A stretch of 64,000 bases of DNA from Pseudidiomarina insulisalsae (lineage in GTDB: Bacteria > Pseudomonadota > Gammaproteobacteria > Enterobacterales > Alteromonadaceae): assembly GCF_003987065.1 (NCBI RefSeq), contig NZ_PIPY01000002.1, forward strand, positions 124,001 to 188,000. The letters run 5' to 3'. The translations under genes and the position numbers were made by a program. Shown one piece after another: positions 1-64,000 of the stretch. Under the pieces are notes generated by a model, which had not been told where the DNA came from, made no database searches, and saw only the letters and a list, made by a program, of their open reading frames with translations. Within the stretch, counting starts at the first letter, position 1, and each line of letters opens with the position of its first letter.

Positions 1-1470
1 GACTTTGATGATCTGATCTTGTTGCCGACGCAGTTGCTAGCCGCAAACGAACACTCCCGTCAGCGCTGGCAGAAGAAGTTTCAGTACTTGCTGGTGGATG
101 AATATCAGGACACCAACACCTCGCAGTATCAGTTAGTGAAACTGCTGGTGGGCGAGCGCGCCCGCTTTACTGTGGTCGGCGACGATGACCAGTCCATTTA
201 TTCCTGGCGGGGCGCGCAGCCGCAAAACCTTGCCCTGCTGCAAAAAGACTTTCCGCAGTTACAGGTTATTAAGCTTGAGCAGAACTACCGCTCGCACGGT
301 CGTATACTGAAAGCAGCCAACATACTGATTGAAAATAATCCCCACGTCTTTGACAAAAAGCTATTCTCCGAAATGGAATACGGGGTGCCTCTGCGGGTCA
401 TCTACGGTCGCAATGAGGAGCATGAAGCCGAGCGCGTGGTTGCTGAAATCGTGCGCCGTCGCTTTTTGGAGCGCACGCCCTATTCGCAGTTTGCCGTGCT
501 ATACCGCGGCAATCATCAGTCACGTATTTTTGAAAAAGCGCTGCTGACCAACCGCATTCCGTATCGGATGACCGGCGGGCAGAGTTTCTTTGCCCGCGCC
601 GAAGTTAAAGACATCATGGCTTATCTGCGCCTGCTGGTGAATCCCACTGACGACACCGCATTTATCCGGGTCGTGAATGTGCCCAAACGGGGTATCGGTC
701 CACATACGGTCGAGCGTATTGGCGAGCTGGCGCACGAGCTGCACTGCAGTATGCTTGAGGCCGCGCAGCATCAGGCTTTGAAAACCCGGCTTGGCAGTCG
801 CGAGTATCAGTCAGTGCAACTGTTTACCCACTTACTGGGACAAACCGCACGGCGCTGCGATGACCCGCGAGATGTCATGCCAGCGCTCTATCACCTGGTG
901 AAAGAAGTCGGCTACGAAGAGTGGCTCTATGAAATGAGCCCTAGTCAGGCGGCCGCCGAAATGCGTTATAAAAATATCAGCGAGCTGCTGCGCTGGGTGG
1001 GCGAAATGCTCAAAGGTGACGATGAGTATGAGCCGCTCAATCTTGAGCAAGCGGTGGCCAAACTGTGCCTGCGCGATCTGATGTCGCGTAATGAGGAGGA
1101 AGATGTCGGCGATCAGGTGCAATTGATGACCTTGCATGCATCCAAAGGTCTCGAATTCCCGCACGTATTTCTGGTCGGCATGGAAGAGGGTCTGTTACCG
1201 CACCAGTCGAGCATTGACGACAACATGGTCGAAGAAGAACGCCGACTGGCCTATGTCGGCATTACCCGTGCCCAGCAGTCGCTGATATTTACCATGGCCA
1301 AAGAACGCCGTCAGTATGGCGATGTGATCCGTCCGGAACCAAGTCGCTTTTTGTTTGAGTTACCTCAGGACGATCTGGAATGGGAAGGCAAAACACCGGT
1401 AACGCCTGAGCGCGAAGAAGCCTCGCGCGCCAGCGGCCTGGCCATGCTGCGCAATGCGCTAAAAGGCTAA
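1..1470 (+). CDS. rep: ATP-dependent DNA helicase Rep, C-terminal part (5' end outside window)
   Basis: Superfamily 1A 3'-5' helicase that helps restart replication forks and clears proteins from DNA. The open frame runs from base 1 (DFDDLILLP) without a start, so about the first 180 residues lie outside the window; 489 residues remain, against 673 in E. coli Rep. Visible SF1 motifs are the Walker B-like [24 protein letters not shown] (motif III), the NYRS motif, [12 protein letters not shown] (motif V) and YVGITRAQ (motif VI). The wording of these motifs is closer to Rep than to UvrD. The gene ends convergently with the GGDEF/EAL gene, and the two stop codons overlap by 4 bp. The family call is firm; Rep rather than UvrD is very likely. 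Confidence 0.95.
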
Positions 1471-4043
1471 ATCGCTTCTTGCTGTGCCTTAAGTTGCAGC
1501 CAGGTAGGTTCACCTAGTTGCTCACCAACACCTACCTGTACCCCGGCAGCCCGCAACGCCTGCAATTGCTCAGGTGTATCAACCCCTGCAGCAGCGATGG
1601 TAATGCTCAGCTCAGCACAAAGATTGACGACATTGCGCACCATCACCTTGGCACGCTCAGAACGTGTGGTCTCGCTGACAAAGCGAGGATCTAATTTGAC
1701 ATGGGTGAAGGGATAATTCAGCAGGTACTGCAATGCTCCGGCACTACGGCCAAACTCATTGAGAGCAAGCCCGACCCCGGCTTCGGCCAGGGTACGCAGC
1801 GCTGTTAGCTGCCGTTTCGAGTTATCACTAAGCTCGGTCTCACTGAATTCAAATACCAGCTTGCCGGGTTTTATCCCGGCGCGTTTAACGATCTCAAGCA
1901 AGGCCTTCACGTCGGCCAACTTATAAAGATGACGTGTCGACAGGCTGACATAAATGGGCACCTGCAATTGCTCTTCACGGACAATCTCGCAACAGCGCGT
2001 CAGCATCCAGTGGTCAAGCTGCAGAATCATGCCAGTTTTTTCGGCCACATTCAGGAAGCTTTGTGCCGTCAGTAACTGATCACCGCGTTGCCAGCGTACC
2101 AGCACCTCACGCGCCTGGGCTTTGCCCGTTGTCAGCGAGACTAAATCATACTGCTGGAGGACGAAGTCCTGATCGAACTGTGCATGGCGCAATTCAGTCT
2201 CACGGTGCAGCGATGCCACCAGATCTTTATGAATACTTTCATCGAAGACCACGTAGCGGCCGCGGCCCATGCCTTTGGCCTGGTACATCGCCGCGTCGGC
2301 GTCACGCAGCAAACGTTCAGCAGAATCATTGCGCGACTTACACTCAGCAATGCCGACACTGGCACCCGAGTAATGCTCACTTTCACCAAATACGAACGGC
2401 TTGCGCATATGTTCAATGATGCGACTGGCGACGTCTTTGGCATCATCGATATGCTTAATCAGACTCAGCAGAATGACGAACTCGTCGCCGCCCAGACGCG
2501 CTACCGTGTCGTTGTCGCGTACGCACTCGCCAATGCGGCGGCTGGCCTCAAGCAGAAACTCATCACCTGCCGAGTGACCGAGAGAATCATTGATGTCTTT
2601 AAAGCGATCCAGGTCAACAAAGAGCACGGCAAAATTATGTGTCGGAAAGCGCTTCTTCTGTTTTAGCGCCTGCTGCAAACGCTCGGTGAACATGGAGCGG
2701 TTCGGCAACCCCGTCAGGGTATCGTGGTGAGCATCGTAAAAGAGTTTTTCTTCGATCTTTTTACGCCGCTCAATTTCGCTGACTAATTCTTCCGTGCGCT
2801 CAGCCACTTTCTTTTCCAGAAAGGCATTCACACGCTTAACTTCATCGGCATTACGGCGTCGCTCCAGAGCTACCGCCACGTGTTGTGAAACGAAGTTGAG
2901 CACTTCAAGATCGTCGTGCTTATAGCTTATTTCGTCTTTATAGGTCTGAACTGATAATACGCCAATGACTTCATCATCAATGACCAGAGGCGAGCCCAGC
3001 CACTGCTTCGGCTGACTACCATAGTATTTAGTCGGGCCCTCAACGCGCCCCTCGCGCACCAAGCGGTCATACGTTGCTTCGTCAATGAACATCGGCTGGT
3101 TACTAGAGATAACATACTCGGTCATCCCCTTACCCAATGGACGCCGGTCCATCAGTTGCTGGTCACGTTCGTCGACATAATAAGGGAAGCGGATATGCCG
3201 CTTATCGTCGTCTATCAGCGCCACAAAGAAGTTATCGTTGCTCATTAGCAAGCCGATCTGTTCATGAAGCTTGGCGAAGAAGGTCGCCATATTTTCCGAA
3301 GTATTGGTCAGCTCTGAAATTGCGTACAGCACCGCTGAAAGTTTTTCGGCACGTTTGCGCTCGGCAATTTGCTCTTCCAGGTTGCGGTTAATGTCACGCA
3401 GATTGGCGGTTTGCCGATCAATTTCTTCGCGCATAAACTCGCGCTGCCGAATCCGTTCCAGCGCGTTGACAATGTGTTGCGACACGAACATAAACAGTTC
3501 TTTGTCATTCGTGGTATAACCCACGTTTGGCGTGTAGCTCTGTACCACCATGGCGCCAATCACCCGCTCGCCACTTCGCAGCGGCACACCGAGCCAGTCC
3601 ACCGGCGGTGAGCCTAAATCACGAATTTCGCCCGATGCCACAAGCTCATTGAAATTCTCTTCATTGAACAAAAACGGCTGGCCGGTGCGCATGACATAAC
3701 CGGTGAGTCCCTGGCGCAGCACTTCCGCCGGAAATTGCTCGTTGCTGGGCATGTCATCGTATTCGTCGACGAAGTAAACAAATTTCACCGTGTCGTCGGT
3801 ATTGTCATACAAGCAAACGAAAAAGTTCTTCGCCATCATCAGCTCATCAATAATGGCATGCAGGGCGGGATAAAATTCAGACATGTCACGCGCAGAGGAG
3901 GCAAGCTCGGAAATACGGAACAAAGCTTTTTGTATGACTTCCGACTGGCGGTACTTTAAAGCAATGTTTTTCAGACGTGCAACAGCCTTGCGCAAGCGCG
4001 CAACTTCCTGGGGTGAGACCTTAGGCTGTGGTGATTTGTTCAT
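1467..4043 (-). CDS. GAF-GAF-GGDEF-EAL signalling protein; cyclase motif intact, EAL degenerate
   Basis: Cytoplasmic c-di-GMP signalling protein of 858 residues with no membrane segment. Order of parts: an N-terminal helix, GAF domain 1 (about 40-200), a coiled-coil linker, GAF domain 2 (about 235-400), a second coiled coil, GGDEF (about 430-595) and an EAL-like domain (about 605-850). The cyclase has [11 protein letters not shown], preceded at the correct 5-residue distance by RDND, an RxxD inhibitory site, so diguanylate cyclase activity with product feedback is expected. The EAL domain looks dead: the EAL signature reads EVLVRW, the DDFGTG loop reads NEFGRS, and the usual AEGVE reads AAGVD. 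It is therefore more likely a c-di-GMP or GTP sensing or structural domain than a phosphodiesterase. The ligands of the GAF domains cannot be read from sequence. Confidence 0.88.
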
Positions 4044-4175
4044 TGGCTTTTAAAAGCTCTTTGTTTGTTTTTTAGACTGTTTTTATGTTTTTTTGTGAAC
4101 AAACATGACTTCGATTATATCTTTACATTTAATTACAAGAAAGTCCTTTGCTGAATTTTTCGTCGTTAAAAAGGC

Positions 4176-4200
4176 AAAAAAAAACCGCCGAAGCGGTTTT
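4176..4200 (-). terminator. Rho-independent terminator of the cytochrome c5 gene
   Basis: On the minus strand an 8-bp stem AAAACCGC / GCGGTTTT closes a TTCG tetraloop and is followed by a T run of at least 5 (A-rich at 4176-4180 on the plus strand). It lies 28 bp after the stop of the cytochrome gene. The UUCG loop makes this a strong hairpin. Confidence 0.85.
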
Positions 4201-4227
4201 TCATCAAACTATACAAGTAGTTCGCTA

Positions 4228-4677
4228 TTAAATGTCGGCGATCATGTAATCAATAGCGGCCTGAATTTCGTCGTCGCTACAGTCTGAACAGGTGCCTTTC
4301 GGAGGCATTGCATTGTAGCCTTCAATCGCATGCTTTAGCACAGTGTCCATGCCTTGCGCCAGACGTGGCTCCCAGTCAGCAGCGTTATTAATTTTTGGCG
4401 CACCCAGCACACCGCCGGTGTGACATGCGGCACAGAAAGTATTGTAAACCTGTTCCCCGGAGCGCGCTCCGCCAGCACTGGCTGAATCGTTGGCCGCTGC
4501 AGCAGCATCGCCGGTGCGTACCTGACCAATTGGAGCGATACGTTTAGCAATGTCTTCGTTGCTGTCTTGCGGTAACATTGTTGCGCCCGCGCTACCCACT
4601 ACAAAAGCTAAAGCGGCGGCGAGGAAACGACCAGATTTTACGACTTTAAATACGTTCACAGTGGACTCCTGTTTCAA
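4228..4677 (-). CDS. Periplasmic cytochrome c5-type monohaem cytochrome
   Basis: Small electron carrier, 149 residues. Residues about 15-33 form a hydrophobic export or anchor segment. A low-complexity Ala/Ser linker follows, then the haem-binding CAACH at 82-86 and the probable distal Met ligand in YNAMPPKG. The pair of cysteines in GTCSDCSDDE, about 45 residues after the haem motif, is the disulphide typical of cytochrome c5. It probably shuttles electrons in the periplasm between quinol-oxidising complexes and a terminal oxidase; the partner is not in this window. It is a single gene, divergent from dinB, with its own UUCG-loop terminator. The ATG at 4677 is used; a later start is unlikely because it would remove the signal. 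Confidence 0.87.
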   Translation of the reverse strand: MKQESTVNVFKVVKSGRFLAAALAFVVGSAGATMLPQDSNEDIAKRIAPIGQVRTGDAAAAANDSASAGGARSGEQVYNTFCAACHTGGVLGAPKINNAADWEPRLAQGMDTVLKHAIEGYNAMPPKGTCSDCSDDEIQAAIDYMIADI

Positions 4678-4752
4678 TACCGATGAGCTTGCACGCTCAC
4701 AAAGTTGTTGCGATTATAGCCAGAATCCGTCCAAGGTTAAACATTTCGTTTC

Positions 4753-5835
4753 ATGTCTTCTCCATCACTGTTAAATACGCGGAAAATTGCCCTGTTAGAT
4801 CTCGACGCTTTCTTTGCCAGCGCCGAGGTTTTGCGTGATCCGAGTTTACGTCATCGGCCCTTTGCCGTGGGCGGTGGTAGTGAGCGCGGTGTGGTTGCGA
4901 CGGCGAATTACCTGGCGCGTCAGTATGGTGTGCGTAGTGCTATGTCCGGTGCGCACGCGCGCCGCTTATGCCCGCAATTGCACTTCGTAAAACCCGATCA
5001 TCGCTATTACCGTGAGCTTTCCCGGCAGGTGCTGGCGGTGTTAACTGCGGTTACCAGTGTGGTGGAACCCGCCTCTATCGATGAGTTTTATTTAGACCTG
5101 ACCGACAACACCCTACACCAGGGCAGTGCCTCACTGACCATGGACGCCATTCGCAGCCAGTTGCGCGAGATGGGTTTAACCGCTTCAGCAGGCATCAGCT
5201 GTCAGAAAATGGTGGCCAAAATTGCCAGTGAAGAGCGCAAACCCGATGGCCAGTTTGTCGTGCCTCCCGCACAGGTACTGGACTATCTGGCGCAACTTAG
5301 CCTGAAACGCATCCCCGGGGTCGGCCCGAAAAGTCTGGAGCGCCTGCAAAACGCCGGTTTTTATACCGGCAGCGATATTCAACGCGCGGATCTTGCGCGA
5401 CTGCAACGTTTACTTGGCGATAAAGCCGGATGGCTGCTTTTTCAGCGCTGTACCGGGCACGACCCGCGCGCCGTGGTAACCGAGCGTATTCGTAAAAGCA
5501 TTGGTTGCGAGGAGACCTTGCGCCACGACTTTCAGCACTTGCGGCAACTGGAACAATTTCTTGATCAGGTACTATTGCCGCAGCTCCAAAAACGCACTGG
5601 CCAGAGCCGTTGGCAAGACATTGCCATCAAAAGTCAGACGGTGAAACTCAAATTCAGCGATTTTCAGCAAACCACAGTGTCGCGAACCGCCAAAAGCGCC
5701 TCGCCGAGTCTTTTTTACCAGTTGCTGCGAGAAGCCTGGGAACGACGCAACCAACGGGGGGTGCGGCTGGTCGGACTGAGCATTACCCTGCCCGACCCCG
5801 ACGAACAGCTGCAACTGGAGCTGAATCTCGACTAA
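4753..5835 (+). CDS. dinB: DNA polymerase IV (Y-family translesion polymerase)
   Basis: Error-prone polymerase that bypasses lesions and extends mismatched ends; cytoplasmic, 360 residues, the usual length. The catalytic acidic residues are in LLDLDAFFASAE (motif I) and SIDEFYLDLT (motif III). TANYLARQYGVRSAM is the conserved fingers segment, and KRIPGVGPKSLERL is the helix-hairpin-helix. The C-terminal little finger is present, and the tail ending in LQLELNLD may contain a QLxLxL-type beta-clamp binding sequence. No LexA box could be recognised in the 75-bp gap shared with the divergent cytochrome gene, so SOS control is unproven. It ends 8 bp from the convergent PepSY gene. Confidence 0.94.
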   Translation: MSSPSLLNTRKIALLDLDAFFASAEVLRDPSLRHRPFAVGGGSERGVVATANYLARQYGVRSAMSGAHARRLCPQLHFVKPDHRYYRELSRQVLAVLTAVTSVVEPASIDEFYLDLTDNTLHQGSASLTMDAIRSQLREMGLTASAGISCQKMVAKIASEERKPDGQFVVPPAQVLDYLAQLSLKRIPGVGPKSLERLQNAGFYTGSDIQRADLARLQRLLGDKAGWLLFQRCTGHDPRAVVTERIRKSIGCEETLRHDFQHLRQLEQFLDQVLLPQLQKRTGQSRWQDIAIKSQTVKLKFSDFQQTTVSRTAKSASPSLFYQLLREAWERRNQRGVRLVGLSITLPDPDEQLQLELNLD

Positions 5836-5843
5836 TCAGACCG

Positions 5844-6878
5844 CTAGCGGCGCCGGCGGCGCCACCAGAACCACACGCCTGTTACCGGCAGTAAAATTAA
5901 CGCCAGCCCGCCGAGCAAAGTCGCCGTCAGCCATGCCCAACCGCCGACTGCCGCGACATGCAACGGATAGATGGTCTGTGATAACCGAAAGCCCAGCGCG
6001 CGAGCGCGCACGTCATCCGAGCTTACCATAGGGCCATTGTCGGCAAAGACCAAATAGCTGCGGCCGTTCGGGTGCCACTCACCCTCATGCCGTAAGCGCA
6101 TCCGGTAATTTCCCTCAGCCGTTGGCGCGAGATAAATCAGGCGCGGCGACTGCTGCGGCCAGTAATCCTTGGCCAGCGACAGACGCTGCTGCCAGTTGTA
6201 GGCAGGTGTCGTTGGCATAGGAGCACTGCTGATCGCCGAGGTCTGAGGTAACAGGCGTTCCAGCGACTGATTGACAAAAGCCGCGTACATAATGGCAGTG
6301 CCGGTTATAAGTAAGGCCGCAATGGGAATAATAAAGATAACGCCACTACTGCGATGCAACTGCCACAAGGTTGCCATAAACTGGCGCTGCCCGGGCCGGA
6401 CAAAGCGCACACTGAGCACGCGCCAGCTCCAGTGCCGGGGCCACCAGCGGATCAGCCCGGCAATCACCAGCAGCAAACTGAGCAGGCCGAGTATGCCCAT
6501 GATGTCTTTGCCCAGGTCATGCAGCAGCATGTGGTGGTGAAACTCGACCATCCACGACACCCAGTCACCTAGTTCCGTTCGTGCCAACAGGTGCTCGCCG
6601 GCCGCGTTGAAATAATGCGTGGTGCCGTCGCCATCAATAACTTCCGTCCAGGGTTTGTCATCGCGGGGAAGAAAAGCGTAGCCGGCGTCAAAGCGATCAA
6701 AAACCGCCGCCGCTTCGGCCATGGTTGGCAGGGTGGTCAGGCGCAATTGCGGGTATTGCAGTTGCAGAAGTTCAGTCTTATATAACAACAAAGTGCCCGT
6801 CAATGCGACGAGCACCATCCAAACACTCAGGGCAAGGCCGAGCCATTTATGAACTCGGCCAAAACCATGTCGCCACAT
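5844..6878 (-). CDS. PepSY-associated transmembrane protein, probable iron-uptake accessory
   Basis: Inner-membrane protein of 344 residues of the PepSY-TM family (PiuB/FhuF-like neighbours of ferric receptors). It starts with the characteristic HGFGRVHKWLGLALSVW first helix. A periplasmic PepSY region follows, then transmembrane helices near 145-170 (HDLGKDIMGILGLLSLLLV), 190-215 and at the C-terminus, which ends in a WFWWRRRRR stop-transfer. Conserved histidines in VEFHHHMLLHDLG and LWQLHRSSGV suggest a membrane redox centre; reduction of ferric siderophore is the usual proposal for this family. Its start codon abuts the stop of the TonB receptor, so the two are one operon under the Fur box near 9036. 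The precise substrate is unknown. Confidence 0.8.
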   Translation of the reverse strand: MWRHGFGRVHKWLGLALSVWMVLVALTGTLLLYKTELLQLQYPQLRLTTLPTMAEAAAVFDRFDAGYAFLPRDDKPWTEVIDGDGTTHYFNAAGEHLLARTELGDWVSWMVEFHHHMLLHDLGKDIMGILGLLSLLLVIAGLIRWWPRHWSWRVLSVRFVRPGQRQFMATLWQLHRSSGVIFIIPIAALLITGTAIMYAAFVNQSLERLLPQTSAISSAPMPTTPAYNWQQRLSLAKDYWPQQSPRLIYLAPTAEGNYRMRLRHEGEWHPNGRSYLVFADNGPMVSSDDVRARALGFRLSQTIYPLHVAAVGGWAWLTATLLGGLALILLPVTGVWFWWRRRRR

Positions 6879-8986
6879 CAGAACTGATAGTTCCAGTTAA
6901 CGCTGACAGTGCGGCCACGGCCAGTAAAGTTGCGATTGTCTGACCCTGCTGTTTGCGCGTAGTAGGTGAAGTAGTACTCATCCAGCAAGTTCTCGACACC
7001 GATGGTAAACCGTCCGTAGTCGAGTGTTTCAATCATCACCTGGGCATCCAGGGTTTCATAACCGTCGAAGTTGTTGATCGCTTGTGCGCCCGAATAGATG
7101 TCACGATCAAACAGCATGTTGTATTGCAGGCGGCTGCTGACCAGGGTGCCCCACTGCTGTTCCCAGAACAGGTTAGCGCGTTCTGGTGCAATATTACGGC
7201 CACCGAGTTCAGTATCGACGCGGTCATCACCATTACTGTCGTATTCACCGTTGGTTTTCGCATAGTTCATACCGAAGCTGGTAACTGGCGACCAGGCATA
7301 GCTGGCGCTTAGCTCGTAACCATCAATTTCAGTGCGTTCACGCTTCACGCTATAAAAGCCTTCGGCGTCCGCCTGTAACCGCGCGCCTAAGTCTGAGTCA
7401 GACATAAAGTAGCTGGCGCTGAAGGTCATTGCCGAGCTACGATATTCAACACCTACTTCACGGTTATCGGCAATTACTGGCTGTAAGTCCAGGAAGCTGC
7501 TAACACTTAAGCCCGGCTCGCTAATACCGCGAAGCACACGCCCCACATCCGGCATACTGAAGCCTTCAGAGTAGCTGGCAAATACACGCCAGTCATTGCT
7601 CAGCTCATACACAATACCCGCATTCGGCAATAACTCGTTGAATGATGGCTCGCCGCCTTCAACCAACACACTGCCGTAGCTGGCCAGAGTGGTAAAGTCA
7701 TCCACACTTAACTGGCCGTACTCATACCGTAGGCCGGCACTTAAGGTTAAACCGTTCGCTTGATAACGCACCTGAGTAAAGGGAGCCCAATTTTTAAACG
7801 TGGTTTCCGGTACCCATTTACGGTTGGTCTGTGCCAATTCCTGGAAGGTGGTATCGTTCAGATAATCCAGTCCCGCGGCAATGTTCACCGGCATGGCACC
7901 GACATTACGCCAGTTCATGGTCAGGCGCGAACCATACTTTTGTGAGTCGTTACGTGACTGATCAAACAGGTTCTCACCATAAGCCGGGTCCTGGAAGGTC
8001 GCGTAAGTGCCACCACCATAGAGCGCCGAGAAATCTTGCGAGAATAGCTGCCAGTTAACATCCGCACCCCATAAGTTGGCGTGACGATAGGTCAAGGTAG
8101 CGGTGGTTACCCGGTTGGTTGGAGCGTCTCCGGCAGCTGGTTCTGGAACTGAAATGGTAGGCTCCCCCGCGCTCCGGTCGCCGCCTTGTGAGGAGTAGTC
8201 ACCGTTTCCTTCAAGCTCAAAATGATTGACCATGGCTTCAAGGCTTTGTTGCGTATCGATGCGATAGCCGAGCTTGGCGAATAGGTCATAACTCTCAGAG
8301 TCCATGGTGTCGCCCTGTGCAGTATCAACACCAATCAGCTGCCCGTTTCCATCAACATACATACCCGTGCTACGCAGTTGCACACCAGCGACCACTGATA
8401 CGTCGTCAGCGGCGCCCCGGAACAGGTAGCCAGTACGATAGCTCAGGCCTTCGCTGGTCTCGCTGGTTGGCGCTGTAAAGCCCGCATTCACTTCATGGCT
8501 GGCCCCCTGCGTCGCCGATTTGGTGATGATATTAATCAGGCCACCACTGGCTCCAAGGCCTTGGATCGCGCTGGCACCGTGAATGATTTCGATGCGCTCA
8601 ATCATGAGTGGATCAATGGTATAAGCTGCGCGTGCGCCGTTACGCAATGGGTTGGACTGTGGCACACCATCAATGAGATAAAGCGGGTCACGACCACGTA
8701 AGGTCTCGCCTGAACTGGTTAACTTCTGGCGCGAAGGTGAAAAGGCAGGTACCAGATTACCTAGTACATCCGACAGGGTATCGGCACTTGCCAGTTGCTG
8801 GCGCAGCTCTTCACCCTCTATCACGGTGACCGTTGCCGGAATGCTTGCTGCGGTCTGCTCGGTACGGCTCGCGGTTATTTTAATGCGCTCTGCTGCGGCT
8901 ACCGGCTCCTGATTCTCACTTTGCTGGGCTAGAGCAGGTGCACTTAGTAAAGTAGCAATGGTTAAACTTAACAGTGTTTTTTGCAT
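6878..8986 (-). CDS. TonB-dependent outer-membrane receptor, probable ferric siderophore receptor
   Basis: Outer-membrane beta-barrel receptor of about 702 residues. The start at 8986 is preferred because it gives a clean signal peptide (MQKTLLSLTIATLLSAPALA), has AGGA about 8 nt upstream, and leaves the Fur box upstream; the frame is also open for 23 more residues. A TonB-box-like RIKITASRTEQ follows, then the plug (VTVIEGEEL, LRGRDPLYLIDGVP, IEIIHGASAIQGLGASGGLINIITK) and a barrel ending in Phe (VNWNYQF). Cotranscribed with the PepSY membrane protein. The Fur box argues for iron as cargo; whether a siderophore, haem or other complex cannot be told. Confidence 0.87.
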   Translation of the reverse strand: MQKTLLSLTIATLLSAPALAQQSENQEPVAAAERIKITASRTEQTAASIPATVTVIEGEELRQQLASADTLSDVLGNLVPAFSPSRQKLTSSGETLRGRDPLYLIDGVPQSNPLRNGARAAYTIDPLMIERIEIIHGASAIQGLGASGGLINIITKSATQGASHEVNAGFTAPTSETSEGLSYRTGYLFRGAADDVSVVAGVQLRSTGMYVDGNGQLIGVDTAQGDTMDSESYDLFAKLGYRIDTQQSLEAMVNHFELEGNGDYSSQGGDRSAGEPTISVPEPAAGDAPTNRVTTATLTYRHANLWGADVNWQLFSQDFSALYGGGTYATFQDPAYGENLFDQSRNDSQKYGSRLTMNWRNVGAMPVNIAAGLDYLNDTTFQELAQTNRKWVPETTFKNWAPFTQVRYQANGLTLSAGLRYEYGQLSVDDFTTLASYGSVLVEGGEPSFNELLPNAGIVYELSNDWRVFASYSEGFSMPDVGRVLRGISEPGLSVSSFLDLQPVIADNREVGVEYRSSAMTFSASYFMSDSDLGARLQADAEGFYSVKRERTEIDGYELSASYAWSPVTSFGMNYAKTNGEYDSNGDDRVDTELGGRNIAPERANLFWEQQWGTLVSSRLQYNMLFDRDIYSGAQAINNFDGYETLDAQVMIETLDYGRFTIGVENLLDEYYFTYYAQTAGSDNRNFTGRGRTVSVNWNYQF

Positions 8987-9028
8987 GTTCACGAATCCTA
9001 TCAGCGCGAATAATAAAAAGTGCGCTAA

Positions 9029-9043
9029 TGATAACGATTCGCA
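9029..9043 (-). promoter_or_regulatory. Fur box upstream of the TonB receptor/PepSY operon
   Basis: TGATAACGATTCGCA matches the 7-1-7 Fur consensus (TGATAAT-N-ATTATCA) at 11 of 14 positions. It lies 43 bp upstream of the receptor ATG. On the minus strand TATCAT inside it could be a -10, with TTGATC as a weak -35 at 16-bp spacing, so Fur-Fe2+ would block RNA polymerase directly. Confidence 0.72.
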
Positions 9044-9075
9044 TTTATAGATCAATACCTAAATAGGAATAGTTT

Positions 9076-9921
9076 TTATTTAGTATCGAGCAAATGATGT
9101 GAATTCATGCTTTCTTCCAATAAGGCGTCGACTTTCAGCGTTTGACACATCTGCACATAAAGCACATGACACAGATGCTGCATACCCAGTTGCATCAGCA
9201 GGCTGTCGGTGCGCACATGGGTATCACCACCTAAGGCAAATAATGCGATATCGGCCAGAATACTGGTAGGGTTATTGCCATACCGGGTCAGAGAAATCAC
9301 CTTCGCGCCCTTATTTTTGGCCTGACGCACGACCTTTAGAATGTCACTGTTTTGTCCGCCATCACTGATGGCCACTAACACGTTGCCTTCGCTTAGCGTG
9401 GTTGCCATTTGAATCTGTAAAGCCGGATCGGTACTGCTTAAGGTAACCTTGCCCATTTGCATCAGGCGCAGCACAAAGTCTCTGGCAACAATGGCTGACT
9501 TACCAAAGCCCACGACCTGAATGGTCTCTGCGGCGACTAACAGCCTTAATGCCTGCTGCAGTTTTTCGTCTTCGTTCAAATCCGCCACGCCCTGCAATAC
9601 CGCGTAGGTCGCATCACGCAGCTCACTGAACGAGCTTTCAATGGAGCGCTCTTGTGAAGGGCGGCTGGCGGCGCTACGCTGTTGACTGGACGCCGACACC
9701 ACCGCCTCATTGACCGCAAACTTTAAGTCGGGATAACCGCGGTAACCCAGTTTCTGGCTGAATTTAACGACACTTGACTGACTGACGCCAATGGCATCGG
9801 CCAGTTGCTGCGACGAATAGTCGCGTAATAAATGCGTGTTATCGAGAATAAAATCAGCTAATTTGCGTTCAATAAGTGACATGTCATCACGCATGGCGCG
9901 GATTTTCAGTAAACAGGACAT
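9076..9921 (-). CDS. RpiR-family transcriptional regulator (HTH + SIS), muropeptide cluster 1
   Basis: Sugar-phosphate-responsive regulator of 281 residues: N-terminal RpiR helix-turn-helix (1-80) with recognition segment GVSQSSVVKFSQKLGYRGYP, and a C-terminal SIS domain (about 120-250; VVGFGKSAIVARD, AISDGGQNSD). Divergent from the NhaC transporter gene with 119 bp between them; that gap holds a 9-bp inverted repeat and the GAATAATTTATT motif. Its recognition helix is almost the same as that of the second RpiR gene at 38787, so both probably read the same operator. The ligand is probably a phosphosugar; MurNAc-6-P, as for MurR, is the best guess from context. Confidence 0.86.
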   Translation of the reverse strand: MSCLLKIRAMRDDMSLIERKLADFILDNTHLLRDYSSQQLADAIGVSQSSVVKFSQKLGYRGYPDLKFAVNEAVVSASSQQRSAASRPSQERSIESSFSELRDATYAVLQGVADLNEDEKLQQALRLLVAAETIQVVGFGKSAIVARDFVLRLMQMGKVTLSSTDPALQIQMATTLSEGNVLVAISDGGQNSDILKVVRQAKNKGAKVISLTRYGNNPTSILADIALFALGGDTHVRTDSLLMQLGMQHLCHVLYVQMCQTLKVDALLEESMNSHHLLDTK

Positions 9922-9960
9922 AAGCGCACGCTACTTCTCATAATCTATGAAAGTGAGTAG

Positions 9961-9998
9961 ACCATATTGAATAATTTATTACTGGTTGGCAATATGGT
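9961..9998. promoter_or_regulatory. Inverted repeat and GAATAATTTATT operator between RpiR gene and NhaC operon
   Basis: Perfect 9-bp inverted repeat ACCATATTG (9961-9969) and CAATATGGT (9990-9998) with a 20-bp spacer. GAATAATTTATT at 9969-9980 lies at its left side and is the same 12-mer found in the promoter regions near 32650, 32879 and 43368. It sits in the divergent intergenic region, 40 bp from the RpiR start and 43 bp from the transporter start, so it is well placed for autoregulation and control of the operon. Confidence 0.6.
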
Positions 9999-10040
9999 CG
10001 GCGAAAATCCACCTATAACTACAAAATCAAGGTTGCTTTT

Positions 10041-11414
10041 ATGAGCTGGATGTCGGTGCTACCCCCTTTGGTAGCAATCATCGTGGTGTTCTGGCGCAAA
10101 GAGGTTATTGTCGCTTTGTTGCTTGCCATCGTTACCTCAGAACTCCTTCTTACCTGGCAAGGCGGCGAGCCTCTGGTCTACACATTCGTTGCCACGATTG
10201 AACGCATTATTTCGGTATTTGGCTCGGCTGGCAACACACGTATTCTGATCTTTAGTCTGATGGTCGGTGCCCTACTGGCTTATATTCGTGAATCCGGCGG
10301 TGTCGCAGCAACCGTTGAAGCCCTGCTGGCCAAAGGCCTTGGCCGCACCAAACGTTCAGCAAGTCTGATGACGGTCTTCACCGGCATTTTTGTTTTCATC
10401 GAATCAAATTTAAGTGTCCTGACGGCAGGTATTCTTTCCCGCGGGTTGTTTGAAAAGCTGGGCATGAGCCGGGCGCGACTTGCCTATATTATTGACAGTA
10501 CCAGTGCGCCAATTTGTATTTTGATTCTGCTCAATGGCTGGGGCGCGTATATTCTCGGTATGCTCGATCAGCAAGATTTACCAGGTTCCAGTGTCAGTAC
10601 CTTATGGAGCACCATTCCGTTTAACTTTTATGCCTTGGTCACGCTGATTATTGTTTTCTACACCGCCATCAGTGGTCGGGTTCACGGTCCTATGCGTAAA
10701 ACCGAACAGCAGCCCGTAGAGCATCAGGACATTCCTGAGCATACCCCAAGTAACAGCAAAGCCCGTTTCATGCTGGTGCCACTGACTGTTATGGTGGTCG
10801 GCATGGTGGCATTTATGTTCGGCACAGGCGGCGGCGACATTACCCAGGGGGATGGCTCCAAGTCGGTGCTGTATGCCACAGTATTGGCCTGTGTGGTGGC
10901 CTACTTCATGCTTATTTTAAGCCGCCGCAACACCCATCAGCAGCTGGTGGATATTGGCTTTAAGGGCATGAGCGAGTTGCTGCCGCTGGTGTCCATTGTC
11001 CTGCTGTCGCTGGCATTAGGCGCGAGTCTGCGCGAGCTTGGCACCGGCATTTTCCTGGCCGGGCTGGTCGGCGAGTTCTTACCGCTGTTTTTAATCGCGC
11101 CGATGCTATTCATTGCCGGCGCGCTGATTTCATTTACCACCGGCACCTCGTGGGGCACCTTCGCTATTTTGATACCCATCGCTGCGCCCATGATTCTGGC
11201 GCTCGATTTGCCCGCACCCTTGTTGCTGGCAGCGGTTTTAGGGGGCGGTGTATTTGGCGATCATTGCTCGCCGATTTCAGATACCACCGCGGTCTCGGCG
11301 CTCGCCTCGGGCTGCGACCTGCTTGAGCATGTGCGCACCCAGTTGCCGTATGCGTTGACGGCCGGCGGTATCACTCTGGTGCTTTATGTTGTCACCAGCT
11401 TTGTCATGATTTAG
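10041..11414 (+). CDS. NhaC-family Na+-coupled transporter, first gene of muropeptide cluster 1
   Basis: Inner-membrane transporter of 457 residues with about 11-12 hydrophobic segments and the NhaC-family signature GDHCSPISDTTAVSALASGC near the C-terminus. FVFIESNLSVLTAG and the acidic and polar residues within helices fit ion-coupled transport. The family is named for Na+/H+ exchange, but many members sit in amino-acid or peptide catabolic operons and are thought to move organic acids or amino acids. Here it leads an operon for serine hydrolase, alanine racemase, NlpC/P60 peptidase and dipeptide epimerase, so import of L-Ala-D-Glu, D-Ala or another peptidoglycan peptide is a reasonable inference. 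There are 15 bp to the next gene. Confidence 0.82.
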   Translation: MSWMSVLPPLVAIIVVFWRKEVIVALLLAIVTSELLLTWQGGEPLVYTFVATIERIISVFGSAGNTRILIFSLMVGALLAYIRESGGVAATVEALLAKGLGRTKRSASLMTVFTGIFVFIESNLSVLTAGILSRGLFEKLGMSRARLAYIIDSTSAPICILILLNGWGAYILGMLDQQDLPGSSVSTLWSTIPFNFYALVTLIIVFYTAISGRVHGPMRKTEQQPVEHQDIPEHTPSNSKARFMLVPLTVMVVGMVAFMFGTGGGDITQGDGSKSVLYATVLACVVAYFMLILSRRNTHQQLVDIGFKGMSELLPLVSIVLLSLALGASLRELGTGIFLAGLVGEFLPLFLIAPMLFIAGALISFTTGTSWGTFAILIPIAAPMILALDLPAPLLLAAVLGGGVFGDHCSPISDTTAVSALASGCDLLEHVRTQLPYALTAGGITLVLYVVTSFVMI

Positions 11415-11429
11415 CAGGAGCCAACGCAG

Positions 11430-13028
11430 ATGCAACCGATCACAATGAAACAAACAGTTCTCAGTAGTCTGATCATCGCTCTGGGATTGGTTTTAACCTG
11501 CCCTGCTGCTGCTGAACCGAGTAAAATCAGCGCGGCCAAAATTGACGCCACGGCGGCGCGGGTGATGGATACCTACAGCGTGCCTGGCATGGTTGTCGGT
11601 ATCGTTGAGGGCGATGAGATGGTGTTCGCCGGAAGCTATGGCGTGCAGGAAATTAATCAGCCGCAGCCGGTCACTGACAAAACGCTGTTTAAAATTGCCT
11701 CAGTTACTAAAAACTTTACCACCGCAGCACTGGCTCTGTTGGTTGATCAAGGTAAGCTGAACTGGGACGACCCGGTCATTGATCACATTCCTGAATTTCG
11801 TGTACAAGACCCCTGGATCACCCGTAACTTCACCGTACGTGACCTGCTAATTCATAAAAGCGGGCTGGGTCTGGGCGCCGGTGACCTAATGTTCTGGCCG
11901 ACCCCGAATGACTTTAGCCGTGAGGATATTTTACGCGGCCTGCGCTACCTGCCCATGGAAGGCGGTTTTCGTACCCGCTATGCCTACGACAATATTCTGT
12001 ATGTGATTGCCGGCGAGCTCGCCGAGCGCGTAACCGGTCAGCGTTGGGAGACCTTTGTTGAAGAAAACCTGATGCGTCCTTTAGGCATGGAGTATTGCTT
12101 TGCCGGGCCAGTACCCGAGCCGTATAAAAACTACCTTGCGCAACCGCATGGCTGGCTGGACGAGCAGCCGCAGGTGGTGCGCCGTGATTTTGCTGATGAC
12201 TATTTAACTTCAGCTCCGGCCGGCGGCATACGTTGTTCCTTACGAGCGATGACCAAGTGGATGAAAATGCACAACGCACGCGGCGCCTATGTCGATAAGA
12301 ACGGCGAGCAACAGCAGCTTATCAGTGCCCGCCAGCATGCAGAAATGTGGTCACCGCAAACCATTATGAACGTCGGCTCACGCGCCTACGAGTGGGACAA
12401 CACCCATTTCGCCGCCTATGGCCTGGGCTGGCGCATGCACGACGTTGACGGTCTGTTACGAATTCACCATACCGGCACCCTGCACGGTATGAATGCCTAC
12501 TTGTCGTTCTTTCCCGAGCTTGACGTGGCTTTTTTAGTCATGCTCAACCGTTCGCACAGCGATGCCCGTACCGCCATGATGCAAACCCTGATTAAGGCCT
12601 ACACCGATGCCCCCGAGCGCGACTGGCTGGCAGTGGTACAGGAATGGCGTGAGCAAGTCAGTCAACGACGCGCGGCCAGCTTTACCGAACCTGAAACCCA
12701 AACGGTCACTGATAAAATTGCCAACCGCGTGGTAGGCGAGTACATCGACCCGTGGTTTGGTCAGGTCAGCGTCACCTGGGACGGCGAGCACCTGCGCTGG
12801 ACCTCACACCGCTCGGCCCGTATGGCGGGCGAGCTGTTTCACATTGAAGGCGATACCTTTGCGGCGCGCTGGGACGACCGCACGCACCATGCCGACGCCT
12901 TCGTACGTTTCACCAGCTCGTTGCGCGGCGAAATTGACGGTATGATCATGGCGCCTATTGATCCCGACGCCGACTGGAGTTTCAACTTCGATGATCTGAA
13001 ATTTACCAAACAAGACGTCACTGATTAG
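11430..13028 (+). CDS. Exported S12 serine hydrolase (beta-lactamase/PBP fold) with C-terminal DUF3471-like domain
   Basis: Secreted serine hydrolase, 532 residues. The signal peptide ends near PAAA-EPSK. The catalytic set is SVTK (SxxK, IASVTKNFTTAA), YDN (YxN, RYAYDNILY) and HTG (HHTGTLHG) in place of KTG. Residues about 430-530 form a small C-terminal beta domain (VGEYIDPWFGQVSVTWDGEHL) as in DUF3471 proteins. The start at 11430 has AGGAG 9 nt upstream; the ATG at 11445 has none. Neighbours imply a D-amino-acid peptidase or D-Ala-releasing carboxypeptidase whose product would feed the adjacent racemase. A close paralogue at 50394 shares the segment SGLGLGAGDLM. Esterase or lactamase activity cannot be excluded. 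Confidence 0.82.
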   Translation: MQPITMKQTVLSSLIIALGLVLTCPAAAEPSKISAAKIDATAARVMDTYSVPGMVVGIVEGDEMVFAGSYGVQEINQPQPVTDKTLFKIASVTKNFTTAALALLVDQGKLNWDDPVIDHIPEFRVQDPWITRNFTVRDLLIHKSGLGLGAGDLMFWPTPNDFSREDILRGLRYLPMEGGFRTRYAYDNILYVIAGELAERVTGQRWETFVEENLMRPLGMEYCFAGPVPEPYKNYLAQPHGWLDEQPQVVRRDFADDYLTSAPAGGIRCSLRAMTKWMKMHNARGAYVDKNGEQQQLISARQHAEMWSPQTIMNVGSRAYEWDNTHFAAYGLGWRMHDVDGLLRIHHTGTLHGMNAYLSFFPELDVAFLVMLNRSHSDARTAMMQTLIKAYTDAPERDWLAVVQEWREQVSQRRAASFTEPETQTVTDKIANRVVGEYIDPWFGQVSVTWDGEHLRWTSHRSARMAGELFHIEGDTFAARWDDRTHHADAFVRFTSSLRGEIDGMIMAPIDPDADWSFNFDDLKFTKQDVTD

Positions 13029-13042
13029 GAAGTTACATCTGC

Positions 13043-14146
13043 ATGAGTAATGGCTTGCATTTTCGACCCACGCGCGCCGAGATCGATACCGATGCGCTGC
13101 GTCACAATGCCACTATGGCACGAAAGCACGCGACCCACTGTAAGCTGCTGGGCGTGATTAAGGCGAATGGCTACGGCCATGGCGCGGTCGAGGTGGCGCA
13201 CGCGATTAATGGTAGCGTCGATGCGTATGGTGTGGCCTTTATTGACGAAGCCCTAAAGCTGCGCGATGCCGGTTTCACACAGCCGGTGGTGTTACTTGAG
13301 GGTTGCTTCTCACCCGCTGAGCTGCCGGTTTGTGCCCATTACGATCTGCAGCCGGTCATTCACCAGCAGCATCAGCTGGACGCCATTTTGCAGGCGCGTC
13401 TGGTCAAGCCCATAGCGGTCTGGCTCAAAATTGATACCGGTATGCATCGACTGGGGTTTGCGCCAGACGAGATTGACGCGGTGGTCGCCAAGCTCGACCG
13501 CTGCCCGCAGGTGGCCAGCATTACCCTGATGACACACTTTGCCAACGCCGATGTCAGTGATCACCCGCTGAATGAGGCACAGCTCGATCGTTTTGACGAA
13601 ATCTGTGCCCGTACCTCGCCCGCGCTAAGCTTAAGTGCCGCCAACACCGCGGCGTTGCTCAGTAGCGCACTTGATCTTGGCGCGCAAGAATCGCAGTGGT
13701 GTCGTACCGGTATCATGCTGTACGGAGTGAACCCGACCGACACGGCCGCGACGTTTTCGTTGTTACCCGCAATGAAGCTCATCGCGCCAGTGATGGCCGT
13801 GCGTACGGTGGCCAGTGGTGATGCCGTAGGCTACGGCAGTACCTGGCGTGCGACGCGCACCAGTCGTATTGCGACGCTGGCAATCGGTTATGCCGACGGC
13901 TACCCGCGCCACGCCCCGAACGGTACACCGGTCTGGCTCAACGGCCAGCGCGTGCCGCTGGCGGGCCGCGTGTCGATGGACATGATTACGGTTGATGTCA
14001 CCGAGCTGGCGCAGGTAGCAGTTGGCGATGAGGCGGAGCTGTGGGGACCCAACCTTGCGGTAGACGAGGTCGCCGCAGCGGTGCAGACCATCACCTATGA
14101 GCTGCTAACCCGGGTCAGTGAAAGAGTTCCTCGCCACTACAAATAA
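13043..14146 (+). CDS. alr: Alanine racemase (PLP), probably catabolic
   Basis: Interconverts D- and L-alanine, 367 residues. The PLP lysine is K40 in GVIKANGYGHG, and the catalytic tyrosine lies in VGYGSTWRA near residue 263. AGRVSMDMITVDVT is the conserved C-terminal beta-domain segment. Placed between an exported serine hydrolase and an NlpC/P60 peptidase, it probably turns D-Ala released from peptidoglycan stems into L-Ala for catabolism, as DadX does, rather than serving only wall synthesis. Whether another alr exists elsewhere in the genome is unknown. There are 15 bp from the upstream gene, with likely co-transcription. Confidence 0.94.
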   Translation: MSNGLHFRPTRAEIDTDALRHNATMARKHATHCKLLGVIKANGYGHGAVEVAHAINGSVDAYGVAFIDEALKLRDAGFTQPVVLLEGCFSPAELPVCAHYDLQPVIHQQHQLDAILQARLVKPIAVWLKIDTGMHRLGFAPDEIDAVVAKLDRCPQVASITLMTHFANADVSDHPLNEAQLDRFDEICARTSPALSLSAANTAALLSSALDLGAQESQWCRTGIMLYGVNPTDTAATFSLLPAMKLIAPVMAVRTVASGDAVGYGSTWRATRTSRIATLAIGYADGYPRHAPNGTPVWLNGQRVPLAGRVSMDMITVDVTELAQVAVGDEAELWGPNLAVDEVAAAVQTITYELLTRVSERVPRHYK

Positions 14147-14184
14147 TTTATGCCAGAATAGCTATAATTTTGGAATAATATTCC
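14141..14184. promoter_or_regulatory. Internal promoter/operator region before the NlpC/P60 gene
   Basis: The 71-bp gap between alr and the next gene holds a perfect -10 hexamer TATAAT (14163-14168), a perfect 6-1-6 palindrome GGAATA-A-TATTCC (14172-14184) and AAATAATTTAT (14141-14151). The last two resemble the GGAATAATTTATT motif found at other promoters of the peptidoglycan genes. No good -35 is visible, so an activator or a weak promoter is possible. I read it as a secondary, RpiR-responsive promoter inside the operon. Confidence 0.5.
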
Positions 14185-14217
14185 TTACGCAATTTGCCAG
14201 CCCGATAGGGAGTTACT

Positions 14218-15660
14218 GTGAAAAAACTTGCACTTCTATTCACAATGAGTCCGCTGCTGTTCGCCTGCAGCCCAGCGGAACAAAACACTGTTACGCAACA
14301 GCGCGACGCCTCGGTAGCGGTGAGCACCGTCGATTACCAGCAGTTGCCCAATTACACCACCGACGTGCCTGGCATCGAGCAAGACTATCTGGCCCCCGAA
14401 TTCTGGTTACAACGGCTGGAACAGCCTCATGCGCTGATCATGACGCGCGATGAAATTGCCGATTTCAACGCCCGTTCCTACCGGGTGCAAGACGAAATGG
14501 TGTATTTAAACGAGCACCCGCTTGAGCTCTCAGCTGCTGAGCTGACCGCGAAAATTGACAGCATCAGCTCGCTGCCTGGCTACCCGCGCCATTATGCCGA
14601 CGGCACCCGCGCCACGGCAGAGCAACTGGATGCCTATCGTAATGCCGCCCATTTTGACGCCATTCGCGACGTCAACCCGGTGCGCTTTGCCCTGGTCGTG
14701 AAACGCACCCCGATGCGCACTTTTCCAACTCTGGATAAGCTCTACAGCGACGACCTTGATACCGATATCGATCGCTTTCAGGAAACTGGCGTGTTTCCCG
14801 GCACCCCGCTGGCTATCTTGCATACCAGCGCTGACGGCCAGTGGTATCTGGCGCAGTCGTATCATTATTTAGCCTGGATTCAGGCCAAACATGTGGCCAT
14901 CGGCCCACGCGAGGAAGTACTCGGTTTCGTCGAAAAAGAGCCTTTTGCGATCGTGACCGAAGCCAAGGTTCATACCAATTACACGCCGAGTATGACCGCC
15001 GTATCTGAGGTTCAACTGGATATGAGTACGCGCCTGCCTTTGCTTAGCGCCGCTGAAACCGGTCACAATGTGCATGGTCAGAATCCTTTCGCCAGCTATA
15101 CGGTCCAGATGCCGATCCGGGACGCCCTGGGCGATCTGGCCTTTACTCCGGCGCTTATCCCCCGTCATAACGATGTCAGTGTCGGCTACCTACCGTTCAC
15201 CGAAGCGAACCTGATTGGCCAGGCCTTTAAGTTCTTGGGTGAGCGTTATGGCTGGGGCCACGACTACAACGCCCGCGACTGCACCGGCTTTGTGCTGGAG
15301 GTGTACCGCAGCATGGGCATTGATATGCCGCGCAATTCCAGTCAGCAAGGCTATGGTGCCTACGGCACGACCGTGGTGTATGACGAAAACGCCAGTAATG
15401 AAGAGAAACTCGCCCGGCTGGCAAAAGCACAGGTGGGCGATCTTATCTACTTGCCGGGTCATGTGGTGATGTATCTGGGCCAAATTGACGGCTACCACTA
15501 TGTTATTCACGACGTTCATGGCCTGAGCTATACCGATGATAACGGCAATTATTACGAAGGCACCCTCAATGGTGTCTCGGTAACGCCATTGACGACGCTG
15601 GGTTTTGGAAAAAACGACACCTATCTTGACCGCATTTATGCCATCAAGTCAGTACGCTAG
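14218..15660 (+). CDS. Lipoprotein NlpC/P60 peptidase with SH3-like domains (gamma-D-Glu-diamino acid endopeptidase type)
   Basis: Predicted lipoprotein of 480 residues; GTG start at 14218 with AGGGAG upstream and a lipobox LLFAC ending at Cys17. The central part (about 130-300) looks like the bacterial SH3 pair found in YkfC/DvLysin-type enzymes. The C-terminal NlpC/P60 domain has catalytic Cys in RDCTGFVLEVYRSMG (near 355), His in LPGHVVMYLG (near 413) and a third polar residue near HDVHG. The family cuts the gamma-D-Glu to diamino acid bond, giving L-Ala-D-Glu from free muropeptides. The next gene is the L-Ala-D/L-Glu epimerase that handles exactly that product, which supports the call. 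It probably acts in the periplasm on imported stem peptides. Confidence 0.88.
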   Translation: MKKLALLFTMSPLLFACSPAEQNTVTQQRDASVAVSTVDYQQLPNYTTDVPGIEQDYLAPEFWLQRLEQPHALIMTRDEIADFNARSYRVQDEMVYLNEHPLELSAAELTAKIDSISSLPGYPRHYADGTRATAEQLDAYRNAAHFDAIRDVNPVRFALVVKRTPMRTFPTLDKLYSDDLDTDIDRFQETGVFPGTPLAILHTSADGQWYLAQSYHYLAWIQAKHVAIGPREEVLGFVEKEPFAIVTEAKVHTNYTPSMTAVSEVQLDMSTRLPLLSAAETGHNVHGQNPFASYTVQMPIRDALGDLAFTPALIPRHNDVSVGYLPFTEANLIGQAFKFLGERYGWGHDYNARDCTGFVLEVYRSMGIDMPRNSSQQGYGAYGTTVVYDENASNEEKLARLAKAQVGDLIYLPGHVVMYLGQIDGYHYVIHDVHGLSYTDDNGNYYEGTLNGVSVTPLTTLGFGKNDTYLDRIYAIKSVR

Positions 15661-15672
15661 ACAGGAACATTT

Positions 15673-16776
15673 ATGAAAATTACTGATATCAAATTAGCGA
15701 TGTTACGCGTGCCTCTGAAAACGCCTTTTAAGACCGCGTTGCGTACTGTTGAGTCGATCGAAGATATTGTGGTGATGGTGCATACCGATACCGGCCATAT
15801 CGGTTATGGTGAGGCGCCGGCCACTGCGGTCATTACCGGTGACACTCATGGCTCGATCATTGAAGCCATCGATCGCATTATCAAGCCCAAACTCATCGGC
15901 CAGAACGTTTCGGAGCTGAACCATATCGTCGGCTTGATTCAAAACGGCATTATTCGTAACTACAGTGCCAAGGCCGCTGTTGAAATGGCGGTATATGATC
16001 TCTGGGGACAGTTTTATAAGGCCCCACTTTACAAAATGCTGGGTGGCGGCGTACCAACCATTTCCACCGACATCACCATAAGCGTTGATTACATCGATAA
16101 GATGGTTGCCGACTCGCTGGAGGCGATTGATCGTGGTTTTGAAACCTTAAAAATCAAGGTCGGCAAAGACATTGGCGTCGATATCGAGCGCGTCAAAGCG
16201 ATTTATGCTGCGGTCGAAGGCAAAGCCCTGCTGCGTCTGGACGCCAACCAGGGCTGGACACCCAAAGAGGCTGTCTATGCCCTGCACAAGCTTGAAAGTG
16301 CCGGGGTGCGGCTGGAACTGGTAGAGCAGCCGGTGAAGGCACGTGATATTGACGGCATGAAATACATTACCGAGCGGGTTCATACCCCGGTGATGGCAGA
16401 TGAAAGCAGTTTTGGTCCGCGCGAAGTCATTGAACTGATTAAAATGCGGGCCGCTGACATTATTAATATCAAGCTAATGAAAACCGGCGGTATTTCAAAT
16501 GCGATTAAAATTGCTGATATCTGCTCGGTTTACGACATGCAATGCATGATCGGCTGTATGCTCGAGTCGAGTGTCAGCGTTTCAGCAGCGGTGCATCTGG
16601 CCGTGGCAAAAGCCAATGTCATCACCAAAATAGACCTCGACGGTCCGTCGTTATGCGCCTTCGATCCGGTCGATGGCAGTGTTCAGTTCAAAGAGTCTGA
16701 GATTTCAATTAACGACGCGCCCGGACTCGGTATCAACTCTATTCAGGGACTGGAACCGATAACCCCAAGAAGCTAA
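15673..16776 (+). CDS. L-Ala-D/L-Glu dipeptide epimerase (enolase superfamily)
   Basis: Cytoplasmic 367-residue member of the muconate-lactonizing subgroup, as YcjG/YkfB. Acid-base lysines are KIKVGK (near 161-163) and NIKLMKTGG (near 265). Metal ligands are in RLDANQGW, LVEQPV and MADESSFG. The Met/Cys-rich stretch MIGCMLESS near 295 is typical of the dipeptide epimerases. It converts L-Ala-D-Glu to L-Ala-L-Glu, which ordinary peptidases can split. AGGAA lies before the ATG, and it starts 12 bp after the NlpC/P60 gene. The 3' end overlaps the convergent YqaA-like gene by 38 bp. Confidence 0.9.
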   Translation: MKITDIKLAMLRVPLKTPFKTALRTVESIEDIVVMVHTDTGHIGYGEAPATAVITGDTHGSIIEAIDRIIKPKLIGQNVSELNHIVGLIQNGIIRNYSAKAAVEMAVYDLWGQFYKAPLYKMLGGGVPTISTDITISVDYIDKMVADSLEAIDRGFETLKIKVGKDIGVDIERVKAIYAAVEGKALLRLDANQGWTPKEAVYALHKLESAGVRLELVEQPVKARDIDGMKYITERVHTPVMADESSFGPREVIELIKMRAADIINIKLMKTGGISNAIKIADICSVYDMQCMIGCMLESSVSVSAAVHLAVAKANVITKIDLDGPSLCAFDPVDGSVQFKESEISINDAPGLGINSIQGLEPITPRS

Positions 16777-17179
16777 GCAAGCCCAGCAGCAGGGCGTAGC
16801 GCCCTGCTTTGCTGATAAACACAATGATTAAAAATTGCCAGAACGACAGACGCATCATTCCAGCGATAAACGTTAGGGTGTCGCCGATAAATGGCGCCCA
16901 CGCCAGCAGAAGTGACCACTTACCGTAACGCTCGAACCACCAGTGCCCGCGATCCAAAGACTTGCCCTGAAACGGAAACCAGCGGCGCTCGCGATACTGC
17001 AATAAGAATCGCCCCAGGCCATAGTTGATAACGCTGCCAAGGGTATTGCCAACGGACGCTACCAGCCAGATCATCCAGGGGTTGTACCCAAGCCGCTGCG
17101 CCGTAACCACCAGCACTTCCGATTGTGCTGGCAACACGGTTGCCGCCAGTAAGGCGACCAGAAACAGGCTCAGGTACAT
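16739..17179 (-). CDS. YqaA-like small membrane protein (VTT/SNARE-associated DedA superfamily)
   Basis: Inner-membrane protein of 146 residues with about four hydrophobic segments. Signature features of the YqaA group are LPAQSEVLVVTAQRLGYNP near residue 17-35, VGNTLGSVINYGLGRF near 43-58, and the WAPFIGDTLTFIAGMMR re-entrant loop near 95. Function is poorly known; DedA relatives act in lipid flipping or membrane homeostasis. It lies 9 bp after the S9 peptidase gene in the same direction, so the two may be co-transcribed. Its last 38 bp overlap the end of the epimerase gene. Confidence 0.83.
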   Translation of the reverse strand: MYLSLFLVALLAATVLPAQSEVLVVTAQRLGYNPWMIWLVASVGNTLGSVINYGLGRFLLQYRERRWFPFQGKSLDRGHWWFERYGKWSLLLAWAPFIGDTLTFIAGMMRLSFWQFLIIVFISKAGRYALLLGLLSFLGLSVPVPE

Positions 17180-17188
17180 AGACGCATC

Positions 17189-19270
17189 CTAGTCTTTCTG
17201 ATAGCGCTTGAACCACGCTAATGTGTGTTCAATTTTAGCCACCGTACGTGAAGGTTTTGCCGTTACACCATGGTAGGCGTCGGGTACCCGCACCATCACC
17301 GTGTCGACCTTTTGCAGCTTTAATGCCTGATAAAACTGTTCGGTTTCAGCCATTGGCGTGCGACGGTCTTTCTCACCGGTAAACAACAGCGTCGGGGTCG
17401 TCACATTACCCACCAGAGACAACGGTGAACGCTGCCAGTAGTGTTGCAGATCTTCCCATGGCATGCCAGGGAACTGGTTTTGGATCTGACCAATCGAGCT
17501 GTCTGCTGTCAGCGTCTTACTGACCCAGTTGATCACCGGGTTGGTGGCCGCTGCCGCATTAAAACGATCGGTTAAACCCACAGCATAGGCAGTGGCGATG
17601 CCACCTGCCGATCCACCCGCAATAAACAGGTTATTCGGGTCAGCAATGCCCATTTCGATCAGTGTATCAATGCCAGACATGTGATCGGCAAAGTCACGCT
17701 CTGAAGCATAGTGCCCGTCAAGCAACATGGCAAAGTCTTTGCCATACGAGGTACTGCCACGGTAGTTCACATACAGCACCACATAGCCCTCTGCGGCATA
17801 ACGCTGATGCTCGGCGGCAAAGAACGGTCCGTAGGACAGATGCGGTCCACCATGAATTTCAACCATAGTTGGGTAGCGCTTACCCTCTTCATAGTCGGGC
17901 GGCAAAATATACCAGCCGTGGATTTCAGTGCCATCAAACGACGACTTATAGCTAATTTCGCGCACTTCACCCAGATCACGCTGCGCCAGTACATCCGCGT
18001 TTAACGCGGTCATAGTTTTTGGTGCAGCGCCGCTTTGCACCGCAACGTTGGCAAGGTCATACGCCGATGCCTGCGTATAAGCAACGGCGCCGGTGTTGCT
18101 GGCAACAGAGTACATACCCATGGTGTAAGGGCGCGTCGCGTAAATGCCGCCAACGTCCGTGACGCGCGTGGTTAGTTTGCCCGCAAGGTCGACTTCAGCG
18201 ACGGTAATGCGGCCGCGGTCAGCGTACTGTATCGTCAAGCGGTCGCTCCCCACCCACTGCGGGTTGTCCAGCGAGCGATCAAAGTCAGCAACCAGCGCCC
18301 GGGTGTCACCCGAAGCCACCGTCATGCTGTGTAAGCTCGCGTTGCGATAAGGTACCGGCTCGTTGTTACCGTGTAAAAACGCCAGGGTCTTACCATCTGC
18401 CGACAAGGTCGCCGCGTATTCGTCACCCGGCCAGTCGGTCAGCTGCTGAAGGCTGTTGTCAGCCAGGTTCACTTGCCACAAGTCGCTCTCGCGCGATTGA
18501 TACTCCCAATCAGCATTGCGATTGGCAGTGAACACCAATGCGCTATCGCCCTTCACCCATGCAAGTGGGCCACGGTGTTGAAACGGACCAGTGGTCAATT
18601 GGCGGGCACTTCCGCCCTCACTGGGAACCACAAAGATCTGATTGTAGGACGATGCCATCACGCCACGGCCATCACGCTGGTAAAGGGTTCGCTCGACAAT
18701 GACCGGGGCCTTGCCCCATTTGGCTTTTTCCGGCTTCTTAACCGACTTCACGCTTTTAGCGAAGTCACTTTTCGGCTCTGGCAGCGCCATCAGAAACGCT
18801 AACTGCTGACCGTCGCTGGACCAGGCCAGTTGACTTGGGCTAGGCACCACCTCGGTCACCGGCGCAGTGCGCTGCTCTGCCACCCAGAAGACGTGAATCT
18901 GGTTGCGCCCTGAGCGATTCGAGGTAAACGCCAGGCGGCTGCCGTCAGGCGACCAACTGGGGTTGCCGTAACTGTGCTGATCAGCAAACAGCGGGGTATG
19001 CTGTCCCGTTTGCGTGTCCACCAGCCACAAGCTGCGGCGGGTGCTGTCGGTCATAATGTCGAAGCTGTTACGAATATAGGCGACGTAGCGACCATCGGGC
19101 GATATCTGCACGTCATTGGCGTATTCAAGGGCAAAAATATCTTCAGCCTGCAGCTTAGGTTTCACTGCAACCTGATGCTCGGCAACGGCAGTTTGGTTCT
19201 GAGCAAAGGCAGGAGCGCCCGCAACCGCAGTTGCGAGCAGACTTAAGGTAAACAATAAAGGTGCTTTCAT
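17189..19270 (-). CDS. Exported S9 family prolyl-oligopeptidase/acylaminoacyl-peptidase-like enzyme
   Basis: Secreted serine peptidase, 693 residues, with a signal peptide ending near AGAPAFAQ. The N-terminal half (about 40-420) is a beta-propeller with WD/PD40-type repeats (ISPDGRYVAYI, WSPDGSRLAFTSNRSG, LSADGKTLAFL). The C-terminal half is an alpha/beta hydrolase with the nucleophile in IAGGSAGGIATAYAVG (near 555), Asp in FTGEKDRRTP and His in DAYHGVTAKP. It is expected to trim short peptides in the periplasm, in line with a proteolytic lifestyle. Its specificity (dipeptidyl, acylaminoacyl or other) cannot be told. Confidence 0.88.
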   Translation of the reverse strand: MKAPLLFTLSLLATAVAGAPAFAQNQTAVAEHQVAVKPKLQAEDIFALEYANDVQISPDGRYVAYIRNSFDIMTDSTRRSLWLVDTQTGQHTPLFADQHSYGNPSWSPDGSRLAFTSNRSGRNQIHVFWVAEQRTAPVTEVVPSPSQLAWSSDGQQLAFLMALPEPKSDFAKSVKSVKKPEKAKWGKAPVIVERTLYQRDGRGVMASSYNQIFVVPSEGGSARQLTTGPFQHRGPLAWVKGDSALVFTANRNADWEYQSRESDLWQVNLADNSLQQLTDWPGDEYAATLSADGKTLAFLHGNNEPVPYRNASLHSMTVASGDTRALVADFDRSLDNPQWVGSDRLTIQYADRGRITVAEVDLAGKLTTRVTDVGGIYATRPYTMGMYSVASNTGAVAYTQASAYDLANVAVQSGAAPKTMTALNADVLAQRDLGEVREISYKSSFDGTEIHGWYILPPDYEEGKRYPTMVEIHGGPHLSYGPFFAAEHQRYAAEGYVVLYVNYRGSTSYGKDFAMLLDGHYASERDFADHMSGIDTLIEMGIADPNNLFIAGGSAGGIATAYAVGLTDRFNAAAATNPVINWVSKTLTADSSIGQIQNQFPGMPWEDLQHYWQRSPLSLVGNVTTPTLLFTGEKDRRTPMAETEQFYQALKLQKVDTVMVRVPDAYHGVTAKPSRTVAKIEHTLAWFKRYQKD

Positions 19271-19370
19271 AGGTCGCTCTTGTTGTGTGCTTTCATTTGG
19301 ATAGCTGTGAGCCTACCTAAACAAGCACCCTTAAGGCAACGAATCGCGACCAATGCGGGGGTTTGAGAGT

Positions 19371-19871
19371 TTAATTGTCGCCAGTTTTACGGGTCAGCTT
19401 GTCAAGATAGCCCATGGCAAAGGCCGAACCCACAAAGGTCAGGTGAATAATCACGTACCATTTAATCTTTTCCACTTCGACATTGTCGGCGTTCATAAAG
19501 ACTTTCAGTAAGTGAATTGATGAAATCGCGACAATCGATGCAGCAACCTTATTCTTCAGACCACCTGAGTCAATTTTACCCAGCCAGGCTAGCTTTTCGG
19601 TACCGCCGCTTATATTCAGCGTCGAGACAAAGTTTTCGTAGCCGCTTAGCATGACCATAACTAACAGTCCGCCAACCAGCGCAATATCAATCAGGGTTAG
19701 CGTCAGCAGAATTAAATCGACCTCAGGGGTGGTCAGAATAGCTGGAATTGCGTGAAACAGCTCCTGAAAAAATTTCACGCCTAACAGCATGACCGCCAGA
19801 CTCAGACCTAAATAGATAGGGGCCAGTAACCAACGCAGGCTGTACATTAAATTTTCGACGATACGCTCCAT
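19371..19871 (-). CDS. yqhA: YqhA/UPF0114 family membrane protein
   Basis: Inner-membrane protein of about 166 residues with four hydrophobic segments. It begins [20 protein letters not shown], the hallmark of the UPF0114 (YqhA) family, and contains [24 protein letters not shown] and [16 protein letters not shown]. The ATG at 19871 is chosen because AGGGAG lies 6 nt upstream; an ATG at 19892 would add 7 residues without a good binding site. The family has no established biochemical role. It is a single gene on the strand opposite to cioA. Confidence 0.85.
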
Positions 19872-20002
19872 GTGCGCTCCCTTCAGTTTCAATCTCAGGC
19901 ATTAGTTTACCTATTCGTGCCGTCGCTGACGAGCAAAGTTCGTTTGCCATACCTCAGGTAGGCCGAGCCATGAATAATAATCCTGAAAAAAATGAGTATT
20001 TT

Positions 20003-20034
20003 ACCTACAAATTTTAGTGAACCTACCTACAATT
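20003..20034. repeat. Direct repeat ACCTACAA(A)TT upstream of cioA
   Basis: ACCTACAAATT (20003-20013) and ACCTACAATT (20025-20034) start 22 bp apart, about two helical turns, and end 33 bp before the cioA ATG. The spacing and position suggest a binding site for a regulator of the oxidase operon; no known consensus (FNR, ArcA, NsrR) was recognised. Confidence 0.35.
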
Positions 20035-20066
20035 AAGGAGTTCCTGAAATAACTAGGGGTTCCAGC

Positions 20067-21470
20067 ATGATCGAAAGTTTGTTTTCAGATGCGGATGCAC
20101 TGTTCCTGGCGCGTTTTCAGTTTGCCTTTACGGTCGCTTTTCACATTATCTTTCCGGCGTTTACTATCGGCTTAGCAAGTTACCTTGCGGTACTCGAAGG
20201 CCTGTATCTGAAGACCCGCAATCCGGTATATCAGAAACTCTTCCGCTACTGGGTGAAAATATTCGCGGTGGCATTCGGTATGGGCGTGGTGTCAGGAATT
20301 GTCATGAGCTACCAGTTTGGTACCAACTGGTCGGTATTTTCTGATAAAGCCGGGCCGGTCATTGGTCCCCTTATGGGTTACGAAGTACTGACGGCATTTT
20401 TCCTCGAAGCGGGTTTTCTCGGCGTCATGCTGTTCGGCATGAATCGCGTCGGCGAGAAGTTGCACTTTTTCGCCACCCTGATGGTCGCCATCGGCACCGC
20501 TATCAGTGCCTTCTGGATATTGTCGGTCAATAGCTGGATGCATACCCCGGCCGGTTATGCCATGAATGACGCCGGGCAATATATTGTCAGCAGCTGGATG
20601 GAGGTGATTTTTAATCCCAGCTTCCCGTATCGACTGGCGCACATGCTGCTTGCTGCTTACCTGACCACCGCGCTGGTGGTAGGTGGTGTCGGTGCCTGGC
20701 ACCTGCTGCGTGACCGGAGTAACGCCGTGGCACGGAAAATGTTTTCCATGGCCATGTGGATGGCGCTTCTGGTTGCACCATTACAGGTTTTCGTGGGCGA
20801 CCTGCACGGCTTAAATACACAGGAATACCAACCCGCGAAAGTCGCTGCGATGGAAGGTCATTTTGAAACGCAAACGCGGGCGCCTCTGTATCTGTTTGGT
20901 ATGCCTGACGAAGCAACTGCCACCGTCGACTACGCCATTAAGATTCCCGGCCTTGCCAGCCTGATCCTCAAGCATGATATCAATGCTGAGGTCACCGGCC
21001 TTGATGCCTTCCCGCGCGACGAATGGCCGCCGGTTCCGGTGGTGTTCTGGGCCTTTCGCGTCATGGTTGGACTGGGCCTGTTAATGCTGTTTCTGGGCCT
21101 CTGGGCCGGGGTGCAACGCGCTCGTGGCCAGTTGTATCAGGCACCCTGGCTGCACCGTGCCGCGGTGGTGATGGCGCCGGCCGGTTTTGTCGCTGTAATT
21201 GCAGGGTGGATCGTGACCGAAGTCGGCCGCCAGCCCTGGGTCATTTATAACCTGCTTCGCACAGCTGACGCTGCTTCACCCATTGCTGCGGAGGGCGTTG
21301 GCGGAAGCTTATTGGCGTTTATCGTGGTTTATTTCCTGGTCTTTGGTGCCGGCACTTTTTACATTCTGCGCAAAATGGCCGCCAACCCCGAAGACGTTCA
21401 TATTCCCGACTACGCCAAACCCCAACCCGTGGGAATGGCTGCTGAACGCTTAATGAATGAGGAGGACTAA
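20067..21470 (+). CDS. cioA: Cytochrome bd-type quinol oxidase subunit I, cyanide-insensitive (CioA) type
   Basis: Haem-bearing subunit I of the bd oxidase, which oxidises quinol and reduces O2 to water in the inner membrane; 467 residues with about nine helices. Haem ligand candidates are His in TVAFHIIFPAFTIG and in YRLAHMLLAAYLT. EVGRQPWVIYNLLRT carries the conserved GRQPW. The quinol (Q) loop after GLNTQEYQPAKVAAMEGH is short, and together with the DUF2474 partner this points to the CIO type found in Pseudomonas. GGGG before the ATG and a GAGGAGG linking to cioB 2 bp later show an operon. Such oxidases confer respiration under cyanide, sulphide or low oxygen. Confidence 0.92.
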   Translation: MIESLFSDADALFLARFQFAFTVAFHIIFPAFTIGLASYLAVLEGLYLKTRNPVYQKLFRYWVKIFAVAFGMGVVSGIVMSYQFGTNWSVFSDKAGPVIGPLMGYEVLTAFFLEAGFLGVMLFGMNRVGEKLHFFATLMVAIGTAISAFWILSVNSWMHTPAGYAMNDAGQYIVSSWMEVIFNPSFPYRLAHMLLAAYLTTALVVGGVGAWHLLRDRSNAVARKMFSMAMWMALLVAPLQVFVGDLHGLNTQEYQPAKVAAMEGHFETQTRAPLYLFGMPDEATATVDYAIKIPGLASLILKHDINAEVTGLDAFPRDEWPPVPVVFWAFRVMVGLGLLMLFLGLWAGVQRARGQLYQAPWLHRAAVVMAPAGFVAVIAGWIVTEVGRQPWVIYNLLRTADAASPIAAEGVGGSLLAFIVVYFLVFGAGTFYILRKMAANPEDVHIPDYAKPQPVGMAAERLMNEED

Positions 21471-21472
21471 CC

Positions 21473-22474
21473 ATGGACTATGCGCTTATCTGGGCCATTC
21501 TCATTTCAGTTGCAGTGTTCGCCTATGTTGCACTGGACGGTTTTGACTTAGGCGTTGCCATGCTCTTCCCGTGGTTCAAAAAAGAAGAAGAGCGGGACAT
21601 TATGATGAATACCGTTGCCCCCGTATGGGATGGCAACGAAACCTGGCTGGTGCTTGGTGGCGGCGGCTTACTCGCGGTCTTCCCATTAGCCTACTCGGTG
21701 CTTATGCCCGCCTTATATATGCCGGTCATCGCCATGCTACTGGGCCTCATTTTTCGTGGTGTCGCCTTTGAATACCGCTTTAAAACCAAGCGCGCCAAAG
21801 TACTATGGGACTGGTCCTTTATTATCGGCTCCTTTGTCGCGGCTATGAGTCAGGGCATTATGCTCGGCGCCATGCTGCAAGGCGTAGCGGTGGTTGATCG
21901 TGCTTATGCCGGTGGCTGGTTCGACTGGCTCACCTGGTTTACTGTGTTTTGCGGTTTTGCGGTGGTGGTCGGTTATCTGCTACTTGGCGCAACCTGGCTG
22001 GTCATGAAAACTGAAGGTGATCTGCAAAAACGCGCTTACCCACTGGCCTTCAAGGCGGGCATTGGCCTGTTTGCCTGCATCGCTTTCGTCAGCCTGTTTC
22101 TGCCCTGGCACGACCCTTACATCTATGAACGTTGGTTTACCTTCCCGGCATCCATTGGTTTGTGGGTATTGCCAGTGTTATTAGTGATACTCACAATTGG
22201 CCTTTTGAACGCGCTCACCAAGAAGCAGCAGGTGCGCCCCTATTTATGGTCATTGGGTTTATTTCTGATTGCTTACTGTGGCTTCGCGGTCAGTATTTTT
22301 CCGTACCTGGTGCCACGCGAAATCACTTTATGGGAAGCCGCCGCGCCCGACAACAGCTTAATTTTCATGTTAGTCGGGGCTGCCATACTATTGCCAATTA
22401 TTTTCGCCTATACCGGTTACACCTACTGGGTGTTCCGTGGCAAGGTGCGCGCTGACTCGGGGTATCACGACTAA
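21473..22474 (+). CDS. cioB: Cytochrome bd-type quinol oxidase subunit II (CioB type)
   Basis: Subunit II, 333 residues, about eight membrane helices. It opens with YALIWAILISVAVFAYVALDGFDLGVAML, the conserved first helix, followed by PVWDGNETWLVLGGGGLLAVFP and FRGVAFEYRFK, all typical of CydB/CioB. It pairs with subunit I and carries no haem itself. There are 2 bp from cioA, with a strong GAGGAGG site, and its stop overlaps the start of a tiny third gene (TAATG). The family call is firm. Confidence 0.94.
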   Translation: MDYALIWAILISVAVFAYVALDGFDLGVAMLFPWFKKEEERDIMMNTVAPVWDGNETWLVLGGGGLLAVFPLAYSVLMPALYMPVIAMLLGLIFRGVAFEYRFKTKRAKVLWDWSFIIGSFVAAMSQGIMLGAMLQGVAVVDRAYAGGWFDWLTWFTVFCGFAVVVGYLLLGATWLVMKTEGDLQKRAYPLAFKAGIGLFACIAFVSLFLPWHDPYIYERWFTFPASIGLWVLPVLLVILTIGLLNALTKKQQVRPYLWSLGLFLIAYCGFAVSIFPYLVPREITLWEAAAPDNSLIFMLVGAAILLPIIFAYTGYTYWVFRGKVRADSGYHD

Positions 22475-22581
22475 TGGCAAAACAAACCTGGCAACGCCTG
22501 GGCTGGTTCATTCTGCTCTGGCTGCTTGGCGTTGTCGCCGTCACTACCGTCGGTTTGCTCATTCGCTGGGTGCTTCTTTGA
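22474..22581 (+). CDS. DUF2474-like 35-residue single-helix protein, third gene of the cio operon
   Basis: The ATG at 22474 overlaps the cioB stop (TAATG), so translation is coupled. It encodes 35 residues: a short basic start (MAKQTWQRLG) and one hydrophobic helix (WFILLWLLGVVAVTTVGLL) ending IRWVLL. Size, position and the RLGW...IR pattern fit the DUF2474 family that follows cioB in other proteobacteria, and by analogy CydX/CydS, which stabilise bd oxidases. It is probably a small accessory subunit of the oxidase. Confidence 0.8.
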   Translation: MAKQTWQRLGWFILLWLLGVVAVTTVGLLIRWVLL

Positions 22582-22608
22582 GTTCAGGTTGAAAAATGCT
22601 CATGTGAT

Positions 22609-22616
22609 CTATACTT
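22609..22616 (+). promoter_or_regulatory. Possible sigma-S type -10 element for dps
   Basis: CTATACTT matches the sigma-S extended -10 (CTAYACTT) and lies 50 bp before the dps ATG; a weak -35-like TTGAAA is at 22589-22594. dps is RpoS-dependent in E. coli, which makes the reading plausible. Confidence 0.5.
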
Positions 22617-22665
22617 ACTGGTAAGGCGTAAGCAAATTACGACAAAAAAGTAAGGGAGGCTATTG

Positions 22666-23190
22666 ATGTCGAATGCAAAACCAATCGAGAAAAATGCAGA
22701 CTTTACCGCACCCGGCCTGAAAGATAAGGCTGCCAGCGAAACCATCAAGTTGCTTGATGACAGAATGGTCGCGCTGATCGATCTGCAACTGACACTTAAG
22801 CACATTCACTGGAATGTCGTTGGCCCCAATTTCATTGGCGTGCATGAAATGCTCGACCCGCAGGTTGACTCCGTACGCGAAATGACAGATACCATTGCCG
22901 AGCGCATTGCGACCCTTGGCGGGGAACCATTTGGCACACCCAAGTCACTGGTCGAACGCCGCCGCTGGGACGATTACACCCTGGGTCGCGCTCTGGTCAA
23001 AGACCATCTGGTCGCGTTGGATAAAGTGTACGAAGGTGTCAACTCTGACCACCGCGCAGCGATGGAAAAGCTGGCTGATCTTGACCCAGTGTCCGAAGAC
23101 ATGCTGACCGGACAATTGGCCGAGCTTGAGCAATACCAGTGGTTCGTCCGCGCGCACCTTGAATCAGCAGCAGGCGAACTTAAAAGCTAA
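22666..23190 (+). CDS. dps: Dps-type DNA-binding ferritin
   Basis: Starvation and oxidative-stress mini-ferritin, 174 residues. It forms a 12-mer that oxidises Fe2+ with H2O2 and coats DNA. Ferroxidase-site residues are visible in LTLKHIHWNVVGPNFIGVHEMLD (His, His, Asp/Glu) with the second-half motif DTIAERIATLGG. The N-terminal tail is lysine-containing (SNAKPIEKNADF), as in DNA-binding members. The ATG at 22666 is used, with GGAGG 7 nt upstream; a TTG directly before it is less likely. It has its own promoter candidate and a terminator just after the stop. Confidence 0.94.
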   Translation: MSNAKPIEKNADFTAPGLKDKAASETIKLLDDRMVALIDLQLTLKHIHWNVVGPNFIGVHEMLDPQVDSVREMTDTIAERIATLGGEPFGTPKSLVERRRWDDYTLGRALVKDHLVALDKVYEGVNSDHRAAMEKLADLDPVSEDMLTGQLAELEQYQWFVRAHLESAAGELKS

Positions 23191-23212
23191 GCGACAAAGT
23201 TCATATCACCAG

Positions 23213-23246
23213 AAAGGGCTCGCGCTTCCAGCGCCAGCCCTTTTTT
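23213..23246 (+). terminator. Rho-independent terminator after dps
   Basis: Stem AAAGGGCT (23213-23220) pairs with AGCCCTTT (23236-23243), with a smaller GCGC-type stem inside the loop, followed by a T run to 23246. It lies 23 bp after the dps stop; it may also serve the convergent prephenate dehydratase gene. Confidence 0.85.
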
Positions 23247-23258
23247 ATTTCCTGTGCG

Positions 23259-24074
23259 CTAACCGGCGCTGGGGTAACTGCCTAAGACAGTGACTTTATT
23301 ACGCAGTTGAATAAGCGTAAGCGCCGCGCGAATGGCACTGTCTTCAAGATGCCCTTCGCATTCCAGATAGAAATGATATTGTCCAAACTTCTGACCGGTC
23401 GGACGCGATACCAACGACGTTAAATTGACACGGTAAGCAGCAAATACTTGCAGATGTTCAACCAGTAAACCGGGATGATCGGTATCGTCAATAATCAGTA
23501 GCGAGGTTTTGTAGTGCACGCCAGCTTGCGGCGCTTTTCGACCAGCATGCGGCTCACGTACTGCCACAAAGCGGGTTTCATTATGCGCGTAGTCTGTAAT
23601 GTCATGCTCAATATGCGCGAAGCTTAGATCACCTAAGCAGTGCTCAGGCACGACAGCTGCGGCAGGCTCGCGACTTTGCTGCAGCAATTGCAACGCCTCA
23701 CTGTTGCTGGCTGTATTCATAATTGGTACATCATAACGGCTTAAGCATTCACTGCATTGCCCCTGTGCCACAAACTGCGCGTAGATTTTCTCTGGCCGCT
23801 GGTGGTTGGCAACCAGCGAAAACCGTACCGGAATACTGAGCTCCCCGACAATCTCAAGTGGCCGTTTTACAAAGGTATCGATGACCGGCGACACCATACC
23901 TTCGACAATATTTTCAATGGGCACCACGGCAAGATCAGCATCCTGCGGTACGGCTTTGAGCACGCGCGCCAGCGCTGGGTAAAAAGCTAAGGTGTAGTTC
24001 GGCAGTTGGCGGCCAAACTCACAGGCGGCAAGTTCTGAAAAGGTGCCGGCGGGCCCCAAAGTAGCGATGCGCAT
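23259..24074 (-). CDS. pheA: Prephenate dehydratase with C-terminal ACT domain (phenylalanine biosynthesis)
   Basis: Converts prephenate to phenylpyruvate; cytoplasmic, 271 residues. It begins MRIATLGPAGTFSE, the usual PDT start. VVPIENIVEGMV and the catalytic TRF motif in HNETRFVAV are present. The ACT domain (about 185-265) starts KTSLLIIDDTDHPGLLVEHL and continues to LVSRP (the ESRP-type motif), so phenylalanine feedback is expected. There is no chorismate mutase domain, unlike E. coli PheA, so the mutase must be elsewhere. The frame also allows a TTG two codons earlier (24080). Confidence 0.92.
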   Translation of the reverse strand: MRIATLGPAGTFSELAACEFGRQLPNYTLAFYPALARVLKAVPQDADLAVVPIENIVEGMVSPVIDTFVKRPLEIVGELSIPVRFSLVANHQRPEKIYAQFVAQGQCSECLSRYDVPIMNTASNSEALQLLQQSREPAAAVVPEHCLGDLSFAHIEHDITDYAHNETRFVAVREPHAGRKAPQAGVHYKTSLLIIDDTDHPGLLVEHLQVFAAYRVNLTSLVSRPTGQKFGQYHFYLECEGHLEDSAIRAALTLIQLRNKVTVLGSYPSAG

Positions 24075-24241
24075 TGACAATCTCGTCGTTCACAGGTGTT
24101 TATCCCATAAGGTAAACAGGAACACTGGCGATTGCCAGAGCAACAGATCTTTTCTGATAACCAAATGTCGGGTTTTGACGAAAAAATACCAGTTTTGACT
24201 TAAGCTAGGTTATTAGTCAGCTGCTCTAAAGGAACCTGCAT

Positions 24242-25606
24242 ATGTCATTATTACGCCTGTTTAGCACTTTTTTCTGTGTTGCATTTCTCGGTGCCGGCGC
24301 TCAGGCGCTACCTGCAATAGACGTTGAAACCGTGGTCCGCAATGTCAACGTAATTACCTGGGACGGTCAGCGCGCCCGCGTACAACCGCAGCAATCCATT
24401 GCCATTCGCGACGGCAACATCGTGGCGGTAGGCGACAATGTTGCGGGATCTGAAGCGGCCAAGGTCATTGACGGCAATGGCGGGTACGTGATGGCAGGTT
24501 TTACTGAAATGCACGGTCATGTGCCGGCGGCGGTCAGTTTTGGCGGTATGCCGGAGCGTTATGCCGATGACATGCTGTATCTGTATATTGCCAACGGTGT
24601 CACCACGGTGCGCGGCATGCTTGGTTATACCGATCAACTGCAACTGAAGCGCGATATCGCCGCCGGCACTCGCATGGGGCCAACGCTCGTACTTGCCGGC
24701 CCAAGTTTTAATGACCGCACCGTGACGTCGCCTGAACAGGCCGCCGAGCGCGTGCGCGAGCACGTCGCTGAAGGCTGGGATTTATTAAAAATTCACCCGG
24801 GTCTGCAACTTGACGAATACCGCGCGGTTGCCGCTGCAGCGCGTGAGGCAGGCATCGATTTTGCCGGGCATGTACCGCTTGAGGTTGGTATTGATGTCGC
24901 CATGGCCGAGGGTCAGCGTACGATCGACCACTTAGATGGCTATCTGCGTTATGTTGGCGCCATCGACCGGCCGGTAACCGGAGCAGAGCTGTCACAGTTG
25001 GTCAGTATGACGGTGGAAAGCAATACCACAGTAGTGGCTACGCAAGCACTCTGGGCGACTCTGATTGGTGCTGGCGATGCGCGGCAGTTAGCGGCTTACC
25101 CCGAAATTCTGCTGGTGCCGCAGCCCGTACGTGACGGCTGGCTTGAGTACTACCCACGCCAGGGTTCAAGTTACTTTAATGCAGACACTGCGGCTATCCA
25201 GCAGGAAAATCGCCAGCGGCTGTTAAAAGCCTTATACGAAGGTGGGGCGACCATTATCTTTGGTACTGACGCGCCACAACTTTTCAGCGTGCCAGGGTTT
25301 TCTATTCATCACGAAATTCGCTCTATGCAAGACGCCGGTATCCCCCTGGAAGCCATCTACTACACCGCAACTGCTGCTGCGTCGGATTATTTCGCCGAGA
25401 GTCACGACCTTAAAATCGGTCATGTGGCACCGGGCTATCAGGCCGACTTTATATTGCTCAAAGACAACCCGTTGGAGTCAGCCGCAGCGCTGGAGCAACC
25501 GCGCGGAGTGATGGTGCGCGGCCAATGGCTTGACCGCGCGACCATTGATGCAAGGCTTGAGGAAATTAAGGCAGCTTATGCAGCACCGCCTCATACACAG
25601 CCGTAA
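24242..25606 (+). CDS. Exported amidohydrolase (imidazolonepropionase-like)
   Basis: Secreted metal-dependent amidohydrolase of 454 residues with a signal peptide ending near AQA-LPAID. The metal-binding HxH is in FTEMHGHVPA (near 90). Further ligands are probably HVPLEVG and DHLDGYL, with the catalytic Asp in IFGTDAPQL and the C-terminal ADFILLKDNPLE typical of the superfamily. The substrate is unknown; exported members in marine gammaproteobacteria often act on peptides or dipeptides (Xaa-Arg or similar). AAGGA before the ATG. The 3' end overlaps the convergent amidase fusion by 41 bp. Confidence 0.85.
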   Translation: MSLLRLFSTFFCVAFLGAGAQALPAIDVETVVRNVNVITWDGQRARVQPQQSIAIRDGNIVAVGDNVAGSEAAKVIDGNGGYVMAGFTEMHGHVPAAVSFGGMPERYADDMLYLYIANGVTTVRGMLGYTDQLQLKRDIAAGTRMGPTLVLAGPSFNDRTVTSPEQAAERVREHVAEGWDLLKIHPGLQLDEYRAVAAAAREAGIDFAGHVPLEVGIDVAMAEGQRTIDHLDGYLRYVGAIDRPVTGAELSQLVSMTVESNTTVVATQALWATLIGAGDARQLAAYPEILLVPQPVRDGWLEYYPRQGSSYFNADTAAIQQENRQRLLKALYEGGATIIFGTDAPQLFSVPGFSIHHEIRSMQDAGIPLEAIYYTATAAASDYFAESHDLKIGHVAPGYQADFILLKDNPLESAAALEQPRGVMVRGQWLDRATIDARLEEIKAAYAAPPHTQP

Positions 25607-28028
25607 TGACACTGCCATAGTTACCCGTTTCAAACTGCTTACCCACAAACTCGTAGCCCTCGCCCTCTTCTACAATGGGCGAATGGCGCGTGTTGGTCAG
25701 TAAAATAATACCGAGATCTAAAGCTGGATCGATGACGGTTGCCGTGCCGGTCCAGCCGGTATGGCCAAAGGCCTGATGGCTTGCATAGGGACCAAAATGC
25801 CAGCGCGTTTCGCCATCAGCGGCACGGCGCCAGCCAAGCCCAAAGGAGCGATCACGCGCGTGGGGCGCGGTGAAAATATCCAGCACGCTCTGCTCGAATA
25901 AATGCACGTTGCCATAGCCGCCGCCATTGAGCAGGGTTTGCACCAAAACAGCTAAATCAGGACCGGTGGAAAACAGACCCGCATGCCCCGCGACACCTGC
26001 CATGGAGTAAAAAGCTTTTTCGTCATGCACTTCACCCTGTAGGGTGTAGGTACGGATGCCCGGAAACTCAACGCGTCCGCCACGGGTATTGCCTTGAAGC
26101 TCTGTGGCCGCATATTCATGCGCTAAGCGCCCTTTGCGTAGCGGGGTGAACAATGTGTCATGCAAACCCAACGGGGCATAGATATGCTGCTCAACATATT
26201 GATCGAGCGGCATACCACTAACACGTTCAACAATGGTACCGAGCAATTTAAAACCGGTATCGCTATAGGTCGCCTTGACCTGATTACCGATGCTGAACGG
26301 TACCTGGGTGGCGATCAGTTGCTGGGTTTTGGCTTTATCCCGCGAGTAAAATAGTTTGCCCAGTTTATTTTCCGGATCAAAAAAATGAACCTGCGGCCCA
26401 TAACCCGACTGGTGATTCAGCAAATCGCGCACACGGCGCGCTTCGCGCCCTTGCCCGCGGTATTCTGGCAGGTAGTGGTAAACCGGCGCATTGACATCAA
26501 GTAAGCCGCGCTCGACCAGATGCATCATGGCCATCGCCGTCGCAAAGGACTTGGTATTTGATGCAATATCAAAGCCGGTTTGCAGGGTCATGGGCGTTGG
26601 CGTGGGCAGCAGTTCACCATTTTCGTCGTAGCGTTTGGCATAGCCATAAGCGCTTTGTTTAATAATTTTGCCATCCTTAACCACGACCAATACTGCACCA
26701 GGAAAGCCATCGGCGATGTCCTGCTCAATTAAAGCGTCGACCTCGCTAAAGGCTTCACGATAATCATTACTGGCGTCGACGAGCATCGGATAAGGTATTT
26801 GCACGCGCAGCTGCGCACCTTCTGGCTGCACTGATTTAACAAACAAGGTATTCAGGCCGTCTTCGGTGCGACGCCGTAGCGAGTAGTTGTAGACCTTCTC
26901 GCCGCGTAGTGGCGTCGCCAGATTCAACGTCTCGCCGTTGACTTGAATCTCCGCAGTCACATCCTGGCTGGCTGAGAGGGTAATTTCGCTACGCCCCTGA
27001 TAAGCTTTAAAGCCTAACTTGTCATTTACTCCCTCTCGGCTTGAGCGTTCTGCTTCCGGCTCTGGGAAAACTGCATCAATTTGACCCTGTTTAACCTTCG
27101 TCACTATCACAGGTGTAGCGGCAGTCTCTGCTTCATACCGTTGCCATAATAACTCTAGCTGATCAGGGAAGTAGCGTTCCAGCAACGCAAATACCGCGGC
27201 ACTGGTCTGGCTGTCATTTTTGCCGTCCACCTTCCATGGCAAAAAGTGCATCTGAAAGGCTGACAACGCGCTGCGGGTTTGTTCGTCATATACGCCGGTC
27301 TCTATCACCCCGTAACCGTAGGCGCGCAACGCAGCTTGTAACAAGCCAATACGCACCGGCTGCAGATTAAACTGACGCCAGAAACGTGCCAGCGTCGCTT
27401 GCTCGTACCAGGCGCCCACCCCCTGCTGATACAGTTGGTACCAGGGAAAACGCGGACCCGGATCGTTTTTGCGCATAAAGGCGATATCAGAATGACCCAC
27501 CACCGCAGTCGGATGAATGTCCGGGTGGCGCGCTAAAATTTCCTGTGCGAGTTCAATCACTTTTTGAATTTGCTCAGGATCGTAGTCCGGGAAGGTGCAC
27601 AAACGGTTCTCGCCGTGCTCGGCCCGCCCTGGCTGCTGCCGGGTGTCCCACTGACACTTAGGTACATTGACAATCTCGATACCAATGGACGAGTCATTGA
27701 GCTCGGTGCGGCCCTGCCAATAGGAGTCGCCGGCATGCCAGGCACGGTCATGTTCATCGACCAACTGGAAGATTTTGATGTCGTCATAAGGGTAGCTGGG
27801 GTCGCCGCCCTCGGGCACCAGATAATGGGAACTTAGCCCCTTGGGTTCGACCAGCGCACGCACGCTTTTCTCATAATCAATGGCGGTGTAATGCAGTACT
27901 AACGACTTCACCCGCTGGCTGTAATTCGCCGACGGCATTTGCTCATAATCGTTACTGCTACAGCTGCTTAACGCCAGCAGCGCAAGCAGACTTAGACTCG
28001 CTTTTTTCATCACTGTTAAACTCATCAT
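25566..28028 (-). CDS. Lipoprotein fusing Amidase_2 (MurNAc-L-Ala amidase), PG-binding domain and an S12 AmiE/YfeW-like hydrolase
   Basis: Predicted periplasmic lipoprotein of 820 residues; lipobox LSSC after MKKASLSLLALLA. N-terminal Amidase_2 domain (about 35-190): zinc ligands in VLHYTA and VGHSDIA and the DPGPRFPW loop, as in AmiD/AmpD. A PG_binding_1 repeat follows (about 220-290; LQAALRAYGYGVIETGVYD), then a beta-rich linker (about 330-420). The C-terminal S12 domain (about 425-815) has SNTKS (SxxK), YSD and GHTGWTG, resembling E. coli YfeW and B. subtilis AmiE, which accompany murQ in those species. It would strip stem peptides from both oligomeric and free MurNAc. The start uses an ATGA overlap with the halogenase-like gene; the ATG at 28010 is an alternative. 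Confidence 0.85.
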   Translation of the reverse strand: MMSLTVMKKASLSLLALLALSSCSSNDYEQMPSANYSQRVKSLVLHYTAIDYEKSVRALVEPKGLSSHYLVPEGGDPSYPYDDIKIFQLVDEHDRAWHAGDSYWQGRTELNDSSIGIEIVNVPKCQWDTRQQPGRAEHGENRLCTFPDYDPEQIQKVIELAQEILARHPDIHPTAVVGHSDIAFMRKNDPGPRFPWYQLYQQGVGAWYEQATLARFWRQFNLQPVRIGLLQAALRAYGYGVIETGVYDEQTRSALSAFQMHFLPWKVDGKNDSQTSAAVFALLERYFPDQLELLWQRYEAETAATPVIVTKVKQGQIDAVFPEPEAERSSREGVNDKLGFKAYQGRSEITLSASQDVTAEIQVNGETLNLATPLRGEKVYNYSLRRRTEDGLNTLFVKSVQPEGAQLRVQIPYPMLVDASNDYREAFSEVDALIEQDIADGFPGAVLVVVKDGKIIKQSAYGYAKRYDENGELLPTPTPMTLQTGFDIASNTKSFATAMAMMHLVERGLLDVNAPVYHYLPEYRGQGREARRVRDLLNHQSGYGPQVHFFDPENKLGKLFYSRDKAKTQQLIATQVPFSIGNQVKATYSDTGFKLLGTIVERVSGMPLDQYVEQHIYAPLGLHDTLFTPLRKGRLAHEYAATELQGNTRGGRVEFPGIRTYTLQGEVHDEKAFYSMAGVAGHAGLFSTGPDLAVLVQTLLNGGGYGNVHLFEQSVLDIFTAPHARDRSFGLGWRRAADGETRWHFGPYASHQAFGHTGWTGTATVIDPALDLGIILLTNTRHSPIVEEGEGYEFVGKQFETGNYGSVITAVYEAVLHKLP

Positions 28029-29533
28029 GCCTGGCAATGTTTCCGGATAAATGCTGCGTGGCTTGGCAGTTGTGCCACCGACTGTTTAAAAATGCCCTGA
28101 ATGGTCTTTAAATGCTGCTGTAAATTGGCTGCAGGCATCTGCTCAGCCAGAGGATGCACGTTTTTTGGCGTCAGACCCTGACCATGGAACATTGAAAACC
28201 AACTGATTTCATTAAATAGCTCGTTATTACTGTTGCGAAAAATACTGGCATTTTCACGATAGAGCTCGAGCCGCTCCTGCAACGAATCGGGTATCGCCAT
28301 ATCGCGGCAATAGCGCCAAAAAGCAGAGTCATCACGCGCGGTTAACTTATAGTGACACATGACGAAATCGCGAATATTGGTGATTTCTTCAGCCGTGTAA
28401 CGGTTAAACGCGTGGGCCCTTTCTGTCATACTGCCTGCGCCTGGTAGTAAGCTAATCAAACGCATAATGCCAGATTGCGTGAGTTGCAAACCCGTCGACT
28501 CCAGCGGCTCGATGAAACCTGCGGATAGGCCGATTGCGCACACATTGTGCTTCCAGGCTTCATCCCGGCGGCCATTCATCCAACGCAAGTGATTGGCCTT
28601 GGAGTCAAAGTTGCCGATGGTTTCACGGAACTCACGCTCCGCTTTATCGCTGTCGGTAAAGCGGCTCGAATAAACCCAACCCTCGCCGGTACGATGTTGC
28701 AGCGGTATTTTCCAGCGCCAGCCCTCATGATGCGCAATCGAACGGGTATAGGGCAAAATAGTATCGGCGTCATGCTGGCCCGGCAATGCCACCGCGCTGT
28801 CACAAGGCATCCACTTACGCCAGTCATGGTATTCAACACCCAGCGCTTCACCAATGAGTAGCGCTTTAAAGCCACTGCAATCAATAAAGAAGTCAGCCTG
28901 TAGCTCGCCGTGCTGTTCCAGTATTAAGGCCTGAAGAGCACCATGCTTCTGCGCTTGTTTTGCTTCGAGCATGCGGTCTTCAAGCGCCACTACACCGCGC
29001 TGCGTAGCGTATTTTTTCAGATAGCGGGCGTACGCATGTGCGTCAAAATGATAGGCATACTTAATATGGCCCAGCGGACTGCGCTTGTCGGCAATGGGGC
29101 GACTGAATTTGTTGCCATTCGCCATACTCCACTCAAGGTTCAGCTCATGCAAAGGCATCGCCGCACCTTGCCCCTGCTCACGCTCATGGCGTAAATAATA
29201 GTGATGAAACGGCACGCCGTTTAATGTCACGCCATAAGGACCAAAGGGATGCATGTACGCATCGCCAATGTTCTGCCAATTCTCGAAAGCGATACCCAGC
29301 TTAAAACTACCCTGGGTTTCACGCAAAAACTCGTCCTCGTCAATCTGTAGCAGTTGGTTGAATTCACGTATGCCCGGAATGGTCGCTTCGCCAACGGAAA
29401 CCGTGCCGATGGCGGACGACTCCACCAGAGTGAGTTTGTAGTGCTTTTGATCGAGCACTTTGGCAAGAGCCGCGGCAGTCATCCAACCGGCGGAGCCGCC
29501 ACCGAGAATGACAATGTGATAAGGCTGAGTCAT
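28025..29533 (-). CDS. FAD-dependent tryptophan halogenase family protein in TonB-receptor operon
   Basis: Flavoprotein of about 502 residues. It has the N-terminal FAD fold GGGSAGWM (9-16), SVGEATIPGIREF, the halogenase-type lysine in SFKLGIAFENW, and the diagnostic WRWKIP in HEGWRWKIPLQHRTG (near 270). In known members these residues support oxidation of chloride to hypohalous acid and halogenation of tryptophan. No biosynthetic cluster or flavin reductase is nearby; it sits between a TonB receptor and a peptidoglycan amidase. Such halogenase-like genes are often found beside TonB receptors in Alteromonadales and Caulobacter, with unknown substrate. The ATG at 29533 is preferred over the frame's 29563 because the FAD motif then starts at the normal distance. 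Confidence 0.85.
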   Translation of the reverse strand: MTQPYHIVILGGGSAGWMTAAALAKVLDQKHYKLTLVESSAIGTVSVGEATIPGIREFNQLLQIDEDEFLRETQGSFKLGIAFENWQNIGDAYMHPFGPYGVTLNGVPFHHYYLRHEREQGQGAAMPLHELNLEWSMANGNKFSRPIADKRSPLGHIKYAYHFDAHAYARYLKKYATQRGVVALEDRMLEAKQAQKHGALQALILEQHGELQADFFIDCSGFKALLIGEALGVEYHDWRKWMPCDSAVALPGQHDADTILPYTRSIAHHEGWRWKIPLQHRTGEGWVYSSRFTDSDKAEREFRETIGNFDSKANHLRWMNGRRDEAWKHNVCAIGLSAGFIEPLESTGLQLTQSGIMRLISLLPGAGSMTERAHAFNRYTAEEITNIRDFVMCHYKLTARDDSAFWRYCRDMAIPDSLQERLELYRENASIFRNSNNELFNEISWFSMFHGQGLTPKNVHPLAEQMPAANLQQHLKTIQGIFKQSVAQLPSHAAFIRKHCQA

Positions 29534-29618
29534 GGACACATTCACCCAAAAGCTGAAGGCCAAAATAGCTGCGGCCAGCCGAAGCTGACCGCAGTACCTC
29601 TTACTTCCTGCTATTAAC

Positions 29619-32495
29619 TTAGAAGTTGTAAGTCAGTTGCAGGGTGTACGAGCGACCACGAGGGTCGGCGACACGCGGGTCGAACGCTGCACCAGGCGAG
29701 TAATCGTTCTGGTGTGCAGTGAACGGTGGATCGCGGTCAAACAGGTTCTTGATACCGAAAGTGATATCCCAGTCTTCCAGCGCCATGTAACGTACGCTGT
29801 AGTTGTAGATAGTGTAGCTACCTACTTCGCCGTCATAGTACGTTGGGAAAGCGATGCCTGATTGCACACCTGGTGGGATCTCATCGTCATAGGCATGACG
29901 ATAAATCTGCGTCAGGTTATGGGCAAAGTCACCTTTTGCATAGTTAAATACAATGGTGTGCTTCCAACGCAGCGGGATATTACCACGTGAGTGCGTACCA
30001 ACTAAGTTGTCGCCCCACTGTGCGTTGTCGAGGAGTTTTTTCTTATCCTCAATCAGGTAGCTACCATTGAAGTTAACGTCCCACAAACCGCCGGCGAGCT
30101 CGCCGTTGGACTGAATACCCACTTCAATACCGGTCGTTTCACGCTCACCTGCGTTGATGTAACGCGAGTCGATGGTTACCAGGTTACCCTCTGAGTCACG
30201 AATAAAGTTGTCTTCGAATAACTCGTAGTTTTCAATTAAGTCGCGCAGACTCGGAACCTGAATAGTACCGTCGATGACAATGCGCCACCAGTCAACGTTC
30301 ATTGAGAAGCTGTCATTCGGCGCATAGACCACACCAAAGCTTTGCTGCTTCGACTCTTCCGGGCCTAAGTCTTCTTTACCACCGAACAGTCGGGTTGGCT
30401 GAATGGCTTCGTCACAGTTTGGATCACTTGCGTCCACTTCACCGTTCGGACAGTCGCGCGGGTCAGCAAGATCCTGCCCCGTATAAGGCACTTCAGTTAC
30501 ACCATTAAACAACTGATTGAAAGATGGGGTCCGGAAACCAGTACTGTAGGCACCGCGAACCAAGACATCTTCCGTCGGTGTCCACATCAGGCCAACTTTC
30601 GGATTCGTGGTACCGCCAAAACCATCATAGTGGTCATAACGAACCGCAAGGTTCATTTCGAAAGTCTCAACCACCGGTACTAGCGTCTCAACAAAGACCG
30701 CTTTTACCGTACGATCGACGTCATCAAGTTCGTTGGCATTATCAAAAGGAGCGCCATAAATTTCAGGACGATCGGCCGCTTCACGGCGGTCGCCATTAAA
30801 CTCATAACCCTCATTGCGAATATCAATACCACCAGCAACATAAATATTGTCGCCGCCCAAGCCAAGGTTGAAACCCGAGTCGCCGGTAATTGAAGCATCA
30901 AACTGGGTCAATGTGGTTTTGCCGCCATAAAGAATGACGCCTTCAGCTGAGGCCGCTGCCAGTGCTGCCATGCCAGCTTCAGACTGTGACTGACTTGGTA
31001 ATAAGAACGGGTTGATCGCCCCGCTACCGATACCTTGTGCCAGCAAGCTGGTGTAATGGTAACCGCCACCAAGTTGTGACTCTGACTCATTGGTTGCATG
31101 GCCTAAGCCAACACGGTAATCCCAAAAGCCGATCTGGCCTTCGACACCAAACTGAATTTTCATCGCCTGGGTGGTGGTTTCAATTTCACGCGGACCACAG
31201 TCCATACAACGCCAGCGATATGCAATCGGCGCGCCGATATTCAACTGGTCAGCACCATAATAATCGGTCAAAGCATCAACGATATAGTCGTATGACTCGC
31301 CAGTACTTGGGTACCAGCCTTCGCGACCAATTGACCAAGGGGTAATCTGATTCGGTTCAAATACTTTTTCTGAAGTGACTTCTGAGCCCATTAACTCGAC
31401 AAAGCCTTCGGCATTGTCGCCCAGGGTCATGGTCGCGCGGCCCACGAAGTCAACACTGTCAACCGGCTGTTGCAAGGCTGCAGCACGAGGATAGTCCCAG
31501 GCACAACTGACACCAGAGTTGCGCGCACGGTTCCAAAGCTCAGCAGCGTCAGGACCCATATTAGGGTAGACGTCACAGCCTGGCATGCCAGGTAGCGCAA
31601 GAACGTTCAGTACGTCGTTCTCAAGGCCGGTGTTCGGGTTAATGAGTCCAGTACCGATCAGGTTGTAGTTCGGACTGGTAGGGTCATCGCCACCCGGACG
31701 GTCATTCAGTGACGCGAACGGTGTACCACGGGTATCTGGCGACAAACCACTTTCTGGCTGGAAGGTGTTGGTGAAATCACGATCAACACCGCGCAGAATT
31801 TCTGCTTTGCGGTATGACAGTGATGCCATAACATTGTAGCCATCTGAATAAAGGTCACCGGTACCAGCAAGCGCGTTTACACGATAGATATTACCGCCAC
31901 CAGCTTCAGTGTGATCGACAAAGGTACCGACCTGCGCGCCCTGGTAGTCTTTTTTCAGGATGAAGTTAATAACACCACCGATTGCATCGGTACCGTAAAC
32001 GGCTGATGCACCGTCACGTAATACTTCAACGCGCTCAATGGCAGAAAAAGGAATTGAGTTCAGGTCAACTGACCGGCCTTTAAGACCGTGTGTCGCTGTG
32101 CGACGACCGTTTAACAGAACAAGTGTAGAACCTGAGCCCTGCTGACGCAGGTTGGCGCTTGATGCACCATTATTGCCGCGCTCTTCACCACTTACGATAC
32201 CGGTATTACTGGCCAGGTTGTCGTTTGAATTTGAAGCAACGTTCAGTTGTAACATTAACTGCTCTGCAGTCGTGATTCCCTGCGCATCAATCTCTTCACG
32301 CGAAATAACAGTCAGCGGTAAATCGCCTTCTATCGCGGTACGCTTAATGCTGGAACCTGTGACTGAAATTCGTTCAACTTTTTCTGCTTCTTCGTTTTGC
32401 TGTGTGTTCTCTTCTTGACCAACATCCTGAGCATAAGCCATACCGCTCATACTCGTGGTTAGTCCCAGCACGAGTGCTATTTTATTGAGTTTCAC
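29619..32495 (-). CDS. Large TonB-dependent receptor, probable peptidoglycan-fragment/oligosaccharide receptor
   Basis: Outer-membrane receptor of 958 residues with a signal peptide ending AYA-QDVG. A Q/E-rich stretch and the TonB-box-like ERISVTGSSIKR follow. The plug reads GSTLVLLNGRRTATHG and RVEVLRDGASAVYGTDAIGGVINFILKK, the style of carbohydrate and peptide receptors in Alteromonadales rather than siderophore receptors. The barrel ends in YTLQLTYNF. It is first gene of the operon with the halogenase-like protein and the amidase fusion, and its promoter region carries the same 16-mer as the divergent nagZ promoter. No Fur box was seen. Import of muropeptides or peptidoglycan chains is inferred from context only. 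Confidence 0.85.
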   Translation of the reverse strand: MKLNKIALVLGLTTSMSGMAYAQDVGQEENTQQNEEAEKVERISVTGSSIKRTAIEGDLPLTVISREEIDAQGITTAEQLMLQLNVASNSNDNLASNTGIVSGEERGNNGASSANLRQQGSGSTLVLLNGRRTATHGLKGRSVDLNSIPFSAIERVEVLRDGASAVYGTDAIGGVINFILKKDYQGAQVGTFVDHTEAGGGNIYRVNALAGTGDLYSDGYNVMASLSYRKAEILRGVDRDFTNTFQPESGLSPDTRGTPFASLNDRPGGDDPTSPNYNLIGTGLINPNTGLENDVLNVLALPGMPGCDVYPNMGPDAAELWNRARNSGVSCAWDYPRAAALQQPVDSVDFVGRATMTLGDNAEGFVELMGSEVTSEKVFEPNQITPWSIGREGWYPSTGESYDYIVDALTDYYGADQLNIGAPIAYRWRCMDCGPREIETTTQAMKIQFGVEGQIGFWDYRVGLGHATNESESQLGGGYHYTSLLAQGIGSGAINPFLLPSQSQSEAGMAALAAASAEGVILYGGKTTLTQFDASITGDSGFNLGLGGDNIYVAGGIDIRNEGYEFNGDRREAADRPEIYGAPFDNANELDDVDRTVKAVFVETLVPVVETFEMNLAVRYDHYDGFGGTTNPKVGLMWTPTEDVLVRGAYSTGFRTPSFNQLFNGVTEVPYTGQDLADPRDCPNGEVDASDPNCDEAIQPTRLFGGKEDLGPEESKQQSFGVVYAPNDSFSMNVDWWRIVIDGTIQVPSLRDLIENYELFEDNFIRDSEGNLVTIDSRYINAGERETTGIEVGIQSNGELAGGLWDVNFNGSYLIEDKKKLLDNAQWGDNLVGTHSRGNIPLRWKHTIVFNYAKGDFAHNLTQIYRHAYDDEIPPGVQSGIAFPTYYDGEVGSYTIYNYSVRYMALEDWDITFGIKNLFDRDPPFTAHQNDYSPGAAFDPRVADPRGRSYTLQLTYNF

Positions 32496-32951
32496 TTTGC
32501 AATCTCCGCTCGTTGTAAGAATCTGGTACGTATATAACTACGTCTTCTTGTTATATTTCCGGCCGTCGTCGACTGAAAATTACTACAACAGATGGTCAAA
32601 CCATCAATACGTTGAAAGTATCATATATTCTTATAATGTAAATAATAAATTATTCCAAGTTGTTTTCTGTTCATTTTTTAGTCTTTGCGACTAGTGCTCG
32701 TTTGTATACGATGAAGTTTCTTACTTTTTCTCCACACTTAGCGCTACTTCTAGAATTTGTTGCCGAATGTTGCAAAGGTAAATCAGCGTATTCTTTCGCC
32801 CTCAACACTGTGACTCGTGCCGATTAAATCACAGTCAGGATCCCGGTGCCGGGTCGGCGTTAGTAATCGCTTGGAATAATTTATTTTTCGTGGGCGCTCA
32901 CGTAGTATAGCCCCGTACCTTTTCATGTTATTGATCCACTGAGAGAGCATT
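32496..32951. promoter_or_regulatory. 456-bp divergent control region between TonB receptor operon and nagZ
   Basis: No gene is visible. The two strands each carry CTTGGAATAATTTATT: at 32644-32659 on the minus strand, pointing to the TonB receptor, and at 32870-32885 on the plus strand, pointing to nagZ (extended identity TGGAATAATTTATTTT with the symporter site). The middle part is AT-rich with no further recognisable element. The paired sites make this the likely main control point of the locus. Confidence 0.65.
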
Positions 32952-34775
32952 ATGCGCCGTTTTATCGTTCTGTTGTTTAGTTTAATTGGCCTCGCTTCAT
33001 GTAGCCCGCAACCAGTAACTGACGCGGACGACGTTCGCCATGTGCTCGGCCAGAAACTGATGCTCGATTTTCGCTATTTCTGTCAGGACGGCACGTCTGC
33101 CAGCGAATGCAAGCAGGCCGTAACTGAATTACCCGAGGCTTTAGCCGAGGTCTTGCGTCAGGGTCATATTGGCGGCGTGATATTATTTGCCGATAACCTT
33201 GAGACCGCGCCGCAAATTGTGTCGCTGATTGATGAAATGCAGCAGGTGATGCATTCAGCAGGGTTGCCACCACTTTTTATTGCCGTGGATCAGGAAGGTG
33301 GCCGGGTTGCACGTTTACCGGCAAGTATTTCTACCCGCTTTGCCGGCAATATGGCGCTCGGCGCCACTTATGCTGCACATGGCACCACTTACGCTGAGCA
33401 GGTTGCGGCCGGAATTGCCGAAGAGCTAAAACTGTTCGGTTTTAATCTCAATTTCGCACCCACCGTCGATGTCAACGTGAACCCTGACAACCCGGTCATT
33501 AACGTGCGTAGCTACGGCGAGGATGCCGAACGGGTTGCCACCCTGGGCCAGACCACCGTCGCCAGCTTGCAACAGTATGGCATCATGAGTGCGCTCAAAC
33601 ACTTTCCCGGTCATGGCGATACGCACGTCGACAGCCATACCGGACTTCCACGGGTTGACCATGACCGTGCGACCATCGACGCTGTAGATTTGCTCCCCTT
33701 CCGTCGTATTATTGCCAGCCCTACACCGCCGGCGATGGTGATGACTGCCCATATTCAGTACCCCCAACTTGATAGTACGAAGTTTGTCGCGACGAACGGC
33801 GAGCCAACCATTGTGCCTGCCACTATGTCACGCGCTATTCTAACCGGAGTCTTGCGTGAACAGCTTGGCTATGAAGGCATCATCGTCACCGACGCGCTGG
33901 ACATGGCGGGCATTGCGCATTATTTCGCGCCGCTGGAAGCTACGGTACAAACCTTTCGCGCGGGTGCCGATATTGCATTGATGCCGTACACCCTACGCAC
34001 GCCGCAGGATATCGAGAATTTCTGGCAGTATTTCGACGGGCTGATCGCAGCGGTAAAAGCGAATCGCCTTGATCGACATGCGCTGCAGCTCTCGGCACAA
34101 CGCATTGCCAGGCTCAAAGCTGCTTACCAACTGGAGCAACAGGCTGCGGTACCCCGCAGCGAGCGACTGGCGCAACTGCAGCAACTGCCCTTCCCAAGCC
34201 TGCGACAACAAGAGCAGGAATTAGCGCAGGCGGCAATGACCCGGATTTACGATAACGGTGTTTTGCCTTTAACGCAGTCGCATTGGCAGCTCGTCATGCC
34301 TGATACTTTGCGCTGTCATGCCTTCACTGCGGCTTTGCGCGCGCAAGCACCGCACATTACCAGTACTTGTCTGAGCCTGGCCGCACTGCCAGCGGAGGAG
34401 CCATGGCATGACTGGCCAACCGATGTGCCCGTTATTATTGGCGATATTACCCCGCATCACAGCCTGGCGGAAATGGGCGGCATGGATGACTTAGCCAGCT
34501 GGCGCGAACGCCCGAGTAAGGAAGAACAGTATGCGTGGGTCACAGACCTGCTGCGCGTTACCGATGCACGGCAACAACCCACGGTGTTGGTCGCGCTGCG
34601 CACGCCCTATGTTGCCAGCCGCTACCGTGAGCTGGCTGACGCCGCGCTTGCCAGCTATGACTACAGTGCCGAAGAGACCGCTGAAGGAGAGCTCCACAGC
34701 CCCAGTTTCCGAGCTATCGTGCATAGCCTGCTGACGAACGAGGCACCCGGGCAACTACCGGTCAGCGTCGACTAA
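32952..34775 (+). CDS. nagZ: Lipoprotein GH3 beta-N-acetylglucosaminidase (NagZ type)
   Basis: Removes terminal GlcNAc from GlcNAc-MurNAc muropeptides; 607 residues with lipobox LASC at 14-17, so a periplasmic lipoprotein, unlike the 341-residue cytoplasmic NagZ of E. coli. The GH3 domain (about 30-390) has AVDQEGGRVARLP, the catalytic loop KHFPGHGDTHVDSHTG (His/Asp dyad near 216-230) and the nucleophile Asp in VTDALDMAGI (near 314). The extra C-terminal domain (about 390-607) recalls exported NagZ of Bacillus. Its own promoter carries the shared 16-mer. The 3' end overlaps the convergent M14 gene by 21 bp. Confidence 0.88.
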   Translation: MRRFIVLLFSLIGLASCSPQPVTDADDVRHVLGQKLMLDFRYFCQDGTSASECKQAVTELPEALAEVLRQGHIGGVILFADNLETAPQIVSLIDEMQQVMHSAGLPPLFIAVDQEGGRVARLPASISTRFAGNMALGATYAAHGTTYAEQVAAGIAEELKLFGFNLNFAPTVDVNVNPDNPVINVRSYGEDAERVATLGQTTVASLQQYGIMSALKHFPGHGDTHVDSHTGLPRVDHDRATIDAVDLLPFRRIIASPTPPAMVMTAHIQYPQLDSTKFVATNGEPTIVPATMSRAILTGVLREQLGYEGIIVTDALDMAGIAHYFAPLEATVQTFRAGADIALMPYTLRTPQDIENFWQYFDGLIAAVKANRLDRHALQLSAQRIARLKAAYQLEQQAAVPRSERLAQLQQLPFPSLRQQEQELAQAAMTRIYDNGVLPLTQSHWQLVMPDTLRCHAFTAALRAQAPHITSTCLSLAALPAEEPWHDWPTDVPVIIGDITPHHSLAEMGGMDDLASWRERPSKEEQYAWVTDLLRVTDARQQPTVLVALRTPYVASRYRELADAALASYDYSAEETAEGELHSPSFRAIVHSLLTNEAPGQLPVSVD

Positions 34776-35906
34776 CTGCAACAGTTCTTCAGCTGCGGCG
34801 CCCAGGCGCGGCAGCTGTTTCCAGGTCAGTCCCTGCGCTGATAACTCCCGCAGCCCCCGCTGCCCCCGCGCGTCACCGACAAACTCAATCACGTAGGCGC
34901 TTGTGTCATTGTCACGACACTTCAATAAGATATCCGCCAGGTAAGGCGCATGCTGACCATCGTCAATAGTCAGCTGCGTAATTTTGATGTCGACAAAGCC
35001 GTCTGCAAAGTTGGCCGGAATAGCGTAATAGTCGGCCAGACTGTAGTCCTGATAGACGCCACTAAGAACCGCGCTTAAAGCCGCTTGTAGCGCGATGACA
35101 TTGAGTCGGCGGGCAACCTGTCGTGTGGAATCGTCACGATGCGCGCCACTTTCAATCAAGATGGTGCTTGCGCCGCAACCCGCTATGGCATCACCAAATG
35201 AACGCTCCGAATAGCTATCGTCATAACGGCCGATGCCTTTGGGCAGGTAGTGCGACAAAATTTGTCGCATATGGGCAATCAGCTGCTTCGCCCGCAACCG
35301 TGGGCCGTCGACATGTTTGTCGGGATGATACGCCGGCGCCAGAAAGGCGATCGTTGCCGGCTCACCCTGCGGGCCTGCGGCATAATAAGGGTTCTGATCG
35401 TGTAGGTTAAATGCTACTGAAGGTTTCAGCTCTTGGACCTGCTGCCATAGCAGGCGTCCTTCCGGGGTTTGCCGGGCTAACGCGTCACGATTCATGTCAA
35501 TGCCCTGTGCGGTTTCCCGGGTGCCTGCCGCAGCACCATCAGGGTTCAGCATCGGAATGACATGCAAGGTCATCAGTTGCTGCCAGTCAGGGGGCAGTTC
35601 TGTCAGTTTCTCTGAGCTAAGTAGTTTTAACCAGTCCAGTACTGCAGCGGTCGCTGTCGACTCGTTACCGTGCATTTGCGTCCAGGCCAGCAGCACCAGC
35701 GGTCCCTGCCCAATACTAAAGCGCCGGATCGGGGTGCCCAGATAAGAGCGTCCGATGTGCTGGTGACGGATCATGGGTAGCGCGCTAAGCGCATCGAGCA
35801 CGGGCTCGATCTGTGTATAAGTCAGTTGACGCGTGGCCAGGTCGGGCCATTTGTGCTGCTGCCAAAGCGACTCGAGTGCGCTCACAGCACTGTTCGGGTG
35901 GGTCAT
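34755..35906 (-). CDS. Cytoplasmic M14 zinc carboxypeptidase, MpaA-like murein peptide amidase candidate
   Basis: 383 residues, no signal peptide. Zinc-site motif H79-G-N-E82 in TQMHGNES and the third ligand H169 in FNLHDQN; DMNRD supplies the substrate arginine, and the general base Glu is probably in TILIESGAH. The M14 family cuts C-terminal amide bonds; the cytoplasmic member MpaA splits gamma-D-Glu-diaminopimelate. Its start overlaps the end of the D-lactate dehydrogenase gene by 4 bp (ATGA), so the two are translationally coupled. The surrounding peptidoglycan genes favour the MpaA role; a general carboxypeptidase is the alternative. Confidence 0.8.
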   Translation of the reverse strand: MTHPNSAVSALESLWQQHKWPDLATRQLTYTQIEPVLDALSALPMIRHQHIGRSYLGTPIRRFSIGQGPLVLLAWTQMHGNESTATAAVLDWLKLLSSEKLTELPPDWQQLMTLHVIPMLNPDGAAAGTRETAQGIDMNRDALARQTPEGRLLWQQVQELKPSVAFNLHDQNPYYAAGPQGEPATIAFLAPAYHPDKHVDGPRLRAKQLIAHMRQILSHYLPKGIGRYDDSYSERSFGDAIAGCGASTILIESGAHRDDSTRQVARRLNVIALQAALSAVLSGVYQDYSLADYYAIPANFADGFVDIKITQLTIDDGQHAPYLADILLKCRDNDTSAYVIEFVGDARGQRGLRELSAQGLTWKQLPRLGAAAEELLQLVDADR

Positions 35907-38653
35907 AGCGGTTCCTTATTGCTTAAATTGCAAAGTTCATCGAGCACATAAGCAATATGTTGATAGTGAACTTTAGGCTCGCCCTTACTACCGCTGTGGT
36001 GGCTCAATCCGATCTCACAGGTGCGGCTATTGCTAACGGCGAAACGACAATTTTCCGGCACCTGCTCGGCCAAAGGCGCCAGTGCACTGGCGTTTAGCTC
36101 TGGCTGGGTAAACCCTTTGTCACCAGCAAAGCCGCAGCACTTAATGTACTCAGGCTCAGTTACCTGATGGCTGCATGCCGCCGCCAGAGCGCGCAAGGCG
36201 TTGCCCTGATCCAGCCGTCGACTGCTGCAGGTGACATGTAACAATAAAGGTTCATCAGCAGGCTTAAAATCGAGCTCGGGTAAGACGAAGCGGTATAAAA
36301 ACTCGCTTAATTCATAACTGGTATAGACAGCAGAGTCCTGCAACTGCAAGGCACAGGGGCTGGCGTCCAACACCACCGGCCAGCGACCATCTTCACTAAG
36401 CTGCTGTAAGTAGCTTTGCAGTTGCTGTTGCTTGCTTTGCGCCTGTTGCGGATAACCTTTACTCTGCCAGGGCTGACCGCAACATTGCTGTGGGCTATCT
36501 GCCAGAATCAGTTCATAGCCAGCGCGCTGGCATAAACGTTGCACCACCTCGGCCAGCGGCGGCTGTCCCGGCGTGCCAAACACCCGATTCGGGCAAGTTG
36601 TGAAATAAACCAGGCGCTTTTGCGAAGCGTGCGGCTGCGACAATTTTGTTTTTGCTGCCGGTAGTGGCAGTGCTGGCCGGCGTTGTTGCCAGCGACTCAG
36701 CGGAGCGCCTACGCGTAGCGCAAAACGCGCAATGGTTTCGGTGCCACCCTGATGCTCTGCCAGCCAGCTTGCCAGCCGAGGATGTTTTGCCTGCGCGGCG
36801 CGCAACTGCTGTACCCAGGTACCGGTATTGATTCCTACCGGACACGCAGTAGCGCATAAACCCGTCGCTGCGCACGAATCGATACCCAGGTGCTGAAAGT
36901 CATTCATGATGGTGTCACGCTCTGCGGGCTCTAATGCCGCGGCACGACGCATCAGCGCAATGCGCTGGCGCGGGCTCAGCGTATAATGCAGCGACGGGCA
37001 CTGCGGCTCGCAAAAACCACATTCAATGCAGGCATCAACGGTACTGTTTACCTCTGGTAGCTTTTTCAGATCTTGCAGGTGCGCCTGCGGGTCGTCATTG
37101 AGAATAACCCCGGGATTTAAAATGTCTTCCGGGTCAAGCAGCTGTTTGATACGGCGCATCACCGCCAGTCCCTCGCCGCCCCATTGGGCATAAATATAAG
37201 GCGCCATGTTGCGCCCGGTACCATGCTCTGCTTTCAGGGTACCGTTGAAGTCGCGCGTGATGAGTTCGGCCACGGCATCCATAAAGCGGGCGTAATGCTG
37301 AATTTCGTTGACACTGTCAAAGGCCTGGGTAAAGACAAAATGCACGTTGCCGTCTAAGGCGTGGCCAAAAATGATGGCTTCATGATAGCCAAAGCTGACT
37401 AATAACTGCTGCAGCGCATTCACCGCAAGGGGTAGCGCTTCTAGCGGCACGGCCACGTCTTCAATCACCACAGTAGTACCGCTGGCGCGTACGGCCCCGA
37501 CCGCGGGGAACAAGCCTTTGCGAATTTGCCATAGCGCCTGGATGGTGGCAGGGTCGGAGCTAAAGGGGCAAAGCGCCAGCACTTCTGCGTCAAGCGTTTT
37601 AAAACAGTCATTAATGGCTCTTTCTGCAAGCTGTAGCGCGGCGCGATCATCACGGCCAATATCGATTAACAACGCAACGGCACCGGGTTCTGGCTGCACC
37701 TGACTGTGACGCTGCAGTAGAGAAGCAACCGAGGCCAGTGCCCGGTCGTCCATCAGCTCCACTGCCTCTACGCCAATTTCCTTCAGTTGCGGAATGATCG
37801 CGCACGCCGCATGGCTGTCGGGAAACAAATACAAACCCGTGGCGCTGGTCTGTGGTAGCGCAACAGTGCGATAGGTAATATCAGCAATGAAGCCGAGCGT
37901 ACCCTCAGAGCCAATGAGCAGATGGCTGAGAATAGCAACCGGATCATGATAATCAAGCAATGCGTTCAGGCCGTAACCCATGGTATTTTTCAGGCGATAC
38001 TGACTTGCGATTGCAGCCGCCAACTCGGTGTTTTCCCGTACTTCTTCTGCCAGTTGTGCCAGGCCGTCAAGCAGCTCATGGTGGCTGCTACGAAAGGCAT
38101 TTACAGAGGCTTCATCAGCAGTATCCACACAGGTGCCGTCGGTCAGCACAAAGCGAATGCCAGCCATGGTGTGGTAACTATTATGCTTAACCCCACAGCA
38201 CATACCCGATGCGTTGTTCGCCGCAATACCGCCAATCTGGCAGGTATTAATAGAGGCCGGGTCCGGACCGATTTTGCGTCCATAAGGCAGCAGCGCCTGG
38301 TTCGCATGCGCGCCAATAACACCGGGCTGAAGTTTTATGTAAGCACCGTTAGCCAGAATCTCGTGGTTTTGCCAGTCGCGGGTCAACATTACTAATACCG
38401 AGTCCGAGATAGCCTGACCCGATAAGCTGGTGCCTGCTGCACGAAAGGTCAGCGCAATGTTATGTTGCCGCGCCAGACGAAGCAGCTGCTGCAACTCAGC
38501 TAACGCAGCAACTTGCACCACCAACTGCGGCAGCTTGTGGTAAAAACTGGCATCGGTGCTGTAAGCCATACGCCGGCTCAGATCTGTGATCAACCGCTGC
38601 GCAGGAACCACATGGCGCAACTGGCGCAAAAACATGTCAAACTGTTCGGTCAC
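35903..38653 (-). CDS. FAD/Fe-S D-lactate dehydrogenase, Dld-II type
   Basis: Membrane-associated or cytoplasmic flavoprotein of 916 residues. The FAD-binding domain (about 30-260) has RAAGTSLSGQAI and IGPDPASINTCQIGGIAANNASG, and an FAD-oxidase C domain follows (about 270-520; ALDGNVHFVF, AEHGTGRNMAPY). Two Fe-S motifs CIECGFCEPQCPS (near 541) and CAATGLCATACPVG (near 594) and two CCG-type sites (CCGQPW, CCGFAGDKG) complete it. This architecture is that of Shewanella Dld-II and E. coli YdiJ. Next to murQ, which releases D-lactate from MurNAc-6-P, oxidation of D-lactate to pyruvate is the likely role; D-2-hydroxyglutarate is the alternative. Confidence 0.86.
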   Translation of the reverse strand: MTEQFDMFLRQLRHVVPAQRLITDLSRRMAYSTDASFYHKLPQLVVQVAALAELQQLLRLARQHNIALTFRAAGTSLSGQAISDSVLVMLTRDWQNHEILANGAYIKLQPGVIGAHANQALLPYGRKIGPDPASINTCQIGGIAANNASGMCCGVKHNSYHTMAGIRFVLTDGTCVDTADEASVNAFRSSHHELLDGLAQLAEEVRENTELAAAIASQYRLKNTMGYGLNALLDYHDPVAILSHLLIGSEGTLGFIADITYRTVALPQTSATGLYLFPDSHAACAIIPQLKEIGVEAVELMDDRALASVASLLQRHSQVQPEPGAVALLIDIGRDDRAALQLAERAINDCFKTLDAEVLALCPFSSDPATIQALWQIRKGLFPAVGAVRASGTTVVIEDVAVPLEALPLAVNALQQLLVSFGYHEAIIFGHALDGNVHFVFTQAFDSVNEIQHYARFMDAVAELITRDFNGTLKAEHGTGRNMAPYIYAQWGGEGLAVMRRIKQLLDPEDILNPGVILNDDPQAHLQDLKKLPEVNSTVDACIECGFCEPQCPSLHYTLSPRQRIALMRRAAALEPAERDTIMNDFQHLGIDSCAATGLCATACPVGINTGTWVQQLRAAQAKHPRLASWLAEHQGGTETIARFALRVGAPLSRWQQRRPALPLPAAKTKLSQPHASQKRLVYFTTCPNRVFGTPGQPPLAEVVQRLCQRAGYELILADSPQQCCGQPWQSKGYPQQAQSKQQQLQSYLQQLSEDGRWPVVLDASPCALQLQDSAVYTSYELSEFLYRFVLPELDFKPADEPLLLHVTCSSRRLDQGNALRALAAACSHQVTEPEYIKCCGFAGDKGFTQPELNASALAPLAEQVPENCRFAVSNSRTCEIGLSHHSGSKGEPKVHYQHIAYVLDELCNLSNKEPL

Positions 38654-38734
38654 CGTTTCTCCTGCTGTCGCCTTTATCTACGGAGGCTCTGGTCATTAAA
38701 GGTGATTTTGATATTCACATCAACTGGTTTATAT

Positions 38735-38750
38735 TTGAATAAAAAATTCC
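38735..38750. promoter_or_regulatory. Putative RpiR operator between D-lactate dehydrogenase and murR-like gene
   Basis: TTGAATAAAAAATTCC contains the inverted repeat GAAT-N5-ATTC and lies 36 bp before the RpiR start in the divergent 133-bp gap. It resembles the GGAATAATTTATT motif elsewhere in the locus and would allow autoregulation. Confidence 0.5.
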
Positions 38751-38786
38751 GCAGATCTTCTGCAAGCTCTCAAAAGGTGGGACACG

Positions 38787-39635
38787 ATGTCCGCATTTGC
38801 AAAAATAAAAGCCATTCAAAAATCGTTATCCAACAGTGAAGCCAAACTGGCCAGCTTTACGCTGGAGTCGCCTGCCGCACTGCGTGACTTATCGTCGCAA
38901 GAGCTGGCTAGCACCGTCGGCGTCAGTCAGTCCAGTGTCGTCAAGTTTGCGCAAAAGTTGGGCTACAAGGGTTACCCTGCGTTTAAACTCTCTGTGATCG
39001 ATGCCCTGAATAAAAAGGCCCACTTAAGCGCACGGCTGCATGGCGAAATTACGCTTGAAGATGACTTCAACGAAATGGCTGATAAGCTGTTAGCCGGAAA
39101 AATTAATGTCCTTAGCGAGACGCGCAACCTTAATGAAAAAGCCGCGTTTCAGCAGGCTGTAAGCAAGCTTCTGGCGGCCCGGCGGATTCTTATTGCGGGT
39201 ATCGGTGGCTCAGCGCTGGTGGCCAAAGATTTGTCTTACAAATTACAAAAGCTCGGTTTGCAGGCTATTGCCGACCCTGACAGCCACATTCAGCTAGCCA
39301 ATGCCGCCACCTTTGGGCTTGACGACGTGGTGGTTGCCATTAGTGAATCCGGCAGCACCAAAGAAATCACCCGCGTGGTAAAAGAGGCGCGGCGCCATGG
39401 CAGCGCGGTCATTAGTATTACCCGTTATGGCAAAACCCCCATTAGTCAGGTATCGGACATTAAGTTATACTCCGTTGCCGAGAGCGAGCCGGCCCGACTG
39501 TCGTCTATTCATGCCCGGACCGCGCAAAACCTGGTCATTGATCTCTTATTTATTGCCCTGATTCAGGCTTCCGAGTCCGGCCGCGAAACCCTTACACGTA
39601 CCAATCACGCATTTCAACGTTTGCGCCAGAATTAA
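38787..39635 (+). CDS. murR: RpiR-family regulator, MurR-like
   Basis: 282 residues: RpiR helix-turn-helix (1-78) with recognition segment GVSQSSVVKFAQKLGYKGYP, and a SIS domain (about 115-250; IAGIGGSALVAKDLSYKLQKLG, AISESGSTKE). GGTGG precedes the ATG. In E. coli, MurR of the same family represses murQ-murP and binds MurNAc-6-P; murQ is only 1.2 kb away here. It probably controls this locus through the GGAATAATTTATT-type sites. A near-identical recognition helix is found in the regulator at 9076. The gene symbol is by analogy. Confidence 0.82.
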   Translation: MSAFAKIKAIQKSLSNSEAKLASFTLESPAALRDLSSQELASTVGVSQSSVVKFAQKLGYKGYPAFKLSVIDALNKKAHLSARLHGEITLEDDFNEMADKLLAGKINVLSETRNLNEKAAFQQAVSKLLAARRILIAGIGGSALVAKDLSYKLQKLGLQAIADPDSHIQLANAATFGLDDVVVAISESGSTKEITRVVKEARRHGSAVISITRYGKTPISQVSDIKLYSVAESEPARLSSIHARTAQNLVIDLLFIALIQASESGRETLTRTNHAFQRLRQN

Positions 39636-40822
39636 TCATTGTCCGGATACAGCAGGTACCGCTCGCGCTGCTTTTTAAACTGTGCCAGTTGGTCCTGCCA
39701 GCCGGCGCGTATCTGCGCTTCGCTCTGCCCTGCTACAATCGCCAGGCGCAGCTTGTCGGTGCCACTTAACTTGTCCATGAAATCCGGCGACTGGAAAAAG
39801 GTAACGCCGGCCTCGCTAAAGGCCTGGTGTGCCTGCAACAGCAGGCTCAAATCAAAACCTTCGATCGCGCTATTACGTAAATCAAGGCCATACAGGGTCT
39901 CACCCTCAAGTTTCGGGTGTGGCGCACTGGTTGGCATACTGCGCGGCGAGAACTGAAACTCGCCCAACCTCACTTCGTCGTGACCGATCACCTGAAATGG
40001 AAATTCGGTACCGCGGCCGACACTGACCGCGGTCGGCTCGAACAGACACAGCGACGGGTACAACTGAATCGCCTGTGCGTTCGGCAAATTCGGGCTCGGC
40101 GCGACAGGCAGCTGATAATCCATGTCACGACGATAATGGGCCACCGGAACCACCTTTAGTTGCAGCTTCTCCGCCTGGTTTATCCAGCCTTCGCCTTTAA
40201 TCATCTGCGCCAGTTCAGCGACGGTCATACCGTGGAGCAGCGGAATCGGATGCATCCCGACAAATGACTGAAATTCCGGCGCAAGCACTGGGCCGTCAAC
40301 GAAGCTACCGTTCGGGTTGGGCCGGTCAAACACCCACATGGTCAGGCCCTGCTCAGCAGCCGCTTCCATGACATAGTGCATGGTGCTGATATAGGTATAG
40401 AAGCGCGCGCCGACATCCTGAATGTCAAAAATGATGGTATCGACGCCTGCCAACATTTCCGGCGTCGGCTTTTTGGTTTTTCCGTAGATCGACAAAATCG
40501 GCAAGCCGGTACGCGGGTCGATGGCATCATCGATGGTCTCGCCCGCTCCTGCGTCACCGCGAAAACCATGCTCTGGCGCCAGCACTTTAACCACCTCAAC
40601 ACCTTGCGCAAGTAAGAAGTCGACCAGGTGCTCATCGCCCACCCGCGAGGTCTGATTCACCACCAGGGCCACACGCTGATCGCGCAACTGCGGCAGGTAA
40701 TCCTCACTTTGCTCGGCGCCTACAATAATCGGTAGTGAGGCACTGACCGGCGCGGCCGTTTCGGTTTTCTGACAACCCGCTAACAGGGCGCAGGTGAGCG
40801 TGATAACGGCCAGCCACTTCAT
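39632..40822 (-). CDS. namZ: Lipoprotein exo-beta-N-acetylmuramidase (DUF1343/NamZ, GH171)
   Basis: Releases MurNAc from the non-reducing ends of glycan chains; 396 residues with lipobox LLAGC at 13-17. The DUF1343 pattern is clear: [59 protein letters not shown], and [17 protein letters not shown], with [15 protein letters not shown] later. B. subtilis YbbC, the founding NamZ, lies in the murQ-murR-nagZ cluster, and the same partners are here. Its start overlaps murQ by 4 bp (ATGA), and its stop overlaps the convergent murR end by 4 bp. It supplies MurNAc for the adjacent symporter and MurQ. Confidence 0.88.
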
Positions 40823-41751
40823 AACTGCGACTCCACCGCGGCGCGTAAGAAGCCATTCTGCTGCGCCAGCAGTTGCTCGGCGGTCGTTGCGTCAAGTCCG
40901 GTCAGGATCATCAGAATGGCCAGTTTCGCGCGGTTATCTGCGGCTTTCAGTGCCTGCTCGGCCACCTCGCGCTCGCAGTCGGTGGCCTGCATGACAATAC
41001 GAATGGCGCGTGCCCGCAACTTTTCGTTACTGGCGTTCACGTCAACCATCAGGTTCTCGTATGACTTGCCAAGGCGGATCATGCTGGCGGTGCTGAGCAT
41101 ATTCAGCACCAACTTCTGCGCCGTTCCCGACTTCATACGGGTGGAACCGGTTAAGGCCTCGGGCCCTACCACCGGGCAAATACCAATGCTGGCGGTGTTC
41201 ATTAACGGGGAGTCAGGGTTACAAGTTACAGCCACGCTGACTGCTTTGATGCTGTTTGCGTACTCAAGAGCCGCGACGACATAAGGCGTGCGGCCACTGG
41301 CCGAGAGCCCGACCAGCACGTCATTAGCACTAAGGTTGACCGCCTGCACATCGGCAACGCCAGCCTCGCGGTCATCTTCTGCGCCTTCAACGGCAAACTG
41401 AATGGCTTGCTCACCGCCGGCAATAATGCCCTGCACCAGATCATCAGGCACGCTGAACGTCGGACGGCACTCCACTGCGTCGAGAATACCGAGCCGGCCA
41501 CTGGTACCGGCGCCGATGTAGAATAACCGCCCGCCTTGCTGCAGTTTATCGACAATAGCATCCACCGCCTGTGCAATTTGCGGAACCTCGGTTGCCACCG
41601 CCGGCGCGACTTTGGCGTCTTCATGATTAATTTTTCGCAAAATGGCTTCGCTCGATAGCAGGTCAATATCGAGCGTGTCAGGGTTACGCCCTTCGGACAC
41701 GATACTATTAAGTTGTGCCAGCAAATCTTCCGTTTTCTTTATGTTTTCCAT
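40819..41751 (-). CDS. murQ: N-acetylmuramic acid 6-phosphate etherase
   Basis: Splits MurNAc-6-P to GlcNAc-6-P and D-lactate; cytoplasmic, 310 residues, the normal length. The SIS fold reads [18 protein letters not shown] followed by the catalytic glutamate in VECRPTFS, a second glutamate in [12 protein letters not shown], then [11 protein letters not shown] and [13 protein letters not shown]-terminal UBA-like helical part is present ([14 protein letters not shown]). It overlaps the symporter by 13 bp upstream and namZ by 4 bp downstream, so symporter-murQ-namZ is one operon. It is the step that commits MurNAc to catabolism. Confidence 0.96.
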
Positions 41752-43328
41752 GCGAACTCTTCACGTGCTTGTGGCTGCTTTGTCGGGCGCCCGGCCAGAC
41801 AAATAAGCGTCGAGATGGTGGTGCCGATCATCAATTGCCAGGTGAAACCAATATCGGTCACCCAAGTGGCCGGCAAGAGTAACTGCTGTGTGTATGGCTG
41901 CATCAGTAGCGGTGACAAAAAGCCAATGACTAATGCGGCTGTGACTGTGCGACGGTTGCCCCGCTGACTGAACAAGGTGACAAAATAGACCCCTAACAGA
42001 CCGCTATAGGAGAAAACCATAACACTTAAGGCAAATTGCAGCAGCGGTGTTTCGGTATATTGTTGCCAGTAGTAGCAAAGACATGCCATCAGTGCCAGCG
42101 CCGCGGCGACCAGCGCCATACCTACCTGCCCCGCCCTGACGAAGTGCTTATCGTCGCGCGCTTTACCGCGACTTTGCTGCCAGGGCCGGTAAATGTCCTG
42201 AATCAACACGCTCGACATGGAGTTCAGCCCCGAATTCAGGGTTGAGAGCGCGGCCGCGATTATGCCGATAGTCACCAGTCCGCGAACGCCTGCGGGTATT
42301 TCCGTTAAAACGTAGTACATGAAAATGGTGACAGCTTCGCCGGCAAAGGTTGGCACGGGCTCGGAACCTGATGCGCTGGCCATGATGTCGGGGCGCTGAT
42401 AGTAAATAAACAACAGCAAGCCGATGATAATAAACAGCAGCATGACCGGAATAACCATGACCACCGACATGAGAATAGCTTTGCTGCCCTCTTTCGCGTT
42501 CTTACAGGTCAGAACCCGTTGCGTCATATCCTGATCAAGACCGAAGGCGGCAATATTAAGTAGCACAAAGCCAGTCAGCACCGACCAGATATTAAATACA
42601 CCGGAACTGCTGAAGTCGACGTCGGTGTCAATGAGCTGTAGCTTCGAGCCCATGCCCGGCGCAGGGTTTTGCAAGGCGTGGAATAACTCACCAAAACTTA
42701 ACGGAATGGCGTTATAAAGGACAATAATTACCGCAATTGCAGCGCTGATATAGACCAGCGCCTGCAGCACATCGGAATAAATAACGGTGCGAATACCGCC
42801 ATAAACCGTGTAAACCAGACCGACGAAGGTCAGAATGAGCGTGGCGGTAATAACACTGTTGGCCTCAATATTGCCGAACAAGATCATCGCGACGGCAATG
42901 GCCGCCATATACAGCCGCGCGCCACTGGCAAACACCCGCCCGAATAAGTACATAAGCCCCGCCTCGCGCTTGGCACGCGCACCAAAACGTTGCTCCAGCA
43001 GCTCGTAAACCGTGTAAACGCGCTGCTGATAAAACTTCGGGATCAGGAAGACTGCGACGAAGGCAACCGCAATGAAGGCACCAATATTGGTTGCCAGATA
43101 GGTAAGATCGCCACGATAGCCCTGATCAGGCCCACCCAGGAACGTCGCCGCTGACTGCGAAGTTGCCAGCACCGAAATCGCAACCACCCACATCGACATT
43201 TTATTGCCGCCGAGAAAGTAGTCCTGTGTCGATTTACTCTGCCGGTTAAACAGCCAGCCGCTGCCCAGCAACACCAAGCCATACGCCACAAACACCAGCA
43301 CGTCGGCAAGAGAATATTGACCTAGCAT
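41739..43328 (-). CDS. Sodium:solute symporter (SSS family), candidate MurNAc importer
   Basis: Inner-membrane symporter of 529 residues with about 13 helices. It has the SSS features [45 protein letters not shown] and [24 protein letters not shown] (Na+-site helix). The ATG at 43328 is used, with AAGGA upstream; the open frame extends 37 further residues, but those contain the operator and are not membrane-like. The gene overlaps murQ, so its cargo is probably MurNAc or anhydroMurNAc, in place of the PTS transporter MurP. There is no phosphorylation during import, so a MurNAc kinase is needed. Confidence 0.86.
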
Positions 43329-43360
43329 AATCCTTCGCTTTGCTTCTACATTGTGCCCAT

Positions 43361-43376
43361 AAAATAAATTATTCCA
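43361..43376 (-). promoter_or_regulatory. GGAATAATTTATT operator of the symporter-murQ-namZ operon
   Basis: The minus strand reads TGGAATAATTTATTTT, identical over 16 bp to the site before nagZ (32872-32887). It lies 33 bp before the symporter ATG. Two further half-sites TGGAAT are at 43392 and 43405, 13 bp apart. Likely RpiR (MurR) binding region. Confidence 0.62.
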
Positions 43377-43442
43377 CCCACAAAGTATAGATGGAATATA
43401 AATTTGGAATAAAAAGAGGGGGCTGCCCCCCCTTGCCAAATG

Positions 43443-44729
43443 TTATAGGCGGGTGGTGAGGAGTTGCTGGATGGTGCGGCGCAGCAGGTCCTCGAGCTTG
43501 GCGCCGGCGTGGCCGACGTTGGCTTCGGTGTTGTCGTCGACGCTGGTCTGCGCGGCGATAGTGAACTCGCGGGTGCCGTCGTGCAGTGGCAGGCAGATGT
43601 GCGCTAAGGCAACGACTTCGCTGGTGCCACGGGTTTCGCTGGGTCCGGCGCCGAGCTTATGGAAAATACGCCAGTTGCCGCCGGTTGCGGTATCTAAGGT
43701 GTCCTGCAGGCTGCGTCCGGCAAGAATGGGGTATTGCGCCTGCAACGCCTTTGCCACTGCGCGATGCGGCATCAGACTGGCACCGGCCATCATGCCACCG
43801 GCGTTGGCCACATTCTCACTATGCCCCGGACCATAAAACAGCATCATGACAGCGTCGTCACTGACCCCCGGCAGGCGCGTCTCAGGCACGCGTTTGTGCG
43901 TGGCGAGGCGTTTTAAAAACTCGGCCGAGGCCAATGTTGTCATTGGTTTATTACCGGTCAGGCCGCAGTCTTCGCAACGATAGGTCAAAGCGCCGGGATC
44001 ATTGTCTCGGGCGACAAACTGGGCGCTGACAAAACGCGACGGCGTACGCCAATAATTATCTTCCGGCACGAACGCAGAAGGACCATAGGCCCCGCGAAAC
44101 TTAACTTCGGGCTGGCCAATATTCAGCCATGCGTCGTGAAACAACGCGGTCAGGTAGTCGCGCCCGGCAAGGTTGGCAAAGTAATAGGCGATAGCGTTCG
44201 AGTTGCCATCGGCCAGCCCGGAGCTCTCATAGCTATGAACGCTGGTGATTAAGTCGGCGAGCTTCACGTCACCGACCAGGGTATCGGGCTGGGCCAAATT
44301 CGCACTCACCAACGACATGGCGCCAGCATACGCCATCACTTTTGAAGAACTCCACGGCTCATATAAGTCGTCATGCGTGCGCGCATTGGCAAGGTAACGA
44401 AATGCCAGTTCATCGCCCTTTTGCGCATAATCAATCACCAATACTTTCCCATCCTCCACCGAGGCCGGGAAAAAGGTCCAGTCGTGCACCGTCTGCTCAA
44501 CCCAGCCCTCGCCGGTGCCGGTCTCGGCCACGGTCGCATAGTTTTCATTGTCCGCAGCGACGGTTGGCGCGCAGGCCTGCCAACGTGGCTCTGGTTGCGC
44601 CGGCAGCAGTGGCGGTGCCCCCATGATCTGCTCATAATAAGTCAGACCTTCCGGCTCCTGCTCGGCAGTACAGGCCACTAACGGCAGAAAGGCGCACAGG
44701 CTCATCAGGCATTTTGTTGTATTTTTCAT
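43443..44729 (-). CDS. Lipoprotein of the serine beta-lactamase/PBP-like superfamily
   Basis: 428 residues, predicted lipoprotein with lipobox LVAC. The catalytic-looking residues are SSSK in EPWSSSKVMAYAGAM (near 131), an S-x-N type DGNSNAIAYY (near 175) and KLGAG (KTG-like, near 365). Two cysteines occur as CEDCG near 250. I cannot assign it to a named family; it could be a D,D- or L,D-specific peptidase of muropeptides. It lies alone between the kinase operon (divergent) and the symporter operon, upstream in the same direction as the latter. AAGGAA serves as ribosome site and lies inside an AT-rich GGAATAATAAGGAAT motif. Confidence 0.65.
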   Translation of the reverse strand: MKNTTKCLMSLCAFLPLVACTAEQEPEGLTYYEQIMGAPPLLPAQPEPRWQACAPTVAADNENYATVAETGTGEGWVEQTVHDWTFFPASVEDGKVLVIDYAQKGDELAFRYLANARTHDDLYEPWSSSKVMAYAGAMSLVSANLAQPDTLVGDVKLADLITSVHSYESSGLADGNSNAIAYYFANLAGRDYLTALFHDAWLNIGQPEVKFRGAYGPSAFVPEDNYWRTPSRFVSAQFVARDNDPGALTYRCEDCGLTGNKPMTTLASAEFLKRLATHKRVPETRLPGVSDDAVMMLFYGPGHSENVANAGGMMAGASLMPHRAVAKALQAQYPILAGRSLQDTLDTATGGNWRIFHKLGAGPSETRGTSEVVALAHICLPLHDGTREFTIAAQTSVDDNTEANVGHAGAKLEDLLRRTIQQLLTTRL

Positions 44730-44734
44730 CGTTT

Positions 44735-44772
44735 GATTCCTTATTATTCCCAGTTCAAGAATAAAGTATTAC
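44735..44772. promoter_or_regulatory. AT-rich operator candidate in the divergent lipoprotein / GlcNAc-kinase promoter
   Basis: The minus strand reads GGAATAATAAGGAAT over 44736-44750; on the plus strand AAGAATAAAGTATTAC follows at 44757-44772. Both resemble the shared GGAATAATTTATT motif, though less exactly. The gap of 111 bp serves two operons: the lipoprotein (minus) and kinase-SIS-nagA-nagP (plus). Confidence 0.4.
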
Positions 44773-44840
44773 AAATCGAGAGGCAAAGTATGGCAGTATG
44801 TTGGCCATTAACGCACACGAACTCATAAGAAAGATAGTCT

Positions 44841-45755
44841 ATGACGCACGAAACGACGCCTTTATCGCCAGCCGGTACGCTTTACGCTGGCATTGACGGG
44901 GGTGGCACTAAATGTCGGGCCGAATTGTACAACGCCGATGGCAAGCTATTAGGCGCTGGCATTGCCGGCGCAGCCAATATCGCCCGTGACAGTGAAATCG
45001 CCAAGCGATCCATACTGGATGCGGTTACCGCGGCGGTTAGTGAGGCGCAACTGCCGCCTGAAAGCCTTGGACAGATACGCGCTTGTGGTGGCTTTGCCGG
45101 CGCTAATTTGCCCTCAGCTGCGAATATAATGCGTCAGTGGCAGCACCCTTTTCAGAGTTTTGACTTCAGTTCAGATCTGCACACAGCACTGTATGGCGCC
45201 CACAATGGCGAAAATGGCGCGGTACTGGTCATCGGCACCGGCTCCTGTGCCGCTGCGCTGGTAAGCGGTCAGCTACAACAGTTCGGCGGTCACGGTTTCT
45301 TACTGGGCGATAAAGGCAGTGGCGCCTGGTTGGGTAAGCAAGCGGTCATTCATACGCTGGAAGCTATTGATGGCATTCAGCAGCACGGCGCGCTTGCCGC
45401 CGCCGTGCAAGCTCATTATCAATGTCACAGCGCCACCGCTTTAGTCGACAAACTCAATCAGGCTCACCCCGGGGTGTTTGGTGAGTTATGCCCGCTGATA
45501 CTGCAACTTGCCAATGATGGTGAAGCTAGCGCCAGGGCGCTGGTAGCCGAAGGCAGTACTTACCTGAGCGCTATAGCCCGCAAAGCCCTGCAAAACAGCG
45601 GCGGTAAGTTAGTGCTCACCGGTGGCGTTGCGGGTGCGCTGCAGCGGTGGCTCGATACCGACATTCGCGAACAGCTGAGTACGAGCCACTATGGCCCCGA
45701 GTGGGGTGCGATTATGCTCTACCAAAACGGAGGCATGCCAAGCCATGGTAACTGA
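44841..45755 (+). CDS. BadF/BadG-family amino-sugar kinase (GlcNAc, perhaps also MurNAc)
   Basis: ATP-dependent kinase of the ASKHA fold, 304 residues: phosphate-1 motif GIDGGGTKCRAEL (16-28), VIGTGSCAAAL (near 131), GHGFLLGDKGSGAWLG (near 152) and the adenosine motif VLTGGVAG (near 255). It would form GlcNAc-6-P for NagA. Clostridium MurK, of the same family, phosphorylates both GlcNAc and MurNAc; no other candidate MurNAc kinase lies in the window although murQ needs MurNAc-6-P. First gene of the operon kinase-SIS-nagA-nagP; it overlaps the next gene by 11 bp. Confidence 0.87.
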   Translation: MTHETTPLSPAGTLYAGIDGGGTKCRAELYNADGKLLGAGIAGAANIARDSEIAKRSILDAVTAAVSEAQLPPESLGQIRACGGFAGANLPSAANIMRQWQHPFQSFDFSSDLHTALYGAHNGENGAVLVIGTGSCAAALVSGQLQQFGGHGFLLGDKGSGAWLGKQAVIHTLEAIDGIQQHGALAAAVQAHYQCHSATALVDKLNQAHPGVFGELCPLILQLANDGEASARALVAEGSTYLSAIARKALQNSGGKLVLTGGVAGALQRWLDTDIREQLSTSHYGPEWGAIMLYQNGGMPSHGN

Positions 45756-46743
45756 AACACGCATGCAGCAAGAGGCCCTGGCGGTCCCCCAGGTCATTGC
45801 CGCGCAACTCGAGGCCAACGCAGGACGCTGCGCCGCCTTAGGTGCCGCACTGCGCGAAACGCCACCGCAGGCCATCATGATGATCGGTCGTGGCACCTCC
45901 GATCATGCCGGTGTGTTCGCCAAATATCTGTTTGAAGTTGAAGCAGGCATTCCGGTATTCGCTGCCGCACCCTCCGTTGCCGGCATTTACCAGCGACAGT
46001 TAAAGCTTGAGAACTGTCTGGCGATTTGTATTTCGCAGTCCGGACAAAGCCCCGATATTGTCCAGCAAGCCGAGCTGGCAAAAGCCGGGGGTGCCAAACT
46101 AATCGCGATCGTCAATGTTACCGACTCACCGCTGGCGCGCCTCGCTGATACGGTACTGCCGCTGCACGCGGGACCGGAACTGGCGGTCGCCGCGACCAAA
46201 AGCTACCTGGCCAGTCTAAGCGTCCTGGTACAAATGTGTGCCTACTGGCAACAGAGTCACCAGTTGCATGCCGCACTAGAACAGCTGCCAGAGCAGCTGC
46301 AGCAGGCCCAAAACGAACCTGCAATGCTACATACCGAACACCTGCAACAGCTGCGCCACTGCGTAGTACTCGGTCGCGGCTTTGGCTATGCCATCGCCCG
46401 TGAAGTGGCACTTAAGCTCAAAGAAGTTCTGGGCATTCACGCCGAGGCATTCAGTAGTGCTGAGTTTTTGCACGGCCCGGTCACTCTGGTCGAGAAGCAC
46501 TTGACGGTATTTAATATTCACATTCATGATGAAGGCAGCACGATGCATCAGCGCCAACTGGCCGATATTGAACAACGTGGTGCCGAGGTTATTCAGATGA
46601 AAGCCCCTGCGAACATGCACCCGCGCCTACAGCCACTGGCGGTCATGCAGCGCTTCTATCTGGACATTGAACACGCCGCGCGACAGCTGGGCCTGAATCC
46701 CGATGCGCCGCCAGGTCTGAAAAAAGTTACGGAAACCCACTAA
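45745..46743 (+). CDS. nagB-II: SIS-domain glucosamine-6-phosphate deaminase (NagB-II type)
   Basis: Turns GlcN-6-P into Fru-6-P and ammonia; 332 residues with two SIS domains (about 30-160 and 195-320). MMIGRGTSDHAGVFAKYLFE, CISQSGQSPDIV and AATKSYLASL resemble the isomerase half of GlmS, as in NagB-II of Shewanella. The start is put at 45745 with GGAGG 11 nt upstream; a longer open frame reaches 45691, inside the kinase gene. Its stop overlaps nagA (TAATG). With NagA and the kinase it gives the full GlcNAc route. Confidence 0.87.
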   Translation: MVTETRMQQEALAVPQVIAAQLEANAGRCAALGAALRETPPQAIMMIGRGTSDHAGVFAKYLFEVEAGIPVFAAAPSVAGIYQRQLKLENCLAICISQSGQSPDIVQQAELAKAGGAKLIAIVNVTDSPLARLADTVLPLHAGPELAVAATKSYLASLSVLVQMCAYWQQSHQLHAALEQLPEQLQQAQNEPAMLHTEHLQQLRHCVVLGRGFGYAIAREVALKLKEVLGIHAEAFSSAEFLHGPVTLVEKHLTVFNIHIHDEGSTMHQRQLADIEQRGAEVIQMKAPANMHPRLQPLAVMQRFYLDIEHAARQLGLNPDAPPGLKKVTETH

Positions 46744-47867
46744 TGTTTGTTTGCGATTACGTCCTTACCCCCAAAGGCTGGCAACATCATCAGCAGGTCA
46801 GCGTTGAGCATGGCCGTATTGTCAGTGTCAGCGATGCTCCTGAAGACCACCAGTTACCCACTTATCATGGACGCCTGGTTCCCGGCTTCATTGACGTACA
46901 AGTAAATGGTGGCGGTGGCGTGCTGTTTAACCAACAGCGCTCACCAAAAGCATTGCGCCACATCATGGCGGCGCACCTTGAGCATGGCACCACCGGCATG
47001 TTGCCCACGCTTATTACAGACAGCATAGAAGCCATGACCGACGCCGCTCAGGCCATTAAAGATGCCAAACAACAAGGCGTTGCCGGCATTCTGGGGGTAC
47101 ATTTTGAAGGCCCCTGGCTGTGCAGCAAACGCAAAGGGGTACATAGCGAAAAGTATATTCGTGAACCCAGCGAAGAAGAGCTTGCGTTACTCACCGACCC
47201 CGAGCTGGGATTGGTTATGGTGACACTCGCGCCGGAAACTGCCTCTACTACCATCATCAGTAAGCTGGCGAATGCGGGCATCAAAGTCTTCTTAGGCCAC
47301 TCCGACGCCAGCGCAGAACAGGTGAACGAGGCGTTAAAAGCCGGTGCCGTGGGCTTTACCCATTTATACAATGCCATGTCGCAACTGCATTCCCGCGCAC
47401 CAGGCATGGTGGGTGTTTGTCTGGCCAGCGACGCCTATGCCGGACTGATTGTTGATGGCTTTCATGTCGACCCACAAGCCTGTCAGGTTGCCTTTCGGGC
47501 GAAAGGCAAAGGCCAGATGATGCTGGTCACCGATGCCATGGCGCTGGCCGCGACCGATGCTACCGAAGTTGATTTTTTTGACACCAAAATTCGCCGCAAA
47601 GGCAATAAGCTGACCACCCCCGACGGCACGCTGGCGGGCTCCTGCCTGACCATGATCGAAGCGGTTAAAAATACCGTGAACCTTTGCGACATGCCCTTAG
47701 CTGACGCGATTGAAATGGCGAGCCTGACCCCGGCCAAAATGCTTGGCATTGCCCACGAGGTAGGCAGCATTGCCCCGGGCCACCAGGCCAATTTTATGCT
47801 CTTAGATGAACACTTGAATATCGCGCAACTCTGGTTGCACGGCGAAACCACCCGTAAGGACGCGTAA
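46743..47867 (+). CDS. nagA: N-acetylglucosamine-6-phosphate deacetylase
   Basis: Zinc amidohydrolase, 374 residues. Metal ligands are in HFEGPWL (Glu), FLGHSDAS (His) and FTHLYNAM (His), with the catalytic Asp in LVTDAMALA; PGFIDVQVNGGGG is the conserved start of the barrel. It removes acetate from GlcNAc-6-P coming from the kinase or from MurQ. It starts inside the previous stop (TAATG) and ends 2 bp before the transporter gene. Confidence 0.95.
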   Translation: MFVCDYVLTPKGWQHHQQVSVEHGRIVSVSDAPEDHQLPTYHGRLVPGFIDVQVNGGGGVLFNQQRSPKALRHIMAAHLEHGTTGMLPTLITDSIEAMTDAAQAIKDAKQQGVAGILGVHFEGPWLCSKRKGVHSEKYIREPSEEELALLTDPELGLVMVTLAPETASTTIISKLANAGIKVFLGHSDASAEQVNEALKAGAVGFTHLYNAMSQLHSRAPGMVGVCLASDAYAGLIVDGFHVDPQACQVAFRAKGKGQMMLVTDAMALAATDATEVDFFDTKIRRKGNKLTTPDGTLAGSCLTMIEAVKNTVNLCDMPLADAIEMASLTPAKMLGIAHEVGSIAPGHQANFMLLDEHLNIAQLWLHGETTRKDA

Positions 47868-47869
47868 TC

Positions 47870-49147
47870 ATGGCAACCTTTATTCCCATGCTGGTTATTG
47901 GCTTACTGTTTTTTATTTTTGGCTTCGTGACTTGGCTAAACGGCGCGCTGATCCCCTTTTTGCAGACTATTTCGGATCTCAACGAGTTTCAGGCCCTGCT
48001 GATCGCGTTTTGCTTTTACATTGCCTACGTGGTGATGGCGCTGCCTATGTCATGGGTGCTTGACCGCACCGGCTATAAAAATGGCATGGTGCTTGGGCTT
48101 GCTCTCATCGGCTGTGGCCTGCTGTTGTTTGTACCTGCCGCGCAAACGCATCTGTTTGGCATCTTTTTGCTGGCGCAGTTTGTCGTCGGCTCCGGGCTGA
48201 CCATTTTACAAACCGCCTCAAACCCTTACATTGTGCGCATTGGCCCTCACGATTCTGCCGCGGCGCGAATTGCTATTATGGGCATTTTGAATAAAGCCGC
48301 CGGGGTTATCGCGCCATTATTTTTCACCTGGCTGGTACTGGCTGACTTCCCCAACGTGAGCGCGGCGAGTATGGCCGAACTGAGCGCGGTTGAGCGTGCC
48401 GCCCAAGTGAATGCTATGGCGGCCAAAATTATTCCGCCCTACGTTGGTATGGCTATTGCTATGTTCGTACTGGCGGGTGCTTTTTACCTGGTACGTCTGC
48501 CTAAAATTAAAGAAGAACCGCCAAGCGGTGCCGCAGTACATGAGTCGGTGTTAAAATATCCGCAGCTGGTACTTGGTGCCATTGCCTTGTTTTTCTATGT
48601 GGGTGTTGAGGTCATTGCCGGTGACACCATTGGTATGTATGGCTCAAAGCTGGGCCTGGCGAATTATTCCAGCCTGACCTCGTACGTCATGACCGCCATG
48701 GTAGTCGGTTATGTACTTGGTTTAATCCTCATTCCACGCTGGCTGAGCCAGCAAGGCGCGCTGACGGGCTCTGCGCTATTAGGCGTTATTTTTACCGGTT
48801 TACTGTTAGTTAGCTCCGACACCAGCACAACCATCGCTAGCGTGCTTTGGGGCTGGAGCGGCGCACCGCTGGTGCCTGACTCGGTAGCCTTTTTAGCGCT
48901 ACTTGGCTTCGCCAACGCCATGGTCTGGCCCGCCATCTGGCCTCTGGCGCTGGCAGATTTAGGCAAATTCACCGCCCGTGGCTCGGCCATCTTAATTATG
49001 GGTATTGCCGGCGGCGCGATTTTACCCCTGGTTTATGGTGCTTTGGCGGACGCTTTCAGCAGCAAAAGTGCCTACGCATTCTTGCTGGTCGGTTATGTCA
49101 TCATCGGCTGGTATGGCTTGCAGGGACACAAGAAACGGAGCTGGTAA
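47870..49147 (+). CDS. nagP: MFS sugar permease, NagP/FucP type (GlcNAc import)
   Basis: Inner-membrane carrier, 425 residues with 12 helices, of the GGP/FucP branch of the major facilitator family. FGFVTWLNGALIPFLQ in helix 1 and LQTASNPYIVRIGP in helix 4-5 are typical; GYVIIGWYGLQGHKKRSW ends it. In Shewanella the same position in the nag cluster is taken by NagP, the GlcNAc permease. It is the last gene of the operon, 2 bp after nagA. A short TTCAGG/CCTGAA hairpin (49185-49200) follows without a T run on this strand. Confidence 0.87.
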   Translation: MATFIPMLVIGLLFFIFGFVTWLNGALIPFLQTISDLNEFQALLIAFCFYIAYVVMALPMSWVLDRTGYKNGMVLGLALIGCGLLLFVPAAQTHLFGIFLLAQFVVGSGLTILQTASNPYIVRIGPHDSAAARIAIMGILNKAAGVIAPLFFTWLVLADFPNVSAASMAELSAVERAAQVNAMAAKIIPPYVGMAIAMFVLAGAFYLVRLPKIKEEPPSGAAVHESVLKYPQLVLGAIALFFYVGVEVIAGDTIGMYGSKLGLANYSSLTSYVMTAMVVGYVLGLILIPRWLSQQGALTGSALLGVIFTGLLLVSSDTSTTIASVLWGWSGAPLVPDSVAFLALLGFANAMVWPAIWPLALADLGKFTARGSAILIMGIAGGAILPLVYGALADAFSSKSAYAFLLVGYVIIGWYGLQGHKKRSW

Positions 49148-49235
49148 AAAGATCTTCCGTGGTAGGCTTTGTGCTATCCGGCGTTTCAGGCTATCCTGAA
49201 TAAAAAATAAGAAGTAGAACAAGAGTCCGTGCGCC

Positions 49236-50384
49236 GTGGAAATGCATCTTCCCACCCTGATTATTACGATCATTGCACTCAACTTAATGTTGTGTGGGGT
49301 GATGTTGATCATTTATCAGGTCCGGCGTACCCAGAAAAGCTTTCTGACCTGGGCGTTATCATGTGTGATATTCGCCATGGCTATCATGTTTTCCAGCGCA
49401 CGGATCCTGGTCGAAGACCAGTTATGGCTGACTATTTTTGTTGCCAATCTTGCCTTTATTTTTGCGCCGTTACTGGCATTGCATGGTCTGCGACAGTATC
49501 AGGTACAGGGGCCCGTTTCCTTAAAGCTGGTCGCCTTGGTCATGAGCTATAGTGCGCTGCCACTGGTCTACCTTTACACGTCGCCCTTGCATGCACATAC
49601 CTTAACCGCCGTTATCTGCGCCGCCATTTATTTATTTGCCGCGGCCTTTATGCTGACCATACGTCAGGCTCCGGCGCTCTCGCGCAATGTATTGTTTCTA
49701 CTCTTCTTACTACATGGGGCGCTGATGCTCGGTATGGCCGGCATGCTGGTTGAGAATCTGGGGGCAAGCCAGTTTATTACTGTGCAGCCTATTCTTAAAC
49801 TAATGCTGATCACGCATCTGTTACTCACCACCGGTACTGTGACGTTATTCCCGGTGTTTGCATTCGCCATGAGCGAGCGACGCTTGCTCGAGCTCGTCAA
49901 CTTTGACGAGCTGACACGCTTGTTGAACCGACGCGCGTTCTTTGAGCGCGCGAGTATGATGCTGGCAAAAAACCGTGTTTTACGACGGCCTTTTTGTGTA
50001 CTGGTGGTCGATCTCGACGAATTAAAGCGCATCAACGATCGCTATGGCTATGAAGCCGGCGACGCTTGTCTAAAAGCCGTCGCTGACGTTATCCGCGACA
50101 CAATTCGCGACCAGGACGTGGCAGCGCGCATCGGGGGTGAGGAGTTTGCCGTGGCACTGAGCGATGCCGACCGTAATCAGGTTGAACTGCTTAGTTATCG
50201 CTTATGTCAGCGGGTCGAGCAGCAAGCATTTAGCTTTCAGGGTGAGCCGATTGAGCTGACGGTGAGTATTGGCGGTATTTTCAGTATTGCCAGCCGCCGC
50301 GAGCTAAATGACCTGCTTAACGCTGCGGACACCGCACTTAACCAGGCCAAAACCAGTGGCCGTAATCAGTTCAAATTCGCTTAG
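49236..50384 (+). CDS. Membrane-bound diguanylate cyclase (GGEEF)
   Basis: About 382 residues. The N-terminal half (about 1-205) has six or seven hydrophobic helices, a membrane sensor of unknown signal. The GGDEF domain (about 215-380) carries FDELTRLLNRRAFFERA, VVDLDELKRINDRYG and IGGEEFAVAL; DQDV lies 5 residues before GGEEF where the RxxD inhibitory site would have R (RDQD, arginine present), so feedback is plausible. Start unclear: GTG at 49236, or ATG at 49242. It lies 88 bp after nagP and may be read from the same transcript. Confidence 0.9.
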   Translation: MEMHLPTLIITIIALNLMLCGVMLIIYQVRRTQKSFLTWALSCVIFAMAIMFSSARILVEDQLWLTIFVANLAFIFAPLLALHGLRQYQVQGPVSLKLVALVMSYSALPLVYLYTSPLHAHTLTAVICAAIYLFAAAFMLTIRQAPALSRNVLFLLFLLHGALMLGMAGMLVENLGASQFITVQPILKLMLITHLLLTTGTVTLFPVFAFAMSERRLLELVNFDELTRLLNRRAFFERASMMLAKNRVLRRPFCVLVVDLDELKRINDRYGYEAGDACLKAVADVIRDTIRDQDVAARIGGEEFAVALSDADRNQVELLSYRLCQRVEQQAFSFQGEPIELTVSIGGIFSIASRRELNDLLNAADTALNQAKTSGRNQFKFA

Positions 50385-50393
50385 GGACTACTT

Positions 50394-51950
50394 ATGATGT
50401 TGCATCACTACTTTGCTAAAGGCCTGCTCGTTAGCGCCTGCATTAGCGCGGCACTGACGTTCTCCAACCCGGTGCAGGCACAGACCGCCGACTCCATCCG
50501 TAATACCGCCACCGAAGTACTCGACGCTTTTAATATTCCCGGCCTGGCGGTGGTTGCCGTAAAAGACGGTGAAATTATTCTGGCGGAAGGCTTTGGCGTT
50601 CGCGATATTGCCACCCAAGCTCCGGTGAACGCTGACACCCTGTTTGGCATCGCCTCAAACACCAAAGCGTTTACCAGCGCGGCGATCGGCACCTTGGTTG
50701 AGCAGGGAAAACTGCACTGGGACGATAAAGTCATCGAGTATATCCCCGAGTTCCGTCTGGCCGACGCGCAGCTTACCCGTGAGCTGACGATACGCGACCT
50801 GCTGAGCCACCGCTCAGGGCTTGGCCTTGGCGCCGGCGACCTGATGATCTGGCCGAATACCGATAAGGACATCCACTCGTTACTGGCCGGGCTGGCTTAT
50901 GTACCGGTGCAACGCGGATTACGCGAACGCTTTGCCTACAACAACCTGATGTTTGTGACCGCCGGAGAGGTCATCGCTCGCGTTAGCGGCATGCCGTACG
51001 CTGACTATATCGCGCAGACCTTTCTTGAGCCTCTCAATATGAGCAATACGCGTGTGGGTTTTTCTACTATTCCGGAAAGCACCACGAATCTGGCGACAGG
51101 CACCATTGAAAAAGAGGGTGAGCTGTACCGTTTTCCTCTTGATTATCTGGAGGATTTCAGCGCAGCAGGCGCGATGGCCAGCAGCGTCAATGACTTAAGC
51201 CAGTGGCTGCTCACCCAATTACAAGGTGGCGTAGCGCCCTCAGGTGAGCGCGTCTTCAGCGAAGCCACGCAACATGAAGTCTGGCAGGTGGCAATGCCAC
51301 TGGGCGTACCTGCGGACGCGGCGAAAACCGGAACACACTTTCGCGGTGTGGGTATGGGCTGGTTCCTGAAAGACTATTATGGTGTAAAACATATTTCGCA
51401 CAGCGGTGGTATTTTAGGCATGCTGTCGTTGACCACACTCATACCGGAGAAGAACTTTGGTATGGTGGTTTTAAGCAATCAGCAGGCCTTTGGTGGCCTG
51501 ACCGCCATTACCGAAGAAGCATTGGAAGACCTGTTGGACTTACCTGATCGGGACTGGGTGGCCGAAGAACAGGCTGAATACCAGGCCTTTATGCAGCGCA
51601 AAGCCGAGTTTCAGCTCAGCCAGCCCGAACTGGTACGCGACGCATTGCCGCTCCTTGCCTACAGCGGCACCTACAATGACCCATGGTATGGCGACATTAA
51701 GGTGACCTTTGCGGACGATCAGTTACGCCTTGATTTTACGCATACTGAGCTGCTGAAAGGTCGGCTTGAGCATTACAACGGCGATACTTTTGTCGTGCGC
51801 TGGGACGAGGCATTACTTGAAGCCGATGCCTTTATTGAATTTAACGTGACGCGTGACAACGAAGTGCAAGGCGCCCGTATGGAAGCCGTGGCACCTTTTA
51901 CCGATTTCAGCTTTGACTTTCACAACTTGCGTCTGCTGAAATTGCGGTGA
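50394..51950 (+). CDS. Exported S12 serine hydrolase with C-terminal DUF3471-like domain (paralogue of the 11430 gene)
   Basis: 518 residues with a signal peptide ending near PVQA-QTAD. Catalytic set SNTK (SxxK, IASNTKAFTSAA), YNN (YxN, RFAYNNLMFV) and HSG (ISHSGGILG) in place of KTG. The C-terminal beta domain starts near 420 (YSGTYNDPWYGDIKVTFADDQL). The segment RSGLGLGAGDLM matches the paralogue at 11430 except for single residues, and the C-terminal domains also align. The role is likely peptidase or esterase on D-amino-acid peptides in the periplasm. It starts 10 bp after the cyclase gene. Confidence 0.82.
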   Translation: MMLHHYFAKGLLVSACISAALTFSNPVQAQTADSIRNTATEVLDAFNIPGLAVVAVKDGEIILAEGFGVRDIATQAPVNADTLFGIASNTKAFTSAAIGTLVEQGKLHWDDKVIEYIPEFRLADAQLTRELTIRDLLSHRSGLGLGAGDLMIWPNTDKDIHSLLAGLAYVPVQRGLRERFAYNNLMFVTAGEVIARVSGMPYADYIAQTFLEPLNMSNTRVGFSTIPESTTNLATGTIEKEGELYRFPLDYLEDFSAAGAMASSVNDLSQWLLTQLQGGVAPSGERVFSEATQHEVWQVAMPLGVPADAAKTGTHFRGVGMGWFLKDYYGVKHISHSGGILGMLSLTTLIPEKNFGMVVLSNQQAFGGLTAITEEALEDLLDLPDRDWVAEEQAEYQAFMQRKAEFQLSQPELVRDALPLLAYSGTYNDPWYGDIKVTFADDQLRLDFTHTELLKGRLEHYNGDTFVVRWDEALLEADAFIEFNVTRDNEVQGARMEAVAPFTDFSFDFHNLRLLKLR

Positions 51951-51955
51951 AGCAG

Positions 51956-52420
51956 CTACTTCTCCTGCTCCATGTTCTGCCAGTGATGCTGCATTTCAAG
52001 AAAGGATAACGACGCTGACCAGGTGATCATCATAAAGCCCAACAGGCCCTCGGTGCCGTATAAAAAGCGCAGAGGGCCCATCGGGTAGGCGTCAGCAAAG
52101 CCGACGGTGGTGTAGCTGGCAAGGGATAAAAATACAAAATCAAATAAATCAGGATTCGCCAGCGCACCAATACCACCCGAGGGCGCCAGATCCGCATAAT
52201 TAAATAATAACCACCCGCCCACACCAAATAACCACACTTCCCCAATGTGGGCGAAGAACAGTCCGATGAGCAGAACCATGATACGCGCCGGACGCCGTAG
52301 CGAACGATTTCGCTGCAGCATCCGACGCAACCGGAACGACGCTTCGTAATGCATAAGAATAACAAGCAGCACCAGCACTAAGGTGGCTGCTGCGACAATC
52401 CAATGATCACCAACCAGCAT
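51956..52420 (-). CDS. Two-transmembrane ion channel (Ion_trans_2, K+-channel-like)
   Basis: 154 residues with an N-terminal helix, a second helix (MVLLIGLFFAHIGEVWLFG), a pore loop and a last helix (LLGFMMITWSASLSFLEM). The selectivity-filter position reads SYTTVGFADAYP, close to the TTVGYGD of potassium channels but with F for Y and A for G. There is no regulatory RCK domain. It ends 6 bp from the convergent S12 gene and starts 12 bp after the aminopeptidase stop, so it may be in the latter's transcript. Confidence 0.82.
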   Translation of the reverse strand: MLVGDHWIVAAATLVLVLLVILMHYEASFRLRRMLQRNRSLRRPARIMVLLIGLFFAHIGEVWLFGVGGWLLFNYADLAPSGGIGALANPDLFDFVFLSLASYTTVGFADAYPMGPLRFLYGTEGLLGFMMITWSASLSFLEMQHHWQNMEQEK

Positions 52421-52431
52421 CGTTCCCCACC

Positions 52432-54015
52432 TTAGTTACTGCCTGCCGCGCTTGCTGACGTCGTTGCGTTGTAGTTTTCCACCCACTCACTCAGCAAGCG
52501 CACGCCATAACCGTTGCCCCCTGCCGGGTGGATACCACTGGCACTGGTAGCGTAGGCGTTGCCCGCCATGTCGATGTGGATCCAGGGCGTGTCTTTGGCG
52601 AAGTGCTGCAGCAAACGGGCACCCGCTTGCGCGCCCGGTGAACCGACGTTCTGAATATCGGCCAGCCAGCTATCGATAATGCCATCATAGGGCCCCAGCG
52701 GTAACTGCCAGACCAGTTCGCCAGTGGTTTCTCCGGCCGCTTTCATGGTGCTAATCAGGGCGTCATCGTCTGAAAAGATAGCGGCATAATCGGTACCAAC
52801 TGCCCGCACTTTCGAGCCTGTTAGCGTCGCGATATCGGCAATAGCCCGTGCTTTTAACTTATCCCGCGCGTACCAAATGCCGTCCGCCAGAATCAGGCGG
52901 CCTTCAGCGTCAGTGTTGACCACTTCAATGCGAGTACCATCTGCCGCATGCAGAACGTCGCCCGGTAAAATTGCGCTGCCTGAGATCAGGTTATGCGATA
53001 ACGGCACGACGCCGGCCACATTAAGCTCTGCCTCTTTACCGGCAAGCGCCATAACGGCACCCAACACAGCCGCACCGCCGGCTTTGTCGGTTTGCATACG
53101 CACAATGGAGCTGCCTGAGGTTTTCAGGTTATAACCACCGGTGTCAAAGGTATTGCCTTTTCCCACCAGCGCAATTGGCGCTTCATCGCCGCCACCTTGA
53201 TACTCGACCACTAACAGGTGGGCCTTATGCTGGCTACCCTGGCTTACACCGTAAAGCGCGCCCATGCCCATCTCTTTTACTTGCTCGGGGGTGTAAACCG
53301 TCGCTTTAATGTCGTAATTACTTACCGCAGTTTGGGCAAGTTCTGCGATTGCTTTGGGATAGCCGTCACTACCAGGTAGGTTAATGATGTCCCGCGCCAC
53401 AAATACGCCATGCGCTAAAGGCTGTGTGTCAGCATAAGTGTCGGCCGCGGCGTTGCTATTATCGCTATGCCAGTTAATCGTATAGTCAGGTCGTGCGGCG
53501 GGCTCGCTCTTATAGCGGTCAAAGCGATAATTGCGTAAGTCCATACCATGTGCCATTGCAGCGACCTGCTTAGCACTCAATCCCTTCGCGTGCATAACGA
53601 CAGTTTCTGTCGCCTCGCCTAACTGCGCCGCTACCTGGGCGCCCAGCTTCTCGGCGTCGGCGCGCGTCATATCAATACCGGTGCCGACCACCCATAAACG
53701 TTTCGCGTAAAAACCAGGTAGTGCCAGCAGCTCGACCTGTTGCCCGTGTTTACCGGTGAAATCTTCCATTGCCAGAGCATTCTGAACAATATTGCGTACT
53801 TGAGCGTCCCACATTTGTGGCAACGCAACCGTGCCGTCTTCCGTTTCGGAAGCAAGGAACACCAGCACGTCGGCATTATTTTTGTGTTCATGCGCAAACT
53901 GATGCTGGGTCTTTACGTAATCACTAAACGCGGCTTGCGCCTGAACATCTGTGCTGAGCGCCGCGCCACCTGCCAAAACAGTAGTCAACAGCACCGCCAT
54001 TATGTTTTTTTTCAT
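52432..54015 (-). CDS. Exported M17 leucyl aminopeptidase
   Basis: Zinc/manganese aminopeptidase, 527 residues. Unlike most PepA enzymes it has a signal peptide (MKKNIMAVLLTTVLAGGAAL to VQAQ), so it works in the periplasm. Active-site motifs: VGKGNTFDTGG (Lys, Asp), NLK further on, MQTDKAGGAA (Asp) and NTDAEGRLILAD (Asp, Glu, Arg). All metal ligands are present. It probably trims peptides delivered through TonB receptors. A 5' gap of 162 bp separates it from the divergent tRNA gene. Confidence 0.9.
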   Translation of the reverse strand: MKKNIMAVLLTTVLAGGAALSTDVQAQAAFSDYVKTQHQFAHEHKNNADVLVFLASETEDGTVALPQMWDAQVRNIVQNALAMEDFTGKHGQQVELLALPGFYAKRLWVVGTGIDMTRADAEKLGAQVAAQLGEATETVVMHAKGLSAKQVAAMAHGMDLRNYRFDRYKSEPAARPDYTINWHSDNSNAAADTYADTQPLAHGVFVARDIINLPGSDGYPKAIAELAQTAVSNYDIKATVYTPEQVKEMGMGALYGVSQGSQHKAHLLVVEYQGGGDEAPIALVGKGNTFDTGGYNLKTSGSSIVRMQTDKAGGAAVLGAVMALAGKEAELNVAGVVPLSHNLISGSAILPGDVLHAADGTRIEVVNTDAEGRLILADGIWYARDKLKARAIADIATLTGSKVRAVGTDYAAIFSDDDALISTMKAAGETTGELVWQLPLGPYDGIIDSWLADIQNVGSPGAQAGARLLQHFAKDTPWIHIDMAGNAYATSASGIHPAGGNGYGVRLLSEWVENYNATTSASAAGSN

Positions 54016-54106
54016 CTTCGGGTTTACTCCATTTTTTTACCTATTTACTAAGTGTAAACATCCAGCAGCGAGAATGCTAAAACAAGTGATTAATCGTTGA
54101 AGTGGG

Positions 54107-54135
54107 TAGACAATGCGGCGGTTTTTCCCTAGAAT
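54107..54135 (+). promoter_or_regulatory. Sigma-70 promoter of tRNA-Arg
   Basis: -35 TAGACA (54107-54112), 17-bp spacer and -10 TAGAAT (54130-54135), each one base from consensus, followed by a C-rich discriminator (TCCCGCC) as is usual for stringently controlled stable RNA genes. Between it and the tRNA lies TGTTTGC-AA-GCAAACA (54147-54162), a 7-2-7 palindrome in the leader. Confidence 0.7.
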
Positions 54136-54177
54136 TCCCGCCTGCTTGTTTGCAAGCAAACACTTCTTAGTAAATGC

Positions 54178-54254
<77 letters not shown>

Positions 54255-54442
54255 TATCTAGCGTGTTCCAGCGAAAGTATTTACGTACTAACATTTTCTT
54301 TGTGCCCAAATTGGGAGCAAAATTTACGTTACCCTGCTTTTTTACTTCAGTCTTGATCTTTAGCTGCATCGCCACTTCGCAGAACGATTGACCGACGCTT
54401 CGTTGTAGCTCGCCTGAACATCCCAGCTTGAAGAAACCTAAA
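54255..54442. other. Non-coding stretch between tRNA-Arg and hipBA operators
   Basis: No gene is supported. The reverse frame across the tRNA (54037-54375) is a false frame produced by the tRNA itself. No integrase, and no second copy of the tRNA 3' end that could mark an attachment site, was seen in the following 10 kb. With the operator region (to 54586) the gene-free stretch is 332 bp. Confidence 0.5.
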
Positions 54443-54539
54443 TTACGTCGTGGCGTAAAATTATTGCTTTTGCGCCAAAGCGTATATTGACATCTTTTCC
54501 GCTCTAGCGTATATTGCGAAATATTACGCTATGGCGTAT
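54443..54539. promoter_or_regulatory. Four HipB operators at exact 27-bp spacing
   Basis: Four imperfect palindromes of 16 bp start at 54443 (TTACGTCGTGGCGTAA), 54470 (TTGCGCCAAAGCGTAT), 54497 (TTCCGCTCTAGCGTAT) and 54524 (TTACGCTATGGCGTAT), each exactly 27 bp from the last. Shared form: TTnCG-n6-GCGTAw, with G/T variants. They flank and overlap the hipB promoter, as the four operators of E. coli hipBA do. Confidence 0.82.
54487..54515 (+). promoter_or_regulatory. Sigma-70 promoter of hipBA
   Basis: -35 TTGACA (54487-54492, perfect), 17-bp spacer, -10 TATATT (54510-54515). Operator 3 covers the spacer end and part of the -10, operator 2 abuts the -35, and operator 4 lies at the expected transcription start, so HipB would repress by blocking polymerase. 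Confidence 0.78.
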
Positions 54540-54586
54540 AGTCATCAGATTCGCTATGGAACGAAACATTTCGGAGCAATCGAATC

Positions 54587-54841
54587 ATGAATATCACCCG
54601 ACCCGAGCAGCTGAGTGCATTAGTTAAAGACTACCGAAATAAACAAGGTCTCACGCAGGCAAATATTGCTGAGCTTGTCGGCATCCGTACTGCTACTGTT
54701 TCGAACTTCGAAAATAACCCTGAGACGTGTAAGTTAGAAACCGTTTTCAAAATTCTGGCGGCTCTCAATCTAAAAATTGATATAACGACCCGTAACCAAG
54801 TACAAAACGAAAACGCCTCCCAATGGAATGAAGGATGGTAG
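54587..54841 (+). CDS. hipB: HipB-type antitoxin/repressor
   Basis: 84 residues, an XRE-type helix-turn-helix: LSALVKDYRNKQGLTQANIAELVGI then TATVSNFENNPETCKLETVFKILAALNL, as in E. coli HipB (88 residues). It ends in NEGW, resembling the C-terminal tail that in HipB includes a terminal Trp. It binds the four upstream operators and should neutralise HipA. It starts 3 bp before hipA in frame order (stop at 54841, hipA ATG at 54845), so it is co-translated. GGAG precedes the ATG. With hipA broken, it may persist as a free repressor. Confidence 0.88.
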   Translation: MNITRPEQLSALVKDYRNKQGLTQANIAELVGIRTATVSNFENNPETCKLETVFKILAALNLKIDITTRNQVQNENASQWNEGW

Positions 54842-54844
54842 CCC

Positions 54845-56032
54845 ATGGACAAGCTTGATGTTTATATGAACGGCATTAAGGTTGGCGAATATACCCGAAC
54901 GCGAAGCGGAGCGAATCAGTTCACCTATGACAAAAACTGGTTGGTATCACCCGGACGACGCAGCATTTCCATGTCATTACCACTTCAAAGCACCCGGCAC
55001 GAGGGGCCAGAAGTTTATAACTTTTTTGACAATCTTATTCCTGACTCTCGTGAAATTCGTGAGCGCATTGTCGCGCGTTTCCAGGCTAATTCGACCGAGC
55101 CATTTGATATCCTGGCACAAATCGGACGTGATTGCGTTGGCGCCATTCAGCTGATTCCCCACCACTCTCCAGCACCCAATATTAAACGTATTGAAGCCAG
55201 CCCACTCAGCGACAAACAAGTTGGCAAAATCCTGAGGGGATATCAATCTAAAACCCCGCTAGGCATGTTAAAGGACGAGCGGGACTTCCGTATATCACTT
55301 GCCGGGGCGCAAGAAAAAACGGCATTAATGTTTCGCGACGGACAATGGCATTTACCGCATAACGCGACGCCAACAACTCATATTATCAAGTTACCCATTG
55401 GCGAAATTCAGTCCCATGACCGCGTCATCGACATGAAGCACAGCGTTGAAAATGAATATTTGTGCTTAAAAATCGCCAAAGCCTACGGATTTGACGCGGC
55501 AAATTGCGAGATCATCACACCCGACGGCATGAAAGCACTCGCCGTGGAACGCTTTGACCGCAAGCTCAGCGCAGATGGCTCTTGGATTATGCGCCTTCCC
55601 CAAGAAGACTTCTGCCAGGTCATAGGTACCTCGCCAGCCAGAAAATATGAAACCGATGGCGGCCCAGCAATCGCAACAATCATGAAGGAACTGCTGGGCT
55701 CAGCGAATCCCATGGAAGGCCGCCATGTGTTTATGCGCGCCCAGGTTTTATTTTTGTTATTGGGTGCTACGGACGGTCATGCGAAGAACTTTTCAATTTT
55801 TATCGAGCGAGGAAGCCAATATCGTCTCACACCTCTCTATGACATCTTGTCAGCCTTTCCCGCCATTAGTAAAAAGGGCTTACACGAAAAAGATCTCAAG
55901 CTGGCCATGTCTCTCAAAGGTCGTCGGGGAAGAAAGTACGAATGTCGTATGATTCGTCGCGAGCACTTTCTGGCAACAGCTAAAGACGTCGACTTCAGTG
56001 AAGATTCCATGAATGGAATATTGGATTGTTAA
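54845..56032 (+). pseudogene. hipA: hipA kinase toxin, truncated by IS21-family insertion (N-terminal 394 residues)
   Basis: Serine/threonine kinase toxin; in E. coli HipA phosphorylates GltX and causes persistence. Kinase residues seem intact: Ser in RISLAGAQEKTAL (E. coli S150), GATDGHAKN (D309) and LYDILSAFP (D332). The frame is native through ILD at 56026; the IS then supplies only Cys and a TAA, giving a 395-residue product. Joining 54845-56026 to 58462-58590 (removing the IS and one TGGAT) restores a 436-residue protein, close to the 440 of E. coli. The missing 42 residues are the C-terminal helices, so the product is probably unstable or inactive, though the kinase core is complete. 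Confidence 0.9.
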
Positions 56033-56159
56033 TGGCCAACTAAACTGACCCACTTTCGGCCATTAATTTTGATCCACTTCTCGTGGCTTCGGCCACATTT
56101 TTCTGTACCGTTTCCCGTTCAACTAGAAACGCGGGGGCGGCACATTGAAGGAGTGGACA

Positions 56160-57659
56160 GTGATACACAAAATAAAATCGATGTACGACAACGGCCAGGG
56201 ACTCTCGATCCGCGCCATTAGCCGAGAGTTGAACATCTCGCGAAACACCGTGAAAAAATACTTAACGATGGACGTTCAAGGCATCAGCGTTATGATGGAA
56301 GATACCTCGCGACAAAAGTGGCTTGATGGCTATCGCGATTACCTGATTAACCAGCTCAAAGACTACCCCAAGTTGTCCGCAGTGAAGCTCATGCGCCGAT
56401 TATGTCGCAAGGTAGGCAAGCTGCCCATCTCCGAGCGCAGCATGCGCCGTTACGTGCAAAACTTAAAAGCAGAGGTTGCTGTCGGACAGTATCGGTATTA
56501 TGAACCCATCATCGAAACTGTTCCCGGTGTGCAGTGCCAGGTCGATCCCGGCGAGCTTCGTGGCGTACTTATAAATGGTAAGCCACACACGGTTTACTTT
56601 GTTGCATTCGTGCTCTCATACAGCCGCCTCATTTATGTAGGCTTTTCCTTGCAGCCCCTGAATACGCAGCGCTTTATTGAGATGCATGACGAAGCGTTTC
56701 GCTACTTCGGAGGCGTGACTGAAGAGTGCGTTTATGACCAAACCAAGTTGGTCGTACTGAGCGAAGAATATCGCGAGCTCAAACTCAATCAACGCTTTGC
56801 GCAATACGCTACGGCGGCATCATTTCATATTCATGCTTGCGAAGGCTTTGATCCGGAGAGCAAAGGCAAGGTTGAAGCAGCAGTTAAGTACGTCAAACAA
56901 GACTGCCTGTATGGTGAGTCGTTCCGCAGTGAAGCAGAGCTTCGTGCTTACACGCTTGATTGGCTAAATGACGTCGCCAACATCCGAGTGCATGGCACCA
57001 CCAAAGAGCAGCCGCAGAGCCATTATGACCGCTCGGAGCGGTCACACATGAACCACTATAACGTAGCGATGGGCAGTTTAGACAACACGCCCATGCAAAC
57101 ACGTAAAGTCGACAAAACGGGGTTGATATCCTGGGCCTCGAACAAGTACTCAGTGCCTATGGAATGGCAACAAAGCCGGGTTGGTGTCAGTGAGGCCAAT
57201 GGCCAATTACTCTTACTCGCCCCTGCCACCGGTGAGCTTATTGGTCAACACACGGTCAGTCTTGATAAAGGCCTTATTATCAAAAACCGCGACCATTACC
57301 GCGACAAAACTCAGGCGGTAGAAGCGCTTGAAACATGCCTCAATGAGCGTCTTGGTGTCGATGTTGGCCGTGCGATTGCGGCACAGTTCAAAGTAACCAT
57401 GCCCCGGTTTTATAAAGACCAACTGCGCGGAGCTCTGGATGTATTAAAGCACTACGGTGAGCTACCAGCGGCACTTACAGGCCACTTGCTTGAGCGAGAA
57501 GAGTTAACGGCGAGCAAGATGCGTGAGCATATCGATGCATGGTTCAGTGCCGAGCAGCGCGGACGTAGGGTCGATGACGAGGATGATAGATCGGTAACCA
57601 TCGATTTAAGCATGTACCGCCGTATCAGTCACGTTAACGCGCAACGGAGCCTATCATGA
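56160..57659 (+). CDS. istA: IstA transposase (IS21 family)
   Basis: DDE transposase of 499 residues. An N-terminal helix-turn-helix (GLSIRAISRELNISRNTVKKYL) precedes the catalytic core: Asp in QCQVDPGE (about 130), Asp in CVYDQTK (about 195) and Glu in SKGKVEAAVKYVK (about 240). The GTG at 56160 is chosen because AAGGAG lies 6 nt before it; a TTG five codons upstream is also in frame. Its stop overlaps the start of istB by 4 bp (ATGA). Confidence 0.9.
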   Translation: MIHKIKSMYDNGQGLSIRAISRELNISRNTVKKYLTMDVQGISVMMEDTSRQKWLDGYRDYLINQLKDYPKLSAVKLMRRLCRKVGKLPISERSMRRYVQNLKAEVAVGQYRYYEPIIETVPGVQCQVDPGELRGVLINGKPHTVYFVAFVLSYSRLIYVGFSLQPLNTQRFIEMHDEAFRYFGGVTEECVYDQTKLVVLSEEYRELKLNQRFAQYATAASFHIHACEGFDPESKGKVEAAVKYVKQDCLYGESFRSEAELRAYTLDWLNDVANIRVHGTTKEQPQSHYDRSERSHMNHYNVAMGSLDNTPMQTRKVDKTGLISWASNKYSVPMEWQQSRVGVSEANGQLLLLAPATGELIGQHTVSLDKGLIIKNRDHYRDKTQAVEALETCLNERLGVDVGRAIAAQFKVTMPRFYKDQLRGALDVLKHYGELPAALTGHLLEREELTASKMREHIDAWFSAEQRGRRVDDEDDRSVTIDLSMYRRISHVNAQRSLS

Positions 57660-58399
57660 ACCAGTTAGACAATGTCGCTAAACAGCTTCGCACCTTACGC
57701 TTAGGTGCAACCGCGAGCCAGTTGGCCACTCTGGTGGCCACGGCTGAAGCCAATGAAGAATCCTACTTAAGCTTCGCTGAATCGTTGGTGTCACATGAAA
57801 TCACTCAACGCAACGTGAACCGAATAAAACGCCACTACAAACAGGCACAGTTCCCAAATGAAAAACGTCTCGACTTGTTCGATTATCGCCACCAGACCAC
57901 GGTAACTAAGCGCCAAATCAATGGGTTACTCGATTTTAGTTTTATCGATGAACGCCAAAATGTGATTTTTATCGGCCCGCCGGGCGTGGGCAAGACCCAC
58001 CTGGCCATTGGGATCGGTCATGAAGCAGTCCAGGCCGGATACAAAGTTCTGTTCAGAAACGCATTGACGCTCGTTGAGGAACTAGAGCTTGCCGAAATGA
58101 AGGGAGAGCTGAAAAAACGGCTCACACAGCTAAGCAAATACGACCTCATTATCATTGATGAGTTGGGTTACTTACCCATGTCGCGGCAGTCTCGTTACAA
58201 CTTGTTCCAGCTTATCAATAACCTGTACGAATATCGGTCTATCATCCTGACCACGAACAAGGATTTTACCAGTTGGGGTGAGTTCTTCCATGATGACAAT
58301 GTGGCGGTACCGATCATCGATCGTATCATCCATCACTCACACATATTTATGCTCGGAGGAGAAAGCTATCGACTGAAGGAAAAAGTTAGCAAAACCTGA
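57656..58399 (+). CDS. istB: IstB helper ATPase (IS21 family)
   Basis: DnaA-like AAA+ ATPase of 247 residues that assembles and stimulates IstA. Walker A in IGPPGVGKTHLAI (about 105), Walker B in LIIIDELGYLPM (about 163), sensor I-like TTNKDF. Start coupled to istA by ATGA. It ends 3 bp before the right inverted repeat. Confidence 0.93.
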   Translation: MNQLDNVAKQLRTLRLGATASQLATLVATAEANEESYLSFAESLVSHEITQRNVNRIKRHYKQAQFPNEKRLDLFDYRHQTTVTKRQINGLLDFSFIDERQNVIFIGPPGVGKTHLAIGIGHEAVQAGYKVLFRNALTLVEELELAEMKGELKKRLTQLSKYDLIIIDELGYLPMSRQSRYNLFQLINNLYEYRSIILTTNKDFTSWGEFFHDDNVAVPIIDRIIHHSHIFMLGGESYRLKEKVSKT

Positions 58400-58461
58400 T
58401 CGCAGGTGGGTCAATTTTATTGGCCAAAAGTGGATCAATTTTAATGGCCATTGACATGGAT

Positions 58462-58590
58462 GAAATGGCTACGCGAACGGAAGATGTCATACAAACAGTT
58501 GCGAGTGAATTACCCGCTACGTTCCCCAGCTTTATTGCTGATCCGATCTTCGATGGCATGCGCAGATATGCACAGCGGCTTGCGCGGTAG
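58462..58590 (+). pseudogene. hipA: hipA C-terminal fragment downstream of the IS
   Basis: 42 codons plus TAG (58588-58590) in frame with hipA after removal of the IS and one target copy. The text EMATRTEDVIQTVASELP...FDGMRRYAQRL matches the amphipathic C-terminal helices of HipA. No start or ribosome site for separate expression is evident. Confidence 0.85.
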
Positions 58591-58764
58591 GTGTACTGCG
58601 TAGACAGCGCTGCAGCGGTCAAGAATTCACTTCCTTTAAGGCCTCAATTCATTCTGCGATTGGTTCTAAAAATGGGGGGATTACAATCTAAGCTTAGTCG
58701 CACTTTACCGTTTATTGTGATGTGATTTTTTAGTATCTTCGCTTCTCAACTGGGAGTTTTTAGA

Positions 58765-59298
58765 ATGTCAGCATCACTTCGTAGAGTAAGCCGCTCACTT
58801 CATTTGTGGATATCGCTAGGTATCTTCATTCCTGTGGTTATCGTTATTGGTAGCGGGTTATTGCTGCAAGTTAAAAAAGAAGTGGACTGGATCCAACCTC
58901 CCACACAAAAAATGGCAAAAGGCGCACCGACACTTAGTTTTGCTGAAATTATCGACGCAGTTGCCCAAGTCCCTCAGGCAGAGGTTAGCAGCTGGGATGA
59001 TATCGATAGGCTTGATGTAAGACCAAGCAAAGGGATTGTTAAAGTCCGCGGGAATAACCACTGGGAAGTACAGCTAGACGCAAAGAGCGGTGATGTATTA
59101 CAAGTCGCCTACCGCCGCGCCGACACGATTGAAGCCATTCATGATGGCAGTTGGTTCTTTGAAGGTGCCAAGCTGTACGTTTTCTTACCCGCTGCTATTT
59201 TGCTGTTCGTGTTATGGATAACCGGGCTGGTCATGTTAGTCACAACCCTGAAAAGCAAATACCGTAAACACTATTATCAATCAAAGCGCCATAGATAA
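58765..59298 (+). CDS. Small PepSY-associated membrane protein
   Basis: 177 residues. It has a first helix after RRVSRSLHLWISLGIFIPVVI, a periplasmic PepSY-like domain (about 45-130, with DVRPSKGIVKVRGNNHWEVQLDAKSGDVL) and a last helix (AILLFVLWITGLVMLVTTL) followed by a basic tail. The family sits beside metal or haem receptors and may pass electrons to reduce an imported metal complex. It converges on a TonB receptor with an 18-bp overlap, so the pair are neighbours but not one transcript. Confidence 0.78.
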   Translation: MSASLRRVSRSLHLWISLGIFIPVVIVIGSGLLLQVKKEVDWIQPPTQKMAKGAPTLSFAEIIDAVAQVPQAEVSSWDDIDRLDVRPSKGIVKVRGNNHWEVQLDAKSGDVLQVAYRRADTIEAIHDGSWFFEGAKLYVFLPAAILLFVLWITGLVMLVTTLKSKYRKHYYQSKRHR

Positions 59299-61188
59299 GT
59301 TGAGTTGCACACTCCTGCCGTGGGCAAACGCCGCTTGTTCATCTGCGCTCACATAATAGAGTTCATCGGTTACATTACGAATGCTCGTGCTCAACACGGT
59401 GTGCTCAGTCAGTTGCCACGAAGCGCCAGCATCAACGAGAAACACACTCTCTAATGCACGCTCACCAGCCGCCGAGCGTGTTTTGTCTGCCCGGTACTGC
59501 AAGGTAGAAAACAAGCGCATGGCATCAAATTGGTAGGTAAGCTCCATGCGTTGCGTATTGGCGGGGATATCAGCAACGGTATTTCCCTCCTCGTCTACGC
59601 CCCTTACCCAGGCACCACTTAAGGCAAAATTGAAGTGACTGTGGCGAGGTTGCCAGCTGAAATGATAAGTCGCGCCTTTCACTGTAGCGCGATCGAGATT
59701 GGCATACTGCAACAGGTCATTACTGAGCGATACCCGTTCAATGTAGTTATCAATGCGTTGATAAAACACACTGATATCGCCACTGAATTGCGTACTGTTA
59801 TAAGCTACTCCACCTTGTAGGTTCATGGCTTGTTCAGTAGCTAAGTTTACGTCACCCCGCACGGTTCCGCGTGGTGTTTCGCCCGAGAAGAAACGCTCGG
59901 TCAATGTAGGGTTTCTATACGCACTCGAAATATACAGGTTAGCTGACCAATGTGGCGTGAACGCATAGTTAGCTCCGGCAAAGCCACTGATATTGGTGTT
60001 GGTGCTATGTTGGCCCTTATTCTCTTGTCGCAGCCAGTCGAGTCGCACACCAGCTGCGAGCGCAACATTTCCAATGCGACGTGATGTATCCACGACACCC
60101 GCCAACCCCAGTTCATCTGCAGTAAGCGATTGCACACGATACACCTCTTGTGCTGCCAGGGTTAATTCGCGTTCATCAATGACGACATTTTCGCGACCGT
60201 TCAGTTGCAGTTGCCAATTCATTTGCCATTGGGCTAGTTGTGCTTTACTGCCCATATCTGCACCAAAGTTGAGGGCTTGATTGCTGCTTTGATTAATGCG
60301 ACGACCGGGGCGCAGCGTGTTGCTATCTAATTGCGATTGATGCCACCACAAATTACCGGTAACCGCAGCGCCGTTATCGCTTGCCAATACATTATCGAAG
60401 GCAAAATTGAGCTTGCCAAGCCAGTGTCGATTGGTTGGGTACGTGGTGATTTTACTCTGAGGAAAGTCGCTACTTGATTTACCCACATCTTGACTGTCTG
60501 AGTAGAGTGTCCACGCTTCTTTCAGACCCGCTTTTTCTGGTCGATGACGTACAAAAAATGCCGTCTGCTCGTATTGGTCGAAGAGCGCCCTGCCGTTTGC
60601 ATCCTTACCATTACCTGCGTTGCGATACGCGACTTTCCAATCGGTATTTCGATGAAAGCCGGTATAGCTGTAATCTTGACCTCCCTGATTACTATTCCAG
60701 CCGACTTGTAGCTGGTGTCCAAATGGCTCTTTCATGCGCAAATTCACCGCGCCACCAATAGCGCCTGAGCCTAAGTAGGTCGAGGCAGCGCCTGGAATAA
60801 CCGCTACCGAGCTAATAAACGAAGGGGGAATAAAATCGACACTCGCCCCCGCTCGGCGATCACTTAGAATCGGGACACCGTCGATCAAGGACTGAATCCG
60901 CCAGCGAGAAAACCCGCGGATACTGATGTTCTGTAGTTGTCCGCCCTGACCATTGAGGCTGATTAATGGCGACTGTGTGAGCAAATCATTTAGATGTGTG
61001 GGGGCCACCAAGTTTGCTTGATCATAGTCGTATTGTGTGAAGATTCGTGACAGTGTTTCGTGATAATACGGATGCTGCCCAGTTACCGTAACCCGCTCTA
61101 CTTGCTGTGCAGTCGAGCTCGGCACTAGCACGCAGCCGAATGCGAGGAAGCCAGAAACTCTCAGTAGCAATGAAGAATTGAAATTCAT
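59281..61188 (-). CDS. TonB-dependent receptor
   Basis: Outer-membrane receptor of 635 residues. The ATG at 61188 gives a signal peptide (LLLRVSGFLAFGCVLVPSSTA); a longer frame to 61230 adds a leucine-rich piece without a ribosome site. TonB-box-like ERVTVTGQHP, plug motif ISIRGFSRWRIQSLIDGVPILSD and AASTYLGSGAIGGAVNLRMK, and a barrel ending VQLNLSMAL (C-terminal Leu, not the usual aromatic). The plug with a single-Trp FSRWRI style resembles receptors for metal chelates; substrate unknown. The PepSY partner at 58765 suggests iron or copper. Confidence 0.84.
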   Translation of the reverse strand: MNFNSSLLLRVSGFLAFGCVLVPSSTAQQVERVTVTGQHPYYHETLSRIFTQYDYDQANLVAPTHLNDLLTQSPLISLNGQGGQLQNISIRGFSRWRIQSLIDGVPILSDRRAGASVDFIPPSFISSVAVIPGAASTYLGSGAIGGAVNLRMKEPFGHQLQVGWNSNQGGQDYSYTGFHRNTDWKVAYRNAGNGKDANGRALFDQYEQTAFFVRHRPEKAGLKEAWTLYSDSQDVGKSSSDFPQSKITTYPTNRHWLGKLNFAFDNVLASDNGAAVTGNLWWHQSQLDSNTLRPGRRINQSSNQALNFGADMGSKAQLAQWQMNWQLQLNGRENVVIDERELTLAAQEVYRVQSLTADELGLAGVVDTSRRIGNVALAAGVRLDWLRQENKGQHSTNTNISGFAGANYAFTPHWSANLYISSAYRNPTLTERFFSGETPRGTVRGDVNLATEQAMNLQGGVAYNSTQFSGDISVFYQRIDNYIERVSLSNDLLQYANLDRATVKGATYHFSWQPRHSHFNFALSGAWVRGVDEEGNTVADIPANTQRMELTYQFDAMRLFSTLQYRADKTRSAAGERALESVFLVDAGASWQLTEHTVLSTSIRNVTDELYYVSADEQAAFAHGRSVQLNLSMAL

Positions 61189-61202
61189 GATATCCAGCAG
61201 CA

Positions 61203-61237
61203 AAAATAAAAACGGCAGTGCAAGCAGCACCGCCGTT
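61203..61237 (-). terminator. Rho-independent terminator of the BNR-repeat gene
   Basis: On the minus strand an 11-bp stem (61227-61237 with 61211-61221, one mismatch) closes a 5-nt loop and is followed by a T-rich tract TTTATTTT (61203-61210). It lies 25 bp after the stop of the upstream gene. Confidence 0.82.
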
Positions 61238-61261
61238 TGAACTGAAATAAAAGCCGTACGT

Positions 61262-64000
61262 TTATTCCGTAATCACAGGTAACCCTGGTGTCCATGGGCC
61301 ACCAGCATCAACCACTTGCCGTTGTAGGCTAGGCACTTTCGTTTCCTGTAACGCTTTCACGCGTTGGCTCACGTCATCCAAGCCTTCATTGGCATAACCT
61401 AACTGGTCGCGGTGCTGCTGCGTAGGGCCATAAGAAGAGCCCACGGCAGAGCTTGCATAGCCCAAACGACTCATGATGTTCGCTGGCTTAGCACCTTTGC
61501 GATCACGCGACGCTAGTCCATAAAGCGCTTGATTTACCGCATTAATCTCGGCTTGAAGTTCACCATAGTGCGTTTCAAGTTGCGCTATATCTCCCGGCGT
61601 GCGATCAATTGCCTGACGTAATAACGTCATGGTCTCTTTCACGTTATTGAGTACCGTTGTGGTCGTCGTTGCTTGCTTCCGCGCTGCGACGACTGCTCTG
61701 TCATACTCAGCACGCACCTCTGCAGAGGCTCCTTCGAGTGCGCCCTCGTAGATAGATTCCAAGACAAAGTCTACCGGTTCGGTAAGTTGTGTAACGGTGG
61801 TTCCTTCGCGCTTAAATAAAGTTGCCGAGTACGCGCCGGGCAATGCCAGCAATGTGCCTCGCGAACGTCGGCTTTCTTGACCAACAATCGCTGCGGTGTT
61901 CGCGTAGTTCATATCCCAAGTGACACGGTGAAGTCCTTTTTTCGTGCTTCCCTCAACTCGGTCAACGAACTCACCATTAGCATCTGTGATTTCAAGATAC
62001 ACAGCAGGCGCAGGCTCTTGGTTTTCTGCCTCCACCGCTTCCCAACTTGGATATTTAGGATACTCGTTGTTCTCCTCAAGCGCTTTTTTCTCAGCTGCCT
62101 GACGCTGCTCTTTACTGGTTAACAAGCTATCTTTTAGATAATAAGTGAGCGTGGCGCCATGAGCTGGGTTGTTAGCGATGAACGCATCATTACCATCAGT
62201 ATCACTGTGGTTGCCATCAAGCTGGAACCACTTGACTGGGCGACTCGGCGCAAATAGCAATGCGTCTTCCTGCATGCTGCGCTCGGTCAAACCTCGCAGC
62301 GGTGCATAGTCATCGAGTATGTAGATTCCGCGACCAAATGTTCCGGCCACTAAGTCGTTCTCACGACGCTGAATTTTCACGTCACGGGTAGAAATCGTTG
62401 GAATCCCACCATCAAGTTCAACCCACTCTTTACCACCATCAACGGTAAAGAAGACGCCAAACTCGGTACCGATGAACATAAGGTTCTTGTTAACGTGATC
62501 TTGTACAAAACGCCAAACAAGATGTTTTTCAGGTAAGTCACCGGCTAACGACGTCCAACTCCGACCTAAATTCGTCGACTTGATCAGGTAAGGTTTGTAA
62601 TCACCGTATTTGTGGTTATCCAGTGCGACATAAACCGTATTGGCGTCAAAGAGGTCAGCGCGAATATCATTTACGTAGGCGGTTGCTGGCACACCTTGGA
62701 TGTCATTTAGATCGATTTCTTTCCAGTTTTTACCACCATCAGTAGTAACTTGGATTAAACCGTCATCGGTCCCAGCCCAAAGAATATCTTCATCTACCGG
62801 ACTCTCCGCAAAGTTGGCAATAGTGTGGTATTCCGACATGGCATAGAGATCCCATCCCGCTTCTACCGACCAAGTACGGCCCATCATGGGCATATGCATG
62901 CGGTTGCCATCTTTGGTTAAATCACCAGATATCGGCGTCCAGCTATCACCCCGGTCATCTGAACGCCAGACACGTTGCGAGGCAAAGTAGATACGCTTCG
63001 GATCGTGGGCTGAGACGTTAATTGGGGCGTCCCAGTTAAAACGCTCTGCTGGATCGCCAGGTAAAGGTTGTGGCTTGATATAAACGCCTTCTTTGGTGGT
63101 CATATCAACTCGAGTTAGATTACCCTGCTGCCACTGAGAATAGACGATATCCGGATTGCCAGGCTCAACCGCTGGTTGGTGGCCATCGCCGCCCAGCGTT
63201 AAGAACCAATCCTTATTTTTGATTCCATCTTTACGAGCAGTACGCGATGGACCGCCCTGCGTGGAGTTATCTTGCGACCCGCCATAAACGTTATAAAACG
63301 GTTTCGAATCATCTGGCGCTACTTTATAGAACTGAGTGATCGGCAGATTCGCCATAAACCGCCAAGTTTCCATGCGGTCGTGCGACATATAGATACCGCC
63401 ATCAGACCCGATTAACACAAAGTCGGGGTCAGTGGGATGAAAGGCCATGGCGTGGTCATCGACATGCTTATGAGTGGTATCGATCGGCGTCCAGGTTTTG
63501 CCACCATCATCAGACACCTTGCTGTAATTACTTGCGATGTAGACCCGGTCGAATTGATGCTGATCGACAAAAATTTCCTGATAATAATGAGGTCCTGTTC
63601 CGCCACCGACTTCATCTGACATCTTCTTCCAGCTCGCGCCTTGATCTGCTGAACGATAGAAGCCGCCTTCACGGTTGTCGATTTCGACTGTGGCGTATAA
63701 AACATCAGGGTTCATAGGTGAGATGGCCATACCTATCTTACCCATATTACCGGTTGGCAAGCCGGTTTTTAATTCGGTCCAGGTATCACCGCCATCGTCT
63801 GAGGTATAGATGCCAGCGCCAGGTCCTGTGCCTACATACGCAGCCACCGTGCGCTGGCGCGACCACGTCGCCGCATACAGTTTATCTGGGTTCCGCGGGT
63901 CAATCAGTAGCGAGGTAACCCCCGTCCATTCATCCTCTGGGGTCAGGACTTGTTTCCAGCTCGTACCGCCATCGGTAGTTTTATATAAACCGCGTTCACC
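61262..64000 (-). CDS. BNR/Asp-box repeat (sortilin/VPS10-like) protein, 5' end outside window
   Basis: The frame is open from base 64000 to the stop at 61262, 912 residues, with the start beyond the window. Repeats of the type S-x-D-x-G-x-T-W recur about every 50-60 residues (DDGGDTWTEL, ADQGASWKKM, DDGGKTWTPI, DDRGDSWTPI, TDGGKNWKEI), giving a beta-propeller. The last about 200 residues are helical (EVRAEYDRAVVAARKQ). This is the exported WD40/YVTN/BNR-like family of marine gammaproteobacteria, often next to TonB receptors; some members hold metal or carbohydrate. No function can be assigned. Confidence 0.8.
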   Translation of the reverse strand, partial: GERGLYKTTDGGTSWKQVLTPEDEWTGVTSLLIDPRNPDKLYAATWSRQRTVAAYVGTGPGAGIYTSDDGGDTWTELKTGLPTGNMGKIGMAISPMNPDVLYATVEIDNREGGFYRSADQGASWKKMSDEVGGGTGPHYYQEIFVDQHQFDRVYIASNYSKVSDDGGKTWTPIDTTHKHVDDHAMAFHPTDPDFVLIGSDGGIYMSHDRMETWRFMANLPITQFYKVAPDDSKPFYNVYGGSQDNSTQGGPSRTARKDGIKNKDWFLTLGGDGHQPAVEPGNPDIVYSQWQQGNLTRVDMTTKEGVYIKPQPLPGDPAERFNWDAPINVSAHDPKRIYFASQRVWRSDDRGDSWTPISGDLTKDGNRMHMPMMGRTWSVEAGWDLYAMSEYHTIANFAESPVDEDILWAGTDDGLIQVTTDGGKNWKEIDLNDIQGVPATAYVNDIRADLFDANTVYVALDNHKYGDYKPYLIKSTNLGRSWTSLAGDLPEKHLVWRFVQDHVNKNLMFIGTEFGVFFTVDGGKEWVELDGGIPTISTRDVKIQRRENDLVAGTFGRGIYILDDYAPLRGLTERSMQEDALLFAPSRPVKWFQLDGNHSDTDGNDAFIANNPAHGATLTYYLKDSLLTSKEQRQAAEKKALEENNEYPKYPSWEAVEAENQEPAPAVYLEITDANGEFVDRVEGSTKKGLHRVTWDMNYANTAAIVGQESRRSRGTLLALPGAYSATLFKREGTTVTQLTEPVDFVLESIYEGALEGASAEVRAEYDRAVVAARKQATTTTTVLNNVKETMTLLRQAIDRTPGDIAQLETHYGELQAEINAVNQALYGLASRDRKGAKPANIMSRLGYASSAVGSSYGPTQQHRDQLGYANEGLDDVSQRVKALQETKVPSLQRQVVDAGGPWTPGLPVITE

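Follow-up and report, generated by a model that had tools for sequence, protein, structure and literature searches.

The locus described here, from the marine gammaproteobacterium Pseudidiomarina insulisalsae, raises the question of whether its host can feed on peptidoglycan or only recycles the wall that it has made itself. It lies in a stretch of 64,000 nucleotides (the window), of which positions 25,566-49,147 had been described, in an earlier note made from the sequence, as a nearly complete system for peptidoglycan uptake and catabolism with its own TonB receptor. Every part named in that note is recovered at the family level by Pfam and NCBIfam searches, some of them below the equivalog cut-offs. 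In addition, a gene of the Trp_halogenase family, an unclassified lipoprotein of 428 residues and a peptide-side cluster (10,041-16,776) are found. The system is therefore larger than was claimed, because the peptide-side cluster has the same operator-like repeat, while a kinase gene between the symporter and murQ is missing. It is very probable that the locus and the peptide-side cluster belong to a single regulated system, which converts peptidoglycan fragments into central metabolites and which replaces the AmgK-MurU salvage route in this lineage. It is plausible that the cell also feeds on peptidoglycan from other bacteria.

The first part of the block encodes the predicted uptake and exported wall-processing functions. 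The lipoprotein gene at 25566..28037 (minus strand), present in 12/12 genomes of the genus that carry the locus (the locus genomes), joins an AmpDh3/AmiD-like Amidase_2 domain, a PG_binding_1 domain and an S12 domain of the PBP4B/YfeW family. The closest PDB entries of its amidase half are AmpDh3 and AmiD, and its S12 half scores 459.9 bits on the NCBIfam PBP4B model (cut-off 385). On the same strand are the gene of the flavin-dependent halogenase family (28025..29563; Pfam Trp_halogenase) and the TonB-dependent receptor gene (29619..32495). The receptor is also found in 12/12 locus genomes (in G001 as a match in two pieces), and it is over the cut-off for general Pfam models only and for no NCBIfam model. 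The halogenase-family gene adjoins the receptor gene in 9/12 locus genomes and is not there in G001, G013 and G015; in the latter two, the M14 gene is also missing from its place. No match to the receptor is found in G029 and G030 (loci of 19.9 kb) nor in the Pseudoalteromonas loci, and no SusD domain, as expected of the SusD-type lipoprotein partner in a SusC/SusD polysaccharide utilisation locus of Bacteroidota, is present among the locus proteins scanned. The GH3 lipoprotein (32952..34775, plus strand; Pfam and NCBIfam), a predicted NagZ-type β-N-acetylglucosaminidase, scores 188.8 bits on the NCBIfam NagZ equivalog model, below the cut-off of 207, and has at residue 216 the Asp-His signature of NagZ (KHFPGHGDTHVDSH). 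The M14 metallopeptidase (34755..35906, minus strand) is over the Pfam cut-off and is possibly MpaA-like, the match to MpaA being weak (31.7, cut-off 157); it has no recognisable lipobox or signal. Lipobox-like motifs are seen in the amidase-S12, GH3, NamZ and 428-residue proteins.

The gene at 35903..38653 (minus strand) encodes a FAD/4Fe-4S dehydrogenase of the GlcD/YdiJ/Dld-II type, with FAD_binding_4, FAD-oxidase_C, FeS and CCG domains, an architecture that fits several 2-hydroxyacid dehydrogenases. From its Pfam and NCBIfam matches and its neighbourhood it is a candidate D-lactate dehydrogenase. The gene context is in agreement with the D-lactate sink that had been proposed, while specificity for D-lactate is not evident from the sequence. 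This dehydrogenase is also found near NamZ in G030 and, among the best 80 of 566 named NamZ loci, in 4/20 other gammaproteobacterial loci (Neptunicella, Colwellia and two of Alteromonas); in the remaining 16/20, the flanks that were fetched do not show it. NamZ itself (39632..40822, minus strand), which corresponds to ybbC of Bacillus subtilis, is a predicted exo-β-N-acetylmuramidase lipoprotein with both Pfam domains (NamZ_N, 270.1 bits, cut-off 26.9; NamZ_C, 101.2 bits, cut-off 25). The predicted MurNAc-6-phosphate etherase MurQ (40819..41751, minus strand) scores 413.6 bits on TIGR00274 (cut-off 302). Its ORF overlaps by a few bases with that of a sodium:solute symporter of the SSF family (41739..43328, minus strand; 200.1 bits, cut-off 184), a candidate MurNAc importer, with no kinase gene between them; the listed symporter ORF extends to 43439 and its start is probably the ATG at 43,328. 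No PTS domain, and so no PTS permease (MurP), is found in the 18 proteins scanned between 24,242 and 51,950, where the SSS symporter adjoins MurQ instead. The Nag genes follow on the plus strand: a BadF-type, NagK-like N-acetylglucosamine kinase (44841..45755; 293.1 bits on the NagK model, below the cut-off of 370) and, as assigned with NCBIfam, the SIS-type glucosamine-6-phosphate deaminase NagB-II (45691..46743; 500.1 bits, cut-off 430), the N-acetylglucosamine-6-phosphate deacetylase NagA (46743..47867; 306.5 bits, cut-off 225.65) and a NagP-type MFS transporter (47870..49147; 482 bits, below the cut-off of 625).

Between the symporter and the Nag genes lies the gene of the unclassified lipoprotein of 428 residues (43443..44729, minus strand). 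Its SSSK and KLG motifs and structure models of low confidence (mean pLDDT of 49.5 and 54.7, with Foldseek E values of 1.7e-3 and 1.1e-3 at best, none under 0.001) suggest that it may adopt a penicillin-binding/β-lactamase fold. A PDB sequence search gives nothing meaningful, and viral contigs give no match. The protein is found in 15/59 nearer genomes, being the 12 with the locus and G029, G030 and G034; in 274 genomes of the class only one marginal match is seen beyond its own genome (E 3e-4, across a stretch with a stop).

The peptide-side cluster is encoded on the plus strand. It starts with an NhaC-type Na+/H+ antiporter family transporter (10041..11414; Na_H_antiporter), followed by an S12 serine hydrolase with a DUF3471 domain (11430..13028; AmpH/D-peptidase-like), alanine racemase (Alr, 13043..14146; TIGR00492, 361.3 bits, cut-off 168), an NlpC/P60 peptidase with an SH3_6 domain (14218..15660), which probably cleaves the stem peptide of the wall, and an enolase-superfamily protein resembling L-Ala-D/L-Glu epimerases (15673..16776; NF041118, 259.7 bits, below the cut-off of 500). 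In 6/6 of the MurU-type genomes inspected (genomes of the genus with MurU and without the locus, as discussed below), the S12, NlpC/P60 and epimerase-like genes are missing at this site, and the antiporter gene directly adjoins Alr with nothing between.

Common to both clusters is the 15-bp operator-like repeat TTGGAATAATTTATT. The repeat search finds exact copies at 32644..32658 (minus strand) and 32871..32885 (plus strand). A site with one mismatch (43363..43377, minus strand) stands upstream of the symporter gene, where, among the matches listed, 5/6 named relatives have a 14/15 site and L023 has none; the site at 44760..44774 (minus strand; two mismatches) has the same 15 bases in 6/6 named relatives among the matches listed. 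Upstream of the peptide-side cluster, a site with two mismatches (9966..9980, plus strand) is present in 8/8 locus genomes for which this region was fetched; in 6/6 MurU-type genomes inspected every score is below 12/15 (11/15 at best, in G008). The weakest site (14142..14156, minus strand; three mismatches) is upstream of the NlpC/P60 gene and overlaps the end of the racemase gene; at least 12/15 is seen in 6/8 locus genomes fetched. In the window, from which the motif itself was derived, there are 7 matches when 1.32 are expected, and 0/100 shuffles reach 7. At a threshold of at least 13/15 there are 25 matches in the locus regions (1.97 per 10 kb) and 13 in the peptide-side regions (0.82 per 10 kb), compared with three control sets that have 2, 0 and 0 matches (0.10, 0 and 0 per 10 kb). 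A palindromic form of the repeat is present upstream of SSS in 7/7 Pseudoalteromonas loci of this kind, among the matches listed; at the score used, no copy stands upstream of SSS in L023, L027, L040 and L042. The candidate regulator near murQ is an RpiR-family protein with HTH_6 and SIS domains (38787..39635, plus strand; Pfam and NCBIfam). It is MurR-like at the family level and not at the equivalog level, because its score on the E. coli MurR model, 178.7 bits, is below the cut-off of 408.

In the proposed mechanism, peptidoglycan fragments, the presumed substrate of the TonB receptor, would cross the outer membrane through it. The stem peptide would be stripped off by the amidase-S12 protein, either in the periplasm or at the outer membrane, where the GH3 (NagZ-type) and NamZ lipoproteins would cut the sugar chain from its ends, generating GlcNAc and MurNAc. 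MurNAc would enter via the SSS symporter and GlcNAc via NagP, and both sugars would be phosphorylated by the single BadF kinase. MurQ would then convert MurNAc-6-phosphate into GlcNAc-6-phosphate and D-lactate, of which the former would be taken on to fructose-6-phosphate by NagA and NagB-II and the latter would be oxidised by the FAD/FeS dehydrogenase. The peptide would be consumed by the S12, NlpC/P60, epimerase, alanine racemase and M14 enzymes. The RpiR-type regulator may repress the whole set at TTGGAATAATTTATT-type sites until MurNAc-6-phosphate, its predicted inducer, appears. The enzyme activities, the receptor substrate, the binding of the regulator and its inducer are here predictions, while the presence of the block, the joint occurrence of its genes, the repeats and the lack of MurU are read from the sequence itself. 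No endo-acting glycan hydrolase is found among the proteins scanned, such that the system may handle fragments only.

It is possible, if rather unlikely, that the locus mainly recycles the wall of its own cell, like the B. subtilis murQ operon, with turnover fragments being processed on the outer side of the cytoplasmic membrane and then catabolised, and with the TonB receptor only recapturing lost fragments. Recycling through MurQ is described for murQ-murR-murP-amiE-nagZ-ybbC of B. subtilis (PMC5061867). AnmK is found in 26/26 genomes of the genus, including 12/12 with the locus, and MurU is over its cut-off in none of the latter, so that the AnmK product most likely goes to MurQ, which probably also takes MurNAc-6-phosphate from the own wall. 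However, a second, short NagZ-like GH3 is found in 26/26 genomes, beside the exported GH3 where this is present, and intracellular recycling therefore seems to have its own enzyme. Moreover, the TonB receptor, NamZ, the GlcNAc transporter, the peptide-degrading genes and the dehydrogenase exceed the known needs of recycling.

It is improbable that a Shewanella-type Nag locus for chitin oligosaccharides and GlcNAc has here acquired MurNAc genes, with the TonB receptor importing chitin oligosaccharides. Such an origin would agree with the NagB-II score, with the best NCBIfam scores of NagK and NagP, which are those on Shewanella (SO) models, and with the TonB receptors that accompany Shewanella-type Nag pathways. 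It does not account for the NamZ, AmiD/AmpDh3-type amidase and MurQ genes of the locus, whose products are not known to act on any part of chitin. A Pfam scan of 29 proteins from the window shows no chitinase domain, and the repeat stands upstream of GH3, of SSS-MurQ-NamZ and of the peptide cluster.

One conserved block is observed, as had been anticipated, and not scattered orthologues. NamZ, MurQ, the BadF kinase, the 428-residue lipoprotein and the long GH3 are each found in the same 12 of 26 Pseudidiomarina genomes and in none of the other 14, a co-occurrence which reflects few ancestral events and not 26 independent trials. The core order DldII-RpiR-NamZ-MurQ-SSS is identical in 12/12 NamZ-bearing genomes of the genus (loci L001-L012), and the arrangement is therefore more than chance. 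The 24-kb block is missing between its flanking genes in 6/6 MurU-type genomes inspected (G008, G010, G022, G025, G009 and G021), a count that covers 6 of 14 such genomes, G014 (L174; only M17 matched) and G011 (L175; wrong place) being left out. With the shared repeat, these observations make it scarcely credible that genes of several systems are neighbours by chance, even if they form several operons on both strands, two of them are not at their places in G013 and G015, and the parts are together only partly outside the genus.

The latter holds for the best 80 of 566 named NamZ loci, among which the nearest relatives with names are Pseudidiomarina. In the same set, SSS-kinase-MurQ-NamZ runs are seen in 13 named relatives (Pseudoalteromonas, Neptunicella, Paraglaciecola and Rheinheimera), and the run of Pseudoalteromonas L030 includes NlpC/P60, epimerase-like and YkuD genes (Pfam). 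Bacteroidota account for 54 of these 80 loci; in 48/54 no other locus gene is found near NamZ (tblastn, 1e-8), and the architecture is thus unseen in Bacteroidota at this threshold. The earlier remark that such an organisation is not well described for this kind of organism agrees with the open-access literature, in the available text of which no description in this group was found.

When compared with known systems, the regulated peptidoglycan-catabolic locus proposed here shares different parts with each. In Shewanella, the NagK/NagB-II/NagA/NagP genes are arranged as a GlcNAc pathway. This pathway (NCBIfam SO3507, SO3506, SO3503) shares the sugar end, whereas in the window the Nag genes are divergent from the MurNAc genes, with which they share the operator-like repeat, and NagK and NagP are below the cut-offs. 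The Tannerella forsythia murTKQ genes and the adjoining peptidoglycan-salvage cluster share a MurNAc transporter of the sodium-symporter superfamily with MurQ, and PTS-independent uptake (PMC5790795, PMC7670621, PMC10465942); T. forsythia also has NamZ enzymes. In contrast, the symporter gene and murQ of the window locus are not separated by a kinase gene, and an AmpG-like protein is missing among the block's scanned proteins; the locus adds the RpiR regulator, the candidate D-lactate dehydrogenase, the TonB receptor and the Nag genes, in a gammaproteobacterial host. The E. coli murR-murQ-murP-yfeW divergon shares MurQ, an RpiR-type regulator and an S12 protein of the PBP4B/YfeW family (PMC5061867), but the window has a symporter and a kinase for the PTS permease, an S12 domain fused to an AmiD/AmpDh3-like amidase, and exported glycosidases. 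The B. subtilis operon shares MurQ, MurR, NagZ, NamZ, a muropeptide amidase and processing outside the membrane (PMC5061867), whereas the window locus serves a Gram-negative envelope with a TonB receptor, has no PTS, and adds the Nag genes, the dehydrogenase and the peptide cluster. Pseudoalteromonas sp. CF6-2, a marine relative, preys on Gram-positive bacteria by means of pseudoalterin; peptidoglycan supports its growth and supplies D-amino acids that it uses. That study concerns a secreted protease and amino acids, and its main text mentions no MurNAc, amino sugar or TonB (PMC6962226). Peptidoglycan is a nitrogen-rich polymer, discussed as food of deep-sea microbes (PMC11044484), and with the window locus a marine gammaproteobacterium gains a candidate route to consume it, with a predicted operator.

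No dedicated MurNAc kinase (MurK) is found; the single BadF match in the genome is that of the nag operon. In T. forsythia MurK the MurNAc-discriminating place is S133-P134-L135, and MurNAc binding is described as not identifiable from the kinase sequence (PMC10465942). For one homologue, a histidine at this place is stated to clash with the lactyl group. When residues are placed by their spacing to the downstream GD motif (D141 of PMC10465942), in an alignment without MurK itself, this place reads G-G-H in 7/7 aligned Pseudidiomarina kinases, including that of the window; the kinases encoded between the symporter gene and murQ in relatives have G-G-W or S-G-W there.

The proposed replacement of AmgK-MurU salvage by the catabolic locus is reflected in the distribution of MurU within the genus. 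MurU is over the cut-off in 14/14 genomes without MurQ and in 0/12 with MurQ; the new observation is that MurU, an enzyme of anabolic MurNAc salvage, is over the cut-off in exactly the 14 genomes without the locus. Beta- and gammaproteobacteria are described as having either MurQ or AmgK-MurU (PMC5371407). AmgK, the neighbour of MurU, is kept in 9/12 locus genomes. This orphan AmgK, encoded outside the window, keeps its place between lptD and djlA and matches NF045759 with 196.1 bits over residues 4-323 (E 8e-58), below the cut-off of 550. In AmgK the HRD aspartate is catalytic and the DFxD aspartate binds metal. These sites read HRK and GFH[DH] in 9/9 orphan copies, compared with HRD and IDFQD in 13/13 aligned copies paired with MurU, from the 28 genomes with MurU over the cut-off. 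The possibility that locus genomes have both complete MurNAc routes is ruled out by the MurU search and this alignment. Purifying selection on the orphan AmgK is seen in both pairs that were not saturated.

G013 is placed apart from the nine AmgK-keeping locus genomes in the DjlA + LptD tree (support 24-50) and in the eight-protein tree (29-34). A single clade for all 12 locus genomes is rejected by an AU test (p 0.0186; fast search, one model), from which G030 was left out because of its long branch. Two separate switches from the anabolic to the catabolic state are thus likely, with weak backbone support. As a tentative proposal, AmgK-MurU would have been exchanged for NamZ-MurQ at least twice, and the AmgK of the larger locus clade, instead of being discarded, would have become a kinase-dead protein under purifying selection, perhaps a sugar or nucleotide sensor that coordinates wall metabolism. 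With both states and an apparent kinase-dead relic within one genus, close relatives can be compared to learn what drove the exchange and what it cost. The phosphatase MupP (TIGR01449) has a strong match (163-194 bits) in 23/26 genomes of the genus, and the three without it (G000, G007 and G018) are all locus genomes; since its step is missing in only 3/12 locus genomes, it does not separate the two groups. In the two genomes inspected for its neighbours (G008 and G012), MupP is flanked on one side by a UbiG-like ORF next to GyrA and on the other by NrdA/NrdB-like ORFs, as judged by eye from first residues.

The genome (2.56 Mb, completeness 99.66%) has its nearest named relatives in Pseudidiomarina, and among the best 80 of 566 named NamZ matches the NamZ of P. 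aquimaris is 76% identical. Pfam and NCBIfam profile scans of 19 proteins (window 24,242-54,015) bear out the parts listed for 25,566-49,147 in the earlier note, which are an amidase-S12 fusion, a TonB receptor, a GH3 protein, an M14 peptidase, an FAD/FeS dehydrogenase, an RpiR regulator, NamZ, MurQ, an SSS symporter, a BadF kinase, NagB-II, NagA and NagP. When compared with the NCBIfam equivalog cut-offs, the scores of GH3 (188.8 bits, cut-off 207), NagK (293.1 bits, 370), NagP (482, 625), MurR (178.7, 408) and MpaA (31.7, 157) are lower, and these assignments are therefore at the family level only. Absent from that list are a Trp_halogenase-family gene at 28,025-29,563, recognized by Pfam, and a 428-residue lipoprotein at 43,443-44,729, the latter being the only one of the enzyme families that is not already known. 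The halogenase gene, of the flavin-dependent family, sits between the TonB receptor and wall hydrolase genes. In one of six named relatives (P. sediminum, L024, 3957-5962), there is no nagB between nagA and nagK.

The block is conserved as a unit, as shown by five marker searches in one set of 59 genomes, of which 26, own included, are of the genus; genus here is the grouping used by the genome search, and members lacking the locus may carry other genus names. NamZ, MurQ (over cut-off), the BadF kinase, the 428-residue lipoprotein and the long exported GH3 are each found in the identical 12 of 26 genus genomes (G000-G005, G007, G012, G013, G015, G016 and G018), counts which are mostly explained by shared descent and are not independent events. 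AnmK and a short NagZ-like GH3 are present in all 26. In all 12 locus genomes (loci L001-L012), the core order DldII-RpiR-NamZ-MurQ-SSS is kept and the amidase-S12 protein and the TonB receptor are present, the halogenase gene adjoining these in nine. The block is absent from its site in the six examined of the other 14 genomes (G008, G010, G022, G025, G009 and G021), where the flanking genes lie together in a somewhat different order, leaving no room for it. Completeness is lower for G001 (77%), G015 (86%) and G023 (88%).

The presence of the block coincides with a change in the route of MurNAc salvage. The excerpted text of PMC5371407 describes beta- and gammaproteobacteria as having either MurQ or AmgK-MurU, and lists Idiomarina loihiensis among the genomes with amgK and murU. 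Over cut-off, 26 of the 59 genomes have MurQ without MurU, 27 have MurU without MurQ, one has both and five have neither, one of these (G036) being narrowly below the MurU cut-off (224.7 versus 250). Within the genus the split is exact, with MurU over cut-off in 14/14 genomes without MurQ and in 0/12 with MurQ. In the sole genome with both (G034, locus L195), the catalytic residues of AmgK are kept.

AmgK itself is found in 23 of the 26 genus genomes, that is, in all 14 MurU-type genomes and in nine of the 12 locus genomes, where it is an orphan without murU, in the own genome outside the window (L159:13721-14725). In these nine, amgK is directly followed by djlA, whereas in the MurU-type genomes murU lies between the two; in G013 and G015 lptD adjoins djlA, amgK and murU both being gone, and the contig of G001 stops short of this site. 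The nine form one clade with support of 100, and G001, G013 and G015 form another; a single clade of all 12 locus genomes is rejected (p-AU 0.0186), the connecting branches being poorly supported. A MupP candidate (strong TIGR01449 match) is kept in nine locus genomes and not found in G000, G007 and G018. All nine orphan copies have HRK, versus HRD in 13/13 aligned MurU-paired copies (nine of the genus, four others), TGFH[DH] in place of IDFQD, and FGD[AG]RPWRYYR versus a [SCT]GDA-type loop. The aspartates of HRD and IDFQD are presumably the catalytic base and the metal ligand of the APH fold. The orphan AmgK is conserved and, judged from these residues, apparently kinase-dead. It apparently is under purifying selection, unlike decaying genes, since its dN/dS values are low and near those of DjlA in the two unsaturated pairs (0.040 versus 0.024 for G018-G007; 0.066 versus 0.071 for G002-G005), the remaining 34 of 36 pairs being saturated at synonymous sites. 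Of the changes between G018 and G007, 43 are synonymous and 6 are non-synonymous, and an absence of selection is rejected at p 9e-23.

A single BadF match, NagK-like, is found in each of the 12 locus genomes, so that either this kinase takes both sugars or an unrecognized kinase acts on MurNAc. In murTKQ of Tannerella, as given in the available portion of PMC5790795, the kinase lies between symporter and MurQ, and the same holds for a BadF kinase in at least 13 named relatives (loci L025-L033, L036, L038, L041 and L044), whereas the Pseudidiomarina locus has no kinase there. The window kinase matches PDB entry 8zo3, named a MurNAc/GlcNAc kinase (E 6e-10), and the part of PMC10465942 consulted states that GlcNAc is, in long assays, a further substrate of T. 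forsythia MurK and that human NagK reportedly phosphorylates muramyl dipeptides. A predicted dual GlcNAc/MurNAc kinase is favored, at about an even chance.

A 15-bp operator-like repeat, TTGGAATAATTTATT, was derived by comparing intergenic stretches. With up to three mismatches it has seven window matches versus 1.32 expected, a number reached by 0/100 shuffles, which is no independent test because the motif is derived from the same data. Two exact copies lie between the TonB receptor and GH3, and single copies lie upstream of the symporter, between the 428-residue lipoprotein gene and the kinase, upstream of NhaC and, weakly, upstream of NlpC/P60; the seventh is intragenic, at 5,548. No window match at this threshold lies between the dehydrogenase and regulator genes. 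The relatives are a better test. All six named Pseudidiomarina likewise have the receptor/GH3 pair, at 13/15 or better, and the kinase site, and the NhaC site is found in 8/8 locus genomes examined there, whereas in six MurU-type genomes the best match there is 11/15. In 7/7 Pseudoalteromonas loci with an SSS gene among the matches listed, the symporter is preceded by a palindromic variant, either TGGAATAATATATTCCA or a sequence differing from it at one base; upstream of SSS the repeat is not found in L023, L027, L040 and L042 at 11/15, nor in G030 (L209) at 13/15. At 13/15 or better, there are 25 matches in six locus stretches (1.97 per 10 kb) and 13 in eight peptide-side stretches (0.82 per 10 kb), versus 2 (0.10 per 10 kb), 0 and 0 in three control sets, the stretches coming from related, non-independent genomes. 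Binding of the repeat by the regulator, and the inducer, are predictions.

The peptide-side cluster, nine kilobases to the left of the locus (10,041-16,776), encodes an NhaC-family transporter, an S12 hydrolase, an alanine racemase, an NlpC/P60-SH3 peptidase and an L-Ala-D/L-Glu epimerase-like protein. In Pseudoalteromonas locus L030, the run of SSS, kinase, MurQ and NamZ also includes NlpC/P60, epimerase-like and YkuD genes identified by Pfam, and six further Pseudoalteromonas loci and Neptunicella have, by length comparison only, ORFs of equal or near-equal length at this place. In G001, G013 and G015, the S12, Alr, NlpC/P60 and epimerase genes directly adjoin the amidase-S12 gene. From this gene arrangement, the window carries both halves of a predicted wall-degrading pathway. 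At the peptide-side site of the same six MurU-type genomes, NhaC and Alr are neighbors, and S12, NlpC/P60 and epimerase are not found at that site. With S12-DUF3471 proteins at 11430-13028 and 50394-51950 and the fused S12, there are three S12 domains in 41 kb.

The 428-residue lipoprotein is likely a wall peptidase and probably represents a new penicillin-binding-like family. Neither Pfam nor NCBIfam matches the protein at E 0.001. An alignment of ten sequences shows conservation of W126, S128, S129, K130 and K358-[LI]-G360; S127, the serine that opens the SxxK motif, is replaced by glycine in one, the Pseudoalteromonas copy L026:1873-3240. Both AlphaFold predictions are of poor quality (mean pLDDT 49.5 and 54.7), and the 50 Foldseek matches listed for each have titles of serine beta-lactamases or penicillin-binding proteins, a few naming no protein, the best E values for these low-confidence models being 1.7e-3 and 1.1e-3, none below 0.001. 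In five Pseudoalteromonas loci (L026, L028-L031) the gene is the first of the run preceding the symporter, and the protein family was found only in relatives within the same bacterial family (15 of the 59 nearer genomes).

The sequence itself shows the parts, their order and co-occurrence, the empty sites, the repeats and the lost residues. The enzyme activities and the direction of transport are predicted, the fragments may come from other cells, and the genes do not imply predation. As AnmK is kept and MurU is not found in the locus genomes, MurQ probably also takes the MurNAc-6-phosphate of the cell's own wall, so that feeding and own-wall recycling may share one route. No description of the gene combination, the regulon or the within-genus swap with an apparently kinase-dead AmgK was found in the open-access literature, most subscription papers lying outside this scope. 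At 5844-9055 the window encodes another TonB receptor, accompanied by a PepSY_TM protein, and it is found in the same place in 10 of the 14 relatives examined there.
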